Below are positions 1 through 64,000 of a stretch of DNA of 64,000 bases, piece after piece; within the stretch, counting starts at the first letter, position 1; each line of letters opens with the position of its first letter. The DNA is from Malassezia japonica. Lineage: Eukaryota > Basidiomycota > Malasseziomycetes > Malasseziales > Malasseziaceae. The position numbers were made by a program, and so were the translations under genes. Under the pieces are notes generated by a model, which worked only from the letters and a program-made list of their open reading frames with translations, had not been told where the DNA came from and did no database searches. Where the stretch lies: positions 637,389 to 701,388 of the forward strand of contig NC_083375.1 of assembly GCF_029542785.1 (NCBI RefSeq). The letters run 5' to 3'.

Positions 1-2826
1 CAGAAAATCAGCTTCTTTATGCGCAAAGGTGCCGACTGCCTGTCCAAGTGGGTTGGTGAGGCGGAGCGCCAGCTGCGTCTGCTCTTTGAAGAGGCCAAGA
101 ATGCACAGCCGAGCATCATCTTTTTCGACGAGATCGACGGCCTGGCGCCGGTGCGGTCGAGCAAGCAGGACCAGATCCACGCAAGCATCGTAAGCACGCT
201 GCTTGCGCTTATGGACGGCATGGACGGGCGTGGGCAAGTCGTCGTGATCGGCGCGACCAACCGCCCCGACTCGGTAGATCCCGCATTGCGGCGCCCCGGC
301 CGCTTTGACCGCGAATTCTACTTTCCACTGCCGACCAAAGAGGCGCGCCTCAGCATCCTCTCGATCCACACGCGCAACTGGGAGCCCCCGATCACCGATG
401 AGCTCAAAGAGGTGCTGGCCGGTGCGACGAACGGCTTTGGCGGTGCCGATCTTCGTGTACGTATTGTGACTGACGCAGGCATTGTGCACAGAGGCGACGC
501 TCAACGCCATTCAGCGGCGCTATCCCCAGATTTATAGTTCGTCGGAGCGCCTGCTCCTCGACCCGGCGTCGGTCGAGGTGGGCGGCCGCGACTTTTTGCT
601 TGCGCTCGAGAGTACGTCGCTAAGCTAACGCAGAAATGGTGCCGTCGTCTGCACGTTCTGCCAGCACCGCGGCCACGCCGCTGCCGGCGCACCTCGTGCC
701 GCTGCTCGGCAGCGTCGTCGATGCGGCGCACAATGTATGCCGCCGCATCCTTCCCCAAAAGGACAAGCGCTCGGCGCTCGAAGAGGCGCTTTGGGAAGTC
801 GACCCTACAGCGCTCGGCGCCATGCCCTCGATCGCTGCCGAGTCGCCGGCAGGTGCACTAGAGCGCGAGCTCCTGCAGCAATCGTTTGAAAAGGCGCGAG
901 TGTACCGCCCTCGCCTCCTTCTCCATGGGCCGGCTGGCATGGGCCAGGCGACGGCTGCTGCCGCGCTGCTGCACCGCCTCGAAGGATACAACGTCCAGAC
1001 GATTGCGGTTGCGTCGCTTTTGGGCGACAGCAGCCAGACGCCCGAGTCGTCGCTCGTGCAGCAGTTTAACGAGGCACGCCGCCTCAAGCCGAGCGTCCTG
1101 CTCGTGCCCGAGCTCGACCGCTGGCCCGTGCTTCTGTCCGAGAGTGTGCGCGAAGCGTTCTGTGCGCTGCTCGACACGCTCAAGCCCGAGGATCCCGTGA
1201 TGCTGCTCGGCGTCGCGAGCGTGCCGTTTGACGAGCTCCCGAGCGAGATCCGCGCGTGGTTCGGCATCCTGCCGCTCCACCGCGTTGCGATTCCGACGCC
1301 GTCCGAGGACGCGCGCGCCGCGTACCTCGGCGACATTGCGCGCCAGGCCGCTCGGCCGCCGTCGCAGTTTGCCGACGGTCTGCCGCGGCGCAGGCGTGTG
1401 CTGGACGAGCTGCCAAAAGCACCGCCGCAGCCGCCGCGCCAGCCGACGCAGCTCGAGTTGAGCCAGCAGACGGAAAGCGACGCGCGGCTGCTCGAGCACC
1501 TCAAGTTCCGCCTCGGCCCTGTGCTTGCCGAGCTGCGCAAAAAGTTTAAAAAGTTTACGCGCGACGTCTGGGTACGTTGTTCCGCTGACACAGGACGAGT
1601 ACAATCTTCGCGAGCTTATGGCGCAGTTTGACTGGCGCCGCGAAAAAGGCAAGGTGATTGTCACGCTGCGCTACGACAAGTCCGACCAGCTCGTCGGCGC
1701 GTCGTCCGACGAGGGTGAGAACGATGTGCCGGCGGACGTTGGCGGTAGCGACGAGGGCGCAGACGAGGACGCAGACGAGGACGCAGACGAGGACGCAGAC
1801 GAGGACGCAGACGAGGGTGCGGACGAGGATGCGGATGCCGGTGCGGACGAGGCCCCCGATGCAGCTATCGATGAGCCGGTGGTCGTGCCGGCAGACGCGC
1901 CGGCGGACGCGCTCGATGCGCCTGTCGAGGCGCCTGTCGCGGAACCTGCCGAATCCCACACGGCCGACACCGACATGGCGCCCGTGCACGAGGCGCCTGC
2001 CCCCACCGCTTCTGCCGAGGCGCCTCCTGCCGAGGCCAACGACGACTCACCGTATATCCTGCGCGACTTTACCATTTATACCATGACGTTGGAAAAGATG
2101 CAAAAGCGTCTGTACTACAACGGCTACCTTACGTGCGATGCGTTCATGGACGATATCAACAAGATCGTGTCGAATGCCGAGGAGGCACGCGAGGTCGATG
2201 CGGACCGCGTGTTCCGTGCACGCCAGATGCAGAACCTCGCGACGATCCTCCTAGACCAGTACATTGATGCGCCGTTCCGCGCCGAGTGCGAGCGCATGGC
2301 GCAGCGTGTACTTGCACGTGAAGAAGAGGCGAGGCGCACCGCCGAGCTCCAAAAGGCCGGCGAGGTGCACTCGCGGCGCCCCAATGGGCAGCGCTACAGT
2401 GCACGCAAGCAAGGCGAGGCGCCCGGCCCCAACGACCTCGTGGACGTCTCGACGATTGAGCGTGCACACAAACGCGTGCGCTCCACGTCTGCGCCTGCCG
2501 ACGCACCCGACGAGCCGGAGGAAGAGGCGCCGAAGCGGCCGCGCACCGACGACGAGCCGGTGGCGGACGCGGTACCGCCCCCCGTCCCTCCGGCGGCGCC
2601 AGCGCTGCCTGACATGTTGCTCTCCACCACGGCACAGGACGAGCTCGTGGCGATGCTTGTGCGTACTACGAATGGCTTTTCTATCGAGCAACTCGAGCAG
2701 ACCCGCGCCGCGTGCTACGACGCGATCCTCGCCCACCGCACCGCGTGGGACCGCCAGCCGCTCCTCGCGGAGCTCCACACGGTTGCCCACGCGCTCCACG
2801 AAGCGGTGCACGGTCGTAGCGCATAG
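1..2826 (+). CDS. YTA7: YTA7/ATAD2-type AAA ATPase with bromodomain, 3' part
   Basis: 5'-partial gene in frame 1 from base 1; the first Walker A lies upstream of the window. Exons 1-456, 479-611, 634-1571 and 1594-2826 (919 codons plus stop), joined by three 22-nt introns. The visible part of AAA domain 1 has Walker B IIFFDEID, the sensor ATNRPD and the arginine-finger region RRPGRFDR. The second AAA domain has a degenerate P-loop (GPAGMGQAT, no GKT), as usual in this family. A bromodomain-like segment follows (about 1600-2320), split by a very acidic low-complexity insert (1750-1860, repeated D-E-D-A). Family role: chromatin-bound ATPase acting on histone H3 and nucleosome density in the nucleus. 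The splice joins restore conserved text such as GADLR-ALCTEA and ALE-KMVPSSARS, so the models are well supported. Confidence 0.9.
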
Positions 2827-2834
2827 CACGTGAC
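2827..2834 (+). promoter_or_regulatory. E-box CACGTGAC upstream of SIS1
   Basis: A CACGTGAC octamer directly follows the YTA7 stop codon, in the 135-bp gap before SIS1. The same core occurs in two other gaps of this window (4697 and 34891). It matches the bHLH (Cbf1-type) consensus; function is inferred only. Confidence 0.4.
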
Positions 2835-2961
2835 ATGGAAGTGCGGCCGAAGGTTGTGGAAAGCGCGCGAGATCTCGCCGGGGCGGACATTGGCCCGACG
2901 TGGCACGGACTGGCGAATATAACCTCGCACTTGCCACCGACCCGCGACACGTTTCCGTATC

Positions 2962-3405
2962 ATGGGGAAGGACTACTACCAAATTTTGGGTGTGCCCAAG
3001 TCCGCCGATGACGATGCAATTAAGAAAGGTACGTCCCAACGACTAACGCGTAGCATACAAAAAGGCGGCGCTGAAGTGGCACCCTGACCGTAACAAGGAC
3101 AACGAGGCGACGGCCAAGAAGAAGTTCCAGGAAGTCGGCGAGGCTTTCGAGGTGCTTTCGGACAAGAACAAGCGTACCATCTATGACCAGTACGGTGAAG
3201 ATGGCCTAAAGGGCGGCGGCCCGATGCCAGAGGACGCGGCTGGCGGTTTCCCTGGCGCCGGTATGGGCGGCGGTTTCCCTGGCGGCGGCGGCCGCACCTT
3301 CCACTTTACCTCGGGTGGCGGCGGCAATCCGTTTGGCGGAGCCGGTGGCTTCTCGCCATCTGACCCGAACGATATCTTTGCTCATATCTTTGGTGGTATG
3401 GGCGG

Positions 3406-3442
<37 letters not shown>

Positions 3443-3499
3443 CCCGGTATGGGCGGTATGCCCGGCGGCGGCCGCAGCAGCCGTGGTGGCCGCGGTGGT

Positions 3500-3533
<34 letters not shown>

Positions 3534-4165
3534 CCGATGACCTCGGCGGCATGTTTGGCGGCGGCTTTGGCGGCGCTGAGCCCGAGACCCACGAGAAGCC
3601 CGAAGATACCGAGTCGCCCCTCAAGCTCACGCTCGAGGAGCTCTACAAGGGCGCCACCAAGAAGCTCAAGATCGGCCGCAAGCTTGCGAGCGGCGGCAAG
3701 GAAGAAAAGGTCGTCACGATCGAAGTCAAGCCTGGCTGGAAGAAGGGTACCAAGGTGCGCTTTGCGGGTATGGGCAACGAAGTGAGCCCTGGCGTGTCGC
3801 ACGACCTGGTGTTTGTCGTTGACGAGCGTCCGAATACCACGTTTACCCGCAACGGCGACGACCTGCGCATAGTCCAGCCGCTGAAGCTCGCCGACGCGCT
3901 GGACCCCCCGAAGCCCGGCTCGCCTGCCTCGCGCCGCAAGGTGACGACGCTCGACGGCCGTACGATCGACATTCCGCTGCCTTCGCCGGCCGCAGGCAAG
4001 ACGACCATCACGCCCGGTCGGACGACGCGCCTCGCCGGCGAGGGTATGCCGATTTCCAAGGTCAAGGGCACGCGCAAGGGCGACCTCGTCGTGGAGTGGA
4101 ACGTCGAGTTCCCCGACCGTCTTTCGGAGGCGCAGCGCAGCCAGGTTCGCGCCGCTCTGAGCTAA
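2962..4165 (+). CDS. SIS1: Type II (DNAJB/Sis1-class) Hsp40 co-chaperone
   Basis: Exons 2962-3028 and 3054-4165 with a 25-nt intron, giving 392 aa. The N-terminal J domain begins [11 protein letters not shown] and carries the HPD motif just after the splice join ([11 protein letters not shown]). It is followed by a G/F-rich linker, then a long G/M-rich tract encoded by ATGGGCGGC-type 9-nt repeats (about 3400-3535), and the two beta-sandwich substrate-binding domains. There is no CxxCxGxG zinc finger, so it is class B (Sis1/DNAJB1), not Ydj1. Family role: stimulates Hsp70 ATPase in cytosol and nucleus, including delivery of misfolded proteins. The last domain ends at residue 392 without an obvious EEVD-like tail. 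SNU13 converges on it with 48 bp between stop codons. Confidence 0.93.
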
Positions 4166-4213
4166 AGTTCAGAGTACTGTAATATATGTAGCATCTACCA
4201 GCATGACAACTAC

Positions 4214-4625
4214 TTAGATCAGGAGACGCTCGATCTGGATGAGTGAGTGGGTGACGTACCGCAAGCTTGATCGTCTGGATCTGGCTCTGGAGCTCGCGGG
4301 CCTCGTTCGTGGTCACGCTGCAGGCGACGACCGGGCGCGACACGCCACAGGCGCGGCCGAGGGCAATTTTCGAGGGGACGAAGACGTAGGGCACATTCTT
4401 GTCCTCGCACAGCAGGGGCAGGTGCAGCACGATCTCAATCGGCTCGACGTCCGCGGTCATCACGATGAACTCGCAGATACCACGGTTGAGCGTCTTGGTC
4501 GCCTCGTTCGCACCCTTCTTCAGCTGCTTGTAGTGCGAAGCCTGCTGCACCAGATCAAGGATCTGGTTGGTAAGCGCAGCATCGGCGAGGGGGAAGGCCT
4601 TGGGGTTGACTTCGGACTCGGACAT
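4214..4625 (-). CDS. SNU13: Snu13/15.5K kink-turn RNA-binding protein
   Basis: Exons 4625-4260 and 4234-4214 on the minus strand, separated by a 25-nt intron, give 128 aa, the length of the human protein. The L7Ae-family signature [13 protein letters not shown] and the segment [16 protein letters not shown] are intact. The 7-codon last exon restores the conserved ending IERLLI. Role: binds kink-turns in U4 snRNA and box C/D snoRNAs, so it works in both the tri-snRNP and snoRNPs. Without the intron the C-terminus would read into unrelated residues, which makes the tiny intron secure. It shares a 127-bp divergent promoter with the arrestin gene. Confidence 0.95.
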
Positions 4626-4696
4626 CTTGACCTCACGACTTCGGATCACAGGTCGGTGGGACGAAAAAAGTCGCGCAGCGCTTTTTGTCCCGAGCG

Positions 4697-4702
4697 CACG
4701 TG
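4697..4702 (+). promoter_or_regulatory. E-box CACGTG in SNU13/arrestin divergent promoter
   Basis: CACGTGAT lies 51 bp upstream of the arrestin ATG and 71 bp upstream of the SNU13 ATG. It is a bHLH-type site by sequence only, matching two other gaps in this window. Confidence 0.4.
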
Positions 4703-4752
4703 ATATGTGGAGGGCCTGTGCGCGGCGCTCGCATAGCCTAAAGGCGTACGCC

Positions 4753-6843
4753 ATGCCCGACGCGCCACCGCTGCAGGCGCCTTCCTGGGTGGCGACCATG
4801 CCATCGCATTTGGGGCCCGTGACCGGAGAGAAGCGATCTGGATCGGACGCGATCTTTGAAATCGCGCTCCAGGCCGACGCATCCTCGTTCCAGGCTGGGT
4901 ACCTGGGCCTCGAGGGGTTCACTGCATGGATCGTGGGTGATGTCTTGGCAAAGCTCGATGAGGGCGCAAGCCAAAGAGGATATACAAAGTGTACTGTATC
5001 AATGCACGCCGTGGAGCGTGTTCTGGGCGAGGGGGGGCAGGCGATTGAACTCTACGCCGCTGAGCAATCCTTGTGGGAGGCCAACGCTCAGCACACACAT
5101 GTGCCTGGCGCATTGCCGTTCCGATTTGAACTAACGGATGACCTTCCGCAATGCATCCATGGAACCAATAGCGAACTTACCTACCACGTCGAAGCGCGAC
5201 TCCATGCGACACAGGGCGAGCCGCAAATCACCCGCATGCTCTTGCATCCCACTCGTTATACCCACCCAGGCCCAGACGCGCTCAAGCCGTTTGCATCGCC
5301 GGGATTTGAGCATCGCGCACGCTGGCACTGGAACACGGTGACGCCCAACTCGCGCTACTCGCTTGCGCCACTGTATTGGTCCTTGCACCAGCCGGTTACC
5401 GCGCACTTTTGGCTGGACTGCTCCGTGATTCGCAGCTGCGAGCCGGCCGTGGTCCAGGTGCACGTTCCGCCCCCAGACCAGTCCTTGGTGTTGGACCGTG
5501 GGCTGAAACTATCGAGCGTTGAGGCAGGGTTGGTCCGTGTGACACAGTCGCATCCGTCCGGCGAAATGTACTCGGACGACGATATTCTCGAGTACGTCCT
5601 CGCACTCCAGCGCGCACGCACGTCGGAGCAGCGCGATTCACTCTCGCACGATGCTGCATCTTCCTCGGCTTTTTCCACACACAAGCCCCACCGGCGCCAC
5701 GCGCTCGTGGCGTTTTCCGGCAAGTCGTGCCGGTTTCACTCGCAGAAACCGATTCATCTGCAATTTGCATTGCGCTCAAATGCGCCGCCGACACCATCGG
5801 CACACCCTACGTTTGACCTCGGCACGACGCAGCATAGCCTCGGCGATGGGCAGTGTGAGTCCATCACGCAGGACACGACACTACACAATGTTCGGTTTGT
5901 TCTCTGCATCCGTATTCTTCTTCGTACCGCCACCGGCGAGCGCCAGGATATGTGCACCGGGCAGCTGATCAAGATCCTGCCCGCCCCGGCAGGGCCTGAG
6001 GCGGATGCGCCGGCCCTCCCGCCGCACTCGCAGGGACAGCCGAGCGACGCGCCTTCGAAGCAGTCCCCGTCGAAGCACGGCAAGGCGCCACACAGCAGCG
6101 ATGACATTCCTGCGCTCTTTACGAACCAGCCCGAGTACGATGGGTACGACGACGCGAGCCAAATGGACCATGCGATGCGTGCAATGGCGCTCTCGACACC
6201 CGCACAGCCGGGCGCCTATGCTCAAACCATTATACGCGACCCGGCGCACGTCCAGTTCTCTACCACCGAGACGAACGAGCCACCGCCGAGTATGCATGAA
6301 CATGTGAACGATACTCGCCTCCCTGATGCCCTGCGTTCGAACCCGTCATATGCGGCACAGTTGGCCAATATACCAAGCACGGAACGCGCACCATCCACCT
6401 ACGATGCGGTCGTCGACCTTGCGCACGACCACTCGCCGCCAGCAGAAGAGCTTCCCAACTTTGAAGAAGTGTCGCAGCAACCCTCGGGTATACTCGCACC
6501 GCCGATCTGCTACACTCTCCCTATGGATTCACAGCCGTTCCGCGACTGGCCTGCCGGTGAACCTCCTCTGTCCTTCTCGGGAACGTGTGCCGAGCCCAGC
6601 GAAGCGAGGACCGACGCGCTGCCCCCGTCGTACGCCGACTCGGCCCCGGGCTCAGACGCAGGCGCACCGACCGCACCGCCGTCCGAGTCGGGCGACGCGC
6701 ATCCTCCCGCCTACTTCCAGGCGCACGAGCGAGGACGCACACGTGCCGCGTCGCCACCGTCCGAGCATAGCAGTCGCGATGCGAGCACGTCGGCACGCGG
6801 CGATGGCGCCACTACCATCTTCCCGCCGCTGTATGAAGCATAG
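4753..6843 (+). CDS. Alpha-arrestin-like ubiquitin-ligase adaptor with PPxY motifs
   Basis: Single exon, 696 aa from the ATG at 4753; in-frame codons continue upstream into the promoter region, but this is the first start outside SNU13. The N-terminal half has arrestin-N features: a run ending [13 protein letters not shown], then [13 protein letters not shown] second beta-rich region near residues 360-420 ([14 protein letters not shown]) fits arrestin-C. The C-terminal third is Pro/Ser/Ala-rich and carries three PPxY motifs: PPSY near residue 624, PPAY near 650 and PPLY at 691-694. In fungi such proteins bind WW domains of the Rsp5/NEDD4 ligase and direct plasma-membrane transporters to ubiquitination and endocytosis. 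The substrate cannot be told. A BSD2-like Rsp5 adaptor lies 12 kb downstream. Confidence 0.72.
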
Positions 6844-6874
6844 TGGTAATTAACAGTGTACATAAGCCATAATT

Positions 6875-9166
6875 CTAGCTTAGCTCGCGATCCAGCAGGC
6901 GCCGGAGCGTCGAGTCCCTCCACCATTCGTTCTGCTCCTCGAGTACGCGAAAGAGGGCGGACTCCCCGATACAGTACTGCGCGTAGATGCGGTCTTTTGG
7001 CGGCGATGTGTCGCCTTCCATCGGCGTGTCTCTGCGCCAGACGTGCAGCGCGCCCGCGTTTGTGCCGTGGAGGATGCTCAGCAAAGCGCCGCGGTCGTGC
7101 TCGTACAGGCGCGGCTCGAGCAGCTGGATGAGCGCGAGGGCGATGCGGAAAATCACCGCACCCGTCTCGTCCAGAAGGATAATGTCCCAGAGCCGCGCGA
7201 CCGTGTCGACGTCGAGCCACGGCACGAATAGTGTGCGGATCCACGCACGCAAGTAGTCGCTTGTCCGCACACCCGACTTGTGCAGGTTGGCATACACGCT
7301 CGGGAGCTGCTCGGCCATGAGCGTATTAAACACGCGCTCGTAGCCTTGTAGCTCGACGGACGCGGGCTGGTTGCATTGCGACACGTTATGGTTCTCACCC
7401 GGGCCTCGCTCGAGTTGGTATAGGGTGTGCAGCCAGCTTTTCGATGCGATAATGTTCATCATCGCGAGGAAAGCGCGAGGCGCGGGCATATTAATGAGCA
7501 GCATCGCCGCGAGGCTCGCCGTGCCAGGGACGTAGAGAGCAAAGTTTGGGTGCAGCATCGACATGTCCATTGCCTCTGCATGTGTGCGTTGGCACGCTTC
7601 ATCCGCACGTACATAGACATGCGCGTAGAGGACATCATGCAGGTCCTGCCACATGGGCGCGTTGGGGTGGTCAAAGAGGCGCAGGCTCGGTAGCGTCTGC
7701 CGCATATCGGCGTCGACCGCATCGCGCAGCTGATCGGGCACCATGCCATCATCGAGTGCGCGCTGCGCCGCTTTCGATGCACGTTCAAAGAGGTCGTGAG
7801 GTAGCATGAGGTTGTTGCCGCACGCGCGTGCCCACAGCGGGGCACGGAGCGGCTGGGGCACGCCTTGCCACCAAATGTCCCGGTAGCGCTGTTCCTGCCG
7901 GGCACGCGTCCAGCACGGCAGGATCTCCTCGTTCCAAATACGTCGCGTACTCGCCTCTTCCTCGCGAGACTTGTGCTCATTGGCAGCACGCTCTTCCTGC
8001 CGCTTGCGCTCGGTGAGCTTCGACTCTTTCATCATCGCGGTAAAGGCAGCAAGGTGACGTGCCTCTTCCTTGCGCGACTTGGGCGGCAGGTGCGGCATGC
8101 GCGTGAGGTTGGTATGCGTGCCGCTCATCGAGCGCCTCGGCTCGTCAGAGGACGGGGGTGACGCGTCTTTGGGCGGGGGAGGCGGCGCCTTGTCGCTTGC
8201 TTTTGGCGTGTCAAAGTTGGTATCCGGCGAGGTCGCCACCGGCGTCAACTGCTCGGTGGGGCTCGGAATCGAGTCGACCGGCAGCTGCGCCTGCTCAATA
8301 CGGGCCGGACGCTTGGCGCCTGGCGAGGATGCCGCGCCGAATGAGTCCGACGACGTGTCCATCGACGTAGTATTCTCCGACGAGCGATTGCGCGCAGCAT
8401 CCGTATTAATCATGAGCCCGTGCGCGGCGCGCGCCAGCGCAGTGTCGCTTTGGGCGTAGTTGGGGCGCTGCTTCAGTCGGTTGAGCGCATGGTCCAGCTG
8501 CACGTCGCGCATCGAGCGCTGCGAGCCGCCTGTGCCGACTAAGGGCGACAGACCGGGCTTCGGTGACCGCACGATATACAGCTCGCCGTTGTCGTCTTCC
8601 ACAGTCATCGATACGCCAGGCTCCATCGTGTGATCGAACCGCACGCCCTTTTGCTCGGGCAGCTGGGGCTCGACCTGTGCCAAGCGCAAGAGACTCGGCC
8701 GCCCCGGCTGCTCCATGCGGCTCCGGTAGCGCCCCTTTGCCTTGCGCCCTACCGGTGTGGAAGACAGTCCAGGCTCCAAGACACCATGGTGCCGATGCGC
8801 AGCGGGCCCCTCTGGATCCGGCGTTGCGCGACCGTGATCAAACGATACAGCGGGTGACACATCAGACTGTGAGTCGTCTCCATCCGAGGTATTGTGCGAG
8901 TCTGGCACGCTATGCCGCCGGCGCCGCGGCTCGCTTTCCATGCCATAGTGAAAGTCGGTGTCCGGCTGGTCGGCTTGCTCGCTGAGCGCGACTTGAGAGC
9001 GGAACCAGCGCGCGCCTCGCTTGTAGCTTGCATGCAAGGATCCGAGATCGGCTGTCGATGCGTTGCGAGGTGGTGTGCTCTCCTTGTCGAGTGACACGTC
9101 GACAAAGCTCGAGTCTGACGCAGGGTTCTCTCCAGCCGCCTTGGCCGGCCCATTTTTTTCAACCAT
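6875..9166 (-). CDS. TBC-domain protein of the TBC1D12/14 type, probable pseudo-GAP
   Basis: Single exon, 763 aa from the ATG at 9166. The first about 370 residues are polar and low-complexity. A basic/acidic helical segment rich in E, K and R precedes the TBC domain, which starts near RIWNEEILPCW and WWQGVPQPLRAPLWARACGN. In the catalytic block the usual D-x-x-R-T arginine finger reads DMRQT (Gln codon at 7697-7699 where Arg is expected). The usual YVQG glutamine finger reads YVPG (Pro codon 7526-7528). Both dual-finger residues of a RabGAP therefore appear lost while the fold is kept, so it may bind a Rab without catalysing hydrolysis. Its stop is 31 bp from the convergent arrestin stop. 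Confidence 0.8.
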   Translation of the reverse strand: MVEKNGPAKAAGENPASDSSFVDVSLDKESTPPRNASTADLGSLHASYKRGARWFRSQVALSEQADQPDTDFHYGMESEPRRRRHSVPDSHNTSDGDDSQSDVSPAVSFDHGRATPDPEGPAAHRHHGVLEPGLSSTPVGRKAKGRYRSRMEQPGRPSLLRLAQVEPQLPEQKGVRFDHTMEPGVSMTVEDDNGELYIVRSPKPGLSPLVGTGGSQRSMRDVQLDHALNRLKQRPNYAQSDTALARAAHGLMINTDAARNRSSENTTSMDTSSDSFGAASSPGAKRPARIEQAQLPVDSIPSPTEQLTPVATSPDTNFDTPKASDKAPPPPPKDASPPSSDEPRRSMSGTHTNLTRMPHLPPKSRKEEARHLAAFTAMMKESKLTERKRQEERAANEHKSREEEASTRRIWNEEILPCWTRARQEQRYRDIWWQGVPQPLRAPLWARACGNNLMLPHDLFERASKAAQRALDDGMVPDQLRDAVDADMRQTLPSLRLFDHPNAPMWQDLHDVLYAHVYVRADEACQRTHAEAMDMSMLHPNFALYVPGTASLAAMLLINMPAPRAFLAMMNIIASKSWLHTLYQLERGPGENHNVSQCNQPASVELQGYERVFNTLMAEQLPSVYANLHKSGVRTSDYLRAWIRTLFVPWLDVDTVARLWDIILLDETGAVIFRIALALIQLLEPRLYEHDRGALLSILHGTNAGALHVWRRDTPMEGDTSPPKDRIYAQYCIGESALFRVLEEQNEWWRDSTLRRLLDRELS

Positions 9167-9490
9167 TCGCAATCACGTTCTTCCTAATGGCTCACTCAAT
9201 CAATTGCACATGAAATACAACGAGTGAGGCTCTGATTTGAGCAGACGGCGTCAGTTCGTTCGGCCACGGACCAAGCGTGCCAAGGGCTTCCCCACCGACC
9301 GATGCATCGCATTGCAATCAACTTATGTCAGCATGCATATAACGGACTTCCGGCGCGATGCGGATTCGAACGGATGCGAGACTACAGAGTACTGGAATTT
9401 ACAGACAGGAGAAACGCCTGGTGTTGCCAGAACACACTACCTGCTATGGTGAAGCGTGTCTGAACATGATTAGAGTCCCATTAGCTTCAC
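9167..9490. other. 324-bp intergenic stretch with no supported gene
   Basis: This lies upstream of the TBC gene and downstream of the Sec14-like gene (both minus strand), so it probably holds the TBC promoter and the other gene's terminator. A TTCGAA T-loop-like stretch near 9366 does not fold into a tRNA cloverleaf. Nothing else recognised. Confidence 0.5.
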
Positions 9491-12223
9491 TTAGTCGATG
9501 TTCTTTGCCGAGCAGCAGTTGAGCTTCGAGAGGAAGCCGCCCTTGCCCTTCTGGGCGACCTGCTCGGCTTCCTTGCGCGCGCGCAGGTTGGCCTCGGCAA
9601 TGGCCTCGGGGCCCGAACCATTGGCAAGGTACGGGAAACCAGCGAGCGGCGACTTCTCCTTGCCGATTTTGCTGCCAGCCTCGGTCATGCCGCCCTCGGC
9701 GATCTGCTCGTCAAAGTCCTTCTGGGCACCCTGCGCGGCAGCCTTCTCATTGTCATCACCAGCAGGCACACCATCCTCAAGCTGTACATTAGCACCGTGC
9801 GTCAGGTCGTAGCCCTCGGCCGCAGAGCCATCGTGCGCATGCTCTTGGGGCAGCTGCTCAGCGTAGTCACCCGAGTGGTAGGCGTCCGCGCCGTATGGGT
9901 CGGTCTCCTCCTGCTCGGCGCCGTAGGCATCAGCGCCACGGGTCGCATCTTCCTGCTGCTGGTTGTAGTACGCAGCCGACTGCGCGTTGCCATCCATCGA
10001 AGGACCGTTTGCATCATAAAACAGGTCTTCAGAGCTCTGGTTCGGCGTCGACGAGTTGGTGTACAACGACTGCGTAGGACCCGACACGGCCGTCTCGGAA
10101 CGCGTCATGCTGGGGACGGAGGCGGGGACAGAGGCGGGGACGGAGGCGGGAGCCACATTGTTCGTGTCCAAGTCGCTGGACGCGACGTAGGTCTGCAGGT
10201 AGGCGAGGCTGTTGGTCGGCGGCACCTGCTCCTCGTTAATGGGGACGTTGTTGGCAAGCACGGCAGCACCAACACCACCAGCAGCACCAGCACCAGCACC
10301 GACCGCGGCATCGGTGGCGTAGTTCGAGTAGTACGACGGTTCAGTTTGCGTACCGGTCTGGTAGGCGGCCGACTGGTCGTAGCCGGTGTTGTAGGCCTCA
10401 GCGGGGTAGCCCTGTGTGTAGTACGCGCTCTGGCTGTAGTCTTGGGCCGGGGCACCGTACGCGGCTTGCTCGGGCTGGCCGTACTGCGACGCACCATGCG
10501 CATAGGCGTTCGGGTCCTGCTGCGCGTAGGCAGAAGCATCCTGCTGCGCGTAGGCAGAAGCATCTTGCTGTGCGTAGGCACCCGAGTCCTGCTGAGCATA
10601 GTTCTGGGCATAGGTGGGCTGCACAGACTCGTAGTTCTGCGCGGGCGTGTCATCCACACCCTTGTTCTTGCCAGAGATGGCCGCGTAGCCGGCCGCACCT
10701 GCGCCGAGACCAGCAACACCCGCAGCGGTGCCAGCAGCAGCACCAGTAGCAGCATCATCGGACTGCTCACGGGCAGGCGCACTCTGCTCCTGTCCCTGCT
10801 GGTTCTGCTGGTTCTGCTGAGCAGAGCCGTTGCTGGTACCTTCGCGTTCCGAAATGCGCTTCTGGATGGCCGAGCGGCCGCGGTCCTTGCCGACATCGTG
10901 CGTGATCGTCTTGCCGCTGGTCTGCTTGTAGGTCCAGTGGAAGGTGAAGTCGGGGGTGATGATGCCGGAGCGGTGGTACGTCGTCTTGGCGCGAACGACC
11001 GGGTCGAGGTCCATCCATGCAAGGCGGAGCTTCAGGGCCTGGAAGTCACGTTCGTCCTCGAGCTTCTTGTCGGAGCCGTGGGACTTGTCCCACTTCTTTG
11101 TGAGGTCCTCGTATACCTGGGCCTGCGCCATGTAGGCGTCCCACAGACGCTGGCGCTCGGGATCGCCCGGCGGGCGCGTCTTGTTCTCATTCGGCTTCGG
11201 AGGAACGAAAGTGACCTCCTCCGCGAGCTCACCACCCAGCTGTTTCTCGAGACGGTTGGAAGGGATCAAATCGAGGTCGCCTGGCTTGCTGGTAAAGTTG
11301 ATCTTGGCACGGACCGCAGGGTCAAGCATAGGCGAAATCGCCTTCCAGATGCCCTGGAAGATCCAAGGGGCGTTGTGGATGTAGAGCTTGCTGAGTGTCT
11401 CGGGGTAGTAGGCCTCGAGAATCTGCAAGATGGTCGTCAGCGAGTGCCAGTCCATGTTCTTCATGCCGAAGCCGGCCAGGTCAAAGACAATGACAATCTT
11501 GTCGTTAGGGTACGACATGAGGCAGCGGAATGACTCGGCGGTCGCAATGACGAAACGCGTCATCGTCTCGGGACCCTGCGCCTTGGCCAAGTGACGGTTC
11601 ACGTGGATGTACACAATGGGAATGAGGTTGTCCGTCATACCAGCAGCAAAGGTCTTGTTGGCCTTTCCCTGCTCTAGGTACTTGTCGTCGATCTTCGAAA
11701 GACCGAGGTCACCCTTCTCGACCAGGTCAATTACCTTGGACTCGATTCGCCATTTGATGCACTTGGCAAGCATCGCAAAGGCGCGGTGCACGTTCCACTG
11801 AGGTCAGCAGACCTAAAATTCAACGTACCTTGCGCGCACGCAAAAACTTGAGCATGATCATATCCGGCACATCGGGGCCACACAGGTACCAGAACTGGTC
11901 GTAGAATTCTTGCACACCGTGTGTCTTGAACAGCGACTGCAGAGCCTCCTGCTCCTCCTGGTGCGACTTGGCAGCCTTCGCCTTGTCCTCCTTGGATAGT
12001 CCCTGAACCTGCTCTTCGCCGCTACCAGCAGCATCGGCAATCTTGCCATTCTTGGCCTGCTCCGGATTGTCAATAACGTTGAAAAAGAGGCCCCACATCT
12101 GGGCCAGCTTCGCTTTCTGCTCCGAGGTCAAATTTCCTATTAGTTAGCCTGTAATCCTAAGCTGTGCATACCATAATGACCTGTGGCAGGCGTAATCGGC
12201 TTCACCGGTAGAGCTTCCGACAT
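9491..12223 (-). CDS. Sec14-like (CRAL-TRIO) lipid-transfer protein with long Q/A/Y-rich tail
   Basis: Exons 12223-12172, 11829-12136 and 9491-11797 (minus), with introns of 35 and 31 nt, give 888 aa. The joins restore GHYGNLTSEQ and FLRARKWNVHRAFAML, the latter a hallmark of the CRAL-TRIO N-terminal helix bundle. The lipid-binding domain follows (about residues 120-350: IPIVYIHVNRH, IVIVFDLAGFGMKNMD, LYIHNAPWIFQGIWK). It resembles the Csr1/Sfh2 group of phosphatidylinositol/phosphatidylcholine transfer proteins. The remaining half is disordered, with four VPAS units (10108-10153) and a tandem 8-residue repeat QQDASAYA (24-nt units, 10508-10605). The C-terminus ends with vicinal cysteines (LNCCSAKNID), a possible palmitoylation site. 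It shares a 178-bp divergent promoter with the acyltransferase. Confidence 0.85.
10508..10605 (-). repeat. 24-bp coding tandem repeat (QQDASAYA units)
   Basis: About four 24-nt units, the first two nearly identical, encode repeated Y-A-Q-Q-D-x-x-A octapeptides in the tail of the Sec14-like protein. Such in-frame minisatellites can vary in copy number between strains. Confidence 0.8.
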
Positions 12224-12306
12224 TGTGGTCACAAACCGTGATCCGGCGTAGGTAGCAACCCAAGTTCCCCGCGCTCTCACACTGAGTATTGAGCCGCATG
12301 CAGGCC

Positions 12307-12316
12307 TTAGTCAGCA
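12307..12316 (+). promoter_or_regulatory. TTAGTCAGCA promoter motif
   Basis: Ten-base motif in the Sec14-like/LPLAT divergent promoter. The identical decamer occurs upstream of GET4 (21489) and in the PRP8 divergent promoter (23037); a variant lies upstream of SUV3 (38585). It resembles AP-1/Yap-type bZIP half-sites; role unknown. Confidence 0.35.
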
Positions 12317-12401
12317 CGGGCAAGCGAGTGAACATCGCCCTCCCCACGCATGCGCGTATAACGTAAGCGCCACGGCTTGGCCTATTCCTCCACCTACGAA
12401 T

Positions 12402-13783
12402 ATGGCACGGCCGCCTTATGCTGTACCAATCGCGGACCGTGCGAAACCTAATGCGCTCCTTACGGTGGTCAAAGTGGTGTCAATAGCATTTTTCATGTGC
12501 CCCACAATGCTATGTGAAATGCTTCTGGTTATTCTCTGCATGCCGTTGTGGTACGTCTGGCCCACCGCGTTCCAGACCGTGATCCGCGCGTGCAAGACAC
12601 TCTTTGTCATGTTGCTTACGCACATGTTTTCCGTCTTTGCCCTTTCGGAGATAGTCATCTCGTTTGGTGGTATGGATGGGCAATGCGTCGACGCGGAGCA
12701 GTTTGTGCAGCGCGACGCTCTCGGCCGCGTTGTCGGCCTGGATCTGCCCTCGACGGGTATCTGGGTTGGAAACCATCAGATCTATACAGACTGGGTGTAC
12801 ATGTGGTATGTTCTTTTCCTAACTCAGGTCTCTCTCTCTCTTTGCGGGCCTCGCAGGAAATTACTATATTGTGCTGAAAGAGTCGCTCCGCAATATCCCA
12901 CTGCTGGGTTATTTTATGGAAGTCTTCCAATTCCTCTTCCTCTCGCGGAACTGGGAACAAGATCAGCGCACAATGCGTGCTACACTAGACTCTATTCTCG
13001 AGACAGGGCCTAGGAAACTTGCTCTGTTACTATACCCAGAGGGGACCAATATGAGCAGGAACCAGCACCCAAAGAGCCTCAAGTTTGCCGAAAAAATTGG
13101 CCGCTGCGGTTTAAAAAATGTCCTGTTGCCGCATAGCACGGGCCTGTACTTTTGTATCAAGTCGCTACGGTCGAAACTTGATCACGTATACCTCTTGGTA
13201 CGTCTTACCTTGCTTATCGCAGGATTTCACCATTGCCTATGAAGGTGTGCAATCTGGCACGTACGCGCCCGAGTTCTTTACCATCGGTATGTTGTTATGT
13301 TAACACGCAGCCAGCCAGCTTTTCGGTGGTGTCTCCCCCCCTCGCATTCATGTCCATTGTGACTTTGTGCCGCTAGACGCAACAAGTCCCGCACTGACCA
13401 GCCCCTTATCGACTTGCCCCCACTTGGAACCACGTGTGTCTTCCAACACGGCCCCCGCGTTCGACGCGACCGAAAAGGCCGCGTTTGATAAGTGGTTAAT
13501 GGATCGCTGGGAGAAAAAAGATGCACTTATGGAGCGTTTCTACCATGAGGGCGACTTTGTCCAAGGTCGCGCTGCACTACGAGCAGTTCCTGCGGCACCT
13601 GGGTGCCAAGATGTATTTGTCCAATTTCCTCTCGTGCCCCCTTCTCTGCGGCAGGAGCTGGCCTACTTCCTCCTTATCCCCTTGACCCTGCTCCTTGCCT
13701 ACATGTATTCTACATTGGCCCGCGTGGCGTATTCCTCGCTTGCTGCCCAGATCGCGGGTGGTGCTCACGCGGAATTATTTTGA
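12402..13783 (+). CDS. Lysophospholipid acyltransferase (PlsC/LPLAT family)
   Basis: Exons 12402-12805, 12828-13197, 13223-13286 and 13311-13783, with introns of 22, 25 and 24 nt, encode 436 aa. Catalytic motif I is NHQIYTDW (NHx4D) and motif III YPEGTNMS is present. The splice joins produce the conserved segments YMWSLSLFAGLAGNYYIVLKESL and FFTIASQLFGGVSPPRIHVH. There are hydrophobic segments near residues 20-75 and again close to the C-terminus (YFLLIPLTLLLAYMYS), so it is an integral membrane protein. Family role: acyl-CoA-dependent acylation of lysophospholipids (Cst26/LCLAT1/AGPAT3-5 group) in ER or mitochondria-associated membrane. The precise acceptor lipid cannot be assigned. Confidence 0.9.
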
Positions 13784-13961
13784 AATATAGATGTTCATTG
13801 GACGCATCCGGCGTTTATATGCGCATCGCGTTAATCCCCGGCGCGGTGTACATGCAGGTCGTGATTCTACTCAGGGATAGTGTCCGTTTGTCAATCCAAG
13901 GGTTGACGGCGCAAAGCCCATTTAGACAGGGGCTCGCCCGTACTCTTTCCCTCATCTCCCC

Positions 13962-14882
13962 ATGTTCACCTCGCGTTTCCTCACCCTCGCCCTTGTTTCC
14001 CTGACAGCTATTGCGGGCGTGCTCGCCGGCAGCCAGCCGAAGAGCTCGCACGCTGAGCCTGTGAAGGTGGAGAGCAGCATGCCTCTCATGTCCTTCGCCG
14101 CTGGTCTCACCCAGGAGACCTACTGCCCCGGCTCGCAGATCAAGCCGGGTCTGAAGATTGGTGATGCCAAGCTCCTGTGGTCTACTGGTGATGGCTACTT
14201 CATCCAGCGCGCTCTCATTTACCACTCTGACAAGCTTGGTATCGCAGTGGCTTACCAGGGCACCAACCTTGATTCGCTCTTCTCCTCTATCCACAACGTG
14301 GAGTTCGTCGGTGTGCCGCCGGACTGGCGCTACGCCAAGGGTCTCCCGGCTGGCACCAAGCTCTTCTACGGTTTCCAGGATGCCTACCTTCAGATCGTTG
14401 ACAAGGTTTACCCTGCCGTCCAGAAGTACATGCACCAGTACAATGAGTCTCGTGTAACTGTGATTGGCCACTCGCTTGGCGCTGCCATGGCCCTTGTTTC
14501 TGCTGCCGACTTCAACTACCGCATTGGTACCGGTGTCCACGACATTTACCTCTACGGCCTTCCCCGCGTTGGTAACCCCATTTTTGCGGACTGGGTCGAC
14601 AAGACCTTCGGCAAGAAGCTTCACTGGGCTGTGTCGGGCAAGGACTGGGTGCCTCATGTTCCCCCGCGTGAGTTCGGCTACCAGCACCCGTCGAACTACA
14701 TCTGGATCAACCCGGCGAACTCGACCAACTGGAAGCGTTACCCCGGCCAGGAGAACGTTCACGGCTTCAACTCGATTAACCCGGAGTGGCTGAGCTTTGA
14801 TGATCACCAGGGTGTCTACTTCCACACGCAGATTGGTGCTATGAAGGAGGGTCACTGCCCTGCTACCTTCGGCAAGGACTAA
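13962..14882 (+). CDS. Secreted class-3 triacylglycerol/diacylglycerol lipase, Malassezia type
   Basis: Single exon of 306 aa. Residues 1-22 form a hydrophobic signal peptide ending at a likely LAG cleavage site. The nucleophile elbow GHSLGAA places the catalytic serine at residue 171. The acid is most likely Asp228 in SGKDWVP, and the histidine lies in the C-terminal block (His282 in DDHQG fits best; His267 and His288 are alternatives). Size and residue numbering match the known Malassezia lipase whose structure shows preference for mono- and diacylglycerols. Role: extracellular lipid hydrolysis feeding a yeast that cannot make its own fatty acids (genus knowledge). Start and end codons are clear, and a degraded tandem copy lies downstream. 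A TTTATATG element lies about 150 bp upstream. Confidence 0.93.
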   Translation: MFTSRFLTLALVSLTAIAGVLAGSQPKSSHAEPVKVESSMPLMSFAAGLTQETYCPGSQIKPGLKIGDAKLLWSTGDGYFIQRALIYHSDKLGIAVAYQGTNLDSLFSSIHNVEFVGVPPDWRYAKGLPAGTKLFYGFQDAYLQIVDKVYPAVQKYMHQYNESRVTVIGHSLGAAMALVSAADFNYRIGTGVHDIYLYGLPRVGNPIFADWVDKTFGKKLHWAVSGKDWVPHVPPREFGYQHPSNYIWINPANSTNWKRYPGQENVHGFNSINPEWLSFDDHQGVYFHTQIGAMKEGHCPATFGKD

Positions 14883-15192
14883 TTGCATTGCATTTGTTAA
14901 TTTATGTTGTAGAACTACAGAGTTTTCTTGCTATGAATAGTTGTTAGGGCTGTCCCAAACCCGCTTGAGACGCTGATGGGCGGATGGCTGCTACCGAATA
15001 TTCTGTGATGGCGGAGTATGTGCATTTCATATTTGTCAAAATAAATGCGGTCATGACAAAATTTGCTTGATGTGCGTTAAATTGAAGTACGTGAGGATTC
15101 TACTGTTCGGGATGGCAACGCGTAGCTTTGAACACTGCGTGTCGTAGTTTTTTTCGAGACGGACTTGGCGTAGGTACACATATTAGTGATTT

Positions 15193-15552
15193 TGGATTGG
15201 CGATCATTGGACAAACCTGGAGCTTTGTGGCTCCTTTATCCAGCGTGCCCTGATTTACCATTCCGACAGGCTCAGTATTACGGTGGCATATTAAGGCACC
15301 AATTTTAGCACACCCTTTTCCGCCATCCATAACGTTTAAATCGATGGCGTTTCGCCAGACTAGTGCTACTCCAAGGGTCTCCCAGCCGGCTGTTCGCACT
15401 GGTGTCCACGGCATCTATCTATTTGGCCTTGCTCACGCTAGTAGCCCTATATTTGCCGACTGGATCGACAAAACGACCATCGGGGCATCTATTTCCATAC
15501 ATAAATTGGCGCCGGCCTTGGCCACTTCCCTGCCATCGTTGGCAAGGATTGA
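15193..15552 (+). pseudogene. Degenerate tandem copy of the class-3 lipase
   Basis: The stretch aligns in pieces with the functional lipase just upstream. It contains recognisable counterparts of the FIQRALIYHSD, KGLPAG, GVHDIYLYGL, NPIFADWVDKT and GVYFHTQIGA...VGKD-stop segments. In-frame stops (for example TAA within the FHT-x-IGA block), frameshifts and internal deletions are present; the GHSLGAA nucleophile region is missing. The match continues past the stop into the 3' flank: both copies are followed by an ATTGCATTGCATT-like segment and a GTTGTAGAAC segment. This shows a DNA-level tandem duplication followed by decay. No functional protein can be made. Confidence 0.88.
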
Positions 15553-15586
15553 ATGCATTGCATTCGTCACTTTCGTTGTAGAACAA

Positions 15587-17101
15587 TCATGCCTTTTGGG
15601 TATCAATAGGAGGGAGTGCCAGCACAGTGCTCGGCTCGCGCGCCATCTTTTGTTGCCGCACGCGCTCCATCAAAGCGCGCTGTCGGACCTGGCCCTCGGT
15701 GCTCCGTGCATTTTCGCGTGCCATTTCGAGGTTCTTGGCCACCTCCTGGGACCGTCGTGCGGAGGCCTCGACTTCTTGCATGCCGATATAATTCACACGT
15801 TGGATCTGGAAAATGGCCAGGATCCATGCGACGACAAAGACCGCCATGTAGACGCGTTGGTTCAACGGCATCGCCTCTTTCGCACGACGCTCGGCCTCTT
15901 CTCTGGACATTTCCGGAAAACCGTAGAAGCCATCGGCAGAGTAGCGGCCTTGCGCTGCCTTTTGCCACGCATGCCCATGCCCACGCGTATGCGTGCGACG
16001 CAGGACCTCGGACCACATGTGCCAGTGGTCCCACTCGGCCTGCGTACGAGGTCGGAACTGACCGCGGGCTGCCCATGTATAGCGCTGACGCTCAGCCTGC
16101 GCCATGACACTGGATACATCAAATTCCCATCCCATGCCGAACTTGTCATACATAGCCCGCTTCTTTGGATCTTTGAGCAAGTCGTACGCTTTGACCACCG
16201 ATCGAAACTTTTCCAGACGCCGCTCATATTCTTTTTTGTCGAGTGGCTTGGACGCTGCACGGTCGGGGTGCAATGTCTTGACGAGATCATAGTACTGTGA
16301 CTTGATGTCGGATGCAGACGCAGACTTGGACACCTGCAGCAAGTCGTAGGGCGAGGCGGCCGCCCGGGCCGTCGTCGAAAATGTCCGCCTGTTTGTGGAC
16401 CTCATCGAGAAGCCGGCATGGGCATACACCAAAGGTCGCTGGCGCGCCCACTGGGAATAGTACCGCAGTGTTCCAAAAGGGTGCGCGGGACGCAAGGGCT
16501 TGGACATGGTGGAAGTCTCTGGGGATTCACGGTCCTCGGAACTGACCGATGCATCCTGCTCATAGCCCCCGCTGGCTCTGTAGACGGCCTCCTCCGTATC
16601 GCCGTTCAAGAGGTGCACACTTTGCGCAAGCGTGTCAAGCAATGCATCGTTCTTGGGCAGCCGCGCAGCATCCACAGCCACGGGATCGCCCATCACCGAC
16701 GACAGGTGCCACACGTCCGACGCTTCGTCCGCTCCCTCAACATCTTCGGATACCGACGGCTCAGGGACACAGCCATCACCAGCATACAAGTATGCGCTAA
16801 AGTCAGGGTAGTAGATGGGCGGATCTTGTGCTTCCTGCTCTGCCACGCCCGGCTCCGGGTCGTCGTCCCCCTCCGTTTTTAGCTTCGACGAGGGTCGTAG
16901 ATTTGTTTGCCACAGCGCTCTGGATGGCACAAGTGCAATACGCACACGTTGCGTACGAGGCACAATTGGCCTCTTAAGTACGGAATAGGCTCGGCAAGCA
17001 CACATAGGCAATCGGCTGCCGCGTCGCTCTAGCGTGCACGGTGCTTCACAGGGACAAGTGGAGTGATTCGGAGAGTTTCGCACGGCGCCACTGGGGCTCA
17101 T
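15587..17101 (-). CDS. J-domain protein, probably mitochondrial, with C-terminal membrane segment
   Basis: Open frame of 504 aa from the ATG at 17101. The J domain (SPYDLLQVSKSASASDIKSQY...LHPDR) is complete with HPD, then YDKFGMGW. One hydrophobic segment (VYMAVFVVAWILAIFQIQ) near residue 430 suggests membrane anchoring, followed by a basic/coiled tail. An internal ATG at 16507 starts a 306-aa form, MSKPLRPAHP..., which is Arg/Ser-rich with RRTFSTTARA just before the J domain, a good mitochondrial presequence. The upstream 198 codons are stop-free but acidic and unfamiliar, so the true start is uncertain and the upstream part could belong to a second product. It resembles Jid1-like inner-membrane J-proteins. 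Confidence 0.72.
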   Translation of the reverse strand: MSPSGAVRNSPNHSTCPCEAPCTLERRGSRLPMCACRAYSVLKRPIVPRTQRVRIALVPSRALWQTNLRPSSKLKTEGDDDPEPGVAEQEAQDPPIYYPDFSAYLYAGDGCVPEPSVSEDVEGADEASDVWHLSSVMGDPVAVDAARLPKNDALLDTLAQSVHLLNGDTEEAVYRASGGYEQDASVSSEDRESPETSTMSKPLRPAHPFGTLRYYSQWARQRPLVYAHAGFSMRSTNRRTFSTTARAAASPYDLLQVSKSASASDIKSQYYDLVKTLHPDRAASKPLDKKEYERRLEKFRSVVKAYDLLKDPKKRAMYDKFGMGWEFDVSSVMAQAERQRYTWAARGQFRPRTQAEWDHWHMWSEVLRRTHTRGHGHAWQKAAQGRYSADGFYGFPEMSREEAERRAKEAMPLNQRVYMAVFVVAWILAIFQIQRVNYIGMQEVEASARRSQEVAKNLEMARENARSTEGQVRQRALMERVRQQKMAREPSTVLALPPIDTQKA

Positions 17102-17152
17102 GTACGGGGTGAGGAAAGTCTATTCACATCATAAGGAAAGGAGTGCGTGTAT

Positions 17153-17660
17153 TTAACGAGCGCTCGGCGTGTTTTCCGCCTCCGCCTTGGTCAGGGCGGC
17201 GTCCAGTGCATCAATTAGGCGGTGCGAGTCTGGGTGAGGTGGGCGACGTACCATAGATCTCTTCCTCTTGCTTCTGTAGTTGCACAAAAGAAGTCGACTG
17301 AATGAGCTCTTGCATGCGTGCAGTCAGGTCATCGTTCTCTTTCTGGAGCACGTCCATCCGCTGCAAGAGACGTACCCCCAGCACTGGGTCGCGTGGTTCC
17401 TGGCTCGCGTGTGGCGCATCCCCATTCTCTGGTCCGCCACTAGCTGCAGCATCGGCAAGTGCAAGGCAGCGATGCGGCTCGAACGAGAGCGCGGCGATGT
17501 GCATCTCGAGTGCTTGCTCGCGCCGCTCGTACGCGTCGATGATTTCTTGCACCTGGTCGCGCGACAGCAGCGTTGCATCTAGCGCCGGGGGCTCTGGCTT
17601 GGGCGGCAGGTCCGGCAGGCGCAGTTCCATGGCGCTCTGTTCGACATTCGCGGTCGACAT
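17153..17660 (-). CDS. Small coiled-coil protein, unrecognised
   Basis: Exons 17660-17252 and 17229-17153 (minus) with a 22-nt intron give 161 aa. Start chosen at MSTANVEQSAMEL; upstream in-frame codons run into the ARL8 promoter. The intron join continues a helical heptad-like run (LLQRMDVLQKENDDLTARMQELIQ... IYDSHRLIDALDAALTKAEAE), which would be cut short otherwise. It is predicted to be a soluble coiled-coil protein, perhaps a subunit of a larger assembly. I do not recognise the family. It is divergent from ARL8 with 113 bp between start codons. Confidence 0.75.
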
Positions 17661-17773
17661 GGCGCCTCGATCCAGCACCGCCGACCACAACCTGATGGTT
17701 CGGCCGATGAGTAAGTGGAAGCAATCACCCCGCATTTTTTCGACAAACACGCCAGGCCCTTCGCGGACGAGCA

Positions 17774-18429
17774 ATGCTCGGGTTTCTGATCGAGTGGCTC
17801 CGTTCCCTCCTCTTTACGCGTTATCTTGACGTGTGTATTGTAGGCCTGCCTGGTGCGGGCAAGACGACGCTCACAAATGTGCTGGTCACGGGCCGCGTGC
17901 CCGAGCACGTCGCGCCGACGGTCGGCTACAACCTGCGACAGTTGCGCGTAGGCAACGTGCGCATGCGACTATGGGATATTGGGTATGTTGTTGTGCTTAC
18001 ACAGTGGCCAGCCGCGTTTCCGGTCAATGTGGGAGCGGTACTGCTCCGGTGTATCGGCGGTGGTTTTTGCGGTCGACTCGAGCATCCCGCTGCCGCCCGG
18101 CTACTCGACCAAAGACCAGGGCGAGTACTCTGAGGAAGAAAAGACGGCGCGCAATCGCGAGAGCGAGGCTTGGAATATTGCGGCGGAAGAGCTGCATTCG
18201 CTCATCCAGCGGCCAGCGCTCGCCGGACTACCTCTGCTCGTGTTGGCAACCAAAAATGATCTCCCGAATCCCGCTAGTGTGCAGGAAGTGATCTCGGTGA
18301 TGTACGTCGCGCTACTAACGCAGGGACCTGGCGTCGCTCAAGGACCGTGAAGTTTACTGCTACAGCATCAGCACATTCAACCAAACCAACATTGGTATTA
18401 CGATCAAGTGGCTTTGCGCGAAGCGGTGA
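17774..18429 (+). CDS. ARL8: Arl8-family small GTPase
   Basis: Exons 17774-17982, 18005-18301 and 18324-18429, both introns 22 nt, encode 203 aa. It has the G1 motif GLPGAGKTT, switch [18 protein letters not shown] (created by the first splice join) and G4 as ATKNDLP, where Thr takes the usual Asn position. The N-terminus [14 protein letters not shown] is an amphipathic helix without Gly2, as in Arl8 proteins that are acetylated and not myristoylated. Family role: lysosome/vacuole positioning and fusion through BORC, kinesin and HOPS-type effectors. About 17 extra residues rich in E/K/S follow VDSSIP, making it longer than animal Arl8 (186 aa). Confidence 0.9.
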
Positions 18430-18511
18430 CGCGCCGAGTCCAGTAGGTGTATACTAGTAAAACAGTCCATCTAAGATGGTACGTACACGGTATGTACATG
18501 GGTATGTGCGG

Positions 18512-19858
18512 TTACGGTCTGCGCCCAGACTCGAGGTCATCCACAGCCGTAGGGAACATGTAGGCCGAGAAGGGGTCGAGCGCATTGCTCGTGCGGGGCA
18601 GCGCAGCCGGAGCGAAGCGCGCTGCATGGCTTGTCATGCTTGCATCGGCAGCAAAGAGTACCTCGGGCTCAACGCCGCGACCGGGGCGGATAATGTAGTC
18701 TTCGGCACTGTGCATGCCGACGGGATGCATAAGGCCAATGTCGACCAGGAACGAGTCGCGCCAGCGTCCAAACGCCTGGTTCATCGAAGTGACAGGGTCC
18801 GGCCCTGCAAACGCATGGAAAAAGCCAACCGGCTGTTCCTGAGCCACGTCCGCCTCCGCGTTCTCCGCCACTGCAGCACGAGTTGGGTTGCTGCGACGTG
18901 CCTCGGCAACAATCTTGCTCGACCTGCGGTAGAGCTGGATGAAGCGCCCCACACTAAACACGGTCAAAATAATGCCGAAAATGAGCAATAGGCGGCAGGT
19001 GAAGCGCGAGTGCTCAATCTCTTCGTGCGTCGGCAGGTGCTTGCGGCCTTTGTGCTCGTCTTTTTGTGCGTCGGGTGTGTCGTGCGCCAGCTCCTTTTCT
19101 GCGTCTGCAATGCGCCACAGGAGCGATGCAGCAAACTGGAGTAAGGTCACGCCCAAACCCGCGCGGCCGCCATACTTGGCCGCGTTGGTCGAGTGTAAAA
19201 GGAAGGTGATCACAAAGCCCACAAACTGGAACGATGCACTGATGAAAAAGTTCCAGAAAAAGCCAAAGAGCGTGCCGAGCAGCATCCCGTCCACAATCAT
19301 GTCGGAAACCTCGCCGATGTTGGCCCCGTCCGGAGTCCATCCGCCCTCCGATTCGGCAAGCGCATTCCCGCCAAACACAGTACTTTCCCAGTAGGTAGGT
19401 GCGATATCTGCCGCAGCGGCTTCGTACGTCGGAGGCAGGGTATCATCGGCCAGGTCGTCGTCATCACCGCGATCGTTCGGATCGTCGGTGCGCCGCGTCC
19501 GGCGGCCTTCCGGCTTTGCGTTCATGTTGGAAAAGACACCGTCCTGGATGATGCCGCCACCCATCGGGCGCCGCGACGTGCTGCCCTCGCCTTCGTTACG
19601 CAGAGACGTGTATGATATACCGGGCAGGTGCATGCCTGTCAAGCGCCCGAATCGCGCCAACGCGTGGCGCGATCGATCGACCACCGAGGCAACACCCCGG
19701 TATTGACTCGGGCTTACGTCGTCCTCATGCAGCGATGCGTCGCTCATGTCAAAGACGACATCACGACGGTTCTCCTCGTCATTCCCGTTTGCGTAGTCAT
19801 CTGGTCGTGTAGGCGGGAAACTATGACGACTTGCGCCATCCGCTCCAGCGTCGGCCAT
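18512..19858 (-). CDS. BSD2: BSD2/NDFIP-like Rsp5 adaptor
   Basis: Single exon, 448 aa from the ATG at 19858. The cytosolic N-terminus is acidic and carries LPPTYEAA, a PPxY motif for NEDD4/Rsp5 WW domains. The core has the family-specific membrane block DGMLLGTLFGFFWNFFISASFQFVGFVITFLL, then two further hydrophobic segments (GGRAGLGVTLLQFAASLLW and FTCRLLLIFGIILTVFSVG), giving the three-TM NDFIP/Bsd2 layout. Family role: recruits Rsp5 in Golgi/endosomes to ubiquitinate metal transporters and other cargo, sorting them to the vacuole. The tail after the last TM is longer than in yeast Bsd2. It is divergent from the SmG gene across 115 bp. Confidence 0.82.
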   Translation of the reverse strand: MADAGADGASRHSFPPTRPDDYANGNDEENRRDVVFDMSDASLHEDDVSPSQYRGVASVVDRSRHALARFGRLTGMHLPGISYTSLRNEGEGSTSRRPMGGGIIQDGVFSNMNAKPEGRRTRRTDDPNDRGDDDDLADDTLPPTYEAAAADIAPTYWESTVFGGNALAESEGGWTPDGANIGEVSDMIVDGMLLGTLFGFFWNFFISASFQFVGFVITFLLHSTNAAKYGGRAGLGVTLLQFAASLLWRIADAEKELAHDTPDAQKDEHKGRKHLPTHEEIEHSRFTCRLLLIFGIILTVFSVGRFIQLYRRSSKIVAEARRSNPTRAAVAENAEADVAQEQPVGFFHAFAGPDPVTSMNQAFGRWRDSFLVDIGLMHPVGMHSAEDYIIRPGRGVEPEVLFAADASMTSHAARFAPAALPRTSNALDPFSAYMFPTAVDDLESGRRP

Positions 19859-19973
19859 GCTGCGCCGTAGACAACGATCGACTCGCACGGCGCCACGCCG
19901 CGTGGCTTCTTTATTTCCTATACATTATTATTTCCACGCGTCTCATCGCAAACGCAGGTGTCTGTTCGTCACG

Positions 19974-20270
19974 ATGTCCAAGGTTTCTCAGCCGGAGCTG
20001 AAGCGGTTCCTCGAGCGCCGTGTCTCTGTCAATATTCAAGGTGGACGCAAGATCCAAGGGACACTGCGTGGATACGATCTCTTTTTGAACCTGGTCATTG
20101 ACGACGCGGTGGAGCATGTGCTCGTCGACAACAACCAAAACGCCTGGGAAGAAGGCCCGCGCTGCGGCACTGTGGTATGTATTAACGCGAAGTACGTCTG
20201 ACACGTACAGGTGGTGCGCGGCAACAGTGTGACGAGCTTGGAGGGCCTGGAAGCAATTGGTTCGCGATAA
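19974..20270 (+). CDS. SMX2: Small nuclear ribonucleoprotein G (SmG)
   Basis: Exons 19974-20174 and 20211-20270 with a 36-nt intron encode 86 aa. Sm motif 1 is GGRKIQGTLRGYDLFLNLVIDDAVE. Sm motif 2 is created across the splice join as GTVVVRGNSVTSLE, the expected I/VRGN signature. Role: member of the heptameric Sm ring on U1, U2, U4 and U5 snRNAs. A short insertion (VDNNQNAWEEGPR) lies in the loop between the motifs. The following 563 bp contain no supported gene. Confidence 0.95.
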
Positions 20271-20833
20271 TCTCTACGCACCGAGACACGGAATGCGGAA
20301 CTTGGAATGCGGTCTTGCTCTTGTACTGGCTACACTATGCAATGCTTTTTATAGGCTGTGTGGATCATGAAAAAGTGCTGTATAATGCTACTAACTCGGG
20401 AAGGGGGGAGACAATGGGGGTGCGTTGTTAGCGAATGACAGTGAGGGCGTCCAAAGAGCTTGTACGGGACACGAGCATGAACGTAAAGCAGTTATCTGGT
20501 TGTTGAATGTCAGGATTCTATTGGGACACGCGGATTTTGTGTGGTGCAGCCTCAATGGCAAGCTATACAAGAACTGCATGCTTGCTCTGCTCAAACATGG
20601 GATGCAAAAGCACCGTCGAGTCGATGCGCGGCTCTATAGCCCACCATTTACACCACTACGTTCTTTTCTCCATGATGGCAGTGTGCCTGTACCCTTCCAG
20701 TGCGCGCTCGGTCACTTGGCGCCGCGCGAGCGCTACCACCTAACCTCCGCATAACGTAAGCATTACTTTTCCAGAAAAGTCGCATGGGGTTCCCGGAATT
20801 AAACTTTGTGCCGCTAGTTGTTCCTCCACTACG
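20271..20833. other. 563-bp intergenic stretch, no supported gene
   Basis: This lies between the SmG stop and the GNAT start. Longer open frames in it lack ATG starts and show no recognisable protein. I compared it by eye with U1, U2, U4, U5 and U6 core motifs and box C/D signals and found no match. It contains an A/T-rich segment near 20340-20400 and a poly-purine run at 20400. Confidence 0.5.
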
Positions 20834-21450
20834 ATGAGTCACTCTACGTCTGTTCGGCCCGCCACTAAGAAGGATATCCCTGCCATCCTTGGCTTTGTAC
20901 GTTATCTGTCCCTGAAACAATTCTAACACACTCATAGATCAGGGACCTTGCCATTTACGAAAAGGCCCTGGACCAGGTCGAGGCGACCGAGGAGTCTGTG
21001 CGTATCTCCGTCTGACTCAGCTCGAGGAGACGATCTTTAACCGTCAATACGCCCATGTGCTGATTGCCGAGCTGGAAGATGCCACGGTCGGTCCGAAACC
21101 GATCGGCATGGCCCTGTACTACTACGCGTACTCGACGTGGACGTCGCGCCGCACGCTCTTCCTTGAGGACCTCTTCGTGCAGCCCGAGCACCGCAACCTT
21201 GGTGTCGGCAAGCGCCTCTTTAAGCATCTCGGCGACGTTGCCAAGAAGGAGGACTGTCCCCGTGTCGAGTGGAACGTGCTGACCTGGAACGCGTACGTCG
21301 CGCTGCTGACCCAGACCCTCGATCGCGTTCTACAAGGAGACGCTCGGTGCCGAGATGCTCGAAGAGTGGCGCGGTATGCGTCTCGAAGGAGACGGCATCG
21401 ACCGCCTGCAGCAGCTCTCCAAGGCCGAGAAGAAGTACGGCGCGATCTGA
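20834..21450 (+). CDS. GNAT N-acetyltransferase, spermidine/diamine (SSAT)-like
   Basis: Exons 20834-20896, 20938-20997, 21021-21292 and 21315-21450, with introns of 41, 23 and 22 nt, encode 176 aa. The splice joins give ILGFIRDLAIYEK, EESLEETIF and WNAPSIAFYKETLGAE. The acetyl-CoA loop is PEHRNLGVGKRLF (R/Q-x-x-G-x-G/A). The block YYYAYSTWTSRRTLFLEDLFV plus WN-x-PSIAFYK is typical of spermidine/spermine or thialysine acetyltransferases. Likely role: acetylation of small amines. The second intron uses a GTGCGT donor. Confidence 0.87.
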
Positions 21451-21488
21451 GCCGACATAGCCAATGCGCAGCAGGGCACGGATCATGT

Positions 21489-21498
21489 TTAGTCAGCA
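21489..21498 (+). promoter_or_regulatory. TTAGTCAGCA promoter motif
   Basis: Exact copy of the decamer at 12307 and 23037, here 53 bp before the GET4 ATG. Role unknown. Confidence 0.35.
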
Positions 21499-21551
21499 AC
21501 ATAGGCGATGCCGAGCGAGACACCCTCGGCTTCGTATTCCACCACTGTAGA

Positions 21552-22777
21552 ATGGCACAGACGGTTGGCGCAATTGATCCCTCCACCGTTCCTGGTGGAA
21601 GTGGCGGCTATGAAATCCACCAGAAGCTGCGCACCAAGACGGTGCGTCTGCTGAAGAAGGAGAAGTACAACGAGGCAATCGACATCCTGTACAACGGGAG
21701 TGTCAGCCTGCTCGACATGAACGAGCAGGGCAGCGGCTGTGACCTTGCCGTGTACCTGCTCGAGGTGTACGGTCTCGCAAAGACCCCTGTCGATGACACG
21801 AGCCGGGGTACGTCCCTTTGCTGACCCAGACCGCCTCACGACCATCCTCGGCAAGACCACCGCAGAGTTCTGGCGCAAGAAGGTGATCCTGGCCGCTGTC
21901 AAGTGGTCGACGACCTCTTCGCGCCCACTGGGTGATGCGAAGCTGCGCCTGTTTATTGCCGAGCTCCTTGTGAAGGGTACGTTCTCCTCCTAACCCAGAC
22001 AAGCAGTACTTTGCCGCCGAGACGCACTTTATTGCCGCGTGCGCGCAGGACACGGCCGGCGTGCCTGCCTTTGCCGCGATGCTGAAGCACTGGAACGAGG
22101 TGTACTCTGCGACGATGGCGAAGCGCGATCCCCACGCGCCGTCCGCGGACTCGGTTGCCCGCGTGCTCGCCGGCACCTTTGCACTGCGCGGTGCGATTCC
22201 CCTGCTGATTGCCAAGGCGCCGGATGCGGCGCACGAGCTGCTCAGCACCTATATCAAGCAAGTGACGGAGAACAACGATGCGCTGCTCCTGCCCGTCAAG
22301 CCGAACCCCAAGGAGTACCAGTCGCCCGCCAACGGCATCGCCTCGTTCTCGACCAAGATCTACGCTACGGCGAACCCCACGCTGAACTTTGTGCAGAACA
22401 TCGTGGCGCTTGCGTGCGACGCCCACCACCGCTCGGGCCCCGTTGCGGACGAGATCAAGGCCGCATGGCAGCACCTCATCCGCCAGTACATGCAAGAGAG
22501 CGGAACGAGCGGCGTGGACGCGTACCTGTACGAGTTCCTCTCGCAGATCTCGTCGATCTACTTTGGCATGGCGCCGCAACGCCGCAATATGGACATGCTC
22601 TCGAGCATGTTCTCGAATATCATGGGTGGCGGCGCGCCCGCTGCCGGCGAGTCTGCTGAGCCCGCTGTGTCAATCAAGCAACTGCCGAAGCCGGCCGACG
22701 CCGACGAGTCCGATGCTGCACCCGCCGCGCCGCCCGCGTCCGAGGCCGACCAGCTGATGGACGATGAAATGGATTAG
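21552..22777 (+). CDS. GET4: Get4/TRC35-like guided-entry factor
   Basis: Exons 21552-21807, 21830-21976 and 21999-22777, both introns 22 nt, encode 393 aa. The protein is an alpha-helical-repeat solenoid: KTVRLLKKEKYNEAIDILYNGSVSLLDMNEQGSGCDLAVYLLEVYG near the N-terminus, then HFIAAC...HW and the GTFALRGAIPLL segment typical of Get4. The C-terminus is an acidic Pro/Ala-rich tail. Family role: with Get5 and Sgt2 it hands tail-anchored membrane proteins to Get3 for insertion at the ER. Its stop is 10 bp from the stop of the convergent 65-aa gene. Confidence 0.85.
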
Positions 22778-22787
22778 ATCCGTAGAA

Positions 22788-23029
22788 CTACTGGGTATGG
22801 CTTGGTTGCACGAACAGGTCGCCGAGTTCTGCGTCAGGGAAAGTGCGTACCCGTCAGGTATCGTTGGCGCACGGCCTCGTCTAGAAACTGGGTGAGCCAC
22901 GCAACATACCATGGTCGGCTCACGCACCGCCGATGCGCGCAGGTCCGAGACGGTAGCCTCCATGTACTCATCCGGCGAGCCGTCCGACCCCTCGGACACG
23001 TCCATGCCCCACGTCTCGTCGTCGGCCAT
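22788..23029 (-). CDS. 65-residue acidic protein in three exons, unrecognised
   Basis: Exons 23029-22910, 22887-22851 and 22828-22788 (minus), joined by two 22-nt introns that both match the local intron pattern exactly. The product starts [19 protein letters not shown] and continues into a predicted helix [20 protein letters not shown]. The second intron carries GTACGC as donor and CTGAC as branch site. Two independent perfect introns and an uninterrupted frame make a real gene likely, although no family is recognised. Acidic N-terminus and helical C-terminus suggest a small subunit of a complex. It shares a 105-bp divergent promoter with PRP8 and converges on GET4 (10 bp apart). Confidence 0.72.
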
Positions 23030-23036
23030 GGTGGTT

Positions 23037-23046
23037 TTAGTCAGCA
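23037..23046 (+). promoter_or_regulatory. TTAGTCAGCA promoter motif
   Basis: Third exact copy of the decamer, in the divergent promoter of the 65-aa gene (8 bp from its ATG) and PRP8 (89 bp from its ATG). Role unknown. Confidence 0.35.
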
Positions 23047-23134
23047 TGTTCGTCCGGCCTCGTGGGTCGCACGCGGGCGGCACGCGATTTTCTCCATCGC
23101 CACACCCACCGCGTTGGCTGTTGTGAGAGAGAGT

Positions 23135-26100
23135 ATGGTGGGACCTCCGCCCCCTGGGTATGGAGGCGCTCCGCCTGGCTTTGGTGGCCTGCCCGGTGAG
23201 CCGGGTGTGCTCTCTGTGGAGCAGCTTGCGTCCAAGTCGCGCAAGTGGACCCAGAGCCAGAGCCGCAAGTACGGCGACCGCCGTGGCAAGACGGCCTTTG
23301 TCGATACCGGCAAGCAGGAGCTTCCGCCGGAGCATGTGCGTAAGATTATCAAGGATCATGGTGATATGAGCAACCGCAAGTTCCGTGCAGAGAAGCGCGT
23401 GCATCTCGGTGCGCTGAAATACGTGCCGCATGCAATGCTCAAACTGCTCGAGAATATTCCCATGCCGTGGGAGCAGGTGCGCGAAGTGCCTGTGCTGTAC
23501 CATATCACGGGTGCCATTACGTTTGTGAATGAGACGCCCCGTGTGATTGAGCCCGTGTACCATGCGCAGTGGGCGACCATGTGGCTTGCGATGCGCCGTG
23601 AAAAGCGGGATCGTCGTCACTTTAAGCGTATGCGCTTCCCGCCGTTTGACGACGAAGAGCCGCCGATCGACTACGGCGACAATATCCTGGACGTCGAGCC
23701 GCTCGAGCCGATCCAGCTCGAGCTCGACGAGGAGGAAGACGCGCCGATCATCGACTGGTTCTACGACTCGAAGCCGCTCGTGAACGACCGCAGCAGTGTC
23801 AACGGGCCGTCGTACCGTTTCTGGCACCTCGACCTGCCCAAGATGGCGGCGCTGCATCGCCTCGGCCGCACGTTGCAGAGCGACTTTACGACCGGCGACC
23901 GCAACTACTTTTACCTGTTCGACGTCAAGTCGTTTGCAACGGCCAAGTCGCTCAACGTCGCTATCCCCGGTGGTCCCAAGTTCGAGCCGCTGTACAAGGA
24001 CCTCGAAGGCTACGACGACGACTGGAACGAGTTCAACGATATCCGCAAGGTCATTATTCGGCAGCCGATCCGGACCGAGTACAAGGTCGCTTTCCCGCAC
24101 CTGTACAACAGCCGGCCCCGCTCGGTCTACCTCGGGACGTACCACGAGCCGAAGAATGTGTACATCCGCACGGACGACCCAGACTTGCCGGCGTTCTACT
24201 TTGATCCTGCGCTGAACCCGATCTCGAGCCGCTCGCTCGCCAGCGCGCACTTCCGCACATACTACGATGATGGCGAGCCCGTCCTCTCGCACGAGGACGA
24301 GGTGTTTGGCGAGGGCGTGCAGGGCGACGACGAGCTCGAGGATGAGCTCGCGTTCCAGCTCCCCGATGGCATCGAGCCTTTCCTCGACGATGCGCCGCTC
24401 GAAACGGACATGACCGCCGACGCAATCTCGCTGTGGTGGGCCGCACCACCGTACAACCGCCGCAGTGGCTACACGCGCCGTGCGGTCGACGTGCCGTTGA
24501 TCAAGGCGTGGTACTTGGAGCACTGCCCTCCGAACCAGCCGGTCAAGGTGCGTGTCTCCTACCAAAAGCTCCTCAAAAAGTTTGTGCACAACACGCTGCA
24601 CACAAAGCCCTACAAGCCCCAGACCAAGAAGTACTTGTTCCGCCAGCTCAAGGCGACCAAGTTCTTCCAGACGACGCACCTCGACTGGCTCGAGGCGGGC
24701 CTGCAGGTCGTGCGCCAGAGCTTCAACATGATCAACCTCTTGATCCACCGCAAGGCGCTGACCTATCTGCACCTGGACTACAACATGAATTTGAAGCCGG
24801 TCAAGACGCTGACCACCAAGGAGCGCAAAAAGTCGCGGTTCGGTAACGCGTTCCACCTTGTGCGTGAGATGGCGCGCATGACGAAGCTCATTGTCGACTC
24901 GCACGTCCAGTTCCGCCTCGGCAATTGCGATGCGTTCCAGCTGGCAGACGGCCTGCAGTACCTGCTGAACCACATTGGCCAGCTTACGGGTATTTACCGT
25001 TATAAGTACAAGGTCATGCACCAGATCCGTGCCTGCAAGGACTTGAAGCACGTCATCTACTACCGCTTCAACTCGGGGCCTGTTGGCAAGGGCCCAGGTG
25101 TCGGTTTCTGGGGCCCCTCGTGGCGCGTGTGGATCTTCTTTATGCGCGGTATCACGCCGCTGCTCGAGCGCTGGCTCGGCAACCTGCTTGCGCGTCAGTT
25201 TGAAGGCCGCAACGGCCGCACCGGCGGCAAGTCGGTGACCAAGCAGCGTGTCGAGTCGCACTTTGACCTGGAGCTGCGTGCGGCGGTCATGCACGACCTG
25301 CTCGACATGATGCCCGAAGGCATCAAGCAGAACAAGAGCAAGACCATTCTGCAGCACCTGACCGAGGCGTGGCGTTGCTGGAAGGCCAACGTCCCGTGGA
25401 AGGTGCCAGGCATGCCGACCGCCATCGAGAACGTCATTCTGCGCTACGTCAAGTCCAAAGCAGACTGGTGGACCTCGGTCGCACACTACAACCGTGAGCG
25501 TATCCGCCGCGGCGCGACGGTCGACAAGACGGTGAGCAAGAAGAACCTCGGTCGGTTGACGCGTCTCTACCTCAAGGCCGAGCAGGAGCGCCAGAACTCC
25601 TACCTGAAGGACGGCCCGTACATCACGAGCGAGGCGGCGGTTGCAATCTACACCTCGACCGTGCACTGGCTCGAGAGCCGCAAGTTCCAGCCGATTCCGT
25701 TCCCTTCGCTCAACTTTAAGCACGATACCAAGCTGCTGGTCCTTGCCCTGGAGAAGCTCAAGGAGTCGTACAGTGTCCAAGGCCGCCTGAACCAGACGCA
25801 GCGTGAAGAGCTGGCGCTGATCGAGCAGGCCTTTGACAACCCCCACGAGACGCTCGCGCGTATCAAGCGCCTGATGCTCACGCAGCGTGCGTTCAAGGAG
25901 GCGGGTATGGAGTTCTTTGATACCTTTGCCAAGCTCATCCCCGTGTACGATATCGAGCCGATGGAGAAGATCACCGACGCCTACCTCGACCAGTACCTTG
26001 CGTACGAGGCCGACAAGCGTGGTCTCTTCCCGCCGTGGATCAAGCCGAGCGATCAGGAGCCGCCGCCGCTGCTTGTGTACAAGTGGTGCAACGGTATCAA

Positions 26101-27698
26101 CAACCTGCACGACGTTTGGGACACGTCCGACGGCCAGTGCAACGTGCTGATGGAGACGTCGCTCAGCAAGGTGTACGAAAAGGTGGACATTACGCTGCTG
26201 AACCGCCTCTTGCGTCTCATCATGGACCACAACTTGGCGGACTACATCACTGCCAAGAACAACATCTCGATCGTGTGGAAGGACATGGCGCACGTCAACT
26301 CCTACGGCCTCATCCGTGGTCTGCAATTCTCGAGCTTTGTGTTCCAGTACTACGGCCTGATCCTCGACCTGCTCATCCTTGGTCTGAAGCGTGCCGCCGA
26401 GATGGCCGGCCCCGCCAAGATGCCGAACGGGTTCCTGCAGTTCCAGGACACGGCGACCGAGGTGAAGCACCCAGTCCGGATGTACACGCGTTACATTGAC
26501 CGCATCCACATCCTGTACCGCTTCACCGCCGACGAGGCCCGCGACCTGATCCAGCGCTACCTGTCGGCGAACCCTGATCCGAACAACTCGAATCTGATCG
26601 GGTACAACAACAAAAAGTGCTGGCCCCGCGACTGCCGCATGCGCCTGAACAAGCACGATGTGAACCTCGGCCGCGCCGTCTTTTGGACGGTCAAGAACAG
26701 CCTGCCGCGCAGTCTGACGACGATCGAGTGGGACGACACATTTGTGAGCGTGTTCAGCAAGGACAACCCGAACCTGCTCTTCTCCATGCAGGGCTTCGAG
26801 GTGCGTATCCTGCCCAAGTGCCGCCAGAACGACATGAGCGAGCAGCGCGACGGTGTCTGGTCGCTAGTGCAGGCGTCGAGTGGCGAGCGTACCGCGCAGG
26901 CCTACCTGCGCGTGTCGGATGAAGGCATCACCAACTTTAGCAACCGTGTGCGCCAGGTGCTGATGGCCGCGGGTGCTGCGCCGTTCAGCAAGATTGTGAA
27001 CAAGTGGAACACGACGCTGATCGGCCTGATGACCTACTACCGCGAGGCGGTCATCCACACGAACGAGCTGCTGGACCTGCTTGTAAAGAGCGAGAACAAG
27101 ATCCAGACGCGTGTCAAGATCGGTCTCAACTCCAAGATGCCTTCGCGTTTCCCGCCGGTGGTCTTCTACTCACCCAAGGAGCTCGGTGGTCTCGGCATGC
27201 TCAGTATGGGCCACGTGCTCATTCCGCAGAGCGATCTGCGCTGGTCGAAGCAGACCGAGACCGGCATTTCCCACTTCCGCAGCGGTATGAGCCACGATGA
27301 GGACCAGCTCATCCCTAACCTCTACCGGTACATCCAGAGCTGGGAGTCGGAGTTCTTGGACTCGGCGCGTGTCTGGTCGGAGTACGCGCACAAGCGCCGC
27401 GAGGCGAGTGCGCAGAACCGGCGCCTGACGCTCGAGGACCTCGAGGATGCGTGGGACCGCGGCATTCCGCGTATCAATACCCTCTTCCAGAAGGACCGCA
27501 CGATTCTGTCGTACGACAAGATGTGGCGTGTGCGTGGCGAGTTCAAGCAGTACCAGCTGCTCAAGTACAATCCGTTCTGGTGGACGTCGCAGCGCCATGA
27601 CGGCAAGCTCTGGCAGCTGAACCAGTACCGCACGGACATTATTGCGGCGCTCGGCGGTGTCGAGGGCTGCCTGGAGCACACGCTCTTCAAGGGCTGCA

Positions 27699-27741
<43 letters not shown>

Positions 27742-30235
27742 TTTCGAGGATGCGATGAAGCACAAGAAGCTGACGAATGCGCAGCGTTCTGGTCTCTCGC
27801 AGATCCCCAACCGTCGCTTTACGCTGTGGTGGAGCCCAACGATCAACCGTGCGAATGTCTATGTCGGTTTTCAGGTCCAGCTCGATTTGACCGGCATCTT
27901 TATGCACGGCAAGATTCCCACGCTCAAGATCTCGCTTATCCAGCTCTTCCGTGCGCACTTGTGGCAAAAGATCCACGAGAGTGTCGTGATGGACCTGTGT
28001 CAAGTCTTTGACCAGGAGCTCGAGGCGCTGCAGATTGAGACCGTGCAGAAGGAGACGATCCACCCCCGCAAGTCGTACCGTATGAACGCGTCGTGTGCGG
28101 ACATTGTGCTCTTTGCCTCGTACAAATGGCCGTTGTCTTCTCCGTCGCTGCTCACCGACTCGCGCGACGTGATGGATGGCTCGAGCGGCAACAAGTGGTG
28201 GATCGACGTGCAGCTGCGTTGGGGTGACTTTGACTCGCACGACATTGAGCGCTACTGCCGTGCAAAGTACCTCGACTACACGACGGACAACACGTCGATC
28301 TACCCCTCGCCGAGCGGTGTGCTGATCGGTATCGATCTCGCGTACAGCATGCACTCTGCCTACGGTTCGTACATCCCTGGCTCCAAGCCGCTCCTGCAGC
28401 AGGCGATGGCCAAGATCATGAAGGCGAACCCTGCGCTGTACGTGCTGCGCGAGCGTATCCGCAAGAGTCTCCAGCTGTACTCGTCCGAGCCGACGGAGCC
28501 GTACCTGAATTCGGGCAACTATGCGGAGCTCTTTAGCAACCAGGTGATTTGGATGATCGACGATACGAACGTGTACCGTGTGACGATCCACCGCACCTTT
28601 GAGGGTAACCTGGTCACGAAGCCGATCAACGGCGCCATCTTTATCCTCAACCCCCGCACCGGTCAGCTCTTTTTGAAGATCATCCACACGTCGGTGTGGG
28701 CGGGCCAGAAGCGTCTCGGTCAGCTCGCCAAGTGGAAGACGGCCGAGGAGGTGGCGGCGCTTGTGCGCTCTCTCCCGGTCGAGGAGCAGCCGAAGCAGGT
28801 GATTGTCACGCGCAAAGGCATGCTCGACCCCCTCGAGGTGCACCTGCTCGACTTCCCCAACATTGTCATCAAGGGCTCGCAGCTCGAGCTGCCGTTCCAG
28901 GCGTGCATGAAGCTGGAAAAGTTTGGCGACCTGATCCTGCGTGCGACGCAGCCGCAGATGGTGCTGTACTCTCTGTACGATGACTGGCTCAAGAGCATCT
29001 CGTCGTACACCGCCTTCTCGCGCTGCATTCTTCTGCTGCGTGCGCTGCATGTGAACCCCGAAAAGACCAAGGTGATTCTGCGCCCGAGCGTGCAGACCGT
29101 CACGCAGCCCCACCACATCTGGCCGTCGTTCACCGACGACGAGTGGATCAAGGTGGAGATTGCGCTGCGCGACCTGATCCTGCAGGACTACGGCCGGCGC
29201 AACCAGGTCGCAGTCGCGAGTCTGACGAGCTCGGAAATCCGCGACATCATCCTTGGTATGGAGATCGCCTCGCCCTCGGCGCAGCGCCAGCAGATGGCCG
29301 ACATTGAGCAAAACGACGCGCAGCAGCAGGTGACGGCGACGCAGACGCGCACCGTCAACGTGCACGGCGACGAGATCCAGACGGTGACCACGACGCAGTA
29401 CGAGAACCAGGTGTTCTCGTCCAAGAGCGACTGGCGCGTGCGTGCGTTGAGCGCCACGAACCTGCCGCTGCGCTGCCAGCACCTGTACGTGTCCAACGAC
29501 GACGTGCGCGAGGACGTGGGCGCGCTCACGTACGTGCTGCCGAAGAACATCCTCAAGACGTTTATCGTCAATGCGGATCTGCGCACTCAGGTCGCCGGCT
29601 ACATGTACGGCATCTCGCCGCCGGACGTGCCCGCGGTCAAAGAGATCAGGCTCATTGTGTGGGTGCCGCAGCGCGGCAGCAACAATGGCGTCGAGCTGCC
29701 GAACGAGCTGCCGTCGCACGAGTACATGCTCAAGGACCTCGAGCCGCTCGGCTGGATCAAGACGCAGGCGCAGGAGCTGCCGCACCTCGCGCCGCGCGAC
29801 GTCGTGACGCATGCCAAGACCATGGCGTCGCACCCCGAGTGGGGCGCAAACAGCATCTGCGTCACCTGCTCCTTCACGCCGGGCTCGGTGAGTCTCGCGG
29901 CCAGCACGCTGAGCGTCGCCGGCTTCGAGTGGGGACGCAAGGCGAGCGCCGTCGACGCCGCGGGCCAGGCGCCGGGCTTCAACCCGTCGATGGTCGAAAA
30001 GGTGCAGCTGCTGCTGAGCGACCGCATCCTCGGCACGACGCTTGCTCCGAGCGACGGGCCGTGGAACTATGGCCTGTCGCTCTCGGCGCAGTGGACGCCA
30101 AACATGAAGTACGACGTCCAGCTCGCGCCCCCGGCGGCCTTCTGGGACGAGATCCACCGGCCCCAAAACTTTTTGTCGTTCGCGGGCGGACTCCCGGACG
30201 ACCAAGGCGCGGACTGGCAAGACGCGCTGGCATAG
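23135..30235 (+). CDS. PRP8: Prp8, U5 snRNP core splicing factor
   Basis: Single uninterrupted exon of 2366 aa, close to human (2335) and yeast (2413). The N-terminus is Pro/Gly-rich ([11 protein letters not shown]), followed by the highly conserved [17 protein letters not shown] block, PROCN region, reverse-transcriptase-like large domain, endonuclease-like linker, RNase H-like domain and C-terminal Jab1/MPN domain. Start chosen at 23135, the first ATG giving the conserved Pro-rich start; in-frame codons continue upstream as chance open frame. Role: scaffold of the spliceosome active site and regulator of Brr2. No intein is present, although many fungal Prp8 genes carry one. It ends 2 bp from the convergent MDM10 stop. 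Confidence 0.98.
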
Positions 30236-30237
30236 AC

Positions 30238-31682
30238 TTAGCTTTCGTCTACGTATACAAACTCGGCACCGAGCGTCGACGTGGCGGCGAGCGTGGGGCG
30301 CAGCGCCAGCTGCGTCTGGAGGCCTACGCTCACCAGGCAGTGGTTCCAGTGGCCCTCCCAGAGCAGCGCAAGCAGGCCCGAGGCGCTCATGCGGAGCTTG
30401 AACAGGCCTTGCAGCGGGGGCTGCCGAGGGCCCAGCGGGAGCGCCGCAGGCTCTGCGGCCGCGACCGCGTGTGTGTCTGGCGCCTCGGTCGCGACGGCTG
30501 CGTGCGCCGCATCGGGCTTGGCGCGCTCGCCCTCGCTCCATGCCTCGACGCTCTCCCGCAAAGAGAGCGCGGCATCGGTGAGCGGTGCGGCCCACACGCC
30601 GAAGCGCTCGCGCAGCGAGCCCTGTGCCTCGTGCCGCTCTTCGGCCGGCGCCGAGCGCAGGCAGTACTCTGCGCCGAGCGTCAGGTCCGAGAGGTAGGAG
30701 TACACGTTCATATCGTAGCTGAATAAGATTTGCGACGTACCGGGCGCACAGCGCGAGATCCTCGTCGACCTGCGCCGCGTACGCGTAGCGCACATGGCCC
30801 ATCATGGGATTCAGCGTCGCGCTCGACACCGCGGGGAAGCTCAGCACACGCCCGCCGGCGCCATAGACCGGCCGCTGGGCGTACCGCAGTCCGAGCGAAA
30901 CTGGATCAGCCAAAGTACGTACGTCCTGCGCTCTTCTCCGCAGCGCTGAAAAAGGCCTCGGCGCCTGCGCTGAGTGTCCCGTCGCCGAGGGAAGCGGGGG
31001 GCGTGAGCGTGCGCAAGACGCGAAGGCCCCACAGCGCGTCGTCGATCGAGTAGCTATACTCGGCCGTGGTCTTGTCCGTCTGCATCTGCAGAGCCAGCTG
31101 CAGATTGGTGGTGCCGGGCGGCCCGACCTCGTCCTGCGTCGTGTCCGGCACGGGCCCCGGCGCAACGAGGCCGAGGCGCTTGGCGAGCGGCAGCAGCGGG
31201 TAGCGCGGCGCGCGCGAGAGCGCGGTCGCGAGTAGCTGCCAGTGCGGCGCGATGCGCATTGCCGCGACGCCTTCTGCGTAGGTCGACGGGACGTGGAAGC
31301 AGCCATAGAGGAGCATGTCGCGTGCGTCCCTGCTCGGTGCGGCGAGCGGCACGCCGTCAAACGCAAACGGGGTATCCGGGGTGAGAAACTGCGCGCCGTA
31401 CGTCATGCGGCGCGCCGAGCGCTGGACACACGCCGTGTCAAACGGCATGTGCGCCGCGACGTACGTGTAGCCCACGGCGCCGCTCAGCGGCACGGTCAGC
31501 AGCCGTGCGGAGGAGACCATCGTCGGCGTCTTGGTCGCGGCCGAGGAGAGCAGCACACCATTCGGAATCGCAAAGTCGACGAGGCCCGAGCAGGCGCTCA
31601 TCAGATGCGTGTACGACTGCTGCTCGTTCCATCCCGTTGCGCGGTAGTACTCGCGCAGGAGCACCGTTGCTGCATCGTACAT
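30238..31682 (-). CDS. MDM10: Mdm10, mitochondrial outer-membrane beta-barrel (ERMES/SAM)
   Basis: Exons 31682-30923, 30900-30741 and 30718-30238 (minus), both introns 22 nt, encode 466 aa. Family marks include the N-terminal YYRATGWNEQQSYTHLM and LVDFAIPNGVLLS, and, across the splice joins, SAGLSLGLRY and ALCARYDMNVYSYLSDLTLGAEY. The C-terminus alternates polar and hydrophobic residues as expected for beta-strands, ending in EFVYVDES. Role: tethers ER to mitochondria in ERMES and helps beta-barrel assembly in SAM. An Ala/Glu-rich insert (about residues 350-380) is unlike yeast. Only 36 bp separate its start codon from the FAR11 stop upstream. Confidence 0.9.
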
Positions 31683-31718
31683 TGTGGAGAAAAGGGGCGG
31701 ATTACGCTATTCTGTACA

Positions 31719-34700
31719 CTACGCGCCAAAGATGTGCTCCACCTCGTCGATGCCGCCCGGCTGCGGGGAAGGCAGCGGGGCCTCGGGGATAGCCAGAGGC
31801 GATTTCGGTGCGGCTTCCGGCGGCGCGGGCTCGTCGCTCTGCTCGGTAGTGAGCGCGTCTTCGACCAAATCTTCCATGTTCCAGTGCAGGATCGGGCGGA
31901 GCTGGGCGGGGCTCGAGTTGACGCGGCGGTCGATCGCGGCGGTGTCCGTGTGCGACCAGGAGACGTGGCGGCCGCCCTTGGGCGACGTCCCGCTCGCGTT
32001 CGGCGAGGATGCAAGGACCCGCATTTCTCGGGGACTCAGGTGCTCCCAGTCATTCCGGTTCTCGTCCTCGCGCTCGGCCGGCGTCGCGGGCGGCTCGTGC
32101 ACGGCGGGCGCCGAGGGCGTCGGGGACCGGCCCGGCACGACGTCCTGTGCCTCGTCGTCGGCCACGTGCTGTGCGAGCGCCTCGAGCGGGTCGGACGCCG
32201 CGTCAAACATCTCGCGCAGGACATCCTCGTAGACGTCCAGGTAGCCCTCGACCGCGTCGTCGGAAATGTAGCGTCCCGGCGTCCCCGCGGCGGTGGGGCG
32301 GTTGCCGAGCGGAAACGCCTCGCGCTCGAACGCGACGCTCGCGTCCATCGGATGCGCCGACTCACTGCGTGCGTCGCTCGCGGTCGACGCCGTGCGCCGC
32401 ATGCTTTGCTCCTCACCCGCGCCCGCGATCGCCGTGCGCGCCGCGTAGCGCGTCTGGTTGTAGAACTGGATGAGGGTGCGCAGTGTCTGCTCTTCCGGCA
32501 GCGACGCCTCGACCTCAGCGTCGATATCGCCGCCGCCCAGCCAGTCGTCGCGCAGCGTGGGCTTGCAGAGGAGGTAAATCAGGGTGATGATACGCATGTT
32601 GGACTGGCGCCACTTGCGGCCGCAGAACGGCACCTGGCTCTTGATGAGCTTCAGCACGTACTGCTGCAGGCCCGTGTGCTGCACACGCAGTGTCCGCTTG
32701 AGGATCGCGGCGCTTTTGTACTGCACCAGCAACAGGATGCGGTGCGCTTTGTGCTTGCAGATCTTGTGCAGAATCTGCGTGAGGTTCGCCGTGGTGGAAA
32801 AGTTGCGCCACGAGTACGCCGAGCTGCTCGGCGGCGCGCGCGACTCGGGGTCGGGCGGCGTCGCGTGCGACAGACGCGGGGGATCGTCGGGAAACTGGTC
32901 CCAGACGTCGCCGATGCGCAGCTTGGCCGTCTCGAGGATCGCCTGTGGCGACGCGGGCGACGCATTGCGGCTGCTCACCAGCCGGCAGTACGACAAGAGG
33001 CCAAACGGCTGGACCTCGCAGCGCCAGCGCACAAACTGGTTCACCTCTTGCAGGCCAAAGATCTTGAGGATGAGGAGGAGGATGTTGGAGTCGAGCATGA
33101 CCTGCGCGAGGTACTCCATCTTTAGTACATGGCTCGCCTTGAACCAGCGCAGCGACAGGAGCAAGAGTGCGCTGATGCCCTTGTTTAGGATCTCGCGGTG
33201 GCGCACAATGTCCAAGTCCTCGAGCGTGGGATCCGGCGCTTTTTCGGACGGGATCCCTTCGCCGACCGCACGCGAATAGGCGCTGTTTGTCCCGCCCGAC
33301 GTGGTCGTCGCGAGCATGAGCTTCAGCAGGACGATCACCGCGCTCTGCATCTCGGGCAGCACCGCGCTGTAGATCTCGTCGACGCGGCGCAGGCGCTCGT
33401 CGTCCGCCTCGCTCGACGCGCCGTCCATCGGGGTGGGCGGCAGCTGCATCGCCGCGAGCGACTGCTGCAGTGCCTGGACCGCCGCGTCGGACTCGCGGTG
33501 GATGAGCGACGGCGCCTCTTTTGCGCCGCCCTGCATCTCGGCAAAGAGCTGCTCGCGGACGCAGCACGTCTGCCACACGCCCGTGTCAATGTACAGGTGC
33601 CCGCCGTAGAGCTGCAGCGCCTCTTGGATGCTCGCCGGCGCCGCGTCGCGCGCGGCGATCCCGGGCGTGTACGGGAGGACAAACGGGCGGTTCTGGTCCG
33701 TCTGGAACTTTTGCTTGCCCTGCTTCAAAGCGGGCGGCCCCGCGTTTGCGCGGTTTTCCTGGCGGGGCGCCTCGCTGCCGGCCGGGTCGTCGGCGTGCGT
33801 GTGCCGCCCTGGGAGCGGCCGCGTGGCCATGGCGAGCTCGTCGGCAGCGTTTAGGTTTTCCATCGCGCGCGATGTGAGGAGCGTCGGGTACTTTGCCGCG
33901 AGCTCTGCGCGGAATTGGCGCACGTCCTCGGGCGTGGTCGGCGAGCGCAGCGCATCCTTGGTGCGTGCGCCGAGTCCCTCGCGGTACCGCATGCGCGTCT
34001 TGGCGCTGCCGATCTCCTTGGTCCCGCCGAGGGCCGCGAGGAGCGATTTCCAGAGGAGCAGTACGAGCTTCTTGACCGGAAACCCCTTGATGCTCTTTTC
34101 CCGGAGATTCGCCACGAGAGAAAAGAGAAACACGGGAAGCGGCGGCTCGAGCGCCATGAGCGACTCGCCGAGCACCTCGTCGCCACGCAGCATCTCGAGG
34201 ATCGCATAGAGCTGCGCAAAGTGCACCGTCACCTCGACGTTGATCTCCTCGAGGTACTCTGCCTTGGCATCCGGCGTGAGCAGCGGCTCCTGCCCGTCCG
34301 GCGCAAGATAGTCGGGCAGCGCACTGAACCAGTCGTGCTTCCAGCACGCGCGCTTGCACGCCGCAAAGATATCGTCCACGCCGCCGAGCTCGAGCAGCAT
34401 TTCGGCGTTTGTGCGCACCCAGCGCATCTGGTCCGCGTCGCTCTCGGCCTCGTCAAACGAGCCCTGCAGATGGTATAGCAGCGCACGCGACGCACGCAGG
34501 CGCTGTGCCGGATCGTGCAGGTCGAGCGCGGCGAGCAGGCGCTGCAGCACCTGGCGGCGCGCGCCGGGCGCGAGGCCGGCCCACGTCCCTTGTGGCGCCT
34601 CGAAGCCCCAGTGGTCCGCACACCACTCCTGCCAGCTTGCACGGTTCTCGGCAAAGATGGGGGCCTCGACGTACGAGTAGAACTCTTCCAGCTCGTTCTC

Positions 34701-34871
34701 GTGGCAGTCGGCGTCGTCGCCGAGCGCAAAGTGCACCTCGCTCGCAGCAAGGAACGCACGCACCGCATCGCCCTGGTCCTGGGGTGGGCTCGAGGCGGAC
34801 GCGGCCGCACTGCGCGGCCGCGTCGCGCCCGCTGCCCCGCTCTCGTCCACCGCCCCTTGGTGGACCTCCAT
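31719..34871 (-). CDS. FAR11: Far11/STRIP1-like STRIPAK component
   Basis: Single exon of 1050 aa. An N1221-type region covers roughly residues 60-370 (LEEFYSYVEAPIFAENRASWQEWC...LLYHLQGSFDEAESD). The conserved C-terminal domain includes RHREILNKGISALLLLSLRWFKASHVLKMEYLAQ and WRQSNMRIITLIYLLCKPTLRDDWL. The tail is Ser/Pro/acidic. Family role: scaffold of the STRIPAK phosphatase-kinase complex in TORC2 signalling, septation or pheromone arrest. It is divergent from WBP1 with only 57 bp between start codons, and that gap contains an E-box. Confidence 0.88.
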   Translation of the reverse strand: MEVHQGAVDESGAAGATRPRSAAASASSPPQDQGDAVRAFLAASEVHFALGDDADCHENELEEFYSYVEAPIFAENRASWQEWCADHWGFEAPQGTWAGLAPGARRQVLQRLLAALDLHDPAQRLRASRALLYHLQGSFDEAESDADQMRWVRTNAEMLLELGGVDDIFAACKRACWKHDWFSALPDYLAPDGQEPLLTPDAKAEYLEEINVEVTVHFAQLYAILEMLRGDEVLGESLMALEPPLPVFLFSLVANLREKSIKGFPVKKLVLLLWKSLLAALGGTKEIGSAKTRMRYREGLGARTKDALRSPTTPEDVRQFRAELAAKYPTLLTSRAMENLNAADELAMATRPLPGRHTHADDPAGSEAPRQENRANAGPPALKQGKQKFQTDQNRPFVLPYTPGIAARDAAPASIQEALQLYGGHLYIDTGVWQTCCVREQLFAEMQGGAKEAPSLIHRESDAAVQALQQSLAAMQLPPTPMDGASSEADDERLRRVDEIYSAVLPEMQSAVIVLLKLMLATTTSGGTNSAYSRAVGEGIPSEKAPDPTLEDLDIVRHREILNKGISALLLLSLRWFKASHVLKMEYLAQVMLDSNILLLILKIFGLQEVNQFVRWRCEVQPFGLLSYCRLVSSRNASPASPQAILETAKLRIGDVWDQFPDDPPRLSHATPPDPESRAPPSSSAYSWRNFSTTANLTQILHKICKHKAHRILLLVQYKSAAILKRTLRVQHTGLQQYVLKLIKSQVPFCGRKWRQSNMRIITLIYLLCKPTLRDDWLGGGDIDAEVEASLPEEQTLRTLIQFYNQTRYAARTAIAGAGEEQSMRRTASTASDARSESAHPMDASVAFEREAFPLGNRPTAAGTPGRYISDDAVEGYLDVYEDVLREMFDAASDPLEALAQHVADDEAQDVVPGRSPTPSAPAVHEPPATPAEREDENRNDWEHLSPREMRVLASSPNASGTSPKGGRHVSWSHTDTAAIDRRVNSSPAQLRPILHWNMEDLVEDALTTEQSDEPAPPEAAPKSPLAIPEAPLPSPQPGGIDEVEHIFGA

Positions 34872-34890
34872 GTGGAGTGTGGTGCCACGT

Positions 34891-34896
34891 CACGTG
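34891..34896 (+). promoter_or_regulatory. E-box CACGTG between FAR11 and WBP1
   Basis: GTCACGTGG sits within the 57-bp divergent gap, inside the near-palindrome CCACGTCACGTGG. With so little space this may be a main shared promoter element; binding is inferred from consensus only. Confidence 0.45.
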
Positions 34897-34928
34897 GACT
34901 CGGTCCGTCGCGGCTCGCTCGGACCGCC

Positions 34929-36371
34929 ATGTGGCAGCGTTGGCTGGGAGTGGTGTGTGCGTTGGCACTGTGTGTGCAGGCGGCGCTGGCTGTGAGCGCG
35001 TACGGAAACCGCGTGCTTCTGGTGCTGGATGACGAAAAAGAAAACTACTCGAGCTTTATCGAGACCCTCGACCAGAGCGGCTACCAGGTGACCCTGGCCA
35101 AGTCGGGCGATGCGAAGCGCGACGACGTCCTGTTCTCGTTCGGCGAGCGCCAGTACGACCACCTTGCACTGCTCGTGCCGGAGCTCAAAGGGCTGAAGGA
35201 TGCGCTCGCGCCGCAGCAGCTCGTGCGCTTCGCCGAAGACGGCGGAAACCTGCTCGTCGGCCTCTCGCCGCGGGTGAGCGAGGCATGGCGCGACTTTGCG
35301 CGCGAGTTCCGCCTCGAGGTGAGCGAGCGCGACACGAAGCTCGTCGACCACTTTGGGTACGACGCGGAGCGCGATCTCGGCGACCATGCGGCCGTCCTCG
35401 TCGGCGGACGCCGCGCGCACTTTGCGGCGGGCGGCGCGGCGAACGAGCGTGTCTTTTCGCAGGCGACGCGCGAGGCACTCGAGCGCGAGCCGCTCATGTA
35501 CCGCGGCATTGCGCACTGGATCGGCCCGAATCCGCTCGCCTTTTCGATCCTCGCGCCCCCTGCGACTTCCTACCAGTCGGAGGTGCCCAAGATCGTCGGC
35601 GGCGAGGCAAAAGGCATCAAGAAGCTCGAGGCGCACCACGACGCCGCCGAGCTCCTCACCGGCTTTGACGCGGCCTCGCCGGACGCCACCGCGTCGCTCG
35701 TGTCGGCCGTGCAGCTGCGCCCGAACTCGGCGCGTGTCACGTTTGTGGGCAGCGTCGAGCTCTTTGGAAATGCGCTCTACGGCGACGACGTGCGGCCTCT
35801 GCAGCGCGCGGTCGTCGACGACATTGTCCAGTGGACGTTCCAGGAGCGCGGCGTCCTCCGCGTCGTGCGCTCCGGCCACGAGCGCGTGCGCAAGAGCGAG
35901 GAAGACGTCCGCCCGGACTACGAAGAAGAGCTCGGCGTCGCGGCCAAGATGTACCGCGTCAAGGACGAGGTGTTCTTCGTGCTCGAGCTGCAGCAGTTTG
36001 AGCACGAGTGGCAGCCGGCGCCGACGGACCTCGACATCCAGCTGGCGGTGACGATGCTGGACCCGTACATCACGCTGCCTCTCGAGGGGCACGTCGACGG
36101 CGAGCACACGCGCTACCAAGGCTCGTTCCGCCTCCCAGACCGCCACGGCGTCTTTACGCTGCGCGTCAACTGGAAGCGCCACGGATGGTCGTACGTGCTG
36201 ACGGAGGACGTCGTTCCCGTGCGTCCGTTCAACCACGACGAGTACCCCCGCTACCTCTCGAGCTCGTGGCCGTACATTTCGGGCGCGCTCTCGACGATGC
36301 TGGGCTTTGCCGTGTTTGTCGCGCTCTGGCTCTTGCTGCCGGTCGACAAGGCGCCGGGCAAGACGGAATAG
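34929..36371 (+). CDS. WBP1: Oligosaccharyltransferase subunit Wbp1/OST48
   Basis: Single exon of 480 aa from the ATG at 34929. A signal peptide (WLGVVCALALCVQAALAVSA) is followed by the conserved start of the luminal domain NRVLLVLDDEKENYSSFIETL. Further family blocks are LVGLSPRVSE, GNALYGDD and PFNHDEYPRYLSSSWPY. A single C-terminal TM (ALSTMLGFAVFVALWLLLPV) precedes a short cytosolic tail. Role: non-catalytic core subunit of the ER oligosaccharyltransferase for N-glycosylation. The stop is 4 bp from that of convergent DPH6. Confidence 0.93.
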   Translation: MWQRWLGVVCALALCVQAALAVSAYGNRVLLVLDDEKENYSSFIETLDQSGYQVTLAKSGDAKRDDVLFSFGERQYDHLALLVPELKGLKDALAPQQLVRFAEDGGNLLVGLSPRVSEAWRDFAREFRLEVSERDTKLVDHFGYDAERDLGDHAAVLVGGRRAHFAAGGAANERVFSQATREALEREPLMYRGIAHWIGPNPLAFSILAPPATSYQSEVPKIVGGEAKGIKKLEAHHDAAELLTGFDAASPDATASLVSAVQLRPNSARVTFVGSVELFGNALYGDDVRPLQRAVVDDIVQWTFQERGVLRVVRSGHERVRKSEEDVRPDYEEELGVAAKMYRVKDEVFFVLELQQFEHEWQPAPTDLDIQLAVTMLDPYITLPLEGHVDGEHTRYQGSFRLPDRHGVFTLRVNWKRHGWSYVLTEDVVPVRPFNHDEYPRYLSSSWPYISGALSTMLGFAVFVALWLLLPVDKAPGKTE

Positions 36372-36375
36372 ACTA

Positions 36376-38567
36376 TTAGCATACAAACGCGATCGCGGCT
36401 CCATCGGTCGTCAGGGCGCCGCCACTCGGCGCCCAGCCATAGGCAGGGACGTGCGTCGTGGCGCGGCCCAGGGGGGCGAGGAGCGCGTCGGCGGCCGTGG
36501 GGGAGGCGTCGGCGGCGTGCACGAGGCGGACGTGCAGCGCTTGCGCGAGGTACGACGCAAAGAGGGGGGAATGCGCATCGGGCGCGTCGGGCGCGTCGGT
36601 CGCGCGCAGCGTCGCGACGCCGCACGCGGTGCCGAGCACAGCGACGTACGCAAGGCGGTACACACACTCGACATGCTCGTGCACAAACGAGCCGTCCACA
36701 TAGGTCGGCACATTGTACGCGTCCTCCTCGTCGTCGGCAGGACCAAAGCGCGAACGCCCGGTGCTCGCGGTGAGCTGCCACTCGACCGCAGCGTGCTTCG
36801 GCAGGGCATCCGGCGCAAGCTGCACAATGAGCAGAGGGACCTGCAGGGGGCTGCGGCACTCGCCGAGCCACGCCGTGTCGTCGCTCTGCTGGTGCGCATG
36901 CGCGCTGTCGTCGTCCGCCTCGGCGTGCCACACCGCGCCGACCGCGCGGCTGAGCGAGTGGGCATGGCGCGTAGCGATCCAGCACACGCCCCCTTCTACG
37001 TACCCCTCTGTCGGCGCATAGCTCCATTCGCGCACGGCAAGCACGATGCGGCGCACATGCTGCAGCGCCAGTGCAACCTGCATCGCAGGCTCGGGCACAA
37101 CGTCGAGCGTCGTGGGCTCCATGCCAATCTGCCCGGCAATCCACACGCGGTGGTCGGAATTCACCGCTTGCGAGTAGGGGCCAATGTTGGCCGGTGCCCA
37201 GTAGCTCCGGCTCTGCACATGGAGCGTGCGCCGCCCGGGGGGCTGGGTATCACGGTGCGCGACGGCGTCCAGCACCACACGCACGCCGCCGTCGCCGAGC
37301 GGCAGCGCGACGCACGCGCGCGAGGGGGGGGCGGCGCCAAACTGGGCGCAGTAGATCGCATTGAGCGTGGGAAAGAGCGCCTGCGAGGCCAGGTACACGT
37401 TCATGTGGCAGATATCCGTCATGGCGTAGCCGTGCGCCGCGAGTGTCGTGCGGAGCCTTTCTAGGGCGCTGCGCACCTCGTCCTCAAACGACGGGCCGGT
37501 GCCGCTCACGTCGCCGACCGCGATCCATGCGCCGCGCTCGCACGACTGCACCGTGGGACGGCACGGCAGCGCGGCGGGGAACGTCGAAAAGGGGCCTTGG
37601 TCTCCGCCATGGGCCACCTCGTAGGCCTGCACGCCGAGCGGGTCAAGAAGGGGTGGCGCACGCATGCTCGCATGCACGGCCTCCTGCCCGAATGACCCCG
37701 GCTCCTTGTCGCAGAGCACCGCCTCGGGGACACGCAGATAGCTCACGCTCGCAAACGCCGCGTCCGAGTGGATCACCGTCTCGGTGTTGCGCCTGCGTCA
37801 GTACAAGGTACATACAGCTCCACTCGCTTCACAAACAGCGGCGAGTCGAGCGAGAGGGTTTCGTACTCGCCGCCCTCGCCGCAGACGTGTGCGCCGTACA
37901 AGGCGTGCTACATGAGATGCGCAACGTACCAGATTCTCGAGCTTCGGCTGTAGCTGCTGCAGCGTCTTGCCCAGGTCGCGTTCCGTCAGGCCGATGCCCG
38001 CGACCTTGAGAATCACCGCGCAGAGGCCCGACGTATTCATTTCGTGCAAAAGATGCGACTGATTCCGCTGCCAGAGGAAGGCGAGCGGCTGCATGAGCAG
38101 CTCGGGGCGCAGCGCACTAGGTCAGCACAGCGACATACACATGCTCGACGCGCACGCGCTGGTAGTTGGACAGGATCGCGCCGACGCTCACGCCTTCTAC
38201 ATCGGGGTGGTGCGCTTTGACGGTGCACAAGAGGCGGTACAGATCCTCGGTCTCGTCGCCCGCGCTCTTTTCTGTTGCTTGCGGGTCGCGCGCTCCGTAC
38301 ACGGCGCCTTGGTTCAGCGGCTCGCCGGTGATTTCCGCACGGTACAGGGGCAGGCCCATCGCGGCGGCCACCGCGTGCACCGCATCGTGCCCGACCGTCT
38401 GGTACATGTACGAATCAATCTCATCTGCGTTAGCGTCAAGGCGACGCACCCTTGCCGCTGGGTGGCGCAAGCGTCGCCAGTGCCACGATCTCGTGGCCCT
38501 GCAGGACGCAGTGGCACAGATTAAAGCAGCTGTCCTTGCCGCCCGACAGCAGCCCCACGACCTTCAT
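36376..38567 (-). CDS. DPH6: Dph6 diphthine-ammonia ligase with RidA-like tail
   Basis: Exons 38567-38450, 38424-38139, 38116-37930, 37907-37816 and 37792-36376 (minus), with introns of 25, 22, 22 and 23 nt, encode 699 aa. The N-terminal ATP-pyrophosphatase domain has SGGKDS at residues 8-13. The joins restore APPSGKDEIDSYMYQTVGH, VEHVALRPELLMQPLAFLWQRN and the family-specific GAHVCGEGGEYETLSLDSPLF. The C-terminal half has two YjgF/RidA-like domains (WIAVGDVSGTG...; WIAGQIGME...), as in fungal Dph6. Role: last step of diphthamide synthesis on elongation factor 2. The four small introns in the first third are all frame-disrupting if retained except in combination. Confidence 0.93.
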
Positions 38568-38604
38568 CGTGGCCTGTGCTTTGCTTAGTCAGTGAAAAAA
38601 GACG

Positions 38605-40971
38605 ATGGACGTCGTGCGAAGCGCGGCCGGGCGCGTGGCGCGTGCGGCGCTGCCAGGCGCACGCCCAGCACTGCTTGCCGGCGTGCGGTGGCGCAGCACC
38701 ATGCCGCGGCGTGGCGATACCAGGCGCGGCGACCGGCGGCGGAATCCCCAGGTCCAGCTGGCTGTACCCCCCAAGCCGATCTCCGTCGCGTCGCTCCGGC
38801 GGCTTGTCGACCAAGGCGTCGAGGACTTTGCGTCGGATACAGATACCATCAAGCTGCTCGCGGGCCTCGGGATCGTCCCTTCTGCCTTGCACGCAGTACT
38901 CGCGTCGCAGTCCAAAGAGGTCATGCGGCGAGCCGACGTCGACCTCGGCACGCTTCCTCACGAGCCCTTCGCCCAAATCCACGCAGCCGTGCGGTGCTGG
39001 GCGGCGCAGCACGGCCGCACGGCCACCGCGTCGCGCCTCTTTGCACCGTGGGCCGCGATTGCAGCCGAGTTTGACGCGGCAGGGCACGAGGCCGTGCGCC
39101 GCGCATGTACGCACGCCTTCCTCCAGTGGCTCACGCACCGCCTGCGGTATGTGCTCGAGAAGAATACGGGGCTGCGTGCAGACGCTGCGATTGCGATCCG
39201 GGCGTCGCTGCGCCAGCTTGCGCTCCTGCACGAGGTAACGGATTTGCGTGTGCCGGAAAACGCCTATGCACCGGCACGCACGCTCACGCGCCAGATCCAT
39301 ATGCATGTGGGCCCTACCAACTCTGGCAAGACGCACGGCGCACTCGTCGCACTGTCGCGTGCGCGTACAGGCCTGTACTGTGGTCCGCTGCGTCTCCTTG
39401 CGCACGAGGTGTGGGAGCGCCTGAACGAAGGCACCATCTCGCCGCAGATCCCCCCGCGCGCCTGCAACCTACGTACCGGCGAAGAGCAGCGCATCGTCGA
39501 CCCCCTTGCCGGGCTGGTCTCGTGCACGGTCGAGATGGCGGATCCCAACAGCCCCTACGACGTTGCGGTCATTGACGAGATCCAAATGATCGGCGATATG
39601 CAGCGGGGGCCGGCATGGACGCAGGCCGTGCTTGGCCTCGCTGCCAAGGAGCTGCACCTGTGCGGCGAGGTAAGCGCCGTCCCGCTCGTGCGCCGCCTTG
39701 CCGCGCTGTGTGGCGATGTGCTGCATGTGCACGAATACCAGCGCCTCACGCCGCTGGCGGTGGCGCCCGAGAGTCTGCGGAACGACCTGAGCAAGATCCA
39801 GAAAGGCGACTGTGTCGTCGCCTTTAGCCGCAGCGCCATCTTTCAGCTAAAGAAGCAGATCGAGACACACACGCAGCTGCAGTGTGCGGTGGCGTACGGC
39901 AGCCTACCCCCCGAGACCAAGAGCGAGCAGGCGAAGCTGTTCAATGCAGGCAAGCTCGATGTGATGGTCGCGAGCGACGCCATCGGCATGGGTCTCAACC
40001 TCAAGATCAAGCGCGTGATCTTTGACACGCTGACCAAGTGGAACGGCAGCGAGAATGTCGCCCTGTCCGTCTCGCAAATCAAGCAGATTGCGGGCCGCGC
40101 GGGGCGGTACGGCACGGCAGAGCACGGAAGCAACCCCGGCGGCCAGGCCCTCACGCGGCACGAGCAGGACATGCCGCTGCTTCACGCGGCGCTTGCCGCG
40201 CCGACGCAGCCGCTGCCTCGCGCCGCGCTGCAGCCTGCGAGCGGCTTGCTCGAGTCGCTCGCGCTGCTCCTGCCCTTTGCCGAGGAAAAGGCGAGTGCAA
40301 GCTCGGCGCCCGCATCGCACGGTAAGGCGCGCTCGCTGGCCGCGCTATACCAGGACATGTCGCTATTGGCGCACGTCGAGCCGCGCTCGTTTGTCCTCGC
40401 CAACTTTGCATCGCAGCAGGCCATTGCGCCGATCCTCGAGGCACGCAGCCGCAACAGTCTCACGCACGTCGAGAAGGAAAAGTGGGCGCACTCCCCGGTG
40501 AATCTGCGCGACGAGCGCGCTGTGGCGTGGCTCGGCAATGCGGTCGAGCTGTACGCGCGCGGCGAGCTGATTCCCTTTGAAAAGTGCGCCGAGCACCTCG
40601 GCACGCTCGAGGCCGAAGCCGCGGTGCTCGACGTGATGCAGCGTGCCAAGGCGCGGCGGAGCGAGTCGGGCGACGCGCACGCCCCCCTCGAGCTCTTTAC
40701 GTCGCCGGCCGACGCCGAGATCCACACGATCGACACGCTGATGCTCCTCGAGTCGCACCATCGCTCGCTCTCGCTCTACCTCTGGCTGTCGTACCGCTTC
40801 CCTTTGGCGTTTTGCTTCCAGGACGCGGTCGAGCAGCGCAAGGCGCGCACCGAGGACGCGATCGAGTTCTGCCTGAGTGCTATTCGCATCCAGCGTGCGC
40901 GCCGCCTCACCAAGCTCGGCCGCGAGCACGAAGTCCGTCCGGAGCATCGCCACGTTGTGTATGGTACATAG
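38605..40971 (+). CDS. SUV3: Suv3 mitochondrial RNA helicase
   Basis: Single exon of 788 aa. The N-terminus is an Arg/Ala-rich presequence (MDVVRSAAGRVARAALPGARP), expected for import. Walker A is GPTNSGKTHG (about residue 236); motif II is DEIQMIGD (about 324), the DEIQ variant of Suv3. Motif VI is QIAGRAGRYG. The C-terminal domain includes HSPVNLRDERAVAWL. Role: ATP-dependent 3'-5' helicase of the mitochondrial degradosome (mtEXO) in RNA turnover and intron processing. The start codon is 37 bp from that of divergent DPH6. The stop is 1 bp from the convergent TAF8 stop. Confidence 0.95.
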   Translation: MDVVRSAAGRVARAALPGARPALLAGVRWRSTMPRRGDTRRGDRRRNPQVQLAVPPKPISVASLRRLVDQGVEDFASDTDTIKLLAGLGIVPSALHAVLASQSKEVMRRADVDLGTLPHEPFAQIHAAVRCWAAQHGRTATASRLFAPWAAIAAEFDAAGHEAVRRACTHAFLQWLTHRLRYVLEKNTGLRADAAIAIRASLRQLALLHEVTDLRVPENAYAPARTLTRQIHMHVGPTNSGKTHGALVALSRARTGLYCGPLRLLAHEVWERLNEGTISPQIPPRACNLRTGEEQRIVDPLAGLVSCTVEMADPNSPYDVAVIDEIQMIGDMQRGPAWTQAVLGLAAKELHLCGEVSAVPLVRRLAALCGDVLHVHEYQRLTPLAVAPESLRNDLSKIQKGDCVVAFSRSAIFQLKKQIETHTQLQCAVAYGSLPPETKSEQAKLFNAGKLDVMVASDAIGMGLNLKIKRVIFDTLTKWNGSENVALSVSQIKQIAGRAGRYGTAEHGSNPGGQALTRHEQDMPLLHAALAAPTQPLPRAALQPASGLLESLALLLPFAEEKASASSAPASHGKARSLAALYQDMSLLAHVEPRSFVLANFASQQAIAPILEARSRNSLTHVEKEKWAHSPVNLRDERAVAWLGNAVELYARGELIPFEKCAEHLGTLEAEAAVLDVMQRAKARRSESGDAHAPLELFTSPADAEIHTIDTLMLLESHHRSLSLYLWLSYRFPLAFCFQDAVEQRKARTEDAIEFCLSAIRIQRARRLTKLGREHEVRPEHRHVVYGT

Positions 40972-40972
40972 T

Positions 40973-42731
40973 CTACTGCGTCGTTGCTGGGCGCTCTTCC
41001 GCATCGGCCCACGGGAGGACCGTCGGCCAGTCCCATGCATGCACGAGGGTGCCCGCAATGGGCATTTTGATGCGCTCGCCACGGATCGGCTCCTCTTCGA
41101 GCTGCTCGGCCTCTTCGGCGTGCAGCGCACGGCGCTGCGCCGCGAGCTGCGCCGCAAGCGAAAAGCGCAGGCGCTCGAGCGCAGGGTGCAGAATCGAGTT
41201 GCCGCCGCGGTAGCGGTTGATCATCACACTGAGCGAGTGGCGGTGCTGCACCGACATCATGGTGCCGGTCATGAGCGTGCGGCTCGCCGCCATGCCGTGG
41301 AACACACGCTCCGTGTGGTGGTCGTCGAGCACCGCAGGGGGATCGCCACTGCGCGAAAAGACGCGCAGCAGCGGCGCAGGCGCCACGACACGCACACCAT
41401 TGTATAGCTGCGCCGGGAAACGATACGACATCGTGGGGAACAGCGCGCCGGAGGGCGGCGCCGTCGCAACGACGCGCCCTTGGGGGTTGATCGGCGTAAA
41501 GACGGGCGCCGCATGCGCGCTCTCCTCCATGTTGCCCTGCGCGCTGGGGATCGTAATCAGCAGACTGGGGCCGGGCACCCACGCGGGCGACGCTGGGTGC
41601 AGATCCACACAGCCGTGCATCGAGTCGTTCGGCTCGTACCGCTGGGGGTCCACAAAGCAGTGCGCCAGCCGCCGCCGCTTGACCGCCCCATCGATAAACG
41701 CCGCCGAGTTCGGATTGACGTGGTGGGAATGCGTGAGGGAAGTGAGGTACACCGGGGTCGGCCGGGCGCTCTCCTCGGCGAGCTCTTCGGTGGCATGCAT
41801 AAACGCGTCGAGCGACGAGCGTTTCTGCGCTTTTTCGGGTGCGGGGCCGTTGCGTGCCGCGTCGAGCGACGGGAAGGACGTCGCGGGCGGCGCGCCTTCG
41901 ACCAGCGACCCGGTATACACAGGCAGGCGGCGGCGCCAGATGCGGCGGATGCCGTCCTGGTCGAGCTCGGTGGCGGCCGTGGGAAGGATCACAGGCGGGG
42001 GGCGCGGCATCGGCGCGGGCCCCGGCGCCTCTTCCTTGGCCGGTTCGGGCTCGATGTGCATTTCCTCTCCGGGAAGCGCGTCCAGGTCTGGAAACGCAGG
42101 GAGGAACGGGGGGATGTACGATGGGGTATCGGTCGTCGTTTCAGCAAGGGGCTCTTCGGCCTCGACATCGTCTGCGTGCGGGGGTGTCTCGTCCCAGACC
42201 CACGCATCCTCTTCGGCCTCGTCGATCGCGCGGCGCACTTCGAGCTCCGCACGCATTCCGTCCGAAATAGGGAGGTAGTGCAGCTCCGACACGCTCTTCT
42301 TTTCGCCGAGCGACACATCTGGGTAAGTATCAGTACGTACATTCGGCGAGGCGCGCGCGCTGCTTCAGCACCGGCTCGGGGATGAGCTGCGAAAGGTCGC
42401 GCTTCCACACGCCTTCTTCGTCCGCCCATTCCTTGAGCTCGGTCAGCGCGCCAAAGCCCATTACATGCTCGAGACTCATCTCGACGTCCCACGCGGTAGG
42501 CTCTGTGCGGTTCGCCGCCTGAGCGCTCTCGGCGCTGGTGCGCGCAAGCAAAGCAAGAAAGCGCTGGACGAGTTCGCCGAGGAGCACGCACGCATTCGCG
42601 CTCCCCCCGTTGAATCCAGCAGCAGACAAAATCATAGGCACAGCCGTATTCAGCTGCGAAAACGCAAAGTCGGCAGCCGGCCGCGTCTGCGGCGCGACCT
42701 TGCGCAGCGTCCCGCTGGCGTCCTTTGCCAT
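40973..42731 (-). CDS. TAF8: TAF8-like TFIID subunit with histone fold
   Basis: Exons 42731-42341 and 42318-40973 (minus), with one 22-nt intron, give 578 aa. The N-terminal bromodomain-associated histone fold spans FSQLNTAVPMILSAAGF...YAequivalent AANRTEPTAWDVEMSLEHVMGFG. It is followed by the TAF8 C-terminal signature PSYIPPFLPAFPD. The rest is low-complexity with a KRRR cluster likely to act as nuclear import signal. Role: pairs with TAF10 in the TFIID core. An in-frame ATG at 42773 would add 14 residues but lies only 5 bp from the upstream gene's stop; the ATG at 42731 has the better context (gccATGGC), so it is preferred. Confidence 0.8.
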
Positions 42732-42778
42732 GGCGGCGAGCAGAGCGACGTCACAATTAAATCCCAACTGCATATATC

Positions 42779-45316
42779 CTACATACGCTCGGCTTGGTCG
42801 AGGAGCTCCAGCGCGCCGTTGGAGCGCAGGACGGCCATGTTCTGCATGCTGTACTTGCCCTTGCGGCCGTGGTCACCGAGGTTCTTGTTGCTTAGAATGA
42901 TCTCGAGCTCCGAGCGCGCCTCGGCGTAGCGGCGCTCGCCAATGTACAGGCGACCGAGCTCGTAGTGGCTGAAGTACACCAGGTAGTGGTCGTACGAGAG
43001 ATTTGCGCCGTGGTTCGCAACGTAGAGCAGGCTCTTTTCCGACTCGCGCGCGGCGTCCTTGACGGACATGCGGCGCTTGCCGTCGAAGCGCACGTGCTCC
43101 TCGGGGTATGCAATGTTGCGCAGGATCACACCACGCAAAAAGTGCGCGAGACACAGGTCGTCGAGGCGCTCGCCGGTCGCCTCGCCCGAGCCGAGCTGGG
43201 CGAGCGTGTCGTCGACCATCGGCAGCAGGACCTGCGTGAGCGACCGGTGCGATGCGGTCGTGTAGCAATGGCACATGTATGCAAACTCCATCGCGGGAAG
43301 CGTCAGGTAGCCCTGCTCGATCATCTTGCGTGCTTTGCGTGCAACAAACTTCTCCAGGGGGATACTCTTGCCGGCAATCTTTTGTGTCATTGAAGGGACA
43401 CGCGCAAAGATGTCTGCCGCCTGCTCGCGCGAGGCGGCATCGTCGCACTGGTACAGCGCGGCGGCACGGCCGTAGTTGTACACGGCCTTGGACCAGTTGT
43501 TCTCTTCGGCGAGCACGGAAAAGTCGTCGTAGGTGTCGCGCCACTGCGCCAGCGACATAGAGCAGAGCGACATGTCCCAGTAACAGATGTGCTTGAGCTG
43601 CACATACTCTTCCTGGATGTCGCGCGCATCCTTGAAGCACTCGATCGCGTGCTTCGAAAGCGCCTGCGTCGAATAGAGGCGGCCGTGGAAGTAGAGGAAA
43701 AAGACACCACGGGGGTAGCGCTCCAGGTGGTAGTCGAGCACCTTCTCCGCATAGGGGATGTCCACACCGGGCACGGGCACAAACGTGGAGACGACCAGGT
43801 GGTACACAAGCATCGTCATGTCACAGAGCACACGACGTACACCCTCTGTCTCGATCGTCTCGCCAGGCTCCTTCACCGCGGGATCACTCGACCACTTGCC
43901 GGCCTTAGACATGAGCTGCAGACCGACGTCGACATTGCCTTCGTAGCCAAAGACCTCCATGATCTTGAGCACCTTGCTGGGGAGCAGGCCGAGGATCAGG
44001 CTGATGCAGCCGGAACCAAGGTACACACCGCTGCGGAAGTCATTGTCCGAGTGCGTCGCTCCCGACGTGCCGCTCCCGTGCTGGTCCTCCCACTCGATAA
44101 ACTTGAGCAGACTGTGGTAGGCACCGTACGCCGCGCGCATGTGCAGCGCCTCGCTCAGGAAACTAAAGATGTCACCAGAGTGCGCAATGCCAAGAACAGC
44201 CTTGAGCAGCGTGCACTCGGCCGTCACAAGCTCGGCGTGCTGCTGCACCGGCGTCATTGTCGCGACCCACGTCACCGAGGGGCCGGCGCCACGGACGAAA
44301 CGGCCAAAGGAGGTAATGACCGAGCTACGCTTGCGCAGGTGCGATGCAATGGATAGCGCGTCCTTGCAGTGCGAAATAGCCGTCGCAAGGTCCTGGTGCT
44401 CAAAGGTCATGATGGCTTTGATGGTGGAAAGCAGCGCATAGGCCACCGCATAGTAGAGGCGCTTCTCAGAGTGCACAGTGACCAGCTCATACGCTTCGTG
44501 CATGCGACTGTTCAAAAAGAGGTGCATCGCACGACGTGCAAGCGCAATGTCGTCGCGAAGCTCCTCCGTAGTTATCATCACGTCCGAAGTCTTCAGCTTC
44601 GAAATCCGGTCAGCACGGTCCTTGGCCTGGTGGAAGAGGAGCTGCGAGTCGTGCTTGGGGGCATCCGGCGCGGCTTTACCCACCGCAGCACCACCCGCCG
44701 CGCCGACGGCAGCACCGCCAGCCGCCGCCGCCGCGCCTTTCGCGGCACGGCTCGAGGTGGCAGACCGCGCAGGGCGCGCGGCCGCAGACTCGGTGCGCTC
44801 CGCCACAGGCACAGCAGGAAGATCGCGCTCCCGGGCTGCAGGGGCGCGCGTCTTGGCGGAAGCCGCCTTCGAGGGCTCAGGTTCCATGTCGAAGAACTCA
44901 TCGTCGTCATCTTCCTCCTCCGCGTGGTCGGGAAGACGCGCGGCCTCGCTACCGCTGCGTTGGCGAGTCGCAAGGGCTTGCGGCTCCTCACCGCGTACGA
45001 CGGGGCGCATACCAGCGTCGCTGCCACGGCGGCTCACGTCGCTGCTGCGGCGCGCGCGCGATCCGTTCAGATCAGGACGCGTCGCGTCGCTCCCGCGGCG
45101 TGTCGACGCGCGTCGGCCCACAGCAGCACCGACCGGGGGCGACATGGAGAGGTTCGACGCCTTGCTCGACGTCGAGCTGCGGCGCGTGCGCGATGGCGGC
45201 CGTCCAGTATCGCGTTGGTTCTGCAACACGGAGTCGGTGAGACTGATGGGCAGATCGCGCGTCTGCACAACCGTCTCGGAACGCGCAGCAGACAAAAGAG
45301 TGTCGCGTTCAGTCAT
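42779..45316 (-). CDS. IML2: Iml2/TTC39-family TPR protein
   Basis: Single exon of 845 aa. The first about 220 residues are low-complexity: Ser/Arg-rich, an acidic EEEDDDDEFFD stretch and an Ala/Gly run. The TTC39/Iml2 domain follows (about 225-840) with ALARRAMHLFLNSRMHEAYELV, FLSEALHMRAAYGAYHSLLKFIEW, GVYLGSGCISLILGLLPSKVLKIMEVFGYEGN and YPRGVFFLYFHGRL. Role in yeast: clearance of inclusion bodies with lipid-droplet factors; the mechanism is not well known. It is tandem with TAF8, 47 bp between its stop and the preferred TAF8 start. Confidence 0.87.
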   Translation of the reverse strand: MTERDTLLSAARSETVVQTRDLPISLTDSVLQNQRDTGRPPSRTRRSSTSSKASNLSMSPPVGAAVGRRASTRRGSDATRPDLNGSRARRSSDVSRRGSDAGMRPVVRGEEPQALATRQRSGSEAARLPDHAEEEDDDDEFFDMEPEPSKAASAKTRAPAARERDLPAVPVAERTESAAARPARSATSSRAAKGAAAAAGGAAVGAAGGAAVGKAAPDAPKHDSQLLFHQAKDRADRISKLKTSDVMITTEELRDDIALARRAMHLFLNSRMHEAYELVTVHSEKRLYYAVAYALLSTIKAIMTFEHQDLATAISHCKDALSIASHLRKRSSVITSFGRFVRGAGPSVTWVATMTPVQQHAELVTAECTLLKAVLGIAHSGDIFSFLSEALHMRAAYGAYHSLLKFIEWEDQHGSGTSGATHSDNDFRSGVYLGSGCISLILGLLPSKVLKIMEVFGYEGNVDVGLQLMSKAGKWSSDPAVKEPGETIETEGVRRVLCDMTMLVYHLVVSTFVPVPGVDIPYAEKVLDYHLERYPRGVFFLYFHGRLYSTQALSKHAIECFKDARDIQEEYVQLKHICYWDMSLCSMSLAQWRDTYDDFSVLAEENNWSKAVYNYGRAAALYQCDDAASREQAADIFARVPSMTQKIAGKSIPLEKFVARKARKMIEQGYLTLPAMEFAYMCHCYTTASHRSLTQVLLPMVDDTLAQLGSGEATGERLDDLCLAHFLRGVILRNIAYPEEHVRFDGKRRMSVKDAARESEKSLLYVANHGANLSYDHYLVYFSHYELGRLYIGERRYAEARSELEIILSNKNLGDHGRKGKYSMQNMAVLRSNGALELLDQAERM

Positions 45317-45640
45317 GTTGCTGCCAGGTTTCTGGTGTGAGCAGCGCGACGTACAGTATCCCTAAGGGGCTCGTAGAAGGCTGGAGCAATGGAAACCTTG
45401 TGAGCCATGACTCTTGACCACTACGGCTGCACTAAGCAAGGTGCTGCGCTGCACTGGGTAACTCGCTCCCTATAAAATCTAGGCACCGTATTGTTGAATC
45501 GCGCCATTTGATTGGCGACAACTGCCCCACAAAAACGAAAGCCGCCACTGAGCCGCACGAGTCGCGAATGCGGGGCGATTAGGTCAGCATCGGTCGCGAA
45601 CCGCGCATACGCCGGGCGCTGTACGTGGGGAGTGGAGGAG
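45317..45640. other. 324-bp intergenic stretch, no gene
   Basis: IML2 promoter and aldolase terminator region between two minus-strand genes. It contains TTAGGTCAGCAT near 45579, one base longer than the TTAGTCAGCA promoter motif found elsewhere, and a TATAAAAT-like stretch near 45471. No coding or RNA gene is supported. Confidence 0.5.
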
Positions 45641-46573
45641 CTACAGGCGGTAGGAGGCGTCTTTCTTGTCCATAAGCCGCATGAAAGCGGAAAACTCCAT
45701 AGTGCCCAGCTCGCGCCCACTAAAGGTCTTGGCCGTCTCGAAGGTTTTGTGAGCCGCCTCTGGCTTCGGCATGTAGAGACCGCCGCCGGCCGGGGCGCTC
45801 GCTTGGGCCACTGCCTGGATCTCGCACGAGCGAATAAGGATGTGCATGCGGTACCAGGCCCCTCCAATGGTAGCACCCGTAGTGATCACGCCGTGGTTGC
45901 GCAGAAGCAAGACATTCTTGTCCCCGAGATTGTTCACAAGGGATTCTTGCTCTTTTTCGTCGACGACAATCCCTTCAAAGTCATGGTAGCCGGGTGGGCC
46001 AATGATCGAGGAGGTCTGTGAGAGCGAAGAGAGGTAGCCGTCTTGAGTACTTGCAATTCCCGTCACGATGGGGTGGTGGCAATGCAGCACGGCGGACGCC
46101 GACTCGTGCTTGGCATTGTGAATCGCAGAGTGGATGACAAAACCTGCACGGTTCACCTTGAAAATGTCGCCGACGACGCCGGGGTGCTTCAATTGACCTT
46201 TAGCGTCAATCTTCAGTAGCGAGCTGGCGGTAATCTCGTCATAACGCAGGCCATAGGGATTGATCAGGAACGACTTGGAACCGTCGGGCTCAGGGACGCC
46301 CACCGTCAAGTGGTTCAGCACGTCGTCGTTCCACCCAGCATGTTCGAAAAGGCGGTATGCAGCAGCAAGCTCGATACGCAGCTTCTGCTCCTCGACACTA
46401 AACTCGGAGAGGATCGAACGCGAGAGCCGCTCTTTGATTCGGTTGGAGCTCAGCTCCTCGACGGTCGTGTACGTGCTCGGCGAAAAGGGTTGTTGAAGGC
46501 GCGCAGCGCTTGTGTGAATGCTACGGGCAACTGCAGGAAGGCACCACGGCGTGGCGCGGCGTAGTGGTAGCAT
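45641..46573 (-). CDS. Class II aldolase/adducin-domain protein, possibly mitochondrial
   Basis: Single exon of 310 aa from the ATG at 46573. The first about 30 residues (MLPLRRATPWCLPAVARSIHTSAARLQ) look like a mitochondrial presequence. The aldolase II domain has LFEHAGWNDDVLNHLTVGVP, a metal-binding cluster HSAIHNAKHESASAVLHCHHP, and a later metal ligand region LLLRNHGVITTG. Members include sugar-phosphate aldolases, methylthioribulose-phosphate dehydratase and the non-enzymatic adducin head; conserved His residues suggest a metal is bound here. The substrate cannot be assigned. It is divergent from the catalase gene across 412 bp. Confidence 0.8.
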   Translation of the reverse strand: MLPLRRATPWCLPAVARSIHTSAARLQQPFSPSTYTTVEELSSNRIKERLSRSILSEFSVEEQKLRIELAAAYRLFEHAGWNDDVLNHLTVGVPEPDGSKSFLINPYGLRYDEITASSLLKIDAKGQLKHPGVVGDIFKVNRAGFVIHSAIHNAKHESASAVLHCHHPIVTGIASTQDGYLSSLSQTSSIIGPPGYHDFEGIVVDEKEQESLVNNLGDKNVLLLRNHGVITTGATIGGAWYRMHILIRSCEIQAVAQASAPAGGGLYMPKPEAAHKTFETAKTFSGRELGTMEFSAFMRLMDKKDASYRL

Positions 46574-46985
46574 CTTAGTGTGATGCAATCTACAGCGCGG
46601 GGACACGGTCACACAATGTGGGGTAGGCCGACTCGCGACCCAACTATTTAGTCATGAGTCCTGATTACCAAGCATGCTGGCTAAACCCTGGCGATCGAGA
46701 GGGTGTACCATTGGCAATCCTGATAGGGTCGAGGGGATCTTGGATTATTATGCAAAGGGCTTCTGACGACTGGCCCAATTTCTTTGGCAGGACTGAAGGC
46801 GTTATGTAATGTTGCCCCGGGCGAAAAGGCGGGCGAATAAGGTGTGTGCAATTGCCGAAATGTTGGCAGCTTCCGTGCACGGGCACCAACGCTAGAATGC
46901 AGGGTATGGGCCAAGTGGCGACTCGAGGGTATATAAAAGACGTGCTTAGTTGCTTATAGAGTCCCTTACAAACCATATTAAAGCC
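46574..46985. promoter_or_regulatory. Aldolase/catalase divergent promoter with TATA box
   Basis: 412-bp gap between divergent starts. A strong TATATAAAA lies at 46930-46938, 48 bp before the catalase ATG, followed by a T-rich start region. Most genes to the left lack such a TATA box. An AP-1-like TGAGTC overlaps 46654. Confidence 0.6.
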
Positions 46986-49049
46986 ATGGTTGAAGTCATC
47001 ACCAAATACGGACCGAATGGCGACCCGCAGCAGACCGGCGGTGAGGGTCTTTTGACCACCGACCAGGGTGTGACCATTGCGGACAACCAGAACAGCCTCA
47101 GCAGTGGCTCGCGCGGACCCACGCTGCTCGAGGACTTCATTCTGCGTGAAAAGATCTTCCACTTCGACCATGAGCGCATCCCTGAGCGCATTGTGCACGC
47201 ACGTGGTTCGGCAGCCCACGGCTACTTCGAGGCTACTGCCGACATTAGGCACTTGAGCAAGGCCGACGTGTTCAAGAAAGGAACCAAGACGCCTGTCTTT
47301 ACCCGCCTGTCCACTGTAGCCGGCGGTGCTGGCTCGGTGGATACGCCACGCGACGTCCGTGGCTTTGCTACCAAGTTCTACACCAATGAGGGTATTTGGG
47401 ACTTGGTTTGCAATGACATTCCTGTTTTCTTCGTGCAGGATGCCATAAAATTCCCTGACCTGGTTCACGCCGTCAAGATGGAGGCCAACACGGGCTTCCC
47501 CCAGGCGGGCTCGGCCCACGACACGTTCTGGGACTGGGCCTCGCTCATGCCCGAGTCGACACACATGCAGTTCTGGGCCATGTCCGACCGTGGAATTCCG
47601 CGCTCTCTCCGCATGGTGGAAGGCTTCGGTATTCACACTTTCCAACTCGTCAATGACAAGGGCGAGTCGCATTTCGTCAAGTTCCACTGGAAGCCGAAGC
47701 TCGGTGTGCAGTCCACGCTCTGGGACGAGGCTGTAAAGCTCCAGGGTGCCGACAACGACTTCCACCGCAAGGACCTGTATATGTCCATTGCCTCGGGTCA
47801 ATACCCTGAATGGAATCTGGGTATCCAGGTTTTCGACGCTGAATTCGCCAATGCGCAGCCGTACGATGTGCTGGACGCCACGAAGCTGATCCCAGAGGAG
47901 GACGTTCCCGTGCAGATTATTGGTCGCATGGTGCTGGACCGTAACCCGGACAACCTCTTCGCAGAGACGGAGCAGGTGGCTTTCTGCCCCTCCCACATCG
48001 TGCCTGGTATCGACTTCTCTGACGACCCCCTTCTGCAGGGCCGTCTGTTCTCCTACCTTGACACGCAAAAGTCGCGTCTGGGTACCGCCAACTTCCACCA
48101 GCTTCCCATCAACCAGCCCAAGTCGCCGGTGAACAACTTCCAGCGCGACGGCATGATGCAGATGAACGTGCCCAAGGGCCGTGCCAACTACGAGCCCAAC
48201 AGCTTGAACGAGGTGAACGAGCCGACAGGACCCCGTGTTTGCCCATTCGCTGGATTCCGTACCACGAGTGTTCCTACGGGCCCTAGGGAGACTGGTCCAA
48301 AGCTTCGCAGCCGCGACGAGCGCTTCGCGGATCACCACAGCCAGGCCCGCATGTACTGGAAATCTCTCACGAAGGCCGAGCAGACGCACTGTGTGGGCGG
48401 TTTCGTGTTCGAGCTTTCCCAGGTCAGCCTCCCGCACGTCCCGCCGCGCATTGTTGCAAACCTGCGCAACGTGGACGAGGAAATGGCGGCCCGTGTTGCT
48501 ACGGGACTGGGCATTGACCTCCCGGAGAAGGCCCCGGTTGCTAAGCAACCAATTGATATGAAGCCGAGCCCGGCGGTGTCGATTCACCGCAACACTAAGC
48601 CTACCATCGAGGGACGCCGCATCGGTATCTTGGTGACGGATGACAGCGATGGTAGCGAGATCGAGAGCGTCGTGAAGGCCGTCGAAGCAAAGGGCGGACA
48701 GGCCACGCTGGTAGCCCCTCGCGCTCATTCGATTGTGCTCAAGGGTGGAAAGAAGATTTCCGCAGGTGGCCTGCTGTCGGGAACGCCGTCTGTTGTGTTT
48801 GACGCAGTGGCTGTCATTGTCTCTGAAACGGGAGCGCAGCAGCTCCTTTCGGAGATCGCGGCGGTGCAGTGGGTAATGGATGCATTTGGCCACCTTAAGG
48901 CCATTGGTTCATCCAAGGCAGCGCAGCCGCTGCTGGAGAAGGCGAGCATCAACCCCGATGAAGGTGTGACTGACCTTGGCGATGACTTCATCACTGCTGC
49001 CGGCAAGCGCTTCTGGGACCGTGAGCCGTCCGTGCGCGCTCTTCCTTAA
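46986..49049 (+). CDS. Large-subunit (HPII-type) catalase
   Basis: Single exon of 687 aa. The start [19 protein letters not shown] leads into [36 protein letters not shown], with the distal His in VHARG near residue 70. The proximal heme-ligand tyrosine is in [13 protein letters not shown] near residue 356. The final about 150 residues ([19 protein letters not shown]...) form the flavodoxin/GATase-like C-terminal domain of clade-2 large catalases. No peroxisomal SKL-type ending (it ends VRALP). Role: removal of hydrogen peroxide. It has no introns and a TATA promoter. A bacterial origin for catalases in this genus has, as I recall, been reported; this sequence alone does not prove it. Confidence 0.95.
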
Positions 49050-49277
49050 ATTTCTAAAGAGCCTCAGGTCAAAGGCGCAATACGATGTTTACGATACTGC
49101 ATAATGTATTGTAATCGGAATAACACTTGGCTTTCCAATCGTGGTCTTTATATGATATGAACATGTCCTAGGATTGAAAGCCACGTTCTTTCTTGGTCTT
49201 ACAAGCAGCATAGTAATGTTGCTAGGAATATAACGTGAACAGTAACATTTGAATCATCTAGGACATTTCAGGTACAT

Positions 49278-50408
49278 CTAGTTCACTTTGCCCTGCAGCT
49301 CCTCGCGACGCGACTTGCTGTTCGGGTCAAAGTAAGGACGCTCTCCACAGGACACTGCACGGACACCAGAGCGAGGACCGATGTCGAAATAGTCGGGCGT
49401 CGCAGCGTGGTAGGTCGAGCGGTTGTCCCAAATAGCAAGGTCGTTCTTGCTCCAGCGGTAGCGGACCTGCGTAGTGTGATTCTGAGTGACGAGGTCACGG
49501 ACGTATTTCTTGATCAGGTCGCTTTCATCACGGCTAACATCCTTGATATGGTCAAGGTGCTGGCCGAAGCCAAGGATAGACTTCCATCCAGTAACGGGGT
49601 TTGTACGGATGAAAGGATGTTCGGCAGACAGGTGCGTGTCGACGTTTTCAGCTGCACCACGAGGACCCGGGTGCAACGGATAGCCGTGCTCCTTGGCGGA
49701 CCTCAGGAAACCAGGAGGATAAAAGAAACCAGTGAGACCCTCCAGGAGCTTTTTGAAAGGTGCAGAAAGAAGGTCAAACGTTTCGTAACCACTTGCCCAG
49801 AGAGTATCACCTCCAGTGTGAGGCAGGGTGTGCACTTTCAAGGAAGTGTAGTCAGCAGGGACAGGCTCAAAGGTAATGTCACTGTGCCATTCATCGGCTC
49901 CAGAGCGCGGAGCCACACCAAGCGACCGGTGCAAGTTGCTCGAAATAACACTAATTTCGAGATCGTTGTTCCGAGTGCCTTTGTCGTCGACAACCGAGTC
50001 CTGGCTCTCGCGTTGAGAGTTGTACACAGGGTGGATGTGAAGACCAGACGTTGCAGGCTTACCGGTAAGATGTCCCAGGCGATCAGTGAGATATTTTTGA
50101 TCCTCAGGTGAGAGTTCTTGGCCTTTGAAAAAGACAACTCCGCGACGGGAAATGGTAATCGCCAGGTCACGGATTAGCTCATCTGCCTTCTCGTTATGGA
50201 TGATGTCCTTGAGCTGAGCCGTAGGGTACACCCGTCCAATGGCAGGAGTCAACTCCTCAAACTTATACTGGCCATCCAGAATGCCAGTGGTCTTGAGGGG
50301 TGCACGGATAGGAATAGATGATTCAGTGTCAGGAATGTGCGCCTGACTGCCTTTCGTAACTACAGCGCTTCCGTTTTCCTGAGAGCTAACTTGAACCGCG
50401 GGGGCCAT
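49278..50408 (-). CDS. TauD/TfdA-family 2-oxoglutarate dioxygenase (Jlp1-like)
   Basis: Single exon of 376 aa from the ATG at 50408. Iron ligands are visible as WHSD (His175, Asp177) and His334 in DNRSTYHAATPDY; Arg350 in GPRSGVRAV is the likely 2-oxoglutarate anchor. The block ITFEPVPADYTSLKVHTLPHTGGDTLWASGYE is typical of fungal sulfonate/taurine dioxygenases. Likely role: oxidative release of sulfite from taurine or another sulfonate; related fungal enzymes use other substrates, so this is inference. The promoter carries TATAAAAA (50446-50453) and is shared with the FMO gene. No introns. Confidence 0.87.
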   Translation of the reverse strand: MAPAVQVSSQENGSAVVTKGSQAHIPDTESSIPIRAPLKTTGILDGQYKFEELTPAIGRVYPTAQLKDIIHNEKADELIRDLAITISRRGVVFFKGQELSPEDQKYLTDRLGHLTGKPATSGLHIHPVYNSQRESQDSVVDDKGTRNNDLEISVISSNLHRSLGVAPRSGADEWHSDITFEPVPADYTSLKVHTLPHTGGDTLWASGYETFDLLSAPFKKLLEGLTGFFYPPGFLRSAKEHGYPLHPGPRGAAENVDTHLSAEHPFIRTNPVTGWKSILGFGQHLDHIKDVSRDESDLIKKYVRDLVTQNHTTQVRYRWSKNDLAIWDNRSTYHAATPDYFDIGPRSGVRAVSCGERPYFDPNSKSRREELQGKVN

Positions 50409-50445
50409 GATTGTATGTATAGTAGAGACTGTATTCAAGGTCCCC

Positions 50446-50453
50446 TTTTTATA
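50446..50453 (-). promoter_or_regulatory. TATA box of the TauD-type gene
   Basis: TATAAAAA on the minus strand, 38 bp upstream of the ATG. Confidence 0.55.
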
Positions 50454-50663
50454 TTTCCCGTGCAACAGCCCACTTTCAGCCAAAGCACCTCACCTAAGTA
50501 CCTATGTTGCAACATGTACCCCGCAATCACGACAAACTTTAAACATCGAACCTCCACATGATGCAAATCTCGATCCATAACGTCACCTAATCTCTTGCGT
50601 GACAGGCCAGCTGACAATAAGTAGTGGACCATATGAACATGGATGTATCTTTAGATTTCTTCA

Positions 50664-52134
50664 ATGGCTTTTAGGAGAGGCGATATTAAACGAGTTGCTG
50701 TTATCGGCGCTGGGCCCTCAGGTGCTATCGCACTAGACAGCCTTGTCCGTGAGCGAGCGTTTGATGACGTCCGGGTGTTTGAACGCCGTGAGAAAGCTGG
50801 AGGAGTATGGTAGGTCGTATTTCGCTCATTATAGGATTGATGATGGTCTACTTGTAAAGCAAGGCCTTCCGACTGGAATCCACCGTGAACAAGACATCGA
50901 CCCTCCACTCATTCCCCCAGCGTCAGTTCCGGCCAAGACGGAGAAATGTGATCAAAATCGTTATGATTCCACTCCAATTTATTCGTACTTGGAGACTAAT
51001 ATTGATGCACACGTAATGGAGTTCACTCAGGAGCCTATTCCAGACCAGCCAACGCCAGAATCAATCGCCAGGTTCGGGCCTAATACTCCCTTCCGTCATC
51101 ATTCTGTGATTCAAAAATACGTGGAGGGCCTATTTGAGCGCAATGACTACCAAACGCACGTTGAATACAATGTGACAGTTGAAAGTGTTGTCAAGCAAGG
51201 AAATGAATGGGTATTGACACTTCGCCGATCCGAACTCGAGCACGATTTCTGGTGGCAGGAGCACTTCGACGCTGTTGCCGTATGCTCTGGGCATTACAGT
51301 GTCCCATTCATCCCTGACATTCCTGGGCTGTCGGAAATGGCTTCGTTATATCCTGGTAGCGTGGAGCATACAAAGTCGTTCCGCCACAGAGAAGATTATC
51401 GCAATTTGAACGTCGTCATCGTCGGTGGAAATATTTCGGCCATGGACGCTGCCTTTGACATTGTGGACTGTGCGAAACACGTCGGAGTAGCAATGAGGGG
51501 GAAGCCACATCCATATTTCACGGATACAGTTTTCACTCACCCTTTCATTTATCGCCACTCGGGTATAGATCACATCGTGCCTGAGGATAGAAGTGTTCAT
51601 TATCTCGATGGGACTATCCAGTCAAATGTGGACAAAATCATACTCGGAACTGGATATAGATTCAGTCTCCCATTCTTACAGCAGAAAAATGTCCTCAACA
51701 ATCGTATTCATGGAATATTTCAACACGTTGTTGACATCCACGATCCCTCCTTGGCCTTTATTGGCGCAGTCTCTGCCGGTCTGACATTCAAAACATTTGA
51801 ATGGCAAGCTGTCCTTGCGAGTCGCTTATGGTCCGGGCGTTGTGCTTTGCCTAGCACCGAGGAACAATACAAATGGGAACAGGACCGTGTCAAAGAAAGA
51901 GGAGACAGTATAAAGTTCACGGTCCAATATCCCGATTTTGAAGAGTACTTCAATACGGTGAGGGATTTGGCTGGGAACGAAGGCCCGGGTCGAAAGCTTC
52001 CTAAATTTGACCACTCTTGGGAAGAAAGATTTAATGCATGCATAAAGTTGCGCATTTCTCGGTGGATCGCGGATATCGAAAGAGCCCACAAGGCAAAGAG
52101 CGACGCACAAGACCAAAAGTACCTTCATTTATAG
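50664..52134 (+). CDS. Flavin-containing monooxygenase
   Basis: Exons 50664-50809 and 50835-52134 with a 25-nt intron encode 481 aa. The FAD-binding Rossmann motif is VAVIGAGPSG near residue 10, and the join gives EKAGGVWIDDG, the conserved GGxW of FMOs. The FMO fingerprint reads YPGSVEHTKSFR (F-x-G-x-x-x-H-x-x-x-Y/F-like), and the NADPH motif is VVIVGGNISAMDAAFDI. Role: oxygenation of a nitrogen- or sulfur-containing small molecule. It is the only gene right of 46.6 kb in which I find an intron. It is divergent from the TauD-type gene (255 bp) and convergent with the next oxygenase (189 bp). Confidence 0.87.
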
Positions 52135-52323
52135 AAACAATAATACAGACTGGACACAAAGAGCCCTTCTCGAATACATTATCTCTTGTAATACTGGCAT
52201 CCTCTATCTAAACTTCAAGGAGTTCTACCTCCGTTACACTTTTTACCAGGCCATCTAAGAGGCAATGAGCACATAATTGAATAAAAAATTGATCGTGTCA
52301 ATATAGTTGCTACTTCGTTTAAA

Positions 52324-53514
52324 CTAAGCCGAGACAGTCTTAGGCAACGGTTTCTGCTGGGTGTCATTGTACAGAGTAACATGATGACCGGCAATAATTT
52401 CGTGGTGATGACCATCGTCACCCAGCGTGGAGTGCTTTTGGCCGTAGCGGGAGATCCTAAGAGCGTTCCACTCCTGAGAAGTCGGAATAGGTTCTCCCTT
52501 GCGAATGCGCTCGTCCCAGAAGTTGTGACTCTTGTAAGCCTCTTGCGCAACAGGAGAATCCTCAATCGGAAGAAGCTTAACGTCGTTATCGAACATGGCA
52601 AAGTAGAGGACATTTAGGCGGCGGTACTGCAGCTGGTCTTCCGGAGGCGCAATGACACGGTGAATAGTAGCACGGAGATATCCACCCGACAGGAAATGCA
52701 GCGAATCACCAAGGTTGACAATCAGTGCATTAGGCTTGTGGCGAACAGTGCGCCAGACGTCGTCCTTCCCAAGGACCTGCAGGGAAGCAATGGGCTGCGA
52801 CCACAAGATAGTGACGCTGCCAAAGTCCGTGTGGCCCTGGATGCGCACGCCTTTAGAGGCAACATCATCTTCCTTAGGAGGTTTGTTGACAAGCATGTAA
52901 CGGAGGAAATCGTCACCCTCCGTCTCGTAGTTCTTGGAAAGATTCCAGAGATAATCATAAGGGACCTTCAGAACCAGCGAAAGCGCAGACAGAATCTTGC
53001 GAGCAACAACATCATGGTTGAATCGGGCAAAGTCATGGATCTCATCCAAGAAAGGCTGGATAGACTTGGGGTACTTCTTGTCTGCCACGTCACGCTGGTA
53101 AGCAGCAGAGCCGAAGTTCCATTGCTCGATACGGTCAGCCACGTTTTCGATCTTCCAGTGACCAGCCTGCTTGTAGCCACAGTAGCTTCCAGTGTTGACG
53201 ATGTCCGCAGTGAAATCTTCCTTATCCTTTTGAGGAATTTTGTCGAACGTGTGTTGTCCAACAGAGTACTGGCGAAGCACCTGATCGTACGACAGGCCGT
53301 GGTTTTCGGCGTAGATAAACCCAACATTGGCGAGGGCGTCGCCAAGATCATTCACAATTTGCTCAGGTACCTGAGAGAATCCTTCTCCAGTGATCTGAGA
53401 GAGGTCCAGGGTGTAGAGAGGAGCCCAGTTAACTTGGTCTCCAAGTTGGGTCTCCTTGGGAGGGGTCCAAGGCTCCACAGGAATGTCAGGGGCGTTTTGC
53501 GGCTTGGTAGTCAT
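52324..53514 (-). CDS. 2-oxoglutarate/Fe(II) oxygenase of the isopenicillin N synthase type
   Basis: Single exon of 396 aa from the ATG at 53514. The N-terminal DIOX_N region includes GFIYAENHGLSYDQVLRQ. The catalytic jelly roll has iron ligands His228 and Asp230 (GHTDFGSVT) and His285 (TIHRVIAPP); the R-x-S-type co-substrate position appears as Y-R-R-L-N, with no clear serine. The segment LNVLYFAMFDN follows. Fungal members hydroxylate nucleobases, amino acids or secondary metabolites; no substrate can be assigned. Divergent from the SSS transporter across 472 bp, which suggests a shared pathway. Confidence 0.85.
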   Translation of the reverse strand: MTTKPQNAPDIPVEPWTPPKETQLGDQVNWAPLYTLDLSQITGEGFSQVPEQIVNDLGDALANVGFIYAENHGLSYDQVLRQYSVGQHTFDKIPQKDKEDFTADIVNTGSYCGYKQAGHWKIENVADRIEQWNFGSAAYQRDVADKKYPKSIQPFLDEIHDFARFNHDVVARKILSALSLVLKVPYDYLWNLSKNYETEGDDFLRYMLVNKPPKEDDVASKGVRIQGHTDFGSVTILWSQPIASLQVLGKDDVWRTVRHKPNALIVNLGDSLHFLSGGYLRATIHRVIAPPEDQLQYRRLNVLYFAMFDNDVKLLPIEDSPVAQEAYKSHNFWDERIRKGEPIPTSQEWNALRISRYGQKHSTLGDDGHHHEIIAGHHVTLYNDTQQKPLPKTVSA

Positions 53515-53986
53515 TGTAAAGCAGGGGAACAATGATGTAGGGATATCGAACTTGGGAGCGCCAATTTATGTCTTTCATGGCTACTACAAGTTTCCGAGCT
53601 TTTCACGGGCATGATGCCGTTTCCCCGCGGTCGCTCTTACCTCGACGTCACTTGATTAGGTGATAGTGGGGTGAAATGCGCAATGTGGAGGTGAAATCAC
53701 CTTAGATTGACGACGCCTTCAGCCACTCTTGGCCCGGTGATTTGCTCTTCAGATCAATCTCAGAAAGGATTGGTCGAACAAGACGCCCATAGCGTGACAT
53801 TGATTGTAATACAAGTATTCTTACAGTTTTATGGACCATCACATTCAGTATTCTTTGCGCAATCGCACCATCGTGACCATGGCGTGCCGGGGTCGGGACA
53901 CAAAGGCGGTGCAGTCAGCTTGGACTTTGGAGTTTATGTAAAGCGATACCTTCTCCATAGTTACATTTTTTCTCGTTTTCCTTACC
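53515..53986. promoter_or_regulatory. 472-bp divergent promoter, oxygenase/transporter
   Basis: Bidirectional region between two metabolic genes. AT-rich tracts lie close to both starts. No clear TATAAA or known operator recognised; a GATTAGGTGATAG segment near 53655 resembles neither a clear GATA pair nor the TTAGTCAGCA motif. Confidence 0.4.
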
Positions 53987-55984
53987 ATGGCTCAAGACAC
54001 AATAGATCCACCACTCTCTCAAGGATGGGGTTACGGTGTAATTATTGGCATCGGCATAGCTTTTGCCATTGCAATGATGGGAATTACGCATTTGCTCCGC
54101 AAGTATAGCCATGAGGATAACTCCAACTTTGAAACCTATTCAACAGCCGGTCGCAGTGTAGGCGTTGGATTGACAGCTACGGCTGTTATTTCTTCTTGGG
54201 CATGGAGCACAGCACTACTTTCGAGCAGCACGGTGACATATTCATATGGTGTTGGCGGAGCTTTTTGGTTTGGCGCGGGATGCATTGTTCAGATTTGCTT
54301 GTTTGCCCTACTCGCCATTCAATCGAAATTGAAAACACCACATGCCCATACCATTTTAGAAGTGGTAAAGGCCCGTTATGGATCTATTGCGCATATTGTG
54401 TACATGACCTTGTGTCTCATCAACAACTTAATTGCTGTTATTAATATGCTTTTAGGTGCATCCGCTTCGATTTCAGCTCTTACAGGGATGCATGTAGTCG
54501 CATCCATCTTCCTTCTCCCTCTTGGCGTATGTTTGTACACAATAAGCGGAGGACTGCGCGCCACCTTTGTCACTGACTGGGCTCATACAGTCGCACTGTT
54601 CATTATTGTTCTGTACCTCTCCATCAAAACTTTGACAAGTCCTCAAATTGGCTCCCTGCACGACCTATGGGACACAATCCGTGAAACTGCGGGGAAATCG
54701 CCTATCTCTGGTAATTATAACGGGTCATATTTGACTATGACTTCGCCAAGTGCAGTTGAATTTGGAATTCTGCACACGCTAGGGAATTTTGGACTAGTCA
54801 TCATGGATTCATCGTATTGGCAAAAGGCGTATTCTGCAGACGTGGCAGCAGCTGTGCCCGGGTACTTACTCGGTGGAGTGATCTACTTTGGCCTCCCTTG
54901 GTGTCTCGGAACAGTCATGGGACTTGGATCTTTGTCACTTCAAAACTTTCCCTCATGGCCAGCGTTTGGACGTGAATTGTCAACAACTGAATTAAATGCC
55001 GGTTTAATTCTCCCTTACTCTGGCATGGCTGTTGCCGGAAAGGCAGGTGCTGTGGCGGTTGTTATTGTTGTTTTTATGGCAGTTACCTCTACTATGTCGG
55101 CTGAGCTTATTGCTGTGTCGAGCATCATTTCAAGTGACGTCTATCACACGTATTTGAAGCGTGATGCCTCTGGGAAACAAATTATGCGGGTATCTCATCT
55201 CGCTTGTATTGGATTCACTATCGTTGGATGCGCAGTCTCGGTCGCAGTCTATTACGCTGGTATATCTTTGACGTGGACATTATACTTTTTGGGTGTGATC
55301 ACATGCCCTGGCATGATCACTATGCCATTGACGGTCCTTTGGAGTCGTCAGTCAAAGGTTGCTGCTATTGTTTCCCCAATTCTAGGACTTGCTGGAGGCC
55401 TCGCAACTTGGATTACCACTGCGAAAAAATATGGAAATGGCGTCGTTTCCGTCGAGACTACTGGTTTGCTACTCCCATGCCTGTGGGGGTCAGTGGTTTC
55501 AACTTTTGTGCCCGCCATTTTCACAGTTATTCTTTCTTTTACCTTCCCGACAAAAGCATTCCAATGGGAAAAGTTCCAAGAAATTGAGCTCATCGACGAC
55601 AAATCGAGTCAAAACAGCTCATTGGGACTTGACGAACAGGAGAAAGTTTCCAATGACTCTCATGCTTCCTATGAATTCTCGAAGGATTTGGAGTCGCCCA
55701 CTAAACCAGAAAAGCTAATTCCAACATATGACCAAGAAAAGTACATGCGAAAGATGTCTATCTTCTCTGGAGCAGCTGGTGCTTTCGCATTCCTCGTCGT
55801 TTGGATTATTTGGCCGTTTTCTATGTACGGTACTCGGTTTGAGTTTGGTCCTAAATTTTTGAGTGGCTGGCTTGTCGTCTCTGTAATCTGGGTATTCCTT
55901 GGATTATTGGTGATTTTACTCCTGCCACCTTTTGACGGAAGGCGACAGATCACGACCATCATCAAAGGGGTATCTGGAAGGTAG
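53987..55984 (+). CDS. DUR3: Sodium:solute symporter family transporter, Dur3 urea-type
   Basis: Single exon of 665 aa with about 14-15 hydrophobic segments. Typical SSS blocks: NFETYSTAGRSVGVGLTATAVISSWAWSTALLSSS near residues 45-80, GGLRATFVTDWAHTV near 185, and TSTMSAELIAVSSIISSDVYHTYL near 365-385. The length and the AGRS...SSWAWSTALL region match fungal Dur3 urea/polyamine transporters. A hydrophilic loop rich in S/E/K (about 525-590) precedes the last two TMs. Role: likely uptake of urea or a related small nitrogen compound across the plasma membrane; specificity is inferred. No introns. Confidence 0.88.
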   Translation: MAQDTIDPPLSQGWGYGVIIGIGIAFAIAMMGITHLLRKYSHEDNSNFETYSTAGRSVGVGLTATAVISSWAWSTALLSSSTVTYSYGVGGAFWFGAGCIVQICLFALLAIQSKLKTPHAHTILEVVKARYGSIAHIVYMTLCLINNLIAVINMLLGASASISALTGMHVVASIFLLPLGVCLYTISGGLRATFVTDWAHTVALFIIVLYLSIKTLTSPQIGSLHDLWDTIRETAGKSPISGNYNGSYLTMTSPSAVEFGILHTLGNFGLVIMDSSYWQKAYSADVAAAVPGYLLGGVIYFGLPWCLGTVMGLGSLSLQNFPSWPAFGRELSTTELNAGLILPYSGMAVAGKAGAVAVVIVVFMAVTSTMSAELIAVSSIISSDVYHTYLKRDASGKQIMRVSHLACIGFTIVGCAVSVAVYYAGISLTWTLYFLGVITCPGMITMPLTVLWSRQSKVAAIVSPILGLAGGLATWITTAKKYGNGVVSVETTGLLLPCLWGSVVSTFVPAIFTVILSFTFPTKAFQWEKFQEIELIDDKSSQNSSLGLDEQEKVSNDSHASYEFSKDLESPTKPEKLIPTYDQEKYMRKMSIFSGAAGAFAFLVVWIIWPFSMYGTRFEFGPKFLSGWLVVSVIWVFLGLLVILLLPPFDGRRQITTIIKGVSGR

Positions 55985-56072
55985 CCTGTAGTTGCGTTTC
56001 TAAGCCTGCGCATAATTCCGAAATGGTTACTTCCGCGATCAAATCCAAGTAACAGTTGGCTCGTGCGTACGA

Positions 56073-56080
56073 TGACGTCA
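56073..56080. promoter_or_regulatory. Palindromic TGACGTCA (CRE) upstream of photolyase
   Basis: A perfect 8-bp ATF/CREB-type bZIP site lies 90 bp upstream of the photolyase ATG. Binding is inferred from consensus. Confidence 0.5.
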
Positions 56081-56169
56081 CCGGTCTTGAAACATTGGTA
56101 TATCCCCGCTTTGCACTGGTTTCCTTTGTGACACGACAGCCTTGTCGTTCGCTGAGCAAGTATCGCAAC

Positions 56170-57951
56170 ATGGTAATTTTGGTAGTTTTAGGCGCATGTT
56201 TGCGTACGTTGGATAATCCTGCCCTAAGCTACGCATTAGCAAAAGGTGCGGCAAGTGGCGGCTCTGTAATTGCGTGCTACATCGAAGATCCTACGCAACG
56301 CCTGCCAGGTGCTGCCTTTACGTGGTGGACCCGAAAGTCCCTGCCGCTCTTTCAACAACAGCTTGAAAAACTAAATGTCCCGTTACTATGTATTCGCGGA
56401 GCGCTTCCAAGTATTGCCCAAGCTCTCGTCGAGAATGCCTCGGAGAAAACGCGAATCACGGATGTATATATCAACCGTCGATGGGGCGGTACAACTGCAA
56501 CTGAAGATGCACGTTTCGTTCAAATTTGGAAGGAATCCAACGCATCTGTTTCGTTATATACTGCGCATACTTTACATGAGCCATGGGAACTGAAAACAGG
56601 GCAAGGCAACCCGTATCGAGTATACACTGCATTTTCTAAGCATTTTAGTGCTATAAAACCTCAGCTTATCGATGAACCTTTTACTCAAACTGCTGATTCT
56701 GATACTCGAGAGGCTCTCTACCAATTGCTTGATGATAATGAACACGTTCAGCTACTGGACTGGGCCGATCCGAACTCGACGTTTGATCCTCCTTGGGCAA
56801 AGGACTTTAATTGGGAGCCAGGTACAGCAGGTGCCCAAAGAGTCCTTGTCTCATTTTTAAGTGAGAGGATTGATGAGTATGGAAAAGCTCGAGATATCCC
56901 CTTCGAAAATGGAACTTCCCAATTGTCACCTTACTTGGCACATGGTGAAATCAGCCCCCATCGCGTATTGGATGCCGTACGCAAGAAACGTGCGCAACTG
57001 AAGGACGGTAAAGACACTTCTGCGGTTGAATCGGCAAACACTTTTGAAAAAGAATTGGTTTGGCGCGAATTTCAATACCACCTTCTTTTTCATGAGCCGG
57101 ATCTGGCTGAATCAAACCATAATCCGAGATTTGATGGACTGGATTGGTCTCAACCAGCAAGCGAGGGTGATATAAGAAGTTCGCTTGGTTCTTCTAAGAT
57201 TTCCCATCAGACTATGGATCGTTTGCAGATGACCGCAGCGTTTGAGTGTTGGAAATCCGGCCATACAGGCATTCCGATGGTTGATGCAGGAATGCGTCAG
57301 CTCTGGAAAACGGGCTGGATGCACAACCGAGTCCGAATGATTGTTGCGTCATTACTCACAAAGAACTTGAGGTTACACTGGCGTTTGGGTGAACAATGGT
57401 TCTGGGAGACACTAGTAGATGCTGACCCCGCAAGCAACCCCGGTAATTGGCAATGGACTGCCGGTACCGGTGCCGACGCATCTCCATTTTTCAGAATTTT
57501 TAACCCGGCACGCCAAGCGGACAATTTTGATGATCGATGCTCTTATGTGAGAACATGGATCCCAGAGCTGAAAAGTGTATCCACTAAAGAAATCCAGCAT
57601 GCGTACGAAAATCCCTCAATGGCTCAAGATGACTCTTCCTATGTCTCTGCCTTGAAGAACCCCTCTCCATCAAGCGCATGGGCATACCATTTTAACAGCA
57701 TGGCTCCAACGGAAGGTCATGATGAAGTATCGTTGTCAAATGGAGGAAGTCTGTACCCTGAGGACCAACCTTTATTCCGACCCAGTGCAGTTTCTAAATC
57801 AGAAACTGCATATCGACCCTGCATTGTGAACTTGAAGAGAAGCCGTGAAGCAGCCTTGGCATCATTTAAAGCAAGTGGCAGTGCATCTCGTAAACAAATG
57901 CCTGGACAGGCGGCTTCCCCTCGTGCTCCTAAACGGTTGAAGTCTGAGTGA
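56170..57951 (+). CDS. PHR1: Class I CPD photolyase
   Basis: Single exon of 593 aa. Family blocks include YINRRWGG, QLSPYLAHGEISPHRVLD, LVWREFQYHLLFHEPDL, TGIPMVDAGMRQLWKTGWMHNRVRMIVASLLTKNL and DADPASNPGNWQWTAGTGADASPFFRIFNP, which together define FAD-binding photolyases; ASNPGNWQW fits CPD repair. The usual N-terminal W-F-R-R-D-L-R is replaced by V-L-G-A-C-L-R (see findings). The C-terminal 100 residues form a basic tail with PRAPKRLK, a possible nuclear signal. Role: light-driven repair of cyclobutane pyrimidine dimers. Intronless, preceded by a CRE. Mitochondrial or nuclear location not determined. Confidence 0.92.
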   Translation: MVILVVLGACLRTLDNPALSYALAKGAASGGSVIACYIEDPTQRLPGAAFTWWTRKSLPLFQQQLEKLNVPLLCIRGALPSIAQALVENASEKTRITDVYINRRWGGTTATEDARFVQIWKESNASVSLYTAHTLHEPWELKTGQGNPYRVYTAFSKHFSAIKPQLIDEPFTQTADSDTREALYQLLDDNEHVQLLDWADPNSTFDPPWAKDFNWEPGTAGAQRVLVSFLSERIDEYGKARDIPFENGTSQLSPYLAHGEISPHRVLDAVRKKRAQLKDGKDTSAVESANTFEKELVWREFQYHLLFHEPDLAESNHNPRFDGLDWSQPASEGDIRSSLGSSKISHQTMDRLQMTAAFECWKSGHTGIPMVDAGMRQLWKTGWMHNRVRMIVASLLTKNLRLHWRLGEQWFWETLVDADPASNPGNWQWTAGTGADASPFFRIFNPARQADNFDDRCSYVRTWIPELKSVSTKEIQHAYENPSMAQDDSSYVSALKNPSPSSAWAYHFNSMAPTEGHDEVSLSNGGSLYPEDQPLFRPSAVSKSETAYRPCIVNLKRSREAALASFKASGSASRKQMPGQAASPRAPKRLKSE

Positions 57952-58676
57952 ACTGAGGTGTTTCTTAGCTAGTTTCGACCATGTTTTACGTAATTATCCA
58001 AAATGGGCCATTTTTAGAAATGAGACCTGAGCGCCGGTCATGTAGCTGACTACACGGCAATATGCCAAGCATCTTCCGAATTTGAAATAAGCCACAATAC
58101 CAGGACTTCATGGATAGCTTTTGCCAATGGAGCTGTGCTGTTAAACATCACCTAGTCGTCCGCGACCAACAGCTTTGTTATTGACTCGAAACATGACGAT
58201 ACACTGCTATGCACTTCAGCCGATCAATTGTTAATGTCAAGTAAGTTTATTATGAATATAGCGTGGTTGGCGAGAGACCTGAGTGCTATCTAGAAATAGA
58301 TCCACTTTCTCGACCTGTCTTGGTAGCGCCCATCACGAGGCTGATCAACTCAGCTTGAGCATGTTTATTAATACCACAATGTATGCAATAATTGGTTAAT
58401 ATATTCGCACGTGCATCCACTCCCCGGATTTCAGCCTTTGGTGTCGTGCGACTGGCGCCTTGGCGGCACGTTTCAAGCGCTTTGCACGTAGCTGATCCAA
58501 TTAGAATCCATATTTCCCGGAAAGGATCCACGTTCATGCTCGTTTCAAATTAATTCTTGGCATCAACTATTCCGTCGCTATCGTTGGGCGTTGTTTGCAA
58601 ACGTTCTTGGCAATGACTGGCCTTCCAAATTATACAAATAGCGCGCACCTTCGGGACGGTTCACCCTCTATCCGCA
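57952..58676. other. 725-bp AT-rich intergenic stretch
   Basis: This lies between photolyase and alkaline phosphatase. The only ATG-started open frame of note is 58286-58537 (minus, 83 codons), with no recognised similarity, no introns matching the local pattern and an unremarkable composition; I do not call it a gene. A TATACAAAT element near 58631 may serve the phosphatase. Confidence 0.5.
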
Positions 58677-60284
58677 ATGTTGTTCGATAAGCTTGTTGTT
58701 TCTATCGCCGTTGTGCTGGTGTGTCTGAGCAATGTCGAGGCCAAGAAGCGTTCGGTCGTGCAGATGATCAGCGATGGTTTCGGCCCCGCCTCTGAGACGC
58801 TGGCCCGTGACTTCCTGCAGGTCAAGGAGCACAAGTCTTGGGACAGCCAGCTCCCCCTTGACAAGCGCCTCATTGGCCAGATCAGCACTCGTTCGACTGA
58901 TTCGTTCGTTACCGACTCGGCTGCCAGTGCCACCGCGTACTCTTGTGGTCTCAAGAGTGTCAACGGTTACATCGGTGTTGACGTCGACGCCGTCCCTTGT
59001 GGTACTATTCTTGAGGCTGCCAAGGCAAAGGACTTCCACACCGCCCTCGTTACCACTTCGCGTGTGACTCACGCCACCCCTGCCTCGTGGTCGTCCCACA
59101 TCTACGATCGTGACCTCGAGAACGAAATTGCTGAGCAACAGCTTGGCAACTACACTCTTGGTCGCCAGGTCGACATTCTCTGGGGTGGTGGCCGTCGCCA
59201 GTTCGTGCCCAAGAGCGTGAAGGGCTCGTCGCGTGAGGATGACATTAACCTTATCAAGAAGGCCCAGCAGGATGGCTGGACTGTCGTTCAGAACCAGACT
59301 GAGTTCGAGACTTTCAAGAAGGGCGAGAACGTCTCGTTCCCTTCGCTTGGTCTTTTCACTATGAGCCACATGGCCTACGAGATCGACCGTGTCCCCGAGG
59401 ACGAGCCTAGCCTTACCGAGATGTCGATCGCTGCCCTCAACGCCCTCCACAAGGCCGACAAGCCGTTCTTCATTATGATTGAGGGCGCACGCATTGACCA
59501 TGCTGGCCACAACAACGACCCCGTCGGCCACATCTACGACATCATTGAGTACAACAAGGCTTTCGAGGCTGTGTCCAAGTGGATTGACGAGCACGACACC
59601 TCGGATGACGAGGATGGCCACGAGATCCTGCTTGTGTCGACCTCGGACCACGAGTGTGGTGGTCTCGCTCTCTCGTGGCAGCGCCCTGAGGACAAGACTG
59701 GCGAATACGCTTTCTACCCTGATGCTCTCCTTAAGGCCAAGCACTCGACCGAGTACCTGGCCGACCTCGCTTTCAGCAAGATCCGCAACGACACTTCTGA
59801 CGCTCGCTTCAAGTACATGAAGGAGGAGATTGTCGAGAAGAACCTCGGCGTTCACGATGTGTCTGACGACGAGATCAACCGTGCTGTTGAGCTTCTTGGC
59901 GAAGAGGATATTGTTCCTCTCACTCTCTGGCTCTCGAGCATCCTGAACTGGCGTGCGCAGCTCGACTGGAGCAGCGATGGCCACAGCGGTGTTGACGTCA
60001 ACCTGTACATGCACCAGAAGCACCCGAAGAAGGAAGTACTCGACGAGTTCCGCGGCAACCACGTTAACACTTGGATTGCCAACTTCACGCAGCGCTACCT
60101 TGATCTCGACCTTGACTCGGTAAGCCGTAAGCTCAACCACGGCAACTCCAGCGTTCCTGGCTCGGGCAGCTCCAACCACTCGACGCCTACTGGTGCCTAC
60201 AAGCACACTGTGAACCGCGTCGTCATGCCCGACCCCTTCCACAACGGTCGCGGCCGTCGCTCGCACTTTGGTCGCCACGACTAA
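58677..60284 (+). CDS. Secreted alkaline phosphatase
   Basis: Single exon of 535 aa. Residues 1-22 form a signal peptide (LVVSIAVVLVCLSNVEA). The catalytic serine is Ser81 in VTDSAASATAYSCG. Metal ligands include Asp33 (QMISDGFG), the IEGARIDHAGHNND block and STSDHECGGL. Glycosylation sequons (NYT, NVS, NDT, NFT) are present. The C-terminus is Ser/Gly/His-rich without a clear GPI hydrophobic end. Role: extracellular or vacuolar hydrolysis of phosphate esters. Codon choice is visibly GC-rich and C-ending, unlike its AT-rich neighbours, suggesting strong expression. It resembles fungal Pho8-type enzymes. Confidence 0.93.
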   Translation: MLFDKLVVSIAVVLVCLSNVEAKKRSVVQMISDGFGPASETLARDFLQVKEHKSWDSQLPLDKRLIGQISTRSTDSFVTDSAASATAYSCGLKSVNGYIGVDVDAVPCGTILEAAKAKDFHTALVTTSRVTHATPASWSSHIYDRDLENEIAEQQLGNYTLGRQVDILWGGGRRQFVPKSVKGSSREDDINLIKKAQQDGWTVVQNQTEFETFKKGENVSFPSLGLFTMSHMAYEIDRVPEDEPSLTEMSIAALNALHKADKPFFIMIEGARIDHAGHNNDPVGHIYDIIEYNKAFEAVSKWIDEHDTSDDEDGHEILLVSTSDHECGGLALSWQRPEDKTGEYAFYPDALLKAKHSTEYLADLAFSKIRNDTSDARFKYMKEEIVEKNLGVHDVSDDEINRAVELLGEEDIVPLTLWLSSILNWRAQLDWSSDGHSGVDVNLYMHQKHPKKEVLDEFRGNHVNTWIANFTQRYLDLDLDSVSRKLNHGNSSVPGSGSSNHSTPTGAYKHTVNRVVMPDPFHNGRGRRSHFGRHD

Positions 60285-60517
60285 GTTGTAATTTGGATAG
60301 TTTGTTTAAGGGAATTGAAGGTAATGCGATTTACCTTGTTCTACATTCATTTAATATTGTAGCGCGTGCTTGGATTATCTTTGACACCGCTTGGTCGCTT
60401 TGCATGCCACCACAACAGTATCAATAGTGGGACGCGGGGTATCCCTGTGCTATTTTCAACGCATTTAATTACGGTCACAATTTAATTCCGTGCTAATTCA
60501 AAATTAATCAGACACAA

Positions 60518-61906
60518 TCAATTGAGTTTGAGATTCGTGTTGAGCTTCTTCTTAGCAGGACCGATCTTGCCACCAAGAATGTTCTTGATGGCTTCAACCA
60601 GCACCTCGAGGCCAGCTTCAGAGAAATTCTTGTCTTCGAGCATTTTGGAGACCTTCTTAAGGTGGAAGCCCTTCGGGAAAGGCTTGTTCGCGAAACGCTC
60701 CTCCATAAACAAGAGCATGGTTGGCACATTGGCCAGCTGTGTCTCGGAGTGTGAAATGTTAGGATCCATATCAGCCTCGAGCACGACATCAGCTCCTCGC
60801 TCAGTCCACCATTTGGCGACTTGGTGAGCTCCACTAAAAGGTGCCGAAGTGTCATTCCTGTCGTGAACCATTAGCACCGGTGCACTCGGAGTGAGGGACT
60901 TGTTCGTTCCTAAGTTCAACTTAGAAAGGATGTTGGCCATGATAGGCTCTTGCAGCAAATGAGTACCACCGCGAATGTAAGTTTCGCTAAGCAGTTTCTT
61001 GTGTCCAAACTTCTGGCCAATGTTCACTAAGCAGTTTTCCCTGAGATAGTTGAACGCTTCCCGACCTTTCTTAGTAAGTCGAGGTGTAATCCACTCAAGA
61101 AGGTCATCATAAGCATAAGCGATCCCGACCAAGCCAGAGAAGACCCAAGCCGAGGACTTCGTGCCATCCTGACGAATAAATTCAGCGGTCTCATTCACGG
61201 GCGTTCCACCAAACGAGAAACCAACTGCATTGATAGAGGGCGCATAGGAAGGGTGAAGCTGGGCAGCCCAAGAAGCAGCGACAGCACCACCAGAGTATCC
61301 AGTAGTGACAACAGCCGTATTCTTGTTTAGGTTGAGCTTGTCGTAATTGATAGTTGCCTTGATGGCGTCCAGGACCTGGCGACCCTCAATCGGTCCGACT
61401 GGGTGCACGCGCTTCGGGCCCTGATAGTCGGGTATAGTAGAAATGTATCCCTTTTCCAGTACTTGCTCCATCAGAAGCAGCTGGTAGTTCATTGAGAGGT
61501 CACCAGGGAAATCGCTACCCTTGCGGATAGTGTAACTTGGGACACACTTGAGTCCGGAGGCATCCATAAAAGTGAGCGGAGCGGCGAGTTTATCGCGCTT
61601 AGCATTGTAAGGCACAAGAACAGTAGTGACAGTGTAAGACGGTTCAGACTCATGAGTTCCAGTAGTACGATACAGGATCTCGTAAGCATGCTCGACTTTA
61701 ACTTCGATAACAGTCAAGAGGGCTGGCTTGATGGAACGGGAACGGAACACAGTTCCTGTAGGATGGTCCTTCCAACCGCTGGGGGGCTTGTAAAATGGGT
61801 CATTATCGGGAGAAAGAATGTCACCTCGAATTTTAAGCTGAGGATGCGAAATTGCGGCCACAAGGCGCGCAAAAAGAGCGAAAAGAACGAGCGGTAGGGC
61901 CAACAT
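60518..61906 (-). CDS. Secreted LIP-family lipase
   Basis: Single exon of 462 aa from the ATG at 61906. Signal peptide MLALPLVLFALFARLVAA. The secretory lipase (LIP, Candida/Malassezia) family is recognised by DNDPFYKPPSGW, ILYRTTGTHESEPSYTVTTVLVP, PDYQGPKRVHPVGP and GYSGGAVAASWAA. The nucleophile is Ser205 (GYSGG); the acid is probably Asp in MVHDRNDTSAPF and the base His in PNISHSETQ. Role: extracellular release of fatty acids from host or environmental lipid. Convergent with alkaline phosphatase (233 bp). No introns. Confidence 0.92.
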   Translation of the reverse strand: MLALPLVLFALFARLVAAISHPQLKIRGDILSPDNDPFYKPPSGWKDHPTGTVFRSRSIKPALLTVIEVKVEHAYEILYRTTGTHESEPSYTVTTVLVPYNAKRDKLAAPLTFMDASGLKCVPSYTIRKGSDFPGDLSMNYQLLLMEQVLEKGYISTIPDYQGPKRVHPVGPIEGRQVLDAIKATINYDKLNLNKNTAVVTTGYSGGAVAASWAAQLHPSYAPSINAVGFSFGGTPVNETAEFIRQDGTKSSAWVFSGLVGIAYAYDDLLEWITPRLTKKGREAFNYLRENCLVNIGQKFGHKKLLSETYIRGGTHLLQEPIMANILSKLNLGTNKSLTPSAPVLMVHDRNDTSAPFSGAHQVAKWWTERGADVVLEADMDPNISHSETQLANVPTMLLFMEERFANKPFPKGFHLKKVSKMLEDKNFSEAGLEVLVEAIKNILGGKIGPAKKKLNTNLKLN

Positions 61907-62990
61907 TACGGAGGCGCACAATGAGTCTGTTCCGGTCCTTTATGTTAGACCAGACGTCCTATCTCTACAGCGTCATCTACACAGGGCTAAGGAATAGGGT
62001 ATAGTGTGTTAGGCATGCATTGGCGTTAGTTTCAAAGTAGACCAGTGTAACAGCATGAGTACCAATTAAGACCCGGGGGATGACGAGATCTGGGCAGGGC
62101 ACAGGGTCTTTCTCGCTTGAATTTACATAAGCATAATAATATGTCGATACCATAGGCGGCCTTTTCCCCAATGGACTCGGAGTTTTGCATATAACTCCAC
62201 AGCGTAGTTGATAGGGCACCAATATGAGTAGGATATCCGTTGCTGCGCACAATAGTATAATGTTCTCAGCACAGCTAATCGGAAGTTTCCAAGAGGCTAT
62301 CTTTATCGCATAAGCACTAACGAGCCCTCTGCTTAGGTGGAGGCGACTACTTGTTGAATCATACAGGAGTTCTATTTGCCGGAACAGTATACCCACAAGC
62401 CATACTTAAAAAGCAAGGAATTGTATACTATACAAGTGATTCAGTAGCTCCACGAACAGCTTCTAGGTTTACAAACGTGCGGCTTTCTCAAGGTACATAC
62501 AAACATGTCTGTTTTCGAAACTGTCTATATGCTATTATAGGGTAGCTTTGTTAAAAGGCTGGGATGTCGGATTAGGATTAGGACTCAAATATTGAACCTA
62601 TCCTGCATTGCGCTGAAGGCAAACTGAACAAAGAATCCCTAGTGTCAGGATATGGTAGATGAATTAGCTCTATGAACAAATAAAAATACGAATTCAGTTT
62701 CTTCCGAGCGTAAACGTGACGTCCGCCACAGTGACTAGACGGCGTAATTTGAACCAGTCTAGTACCCTGTATTCTACGTATTCAAAGAGATAGACAAATC
62801 ATTTCCTCTCAGATTCAGCCGGCGATGGAACTCCGGCGATTCTCCTTAAAGTGCTAAAAATAGACGAGGATAGGGACGTCTGACCTGTTGCCAAGATTAG
62901 GATCACCGATGGCGCATAGTTTGACAGCGCCAAAATACTAATATAAGAGGTAAAACAAAATTGTATCCGGCTCCCTATCCGGGCACCAAC
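61907..62990. other. 1.08-kb gene-poor subtelomeric stretch
   Basis: AT-rich sequence with no supported gene. Short open frames near 62000-62550 lack recognisable products. It holds the telomere-like block at 62562-62583 and, at its right end, TATAAGAG (62942-62949) serving the next gene. Confidence 0.55.
62562..62583 (+). repeat. Interstitial telomere-like block
   Basis: Contains the 13-mer GGATGTCGGATTA followed by GGATTA and GGA, the same unit and orientation as the repeats adjoining the chromosome end 1.03 kb to the right. Confidence 0.8.
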
Positions 62991-63605
62991 ATGAACATTG
63001 TTATCACTGTATTTGCTGTGCTTTTCGCCGCTATTTCAGCTACTGAAGCGTCAGGAGAGGTTAAGTGTACCCAATTATACACAGGTACACTTGCTTTAGT
63101 CCAAAATCAGCCAATGCGCTCTCAAGGTGTTGGTATCAGCAAAGACCCAATCGAGAAGTTTGGACGCCAAATGCTATTGTACAATGAGAATCAAGCTTCG
63201 TCCCATGATGTCACGTTTTCTGCATGCGAAGTCCCTGGACAACCAGACCCTTCAGGTGAACATCTCCCGAACGATCAATACGGACGTTTGGAGCTGAACG
63301 AAAAGCCTGGCACTTGTCTCGCTCATTTTGCAGCTGATGAAGAACATCAGGTAGTCCTAGGGCTGGAACCATGCAGGGATACAGCGGACGAGAAACAAAA
63401 ACATCAATGGTTTTTGGCAAACTGGAACGGTGAATCCGATTCCGCCGAGCTGAATGCCATTAACGCGGATGTTACAGAATATTATTCACAATGGAGCTCC
63501 CAAATTGAAGAAAGCAAACATGTGCTTACGGTTAGAAGTGCACACTTTCCAGGTGGGCATTATCAATGGTTCAGGCTCAAAAATACTAAAAAGACTGAAA
63601 ATTGA
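62991..63605 (+). CDS. Small secreted protein at the telomere edge, unrecognised
   Basis: Single exon of 204 aa. The signal peptide is MNIVITVFAVLFAAISATEA. The mature part has four cysteines (in VKCTQ, SACEV, GTCLAH, EPCRD), which could pair, and aromatic motifs HQWFLANWNGES and HYQWFRLKN, reminiscent of a beta-trefoil or ricin-B-like fold (inference). One TATAAGAG element lies 42 bp upstream of the ATG. The stop codon is 6 bp from the first telomere-associated repeat. Function unknown; subtelomeric secreted proteins in fungi are often variable host- or niche-interaction factors. Confidence 0.75.
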   Translation: MNIVITVFAVLFAAISATEASGEVKCTQLYTGTLALVQNQPMRSQGVGISKDPIEKFGRQMLLYNENQASSHDVTFSACEVPGQPDPSGEHLPNDQYGRLELNEKPGTCLAHFAADEEHQVVLGLEPCRDTADEKQKHQWFLANWNGESDSAELNAINADVTEYYSQWSSQIEESKHVLTVRSAHFPGGHYQWFRLKNTKKTEN

Positions 63606-63611
63606 CATTGA

Positions 63612-63663
63612 GGATGTCGGATTAGGATATCGGATTAGGATGTCGGATTAGGATATCGGATTA
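63612..63663 (+). repeat. Four 13-bp telomere-associated repeats
   Basis: Alternating GGATGTCGGATTA and GGATATCGGATTA units, each ending in one telomere hexamer. They form the transition between the last gene and the pure telomere array. Confidence 0.9.
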
Positions 63664-64000
63664 GGATTAGGATTAGGATTAGGATTAGGATTAGGATTAG
63701 GATTAGGATTAGGATTAGGATTAGGATTAGGATTAGGATTAGGATTAGGATTAGGATTAGGATTAGGATTAGGATTAGGATTAGGATTAGGATTAGGATT
63801 AGGATTAGGATTAGGATTAGGATTAGGATTAGGATTAGGATTAGGATTAGGATTAGGATTAGGATTAGGATTAGGATTAGGATTAGGATTAGGATTAGGA
63901 TTAGGATTAGGATTAGGATTAGGATTAGGATTAGGATTAGGATTAGGATTAGGATTAGGATTAGGATTAGGATTAGGATTAGGATTAGGATTAGGATTAG
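63664..64000 (+). repeat. Telomere, (TTAGGA)n
   Basis: Perfect hexamer array, about 56 units, running to the end of the window with no variant unit. The G-richer strand runs 5'-3' outward, as expected for the right end of a chromosome. The unit is TTAGGA, not TTAGGG. Confidence 0.97.

Follow-up and report, generated by a model that had tools for sequence, protein, structure and literature searches.

Probable 22-nt introns of near-uniform layout in Malassezia japonica, with altered residues in U2AF65 and Prp8 of the genus

Introduction

How short a spliceosomal intron can be, and which step limits its length, is an open structural question. It is raised by a 64-kb stretch of Malassezia japonica DNA at the end of contig C6 (hereafter the window), in which an earlier note, made from the sequence, had read near-uniform 22-nt introns with a fixed internal layout and no polypyrimidine tract. 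Tiny introns are reported in Stentor (15-16 nt), Bigelowiella (18 nt) and Trichomonas (23 nt) (PMC9505925, PMC12316389; excerpts), and by these figures the M. japonica introns do rank, as the note had put it, among the shortest known. Are these 22-mers introns, what sets their size, and has the splicing machine changed with them?

Results

Recurrent 22-mers have the properties of introns

The pattern GTAYGY-N7-CTNAY-NYAG had 17 exact 22-nt matches in the window, whereas 100 dinucleotide shuffles averaged 0.02 matches and never gave more than one. This equals the number of 22-nt introns claimed earlier, and the ten for which coordinates had been listed were all exact. The A of CTNAY is base 17, 5 nt ahead of the terminal G, in 17 of 17 matches, a position fixed by the pattern itself. 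The C at donor position +4 is unusual. Across the M. japonica genome we counted 2646 matches (1359 + 1287) versus 9 (7 + 2) for the reversed pattern.

A Pfam or PDB match spans the spliced junction in 12 of the 17 introns. On the forward strand, PDB alignments run over both junctions at 457-478 and 612-633 in a Yta7/Abo1-type AAA gene, the first without a gap; the Arl8 gene reads WDIGGQPRF unbroken over the junction of 17983-18004 and has a protein match over that of 18302-18323; and domain matches enclose the junctions of the acyltransferase (12806-12827), GNAT (21293-21314) and GET4 (21808-21829 and 21977-21998) genes, the first two also being predicted by the gene finder. On the reverse strand, introns were predicted in MDM10 (30719-30740 and 30901-30922, junctions within the domain match) and in a diphthamide-synthase-family gene (37908-37929 and 38117-38138, protein match at each junction). 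Five junctions lie outside any such match: 1572-1593 (+, the AAA gene), 22829-22850 and 22888-22909 (-, one small unnamed gene) and 42319-42340 (-) were placed by frame only, and 17230-17251 (-, a small unnamed gene with a weak model) by motif.

To find introns blindly, we ran a frame-led Viterbi gene finder over 264 kb, given only GTRNGY and YAG ends and lengths of 10-100 nt, with no branch motif imposed. It reported 85 introns, 34 of them of 22 nt, while controls with altered sites gave 27, 56 and 30 introns, none of 22 nt. All 34 carry CTNAY at the same place, in agreement with the claim that the branch A is base 17. Many of the longer introns from this run are probably false, since the controls give similar numbers at those lengths. 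Its single 21-nt intron lacks CTNAY and was excluded from the 21-nt class described below.

Could the motif instead be a recurring coding or regulatory 22-mer? The NNAG version of the pattern has 18 window matches, one more than the NYAG version, and the additional one (32640-32661, -), which ends in AAG, is probably coding, as it lies within a reading frame that has no introns. This single case in 18 is what speaks for a coding element. Against it, the blind gene finder picked the same boundaries, conserved proteins are continuous over the junctions, and a metagenome protein translated unspliced (P0020) loses frame in the GNAT gene and terminates in GET4. We regard a coding or regulatory origin as extremely improbable. 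Intron character of the U2 type is further indicated by GT...AG ends that restore the frame, ends that the search required, and by a branch motif close to the 3′ end, which the search did not force.

Length and frame classes

A relaxed scan of the window returned five 25-nt and three 23-nt candidates, so that the earlier count stood for the former and was one short for the latter. The 25-nt ones are 3029-3053 (+, within the Pfam match of a DnaJ gene), 13198-13222 (+, frame only, in the acyltransferase gene of 12806-12827), 38425-38449 (-, the diphthamide-synthase-family gene, predicted as well as scanned), and 4235-4259 (-) and 50810-50834 (+), both by motif only. Those of 23 nt are 37793-37815 (-, the same diphthamide-synthase-family gene, predicted and with a protein match at the junction), 20998-21020 (+) and 45332-45354 (-), the last two by motif only. 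A predicted 31-nt intron at 11798-11828 (-) has its junction within the domain match of a CRAL/TRIO gene.

Prediction over 264 kb gave 119 introns; we kept the 103 with a branch motif and a length of at most 45 nt, dropping 16. Twenty-two nucleotides is the length of 56 of the 103, and introns of 25 to 34 nt are present alongside them. By frame class, 73 are 3n+1, 24 are 3n+2 and 6 are 3n, and lengths of 23 and 24 nt occur, which contradicts the claim that retention always shifts the frame. So does a rare 21-nt class, missed in the earlier note and found elsewhere in the genome (42 matches versus 2 in the control), whose retention would add residues without a stop in 14 of the 18 translated. 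The same class rules out 22 nt as an absolute minimum.

Two minimum distances

We defined d1 as the distance from the 5′ G to the branch A and d2 as that from the branch A to the last G. Among 64 introns, d2 was 5 in 49, 6 in 10, 7 in 4 and 13 in one; the 23-nt candidate at 45332-45354, for instance, has a d1 of 16 and a d2 of 6. The fixed branch-to-acceptor gap described earlier is thus a mode above a floor, and the 21-nt class has a d2 of 4. At d1 of 15 or less there were 17 matches versus 24 in the control, counted for CTNAY introns with GTACGY donors, that is, no excess and no Stentor-like class of 15-16 nt, in which the branch A is base 10 or 11.

Matches with an AG at d2=3 numbered 31 versus one in the control. 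In the 22 of these 31 that we inspected, a YAG stands 3 nt further on in 20, 5 nt further on in one, and at neither place in one. Frame alone cannot decide this case because 20 and 23 are equal modulo 3; we rejected the AG at d2=3 as an acceptor in use on the grounds that 20 of 22 carry a YAG exactly 3 nt downstream. The layout is therefore better put as two minimum distances, a d1 of at least 16 and a d2 of at least 4, usually 5.

Taken as a whole, the sequence makes it quite probable that these are GT-AG introns of the U2 type, spliced in the cell and compacted to the smallest distances their machine accepts. Compaction would stop at a d1 of 16 nt and a d2 of 5 nt, rarely 4, and an intron with both distances at the floor is 22 (or 21) nt long. 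The acceptor side would be fused into a single composite signal, CTNAY-N-YAG (in RNA, CTNACNCAG), and with a branch site nearly abutting the AG there is no polypyrimidine tract. Base 17 would be the branch nucleotide, its motif read by SF1, and the AG that follows after two or three bases would be read by U2AF35, with U2AF65 retained mainly as a protein bridge from SF1 to U2AF35. The floors are presumed here to be mechanical; they could instead stem from selection for robust splicing, since Stentor introns reach 15-16 nt (PMC9505925, excerpts).

The splicing machinery is largely ordinary in appearance

We searched for a subset of 17 splicing components and found 13: U2, U6, Prp8, U2AF35, U2AF65, SF1, Slu7, Prp18, Cwc25, Isy1, Yju2, METTL16 and U1-70K. 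The pairing sequences of U2 and U6 look ordinary, with GUGUAGUA and ACAGAGA present, as expected for U2-type splicing. U1 RNA was not found in M. japonica by Rfam or by two patterns, and the search there gave no clear match for U1C, SNRNP27K or SPF45.

These results bear on the proposal that the spliceosome was rebuilt for one geometry and lost its factors for longer introns. The sharp wall at d1=16 and the mode at d2=5 would fit it, as would the four of 17 components not found and the genus-wide Prp8 substitutions described below. However, U2AF35, U2AF65, SF1, Slu7 and Prp18 all have matches, so that loss of the second-step factors Slu7 and Prp18 is rejected, and the short introns are accompanied by others of 25 to 34 nt. 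The N-termini of Cwc25 and Isy1 are apparently conserved, compared by eye with human sequences, unlike in Stentor, where they are described as non-conserved (PMC9505925, excerpts). Such a rebuilding is improbable. The earlier suggestion of a spliceosome tuned to one geometry holds in part, through the altered RNA face of U2AF65 and some altered Prp8 sites, but the geometry is one of two minima, and the factors found otherwise look ordinary.

U2AF65 has lost some of its RNA-stacking aromatics across the genus

We compared six RNP stacking positions (152, 197, 199, 262, 302 and 304, human numbering) in six named Malassezia, in 36 other Basidiomycota rows that we chose among 111 returned, and in 7 rows outside Basidiomycota. 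All six positions are aromatic in 36 of the 36 chosen rows; in the named Malassezia an aromatic stands at them in 0, 2, 2, 6, 1 and 6 of 6, respectively, and RRM2 retains two of three. The replacements are many different residues, while the protein-binding ULM and UHM motifs are retained in all six species and core F202 is kept as well. RRM1-RRM2 evolve fast overall in Malassezia: across 92 columns that other rows conserve, the mean share changed is 0.39, and at the six positions it is 0.72, a modest signal (permutation p 0.02). There may be a second U2AF65-like gene. What is new here, as read from these alignments, is a partial genus-wide loss of the RNA-stacking aromatics of U2AF65 with its protein-binding motifs retained, which would amount to partial decay of its RNA-reading face.

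Prp8 carries genus-wide substitutions

The gene for Prp8, the spliceosome core, lies in the window itself (23135-30235, +; intronless, 2366 aa, seven Pfam Prp8 domains and PDB Prp8 matches). Its codon 1916 (28880-28882) encodes Gln and in the alignment stands opposite residue 1960 of yeast and 1888 of human. All 7 Malassezia rows have Q at this site; of 114 others, 113 have E and one has D. Yeast 1960 is, we assume, the site of the prp8-101 uridine-tract allele; the positions aligned with 1609 and 1834, which we take to be two other prp8 sites, are unchanged in Malassezia. Altogether there are 23 changes in 1169 near-invariant columns, about 13 of them genus-wide, so the coincidence at 1960 could be due to chance, and the changes are inseparable from shared descent. 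Prp8 relatives were also sought in viral contigs, where none was found.

With the RNA face of U2AF65 and some Prp8 sites altered genus-wide, a matching change in the splicing machine is plausible. In its full form, which we advance tentatively, polypyrimidine reading would have been dispensed with: U2AF65, freed from RNA binding, would be an RNA-blind scaffold between SF1 and U2AF35, Prp8 would have changed to match across the genus, including the residue aligned with 1960, and some 2600 introns of 22 nt would record true minima of 16 and 4-5 nt in an otherwise standard spliceosome. The competing account, a substantial possibility if short of an even chance, accepts the short introns and leaves the machine unchanged, with deletion bias in a small genome shortening the introns and unrelated lineage drift altering U2AF65 and Prp8. 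Malassezia genomes are small and their introns very short (PMC7426719, excerpts), the splicing factors found look ordinary, the RNP signal is modest, and the Prp8 changes are tied to descent. The ascomycete Emmonsiellopsis (P0241), one of the 7 rows outside Basidiomycota, lacks aromatics at 199, 262 and 302, which means that Malassezia is not alone in such loss. Paramecium (P0022), which has short introns, shows the usual residue at 11 of the 12 Prp8 positions that we followed, including E at 1916. Drift accords less well with unbroken aromaticity in the chosen basidiomycete rows, and with aromatics lost to so many residues while ULM, UHM and F202 were kept. If U2AF65 has indeed stopped reading RNA in Malassezia, two functions of a core splicing factor, reading RNA and bridging proteins, would be separated.

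Relation to known systems

Among other Malassezia, M. restricta and M. arunalokei likewise have very short introns (PMC7426719, excerpts), with annotated medians of 30 and 40 nt (mean 37.2 nt in M. restricta; PMC9241646, excerpts) as against the 22-nt mode of M. japonica. The passages available from these two papers mention neither a 22-nt mode nor the branch geometry nor a U2AF65 change, and titles and abstracts from a literature search describe no such mode or geometry for Malassezia.

On the acceptor side there is a likeness to Yarrowia lipolytica, in which one nucleotide separates the branch and 3′ splice motifs in 72.5% of introns (PMC13309789, excerpts), equivalent to d2=5, and a polypyrimidine tract is absent (PMC2483917, excerpts). 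M. japonica has the same fused arrangement; the introns of Yarrowia are rather long (PMC2483917), whereas in M. japonica the 5′ side is also at its floor. Type B introns of Trichomonas vaginalis are uniformly short (23-25 nt) with the branch site near the acceptor, as here, but number 24 (PMC12316389, excerpts) against the 2646 genome-wide matches of the 22-nt pattern. Stentor shares a branch A nearly fixed 5 nt from the end and differs in placing it at base 10 or 11, without a strong branch consensus (PMC9505925, excerpts), rather than at base 17. A fungus whose putative introns sit in their thousands at one pair of minimum distances offers a natural measurement.

Introns this small also carry a warning for annotation. 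The NCBI GET4 protein of M. obtusa lacks 32 residues present in relatives, the gap adjoins the sites of the tiny introns in M. japonica, and we suspect that it is a mis-called tiny intron.

Introns chosen without length or branch requirements

All ten introns for which the earlier note had given positions were recovered at exactly those positions. The 22-nt pattern (GTAYGY-N7-CTNAY-NNAG), which it had described for all of its 22-nt introns, is abundant: the window holds 17 matches ending in YAG versus 0.02 expected, and none of 100 shuffles reached 17. Genome-wide, the NNAG form gave 2646 matches, versus 9 for the pattern read backwards. To avoid circularity, we fitted a coding model to long reading frames in the window and 200 kb of contig C1, and a Viterbi search chose introns of 10–100 nt for which only GTRNGY and YAG were demanded. 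This blind search reported 85 introns in the same sequence, 34 of them 22 nt long. As controls, it was rerun with the donor reversed, with an incorrect acceptor, and with the two combined; these runs yielded 27, 56 and 30 introns, respectively, none of 22 nt. The branch adenosine, claimed to lie at intron base 17, was A in 34 of 34, although the search did not demand it. All 34 also have C at position 14, T at 15 and a pyrimidine at 18 and 20; among these five positions only 20 was demanded.

Two minimum distances

We denote by d1 the distance from the 5′ G to the branch A and by d2 that from the branch A to the last G. Of the blind introns, 69 are no longer than 34 nt, and 64 of these contain CTNAY; in the 64, d1 was 16 (40 introns), 17 (12), 18 (3), 19 (5) or larger (4), and never below 16. 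Searching the whole genome for shorter spacings (d1 ≤ 15) behind GTACGY donors gave 17 matches versus 24 in the control. The branch-to-acceptor gap (d2), which the earlier note called fixed, was 5 in 49 of the 64, 6 in ten, 7 in four and 13 in one. At d2 = 3 there were 31 matches genome-wide versus 1 in the control. Since 20 of the 22 examined have a YAG exactly 3 bases downstream, the near AG appears to be bypassed in favour of the AG at d2 = 6.

At d2 = 4 the genome-wide search gave 42 matches, versus 2 in the control, each a 21-nt intron match, distributed across C1–C9. We retrieved 20, of which 19 were usable, one lacking downstream sequence. The best upstream and downstream frames were consistent with removal in 17 of 19; 21 being a multiple of three, retention fits the frame too. 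Translated as retained, 4 of 18 ran into a stop. Homology at the sequence level decides for the predicted removal of some of these introns: in a TatD-family gene the join aligns without gaps to TATDN1 (PDB 8efg) through GECGLDFDR, and in a RAD51C-like gene a weak match (20.8 bits) passes through DTEGS. Other joins sit in what we take to be HAD phosphatase, ORC4-like Walker A and S1 nuclease motifs. Among the 42 matches, 37 have C immediately before the branch A, compared with 21 of 75 for the 22-nt class (Fisher p 1.7e-10). The 42 places nearly always end in CTCACCAG, and one of the matches (C8, 266885–266905) overlaps the METTL16 match.

Short introns in Malassezia have been published (PMC7426719; table in PMC9241646), and Yarrowia has the same 3′ intron geometry as M. 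japonica (PMC13309789, PMC2483917). Our literature search turned up no account of the 22-nt mode, of the two minimum distances or of the 21-nt class.

Splicing components

U2 and U6 RNAs have the usual pairing sequences. With query boundaries verified, matches were found for U2AF35 (60% identity), U2AF65 (37%), SF1 (46%), Slu7 (46%), Cwc25 (45%), Isy1 (50%), Yju2 (67%), METTL16 (35%), Prp18 and U1-70K. Searches of the M. japonica genome for U1 RNA, U1C, SNRNP27K and SPF45 gave no clear match, which is not proof of absence. By eye, the SF1 KH-QUA2 and the Cwc25 and Isy1 N-termini look ordinary, unlike the Cwc25 and Isy1 N-termini reported for Stentor (PMC9505925). The donor is mostly GTACGT, with C, G, T and A at +4 in 72, 15, 11 and 1 of 99 introns (264 kb sample). 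A/U choice at +4 has been linked to METTL16 and SNRNP27K (PMC10581693), of which only the former has a clear match here.

From 111 proteins we compared U2AF65 rows, 36 from non-Malassezia Basidiomycota, 18 from Malassezia or Malassezia-like fungi (6 named) and 7 from outside Basidiomycota, at human positions 152, 197, 199, 262, 302 and 304, the six stacking sites of the RRMs. Each is aromatic in 36 of 36 non-Malassezia Basidiomycota rows, versus 0, 2, 2, 6, 1 and 6 of the six named Malassezia and 4, 9, 8, 18, 4 and 18 of all 18. A special role for this loss is weakened because the Malassezia RRM1-RRM2 region changes faster overall (mean 0.39 over 92 columns versus 0.72 at the six positions; permutation p 0.02) and because the ascomycete Emmonsiellopsis (row P0241, one of the seven outside) carries L at 199, C at 262 and I at 302. 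The named Malassezia retain the U2AF35-binding LWD-type motif (W in 6/6) and the UHM RxF motif.

Prp8, encoded in the window itself (23135–30235), was compared with 38 chosen non-Malassezia rows. A single residue accounts for at least 97% of the entries in 1169 of the 2321 columns, and the window's Prp8 deviates at 23 of these. Twelve positions were traced through 114 other rows and seven Malassezia rows: the window's own, two named and four at 94–100% identity, one of them identical. I1512C, T1521C and N2026A occur in 7/7 Malassezia rows and 0/114 others; E1916Q is likewise in 7/7, versus E in 113 and D in one of the others. Position 1916 aligns with yeast 1960 in PDB coordinates, where E1960K is, we assume, prp8-101, which weakens uridine-tract use. 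Paramecium, a short-intron lineage, retains E at 1916 (row P0022). These genus-wide changes cannot be separated from common descent.

Annotation and locus

GET4 lies at 21552–22777. In the NCBI M. obtusa GET4 (P0002), a 32-residue segment that its relatives have between MNEQGS and KTNAEF is absent, which may reflect faulty annotation near tiny introns. The M. japonica genome comprises 8,433,779 bases in 9 contigs, and the window is the terminal stretch (637389–701388) of the 701,388-base C6, closed by 382 bases of GGATTA telomere repeat (63619–64000), that is, TTAGGA rather than TTAGGG, as reported for M. furfur (PMC10100673).
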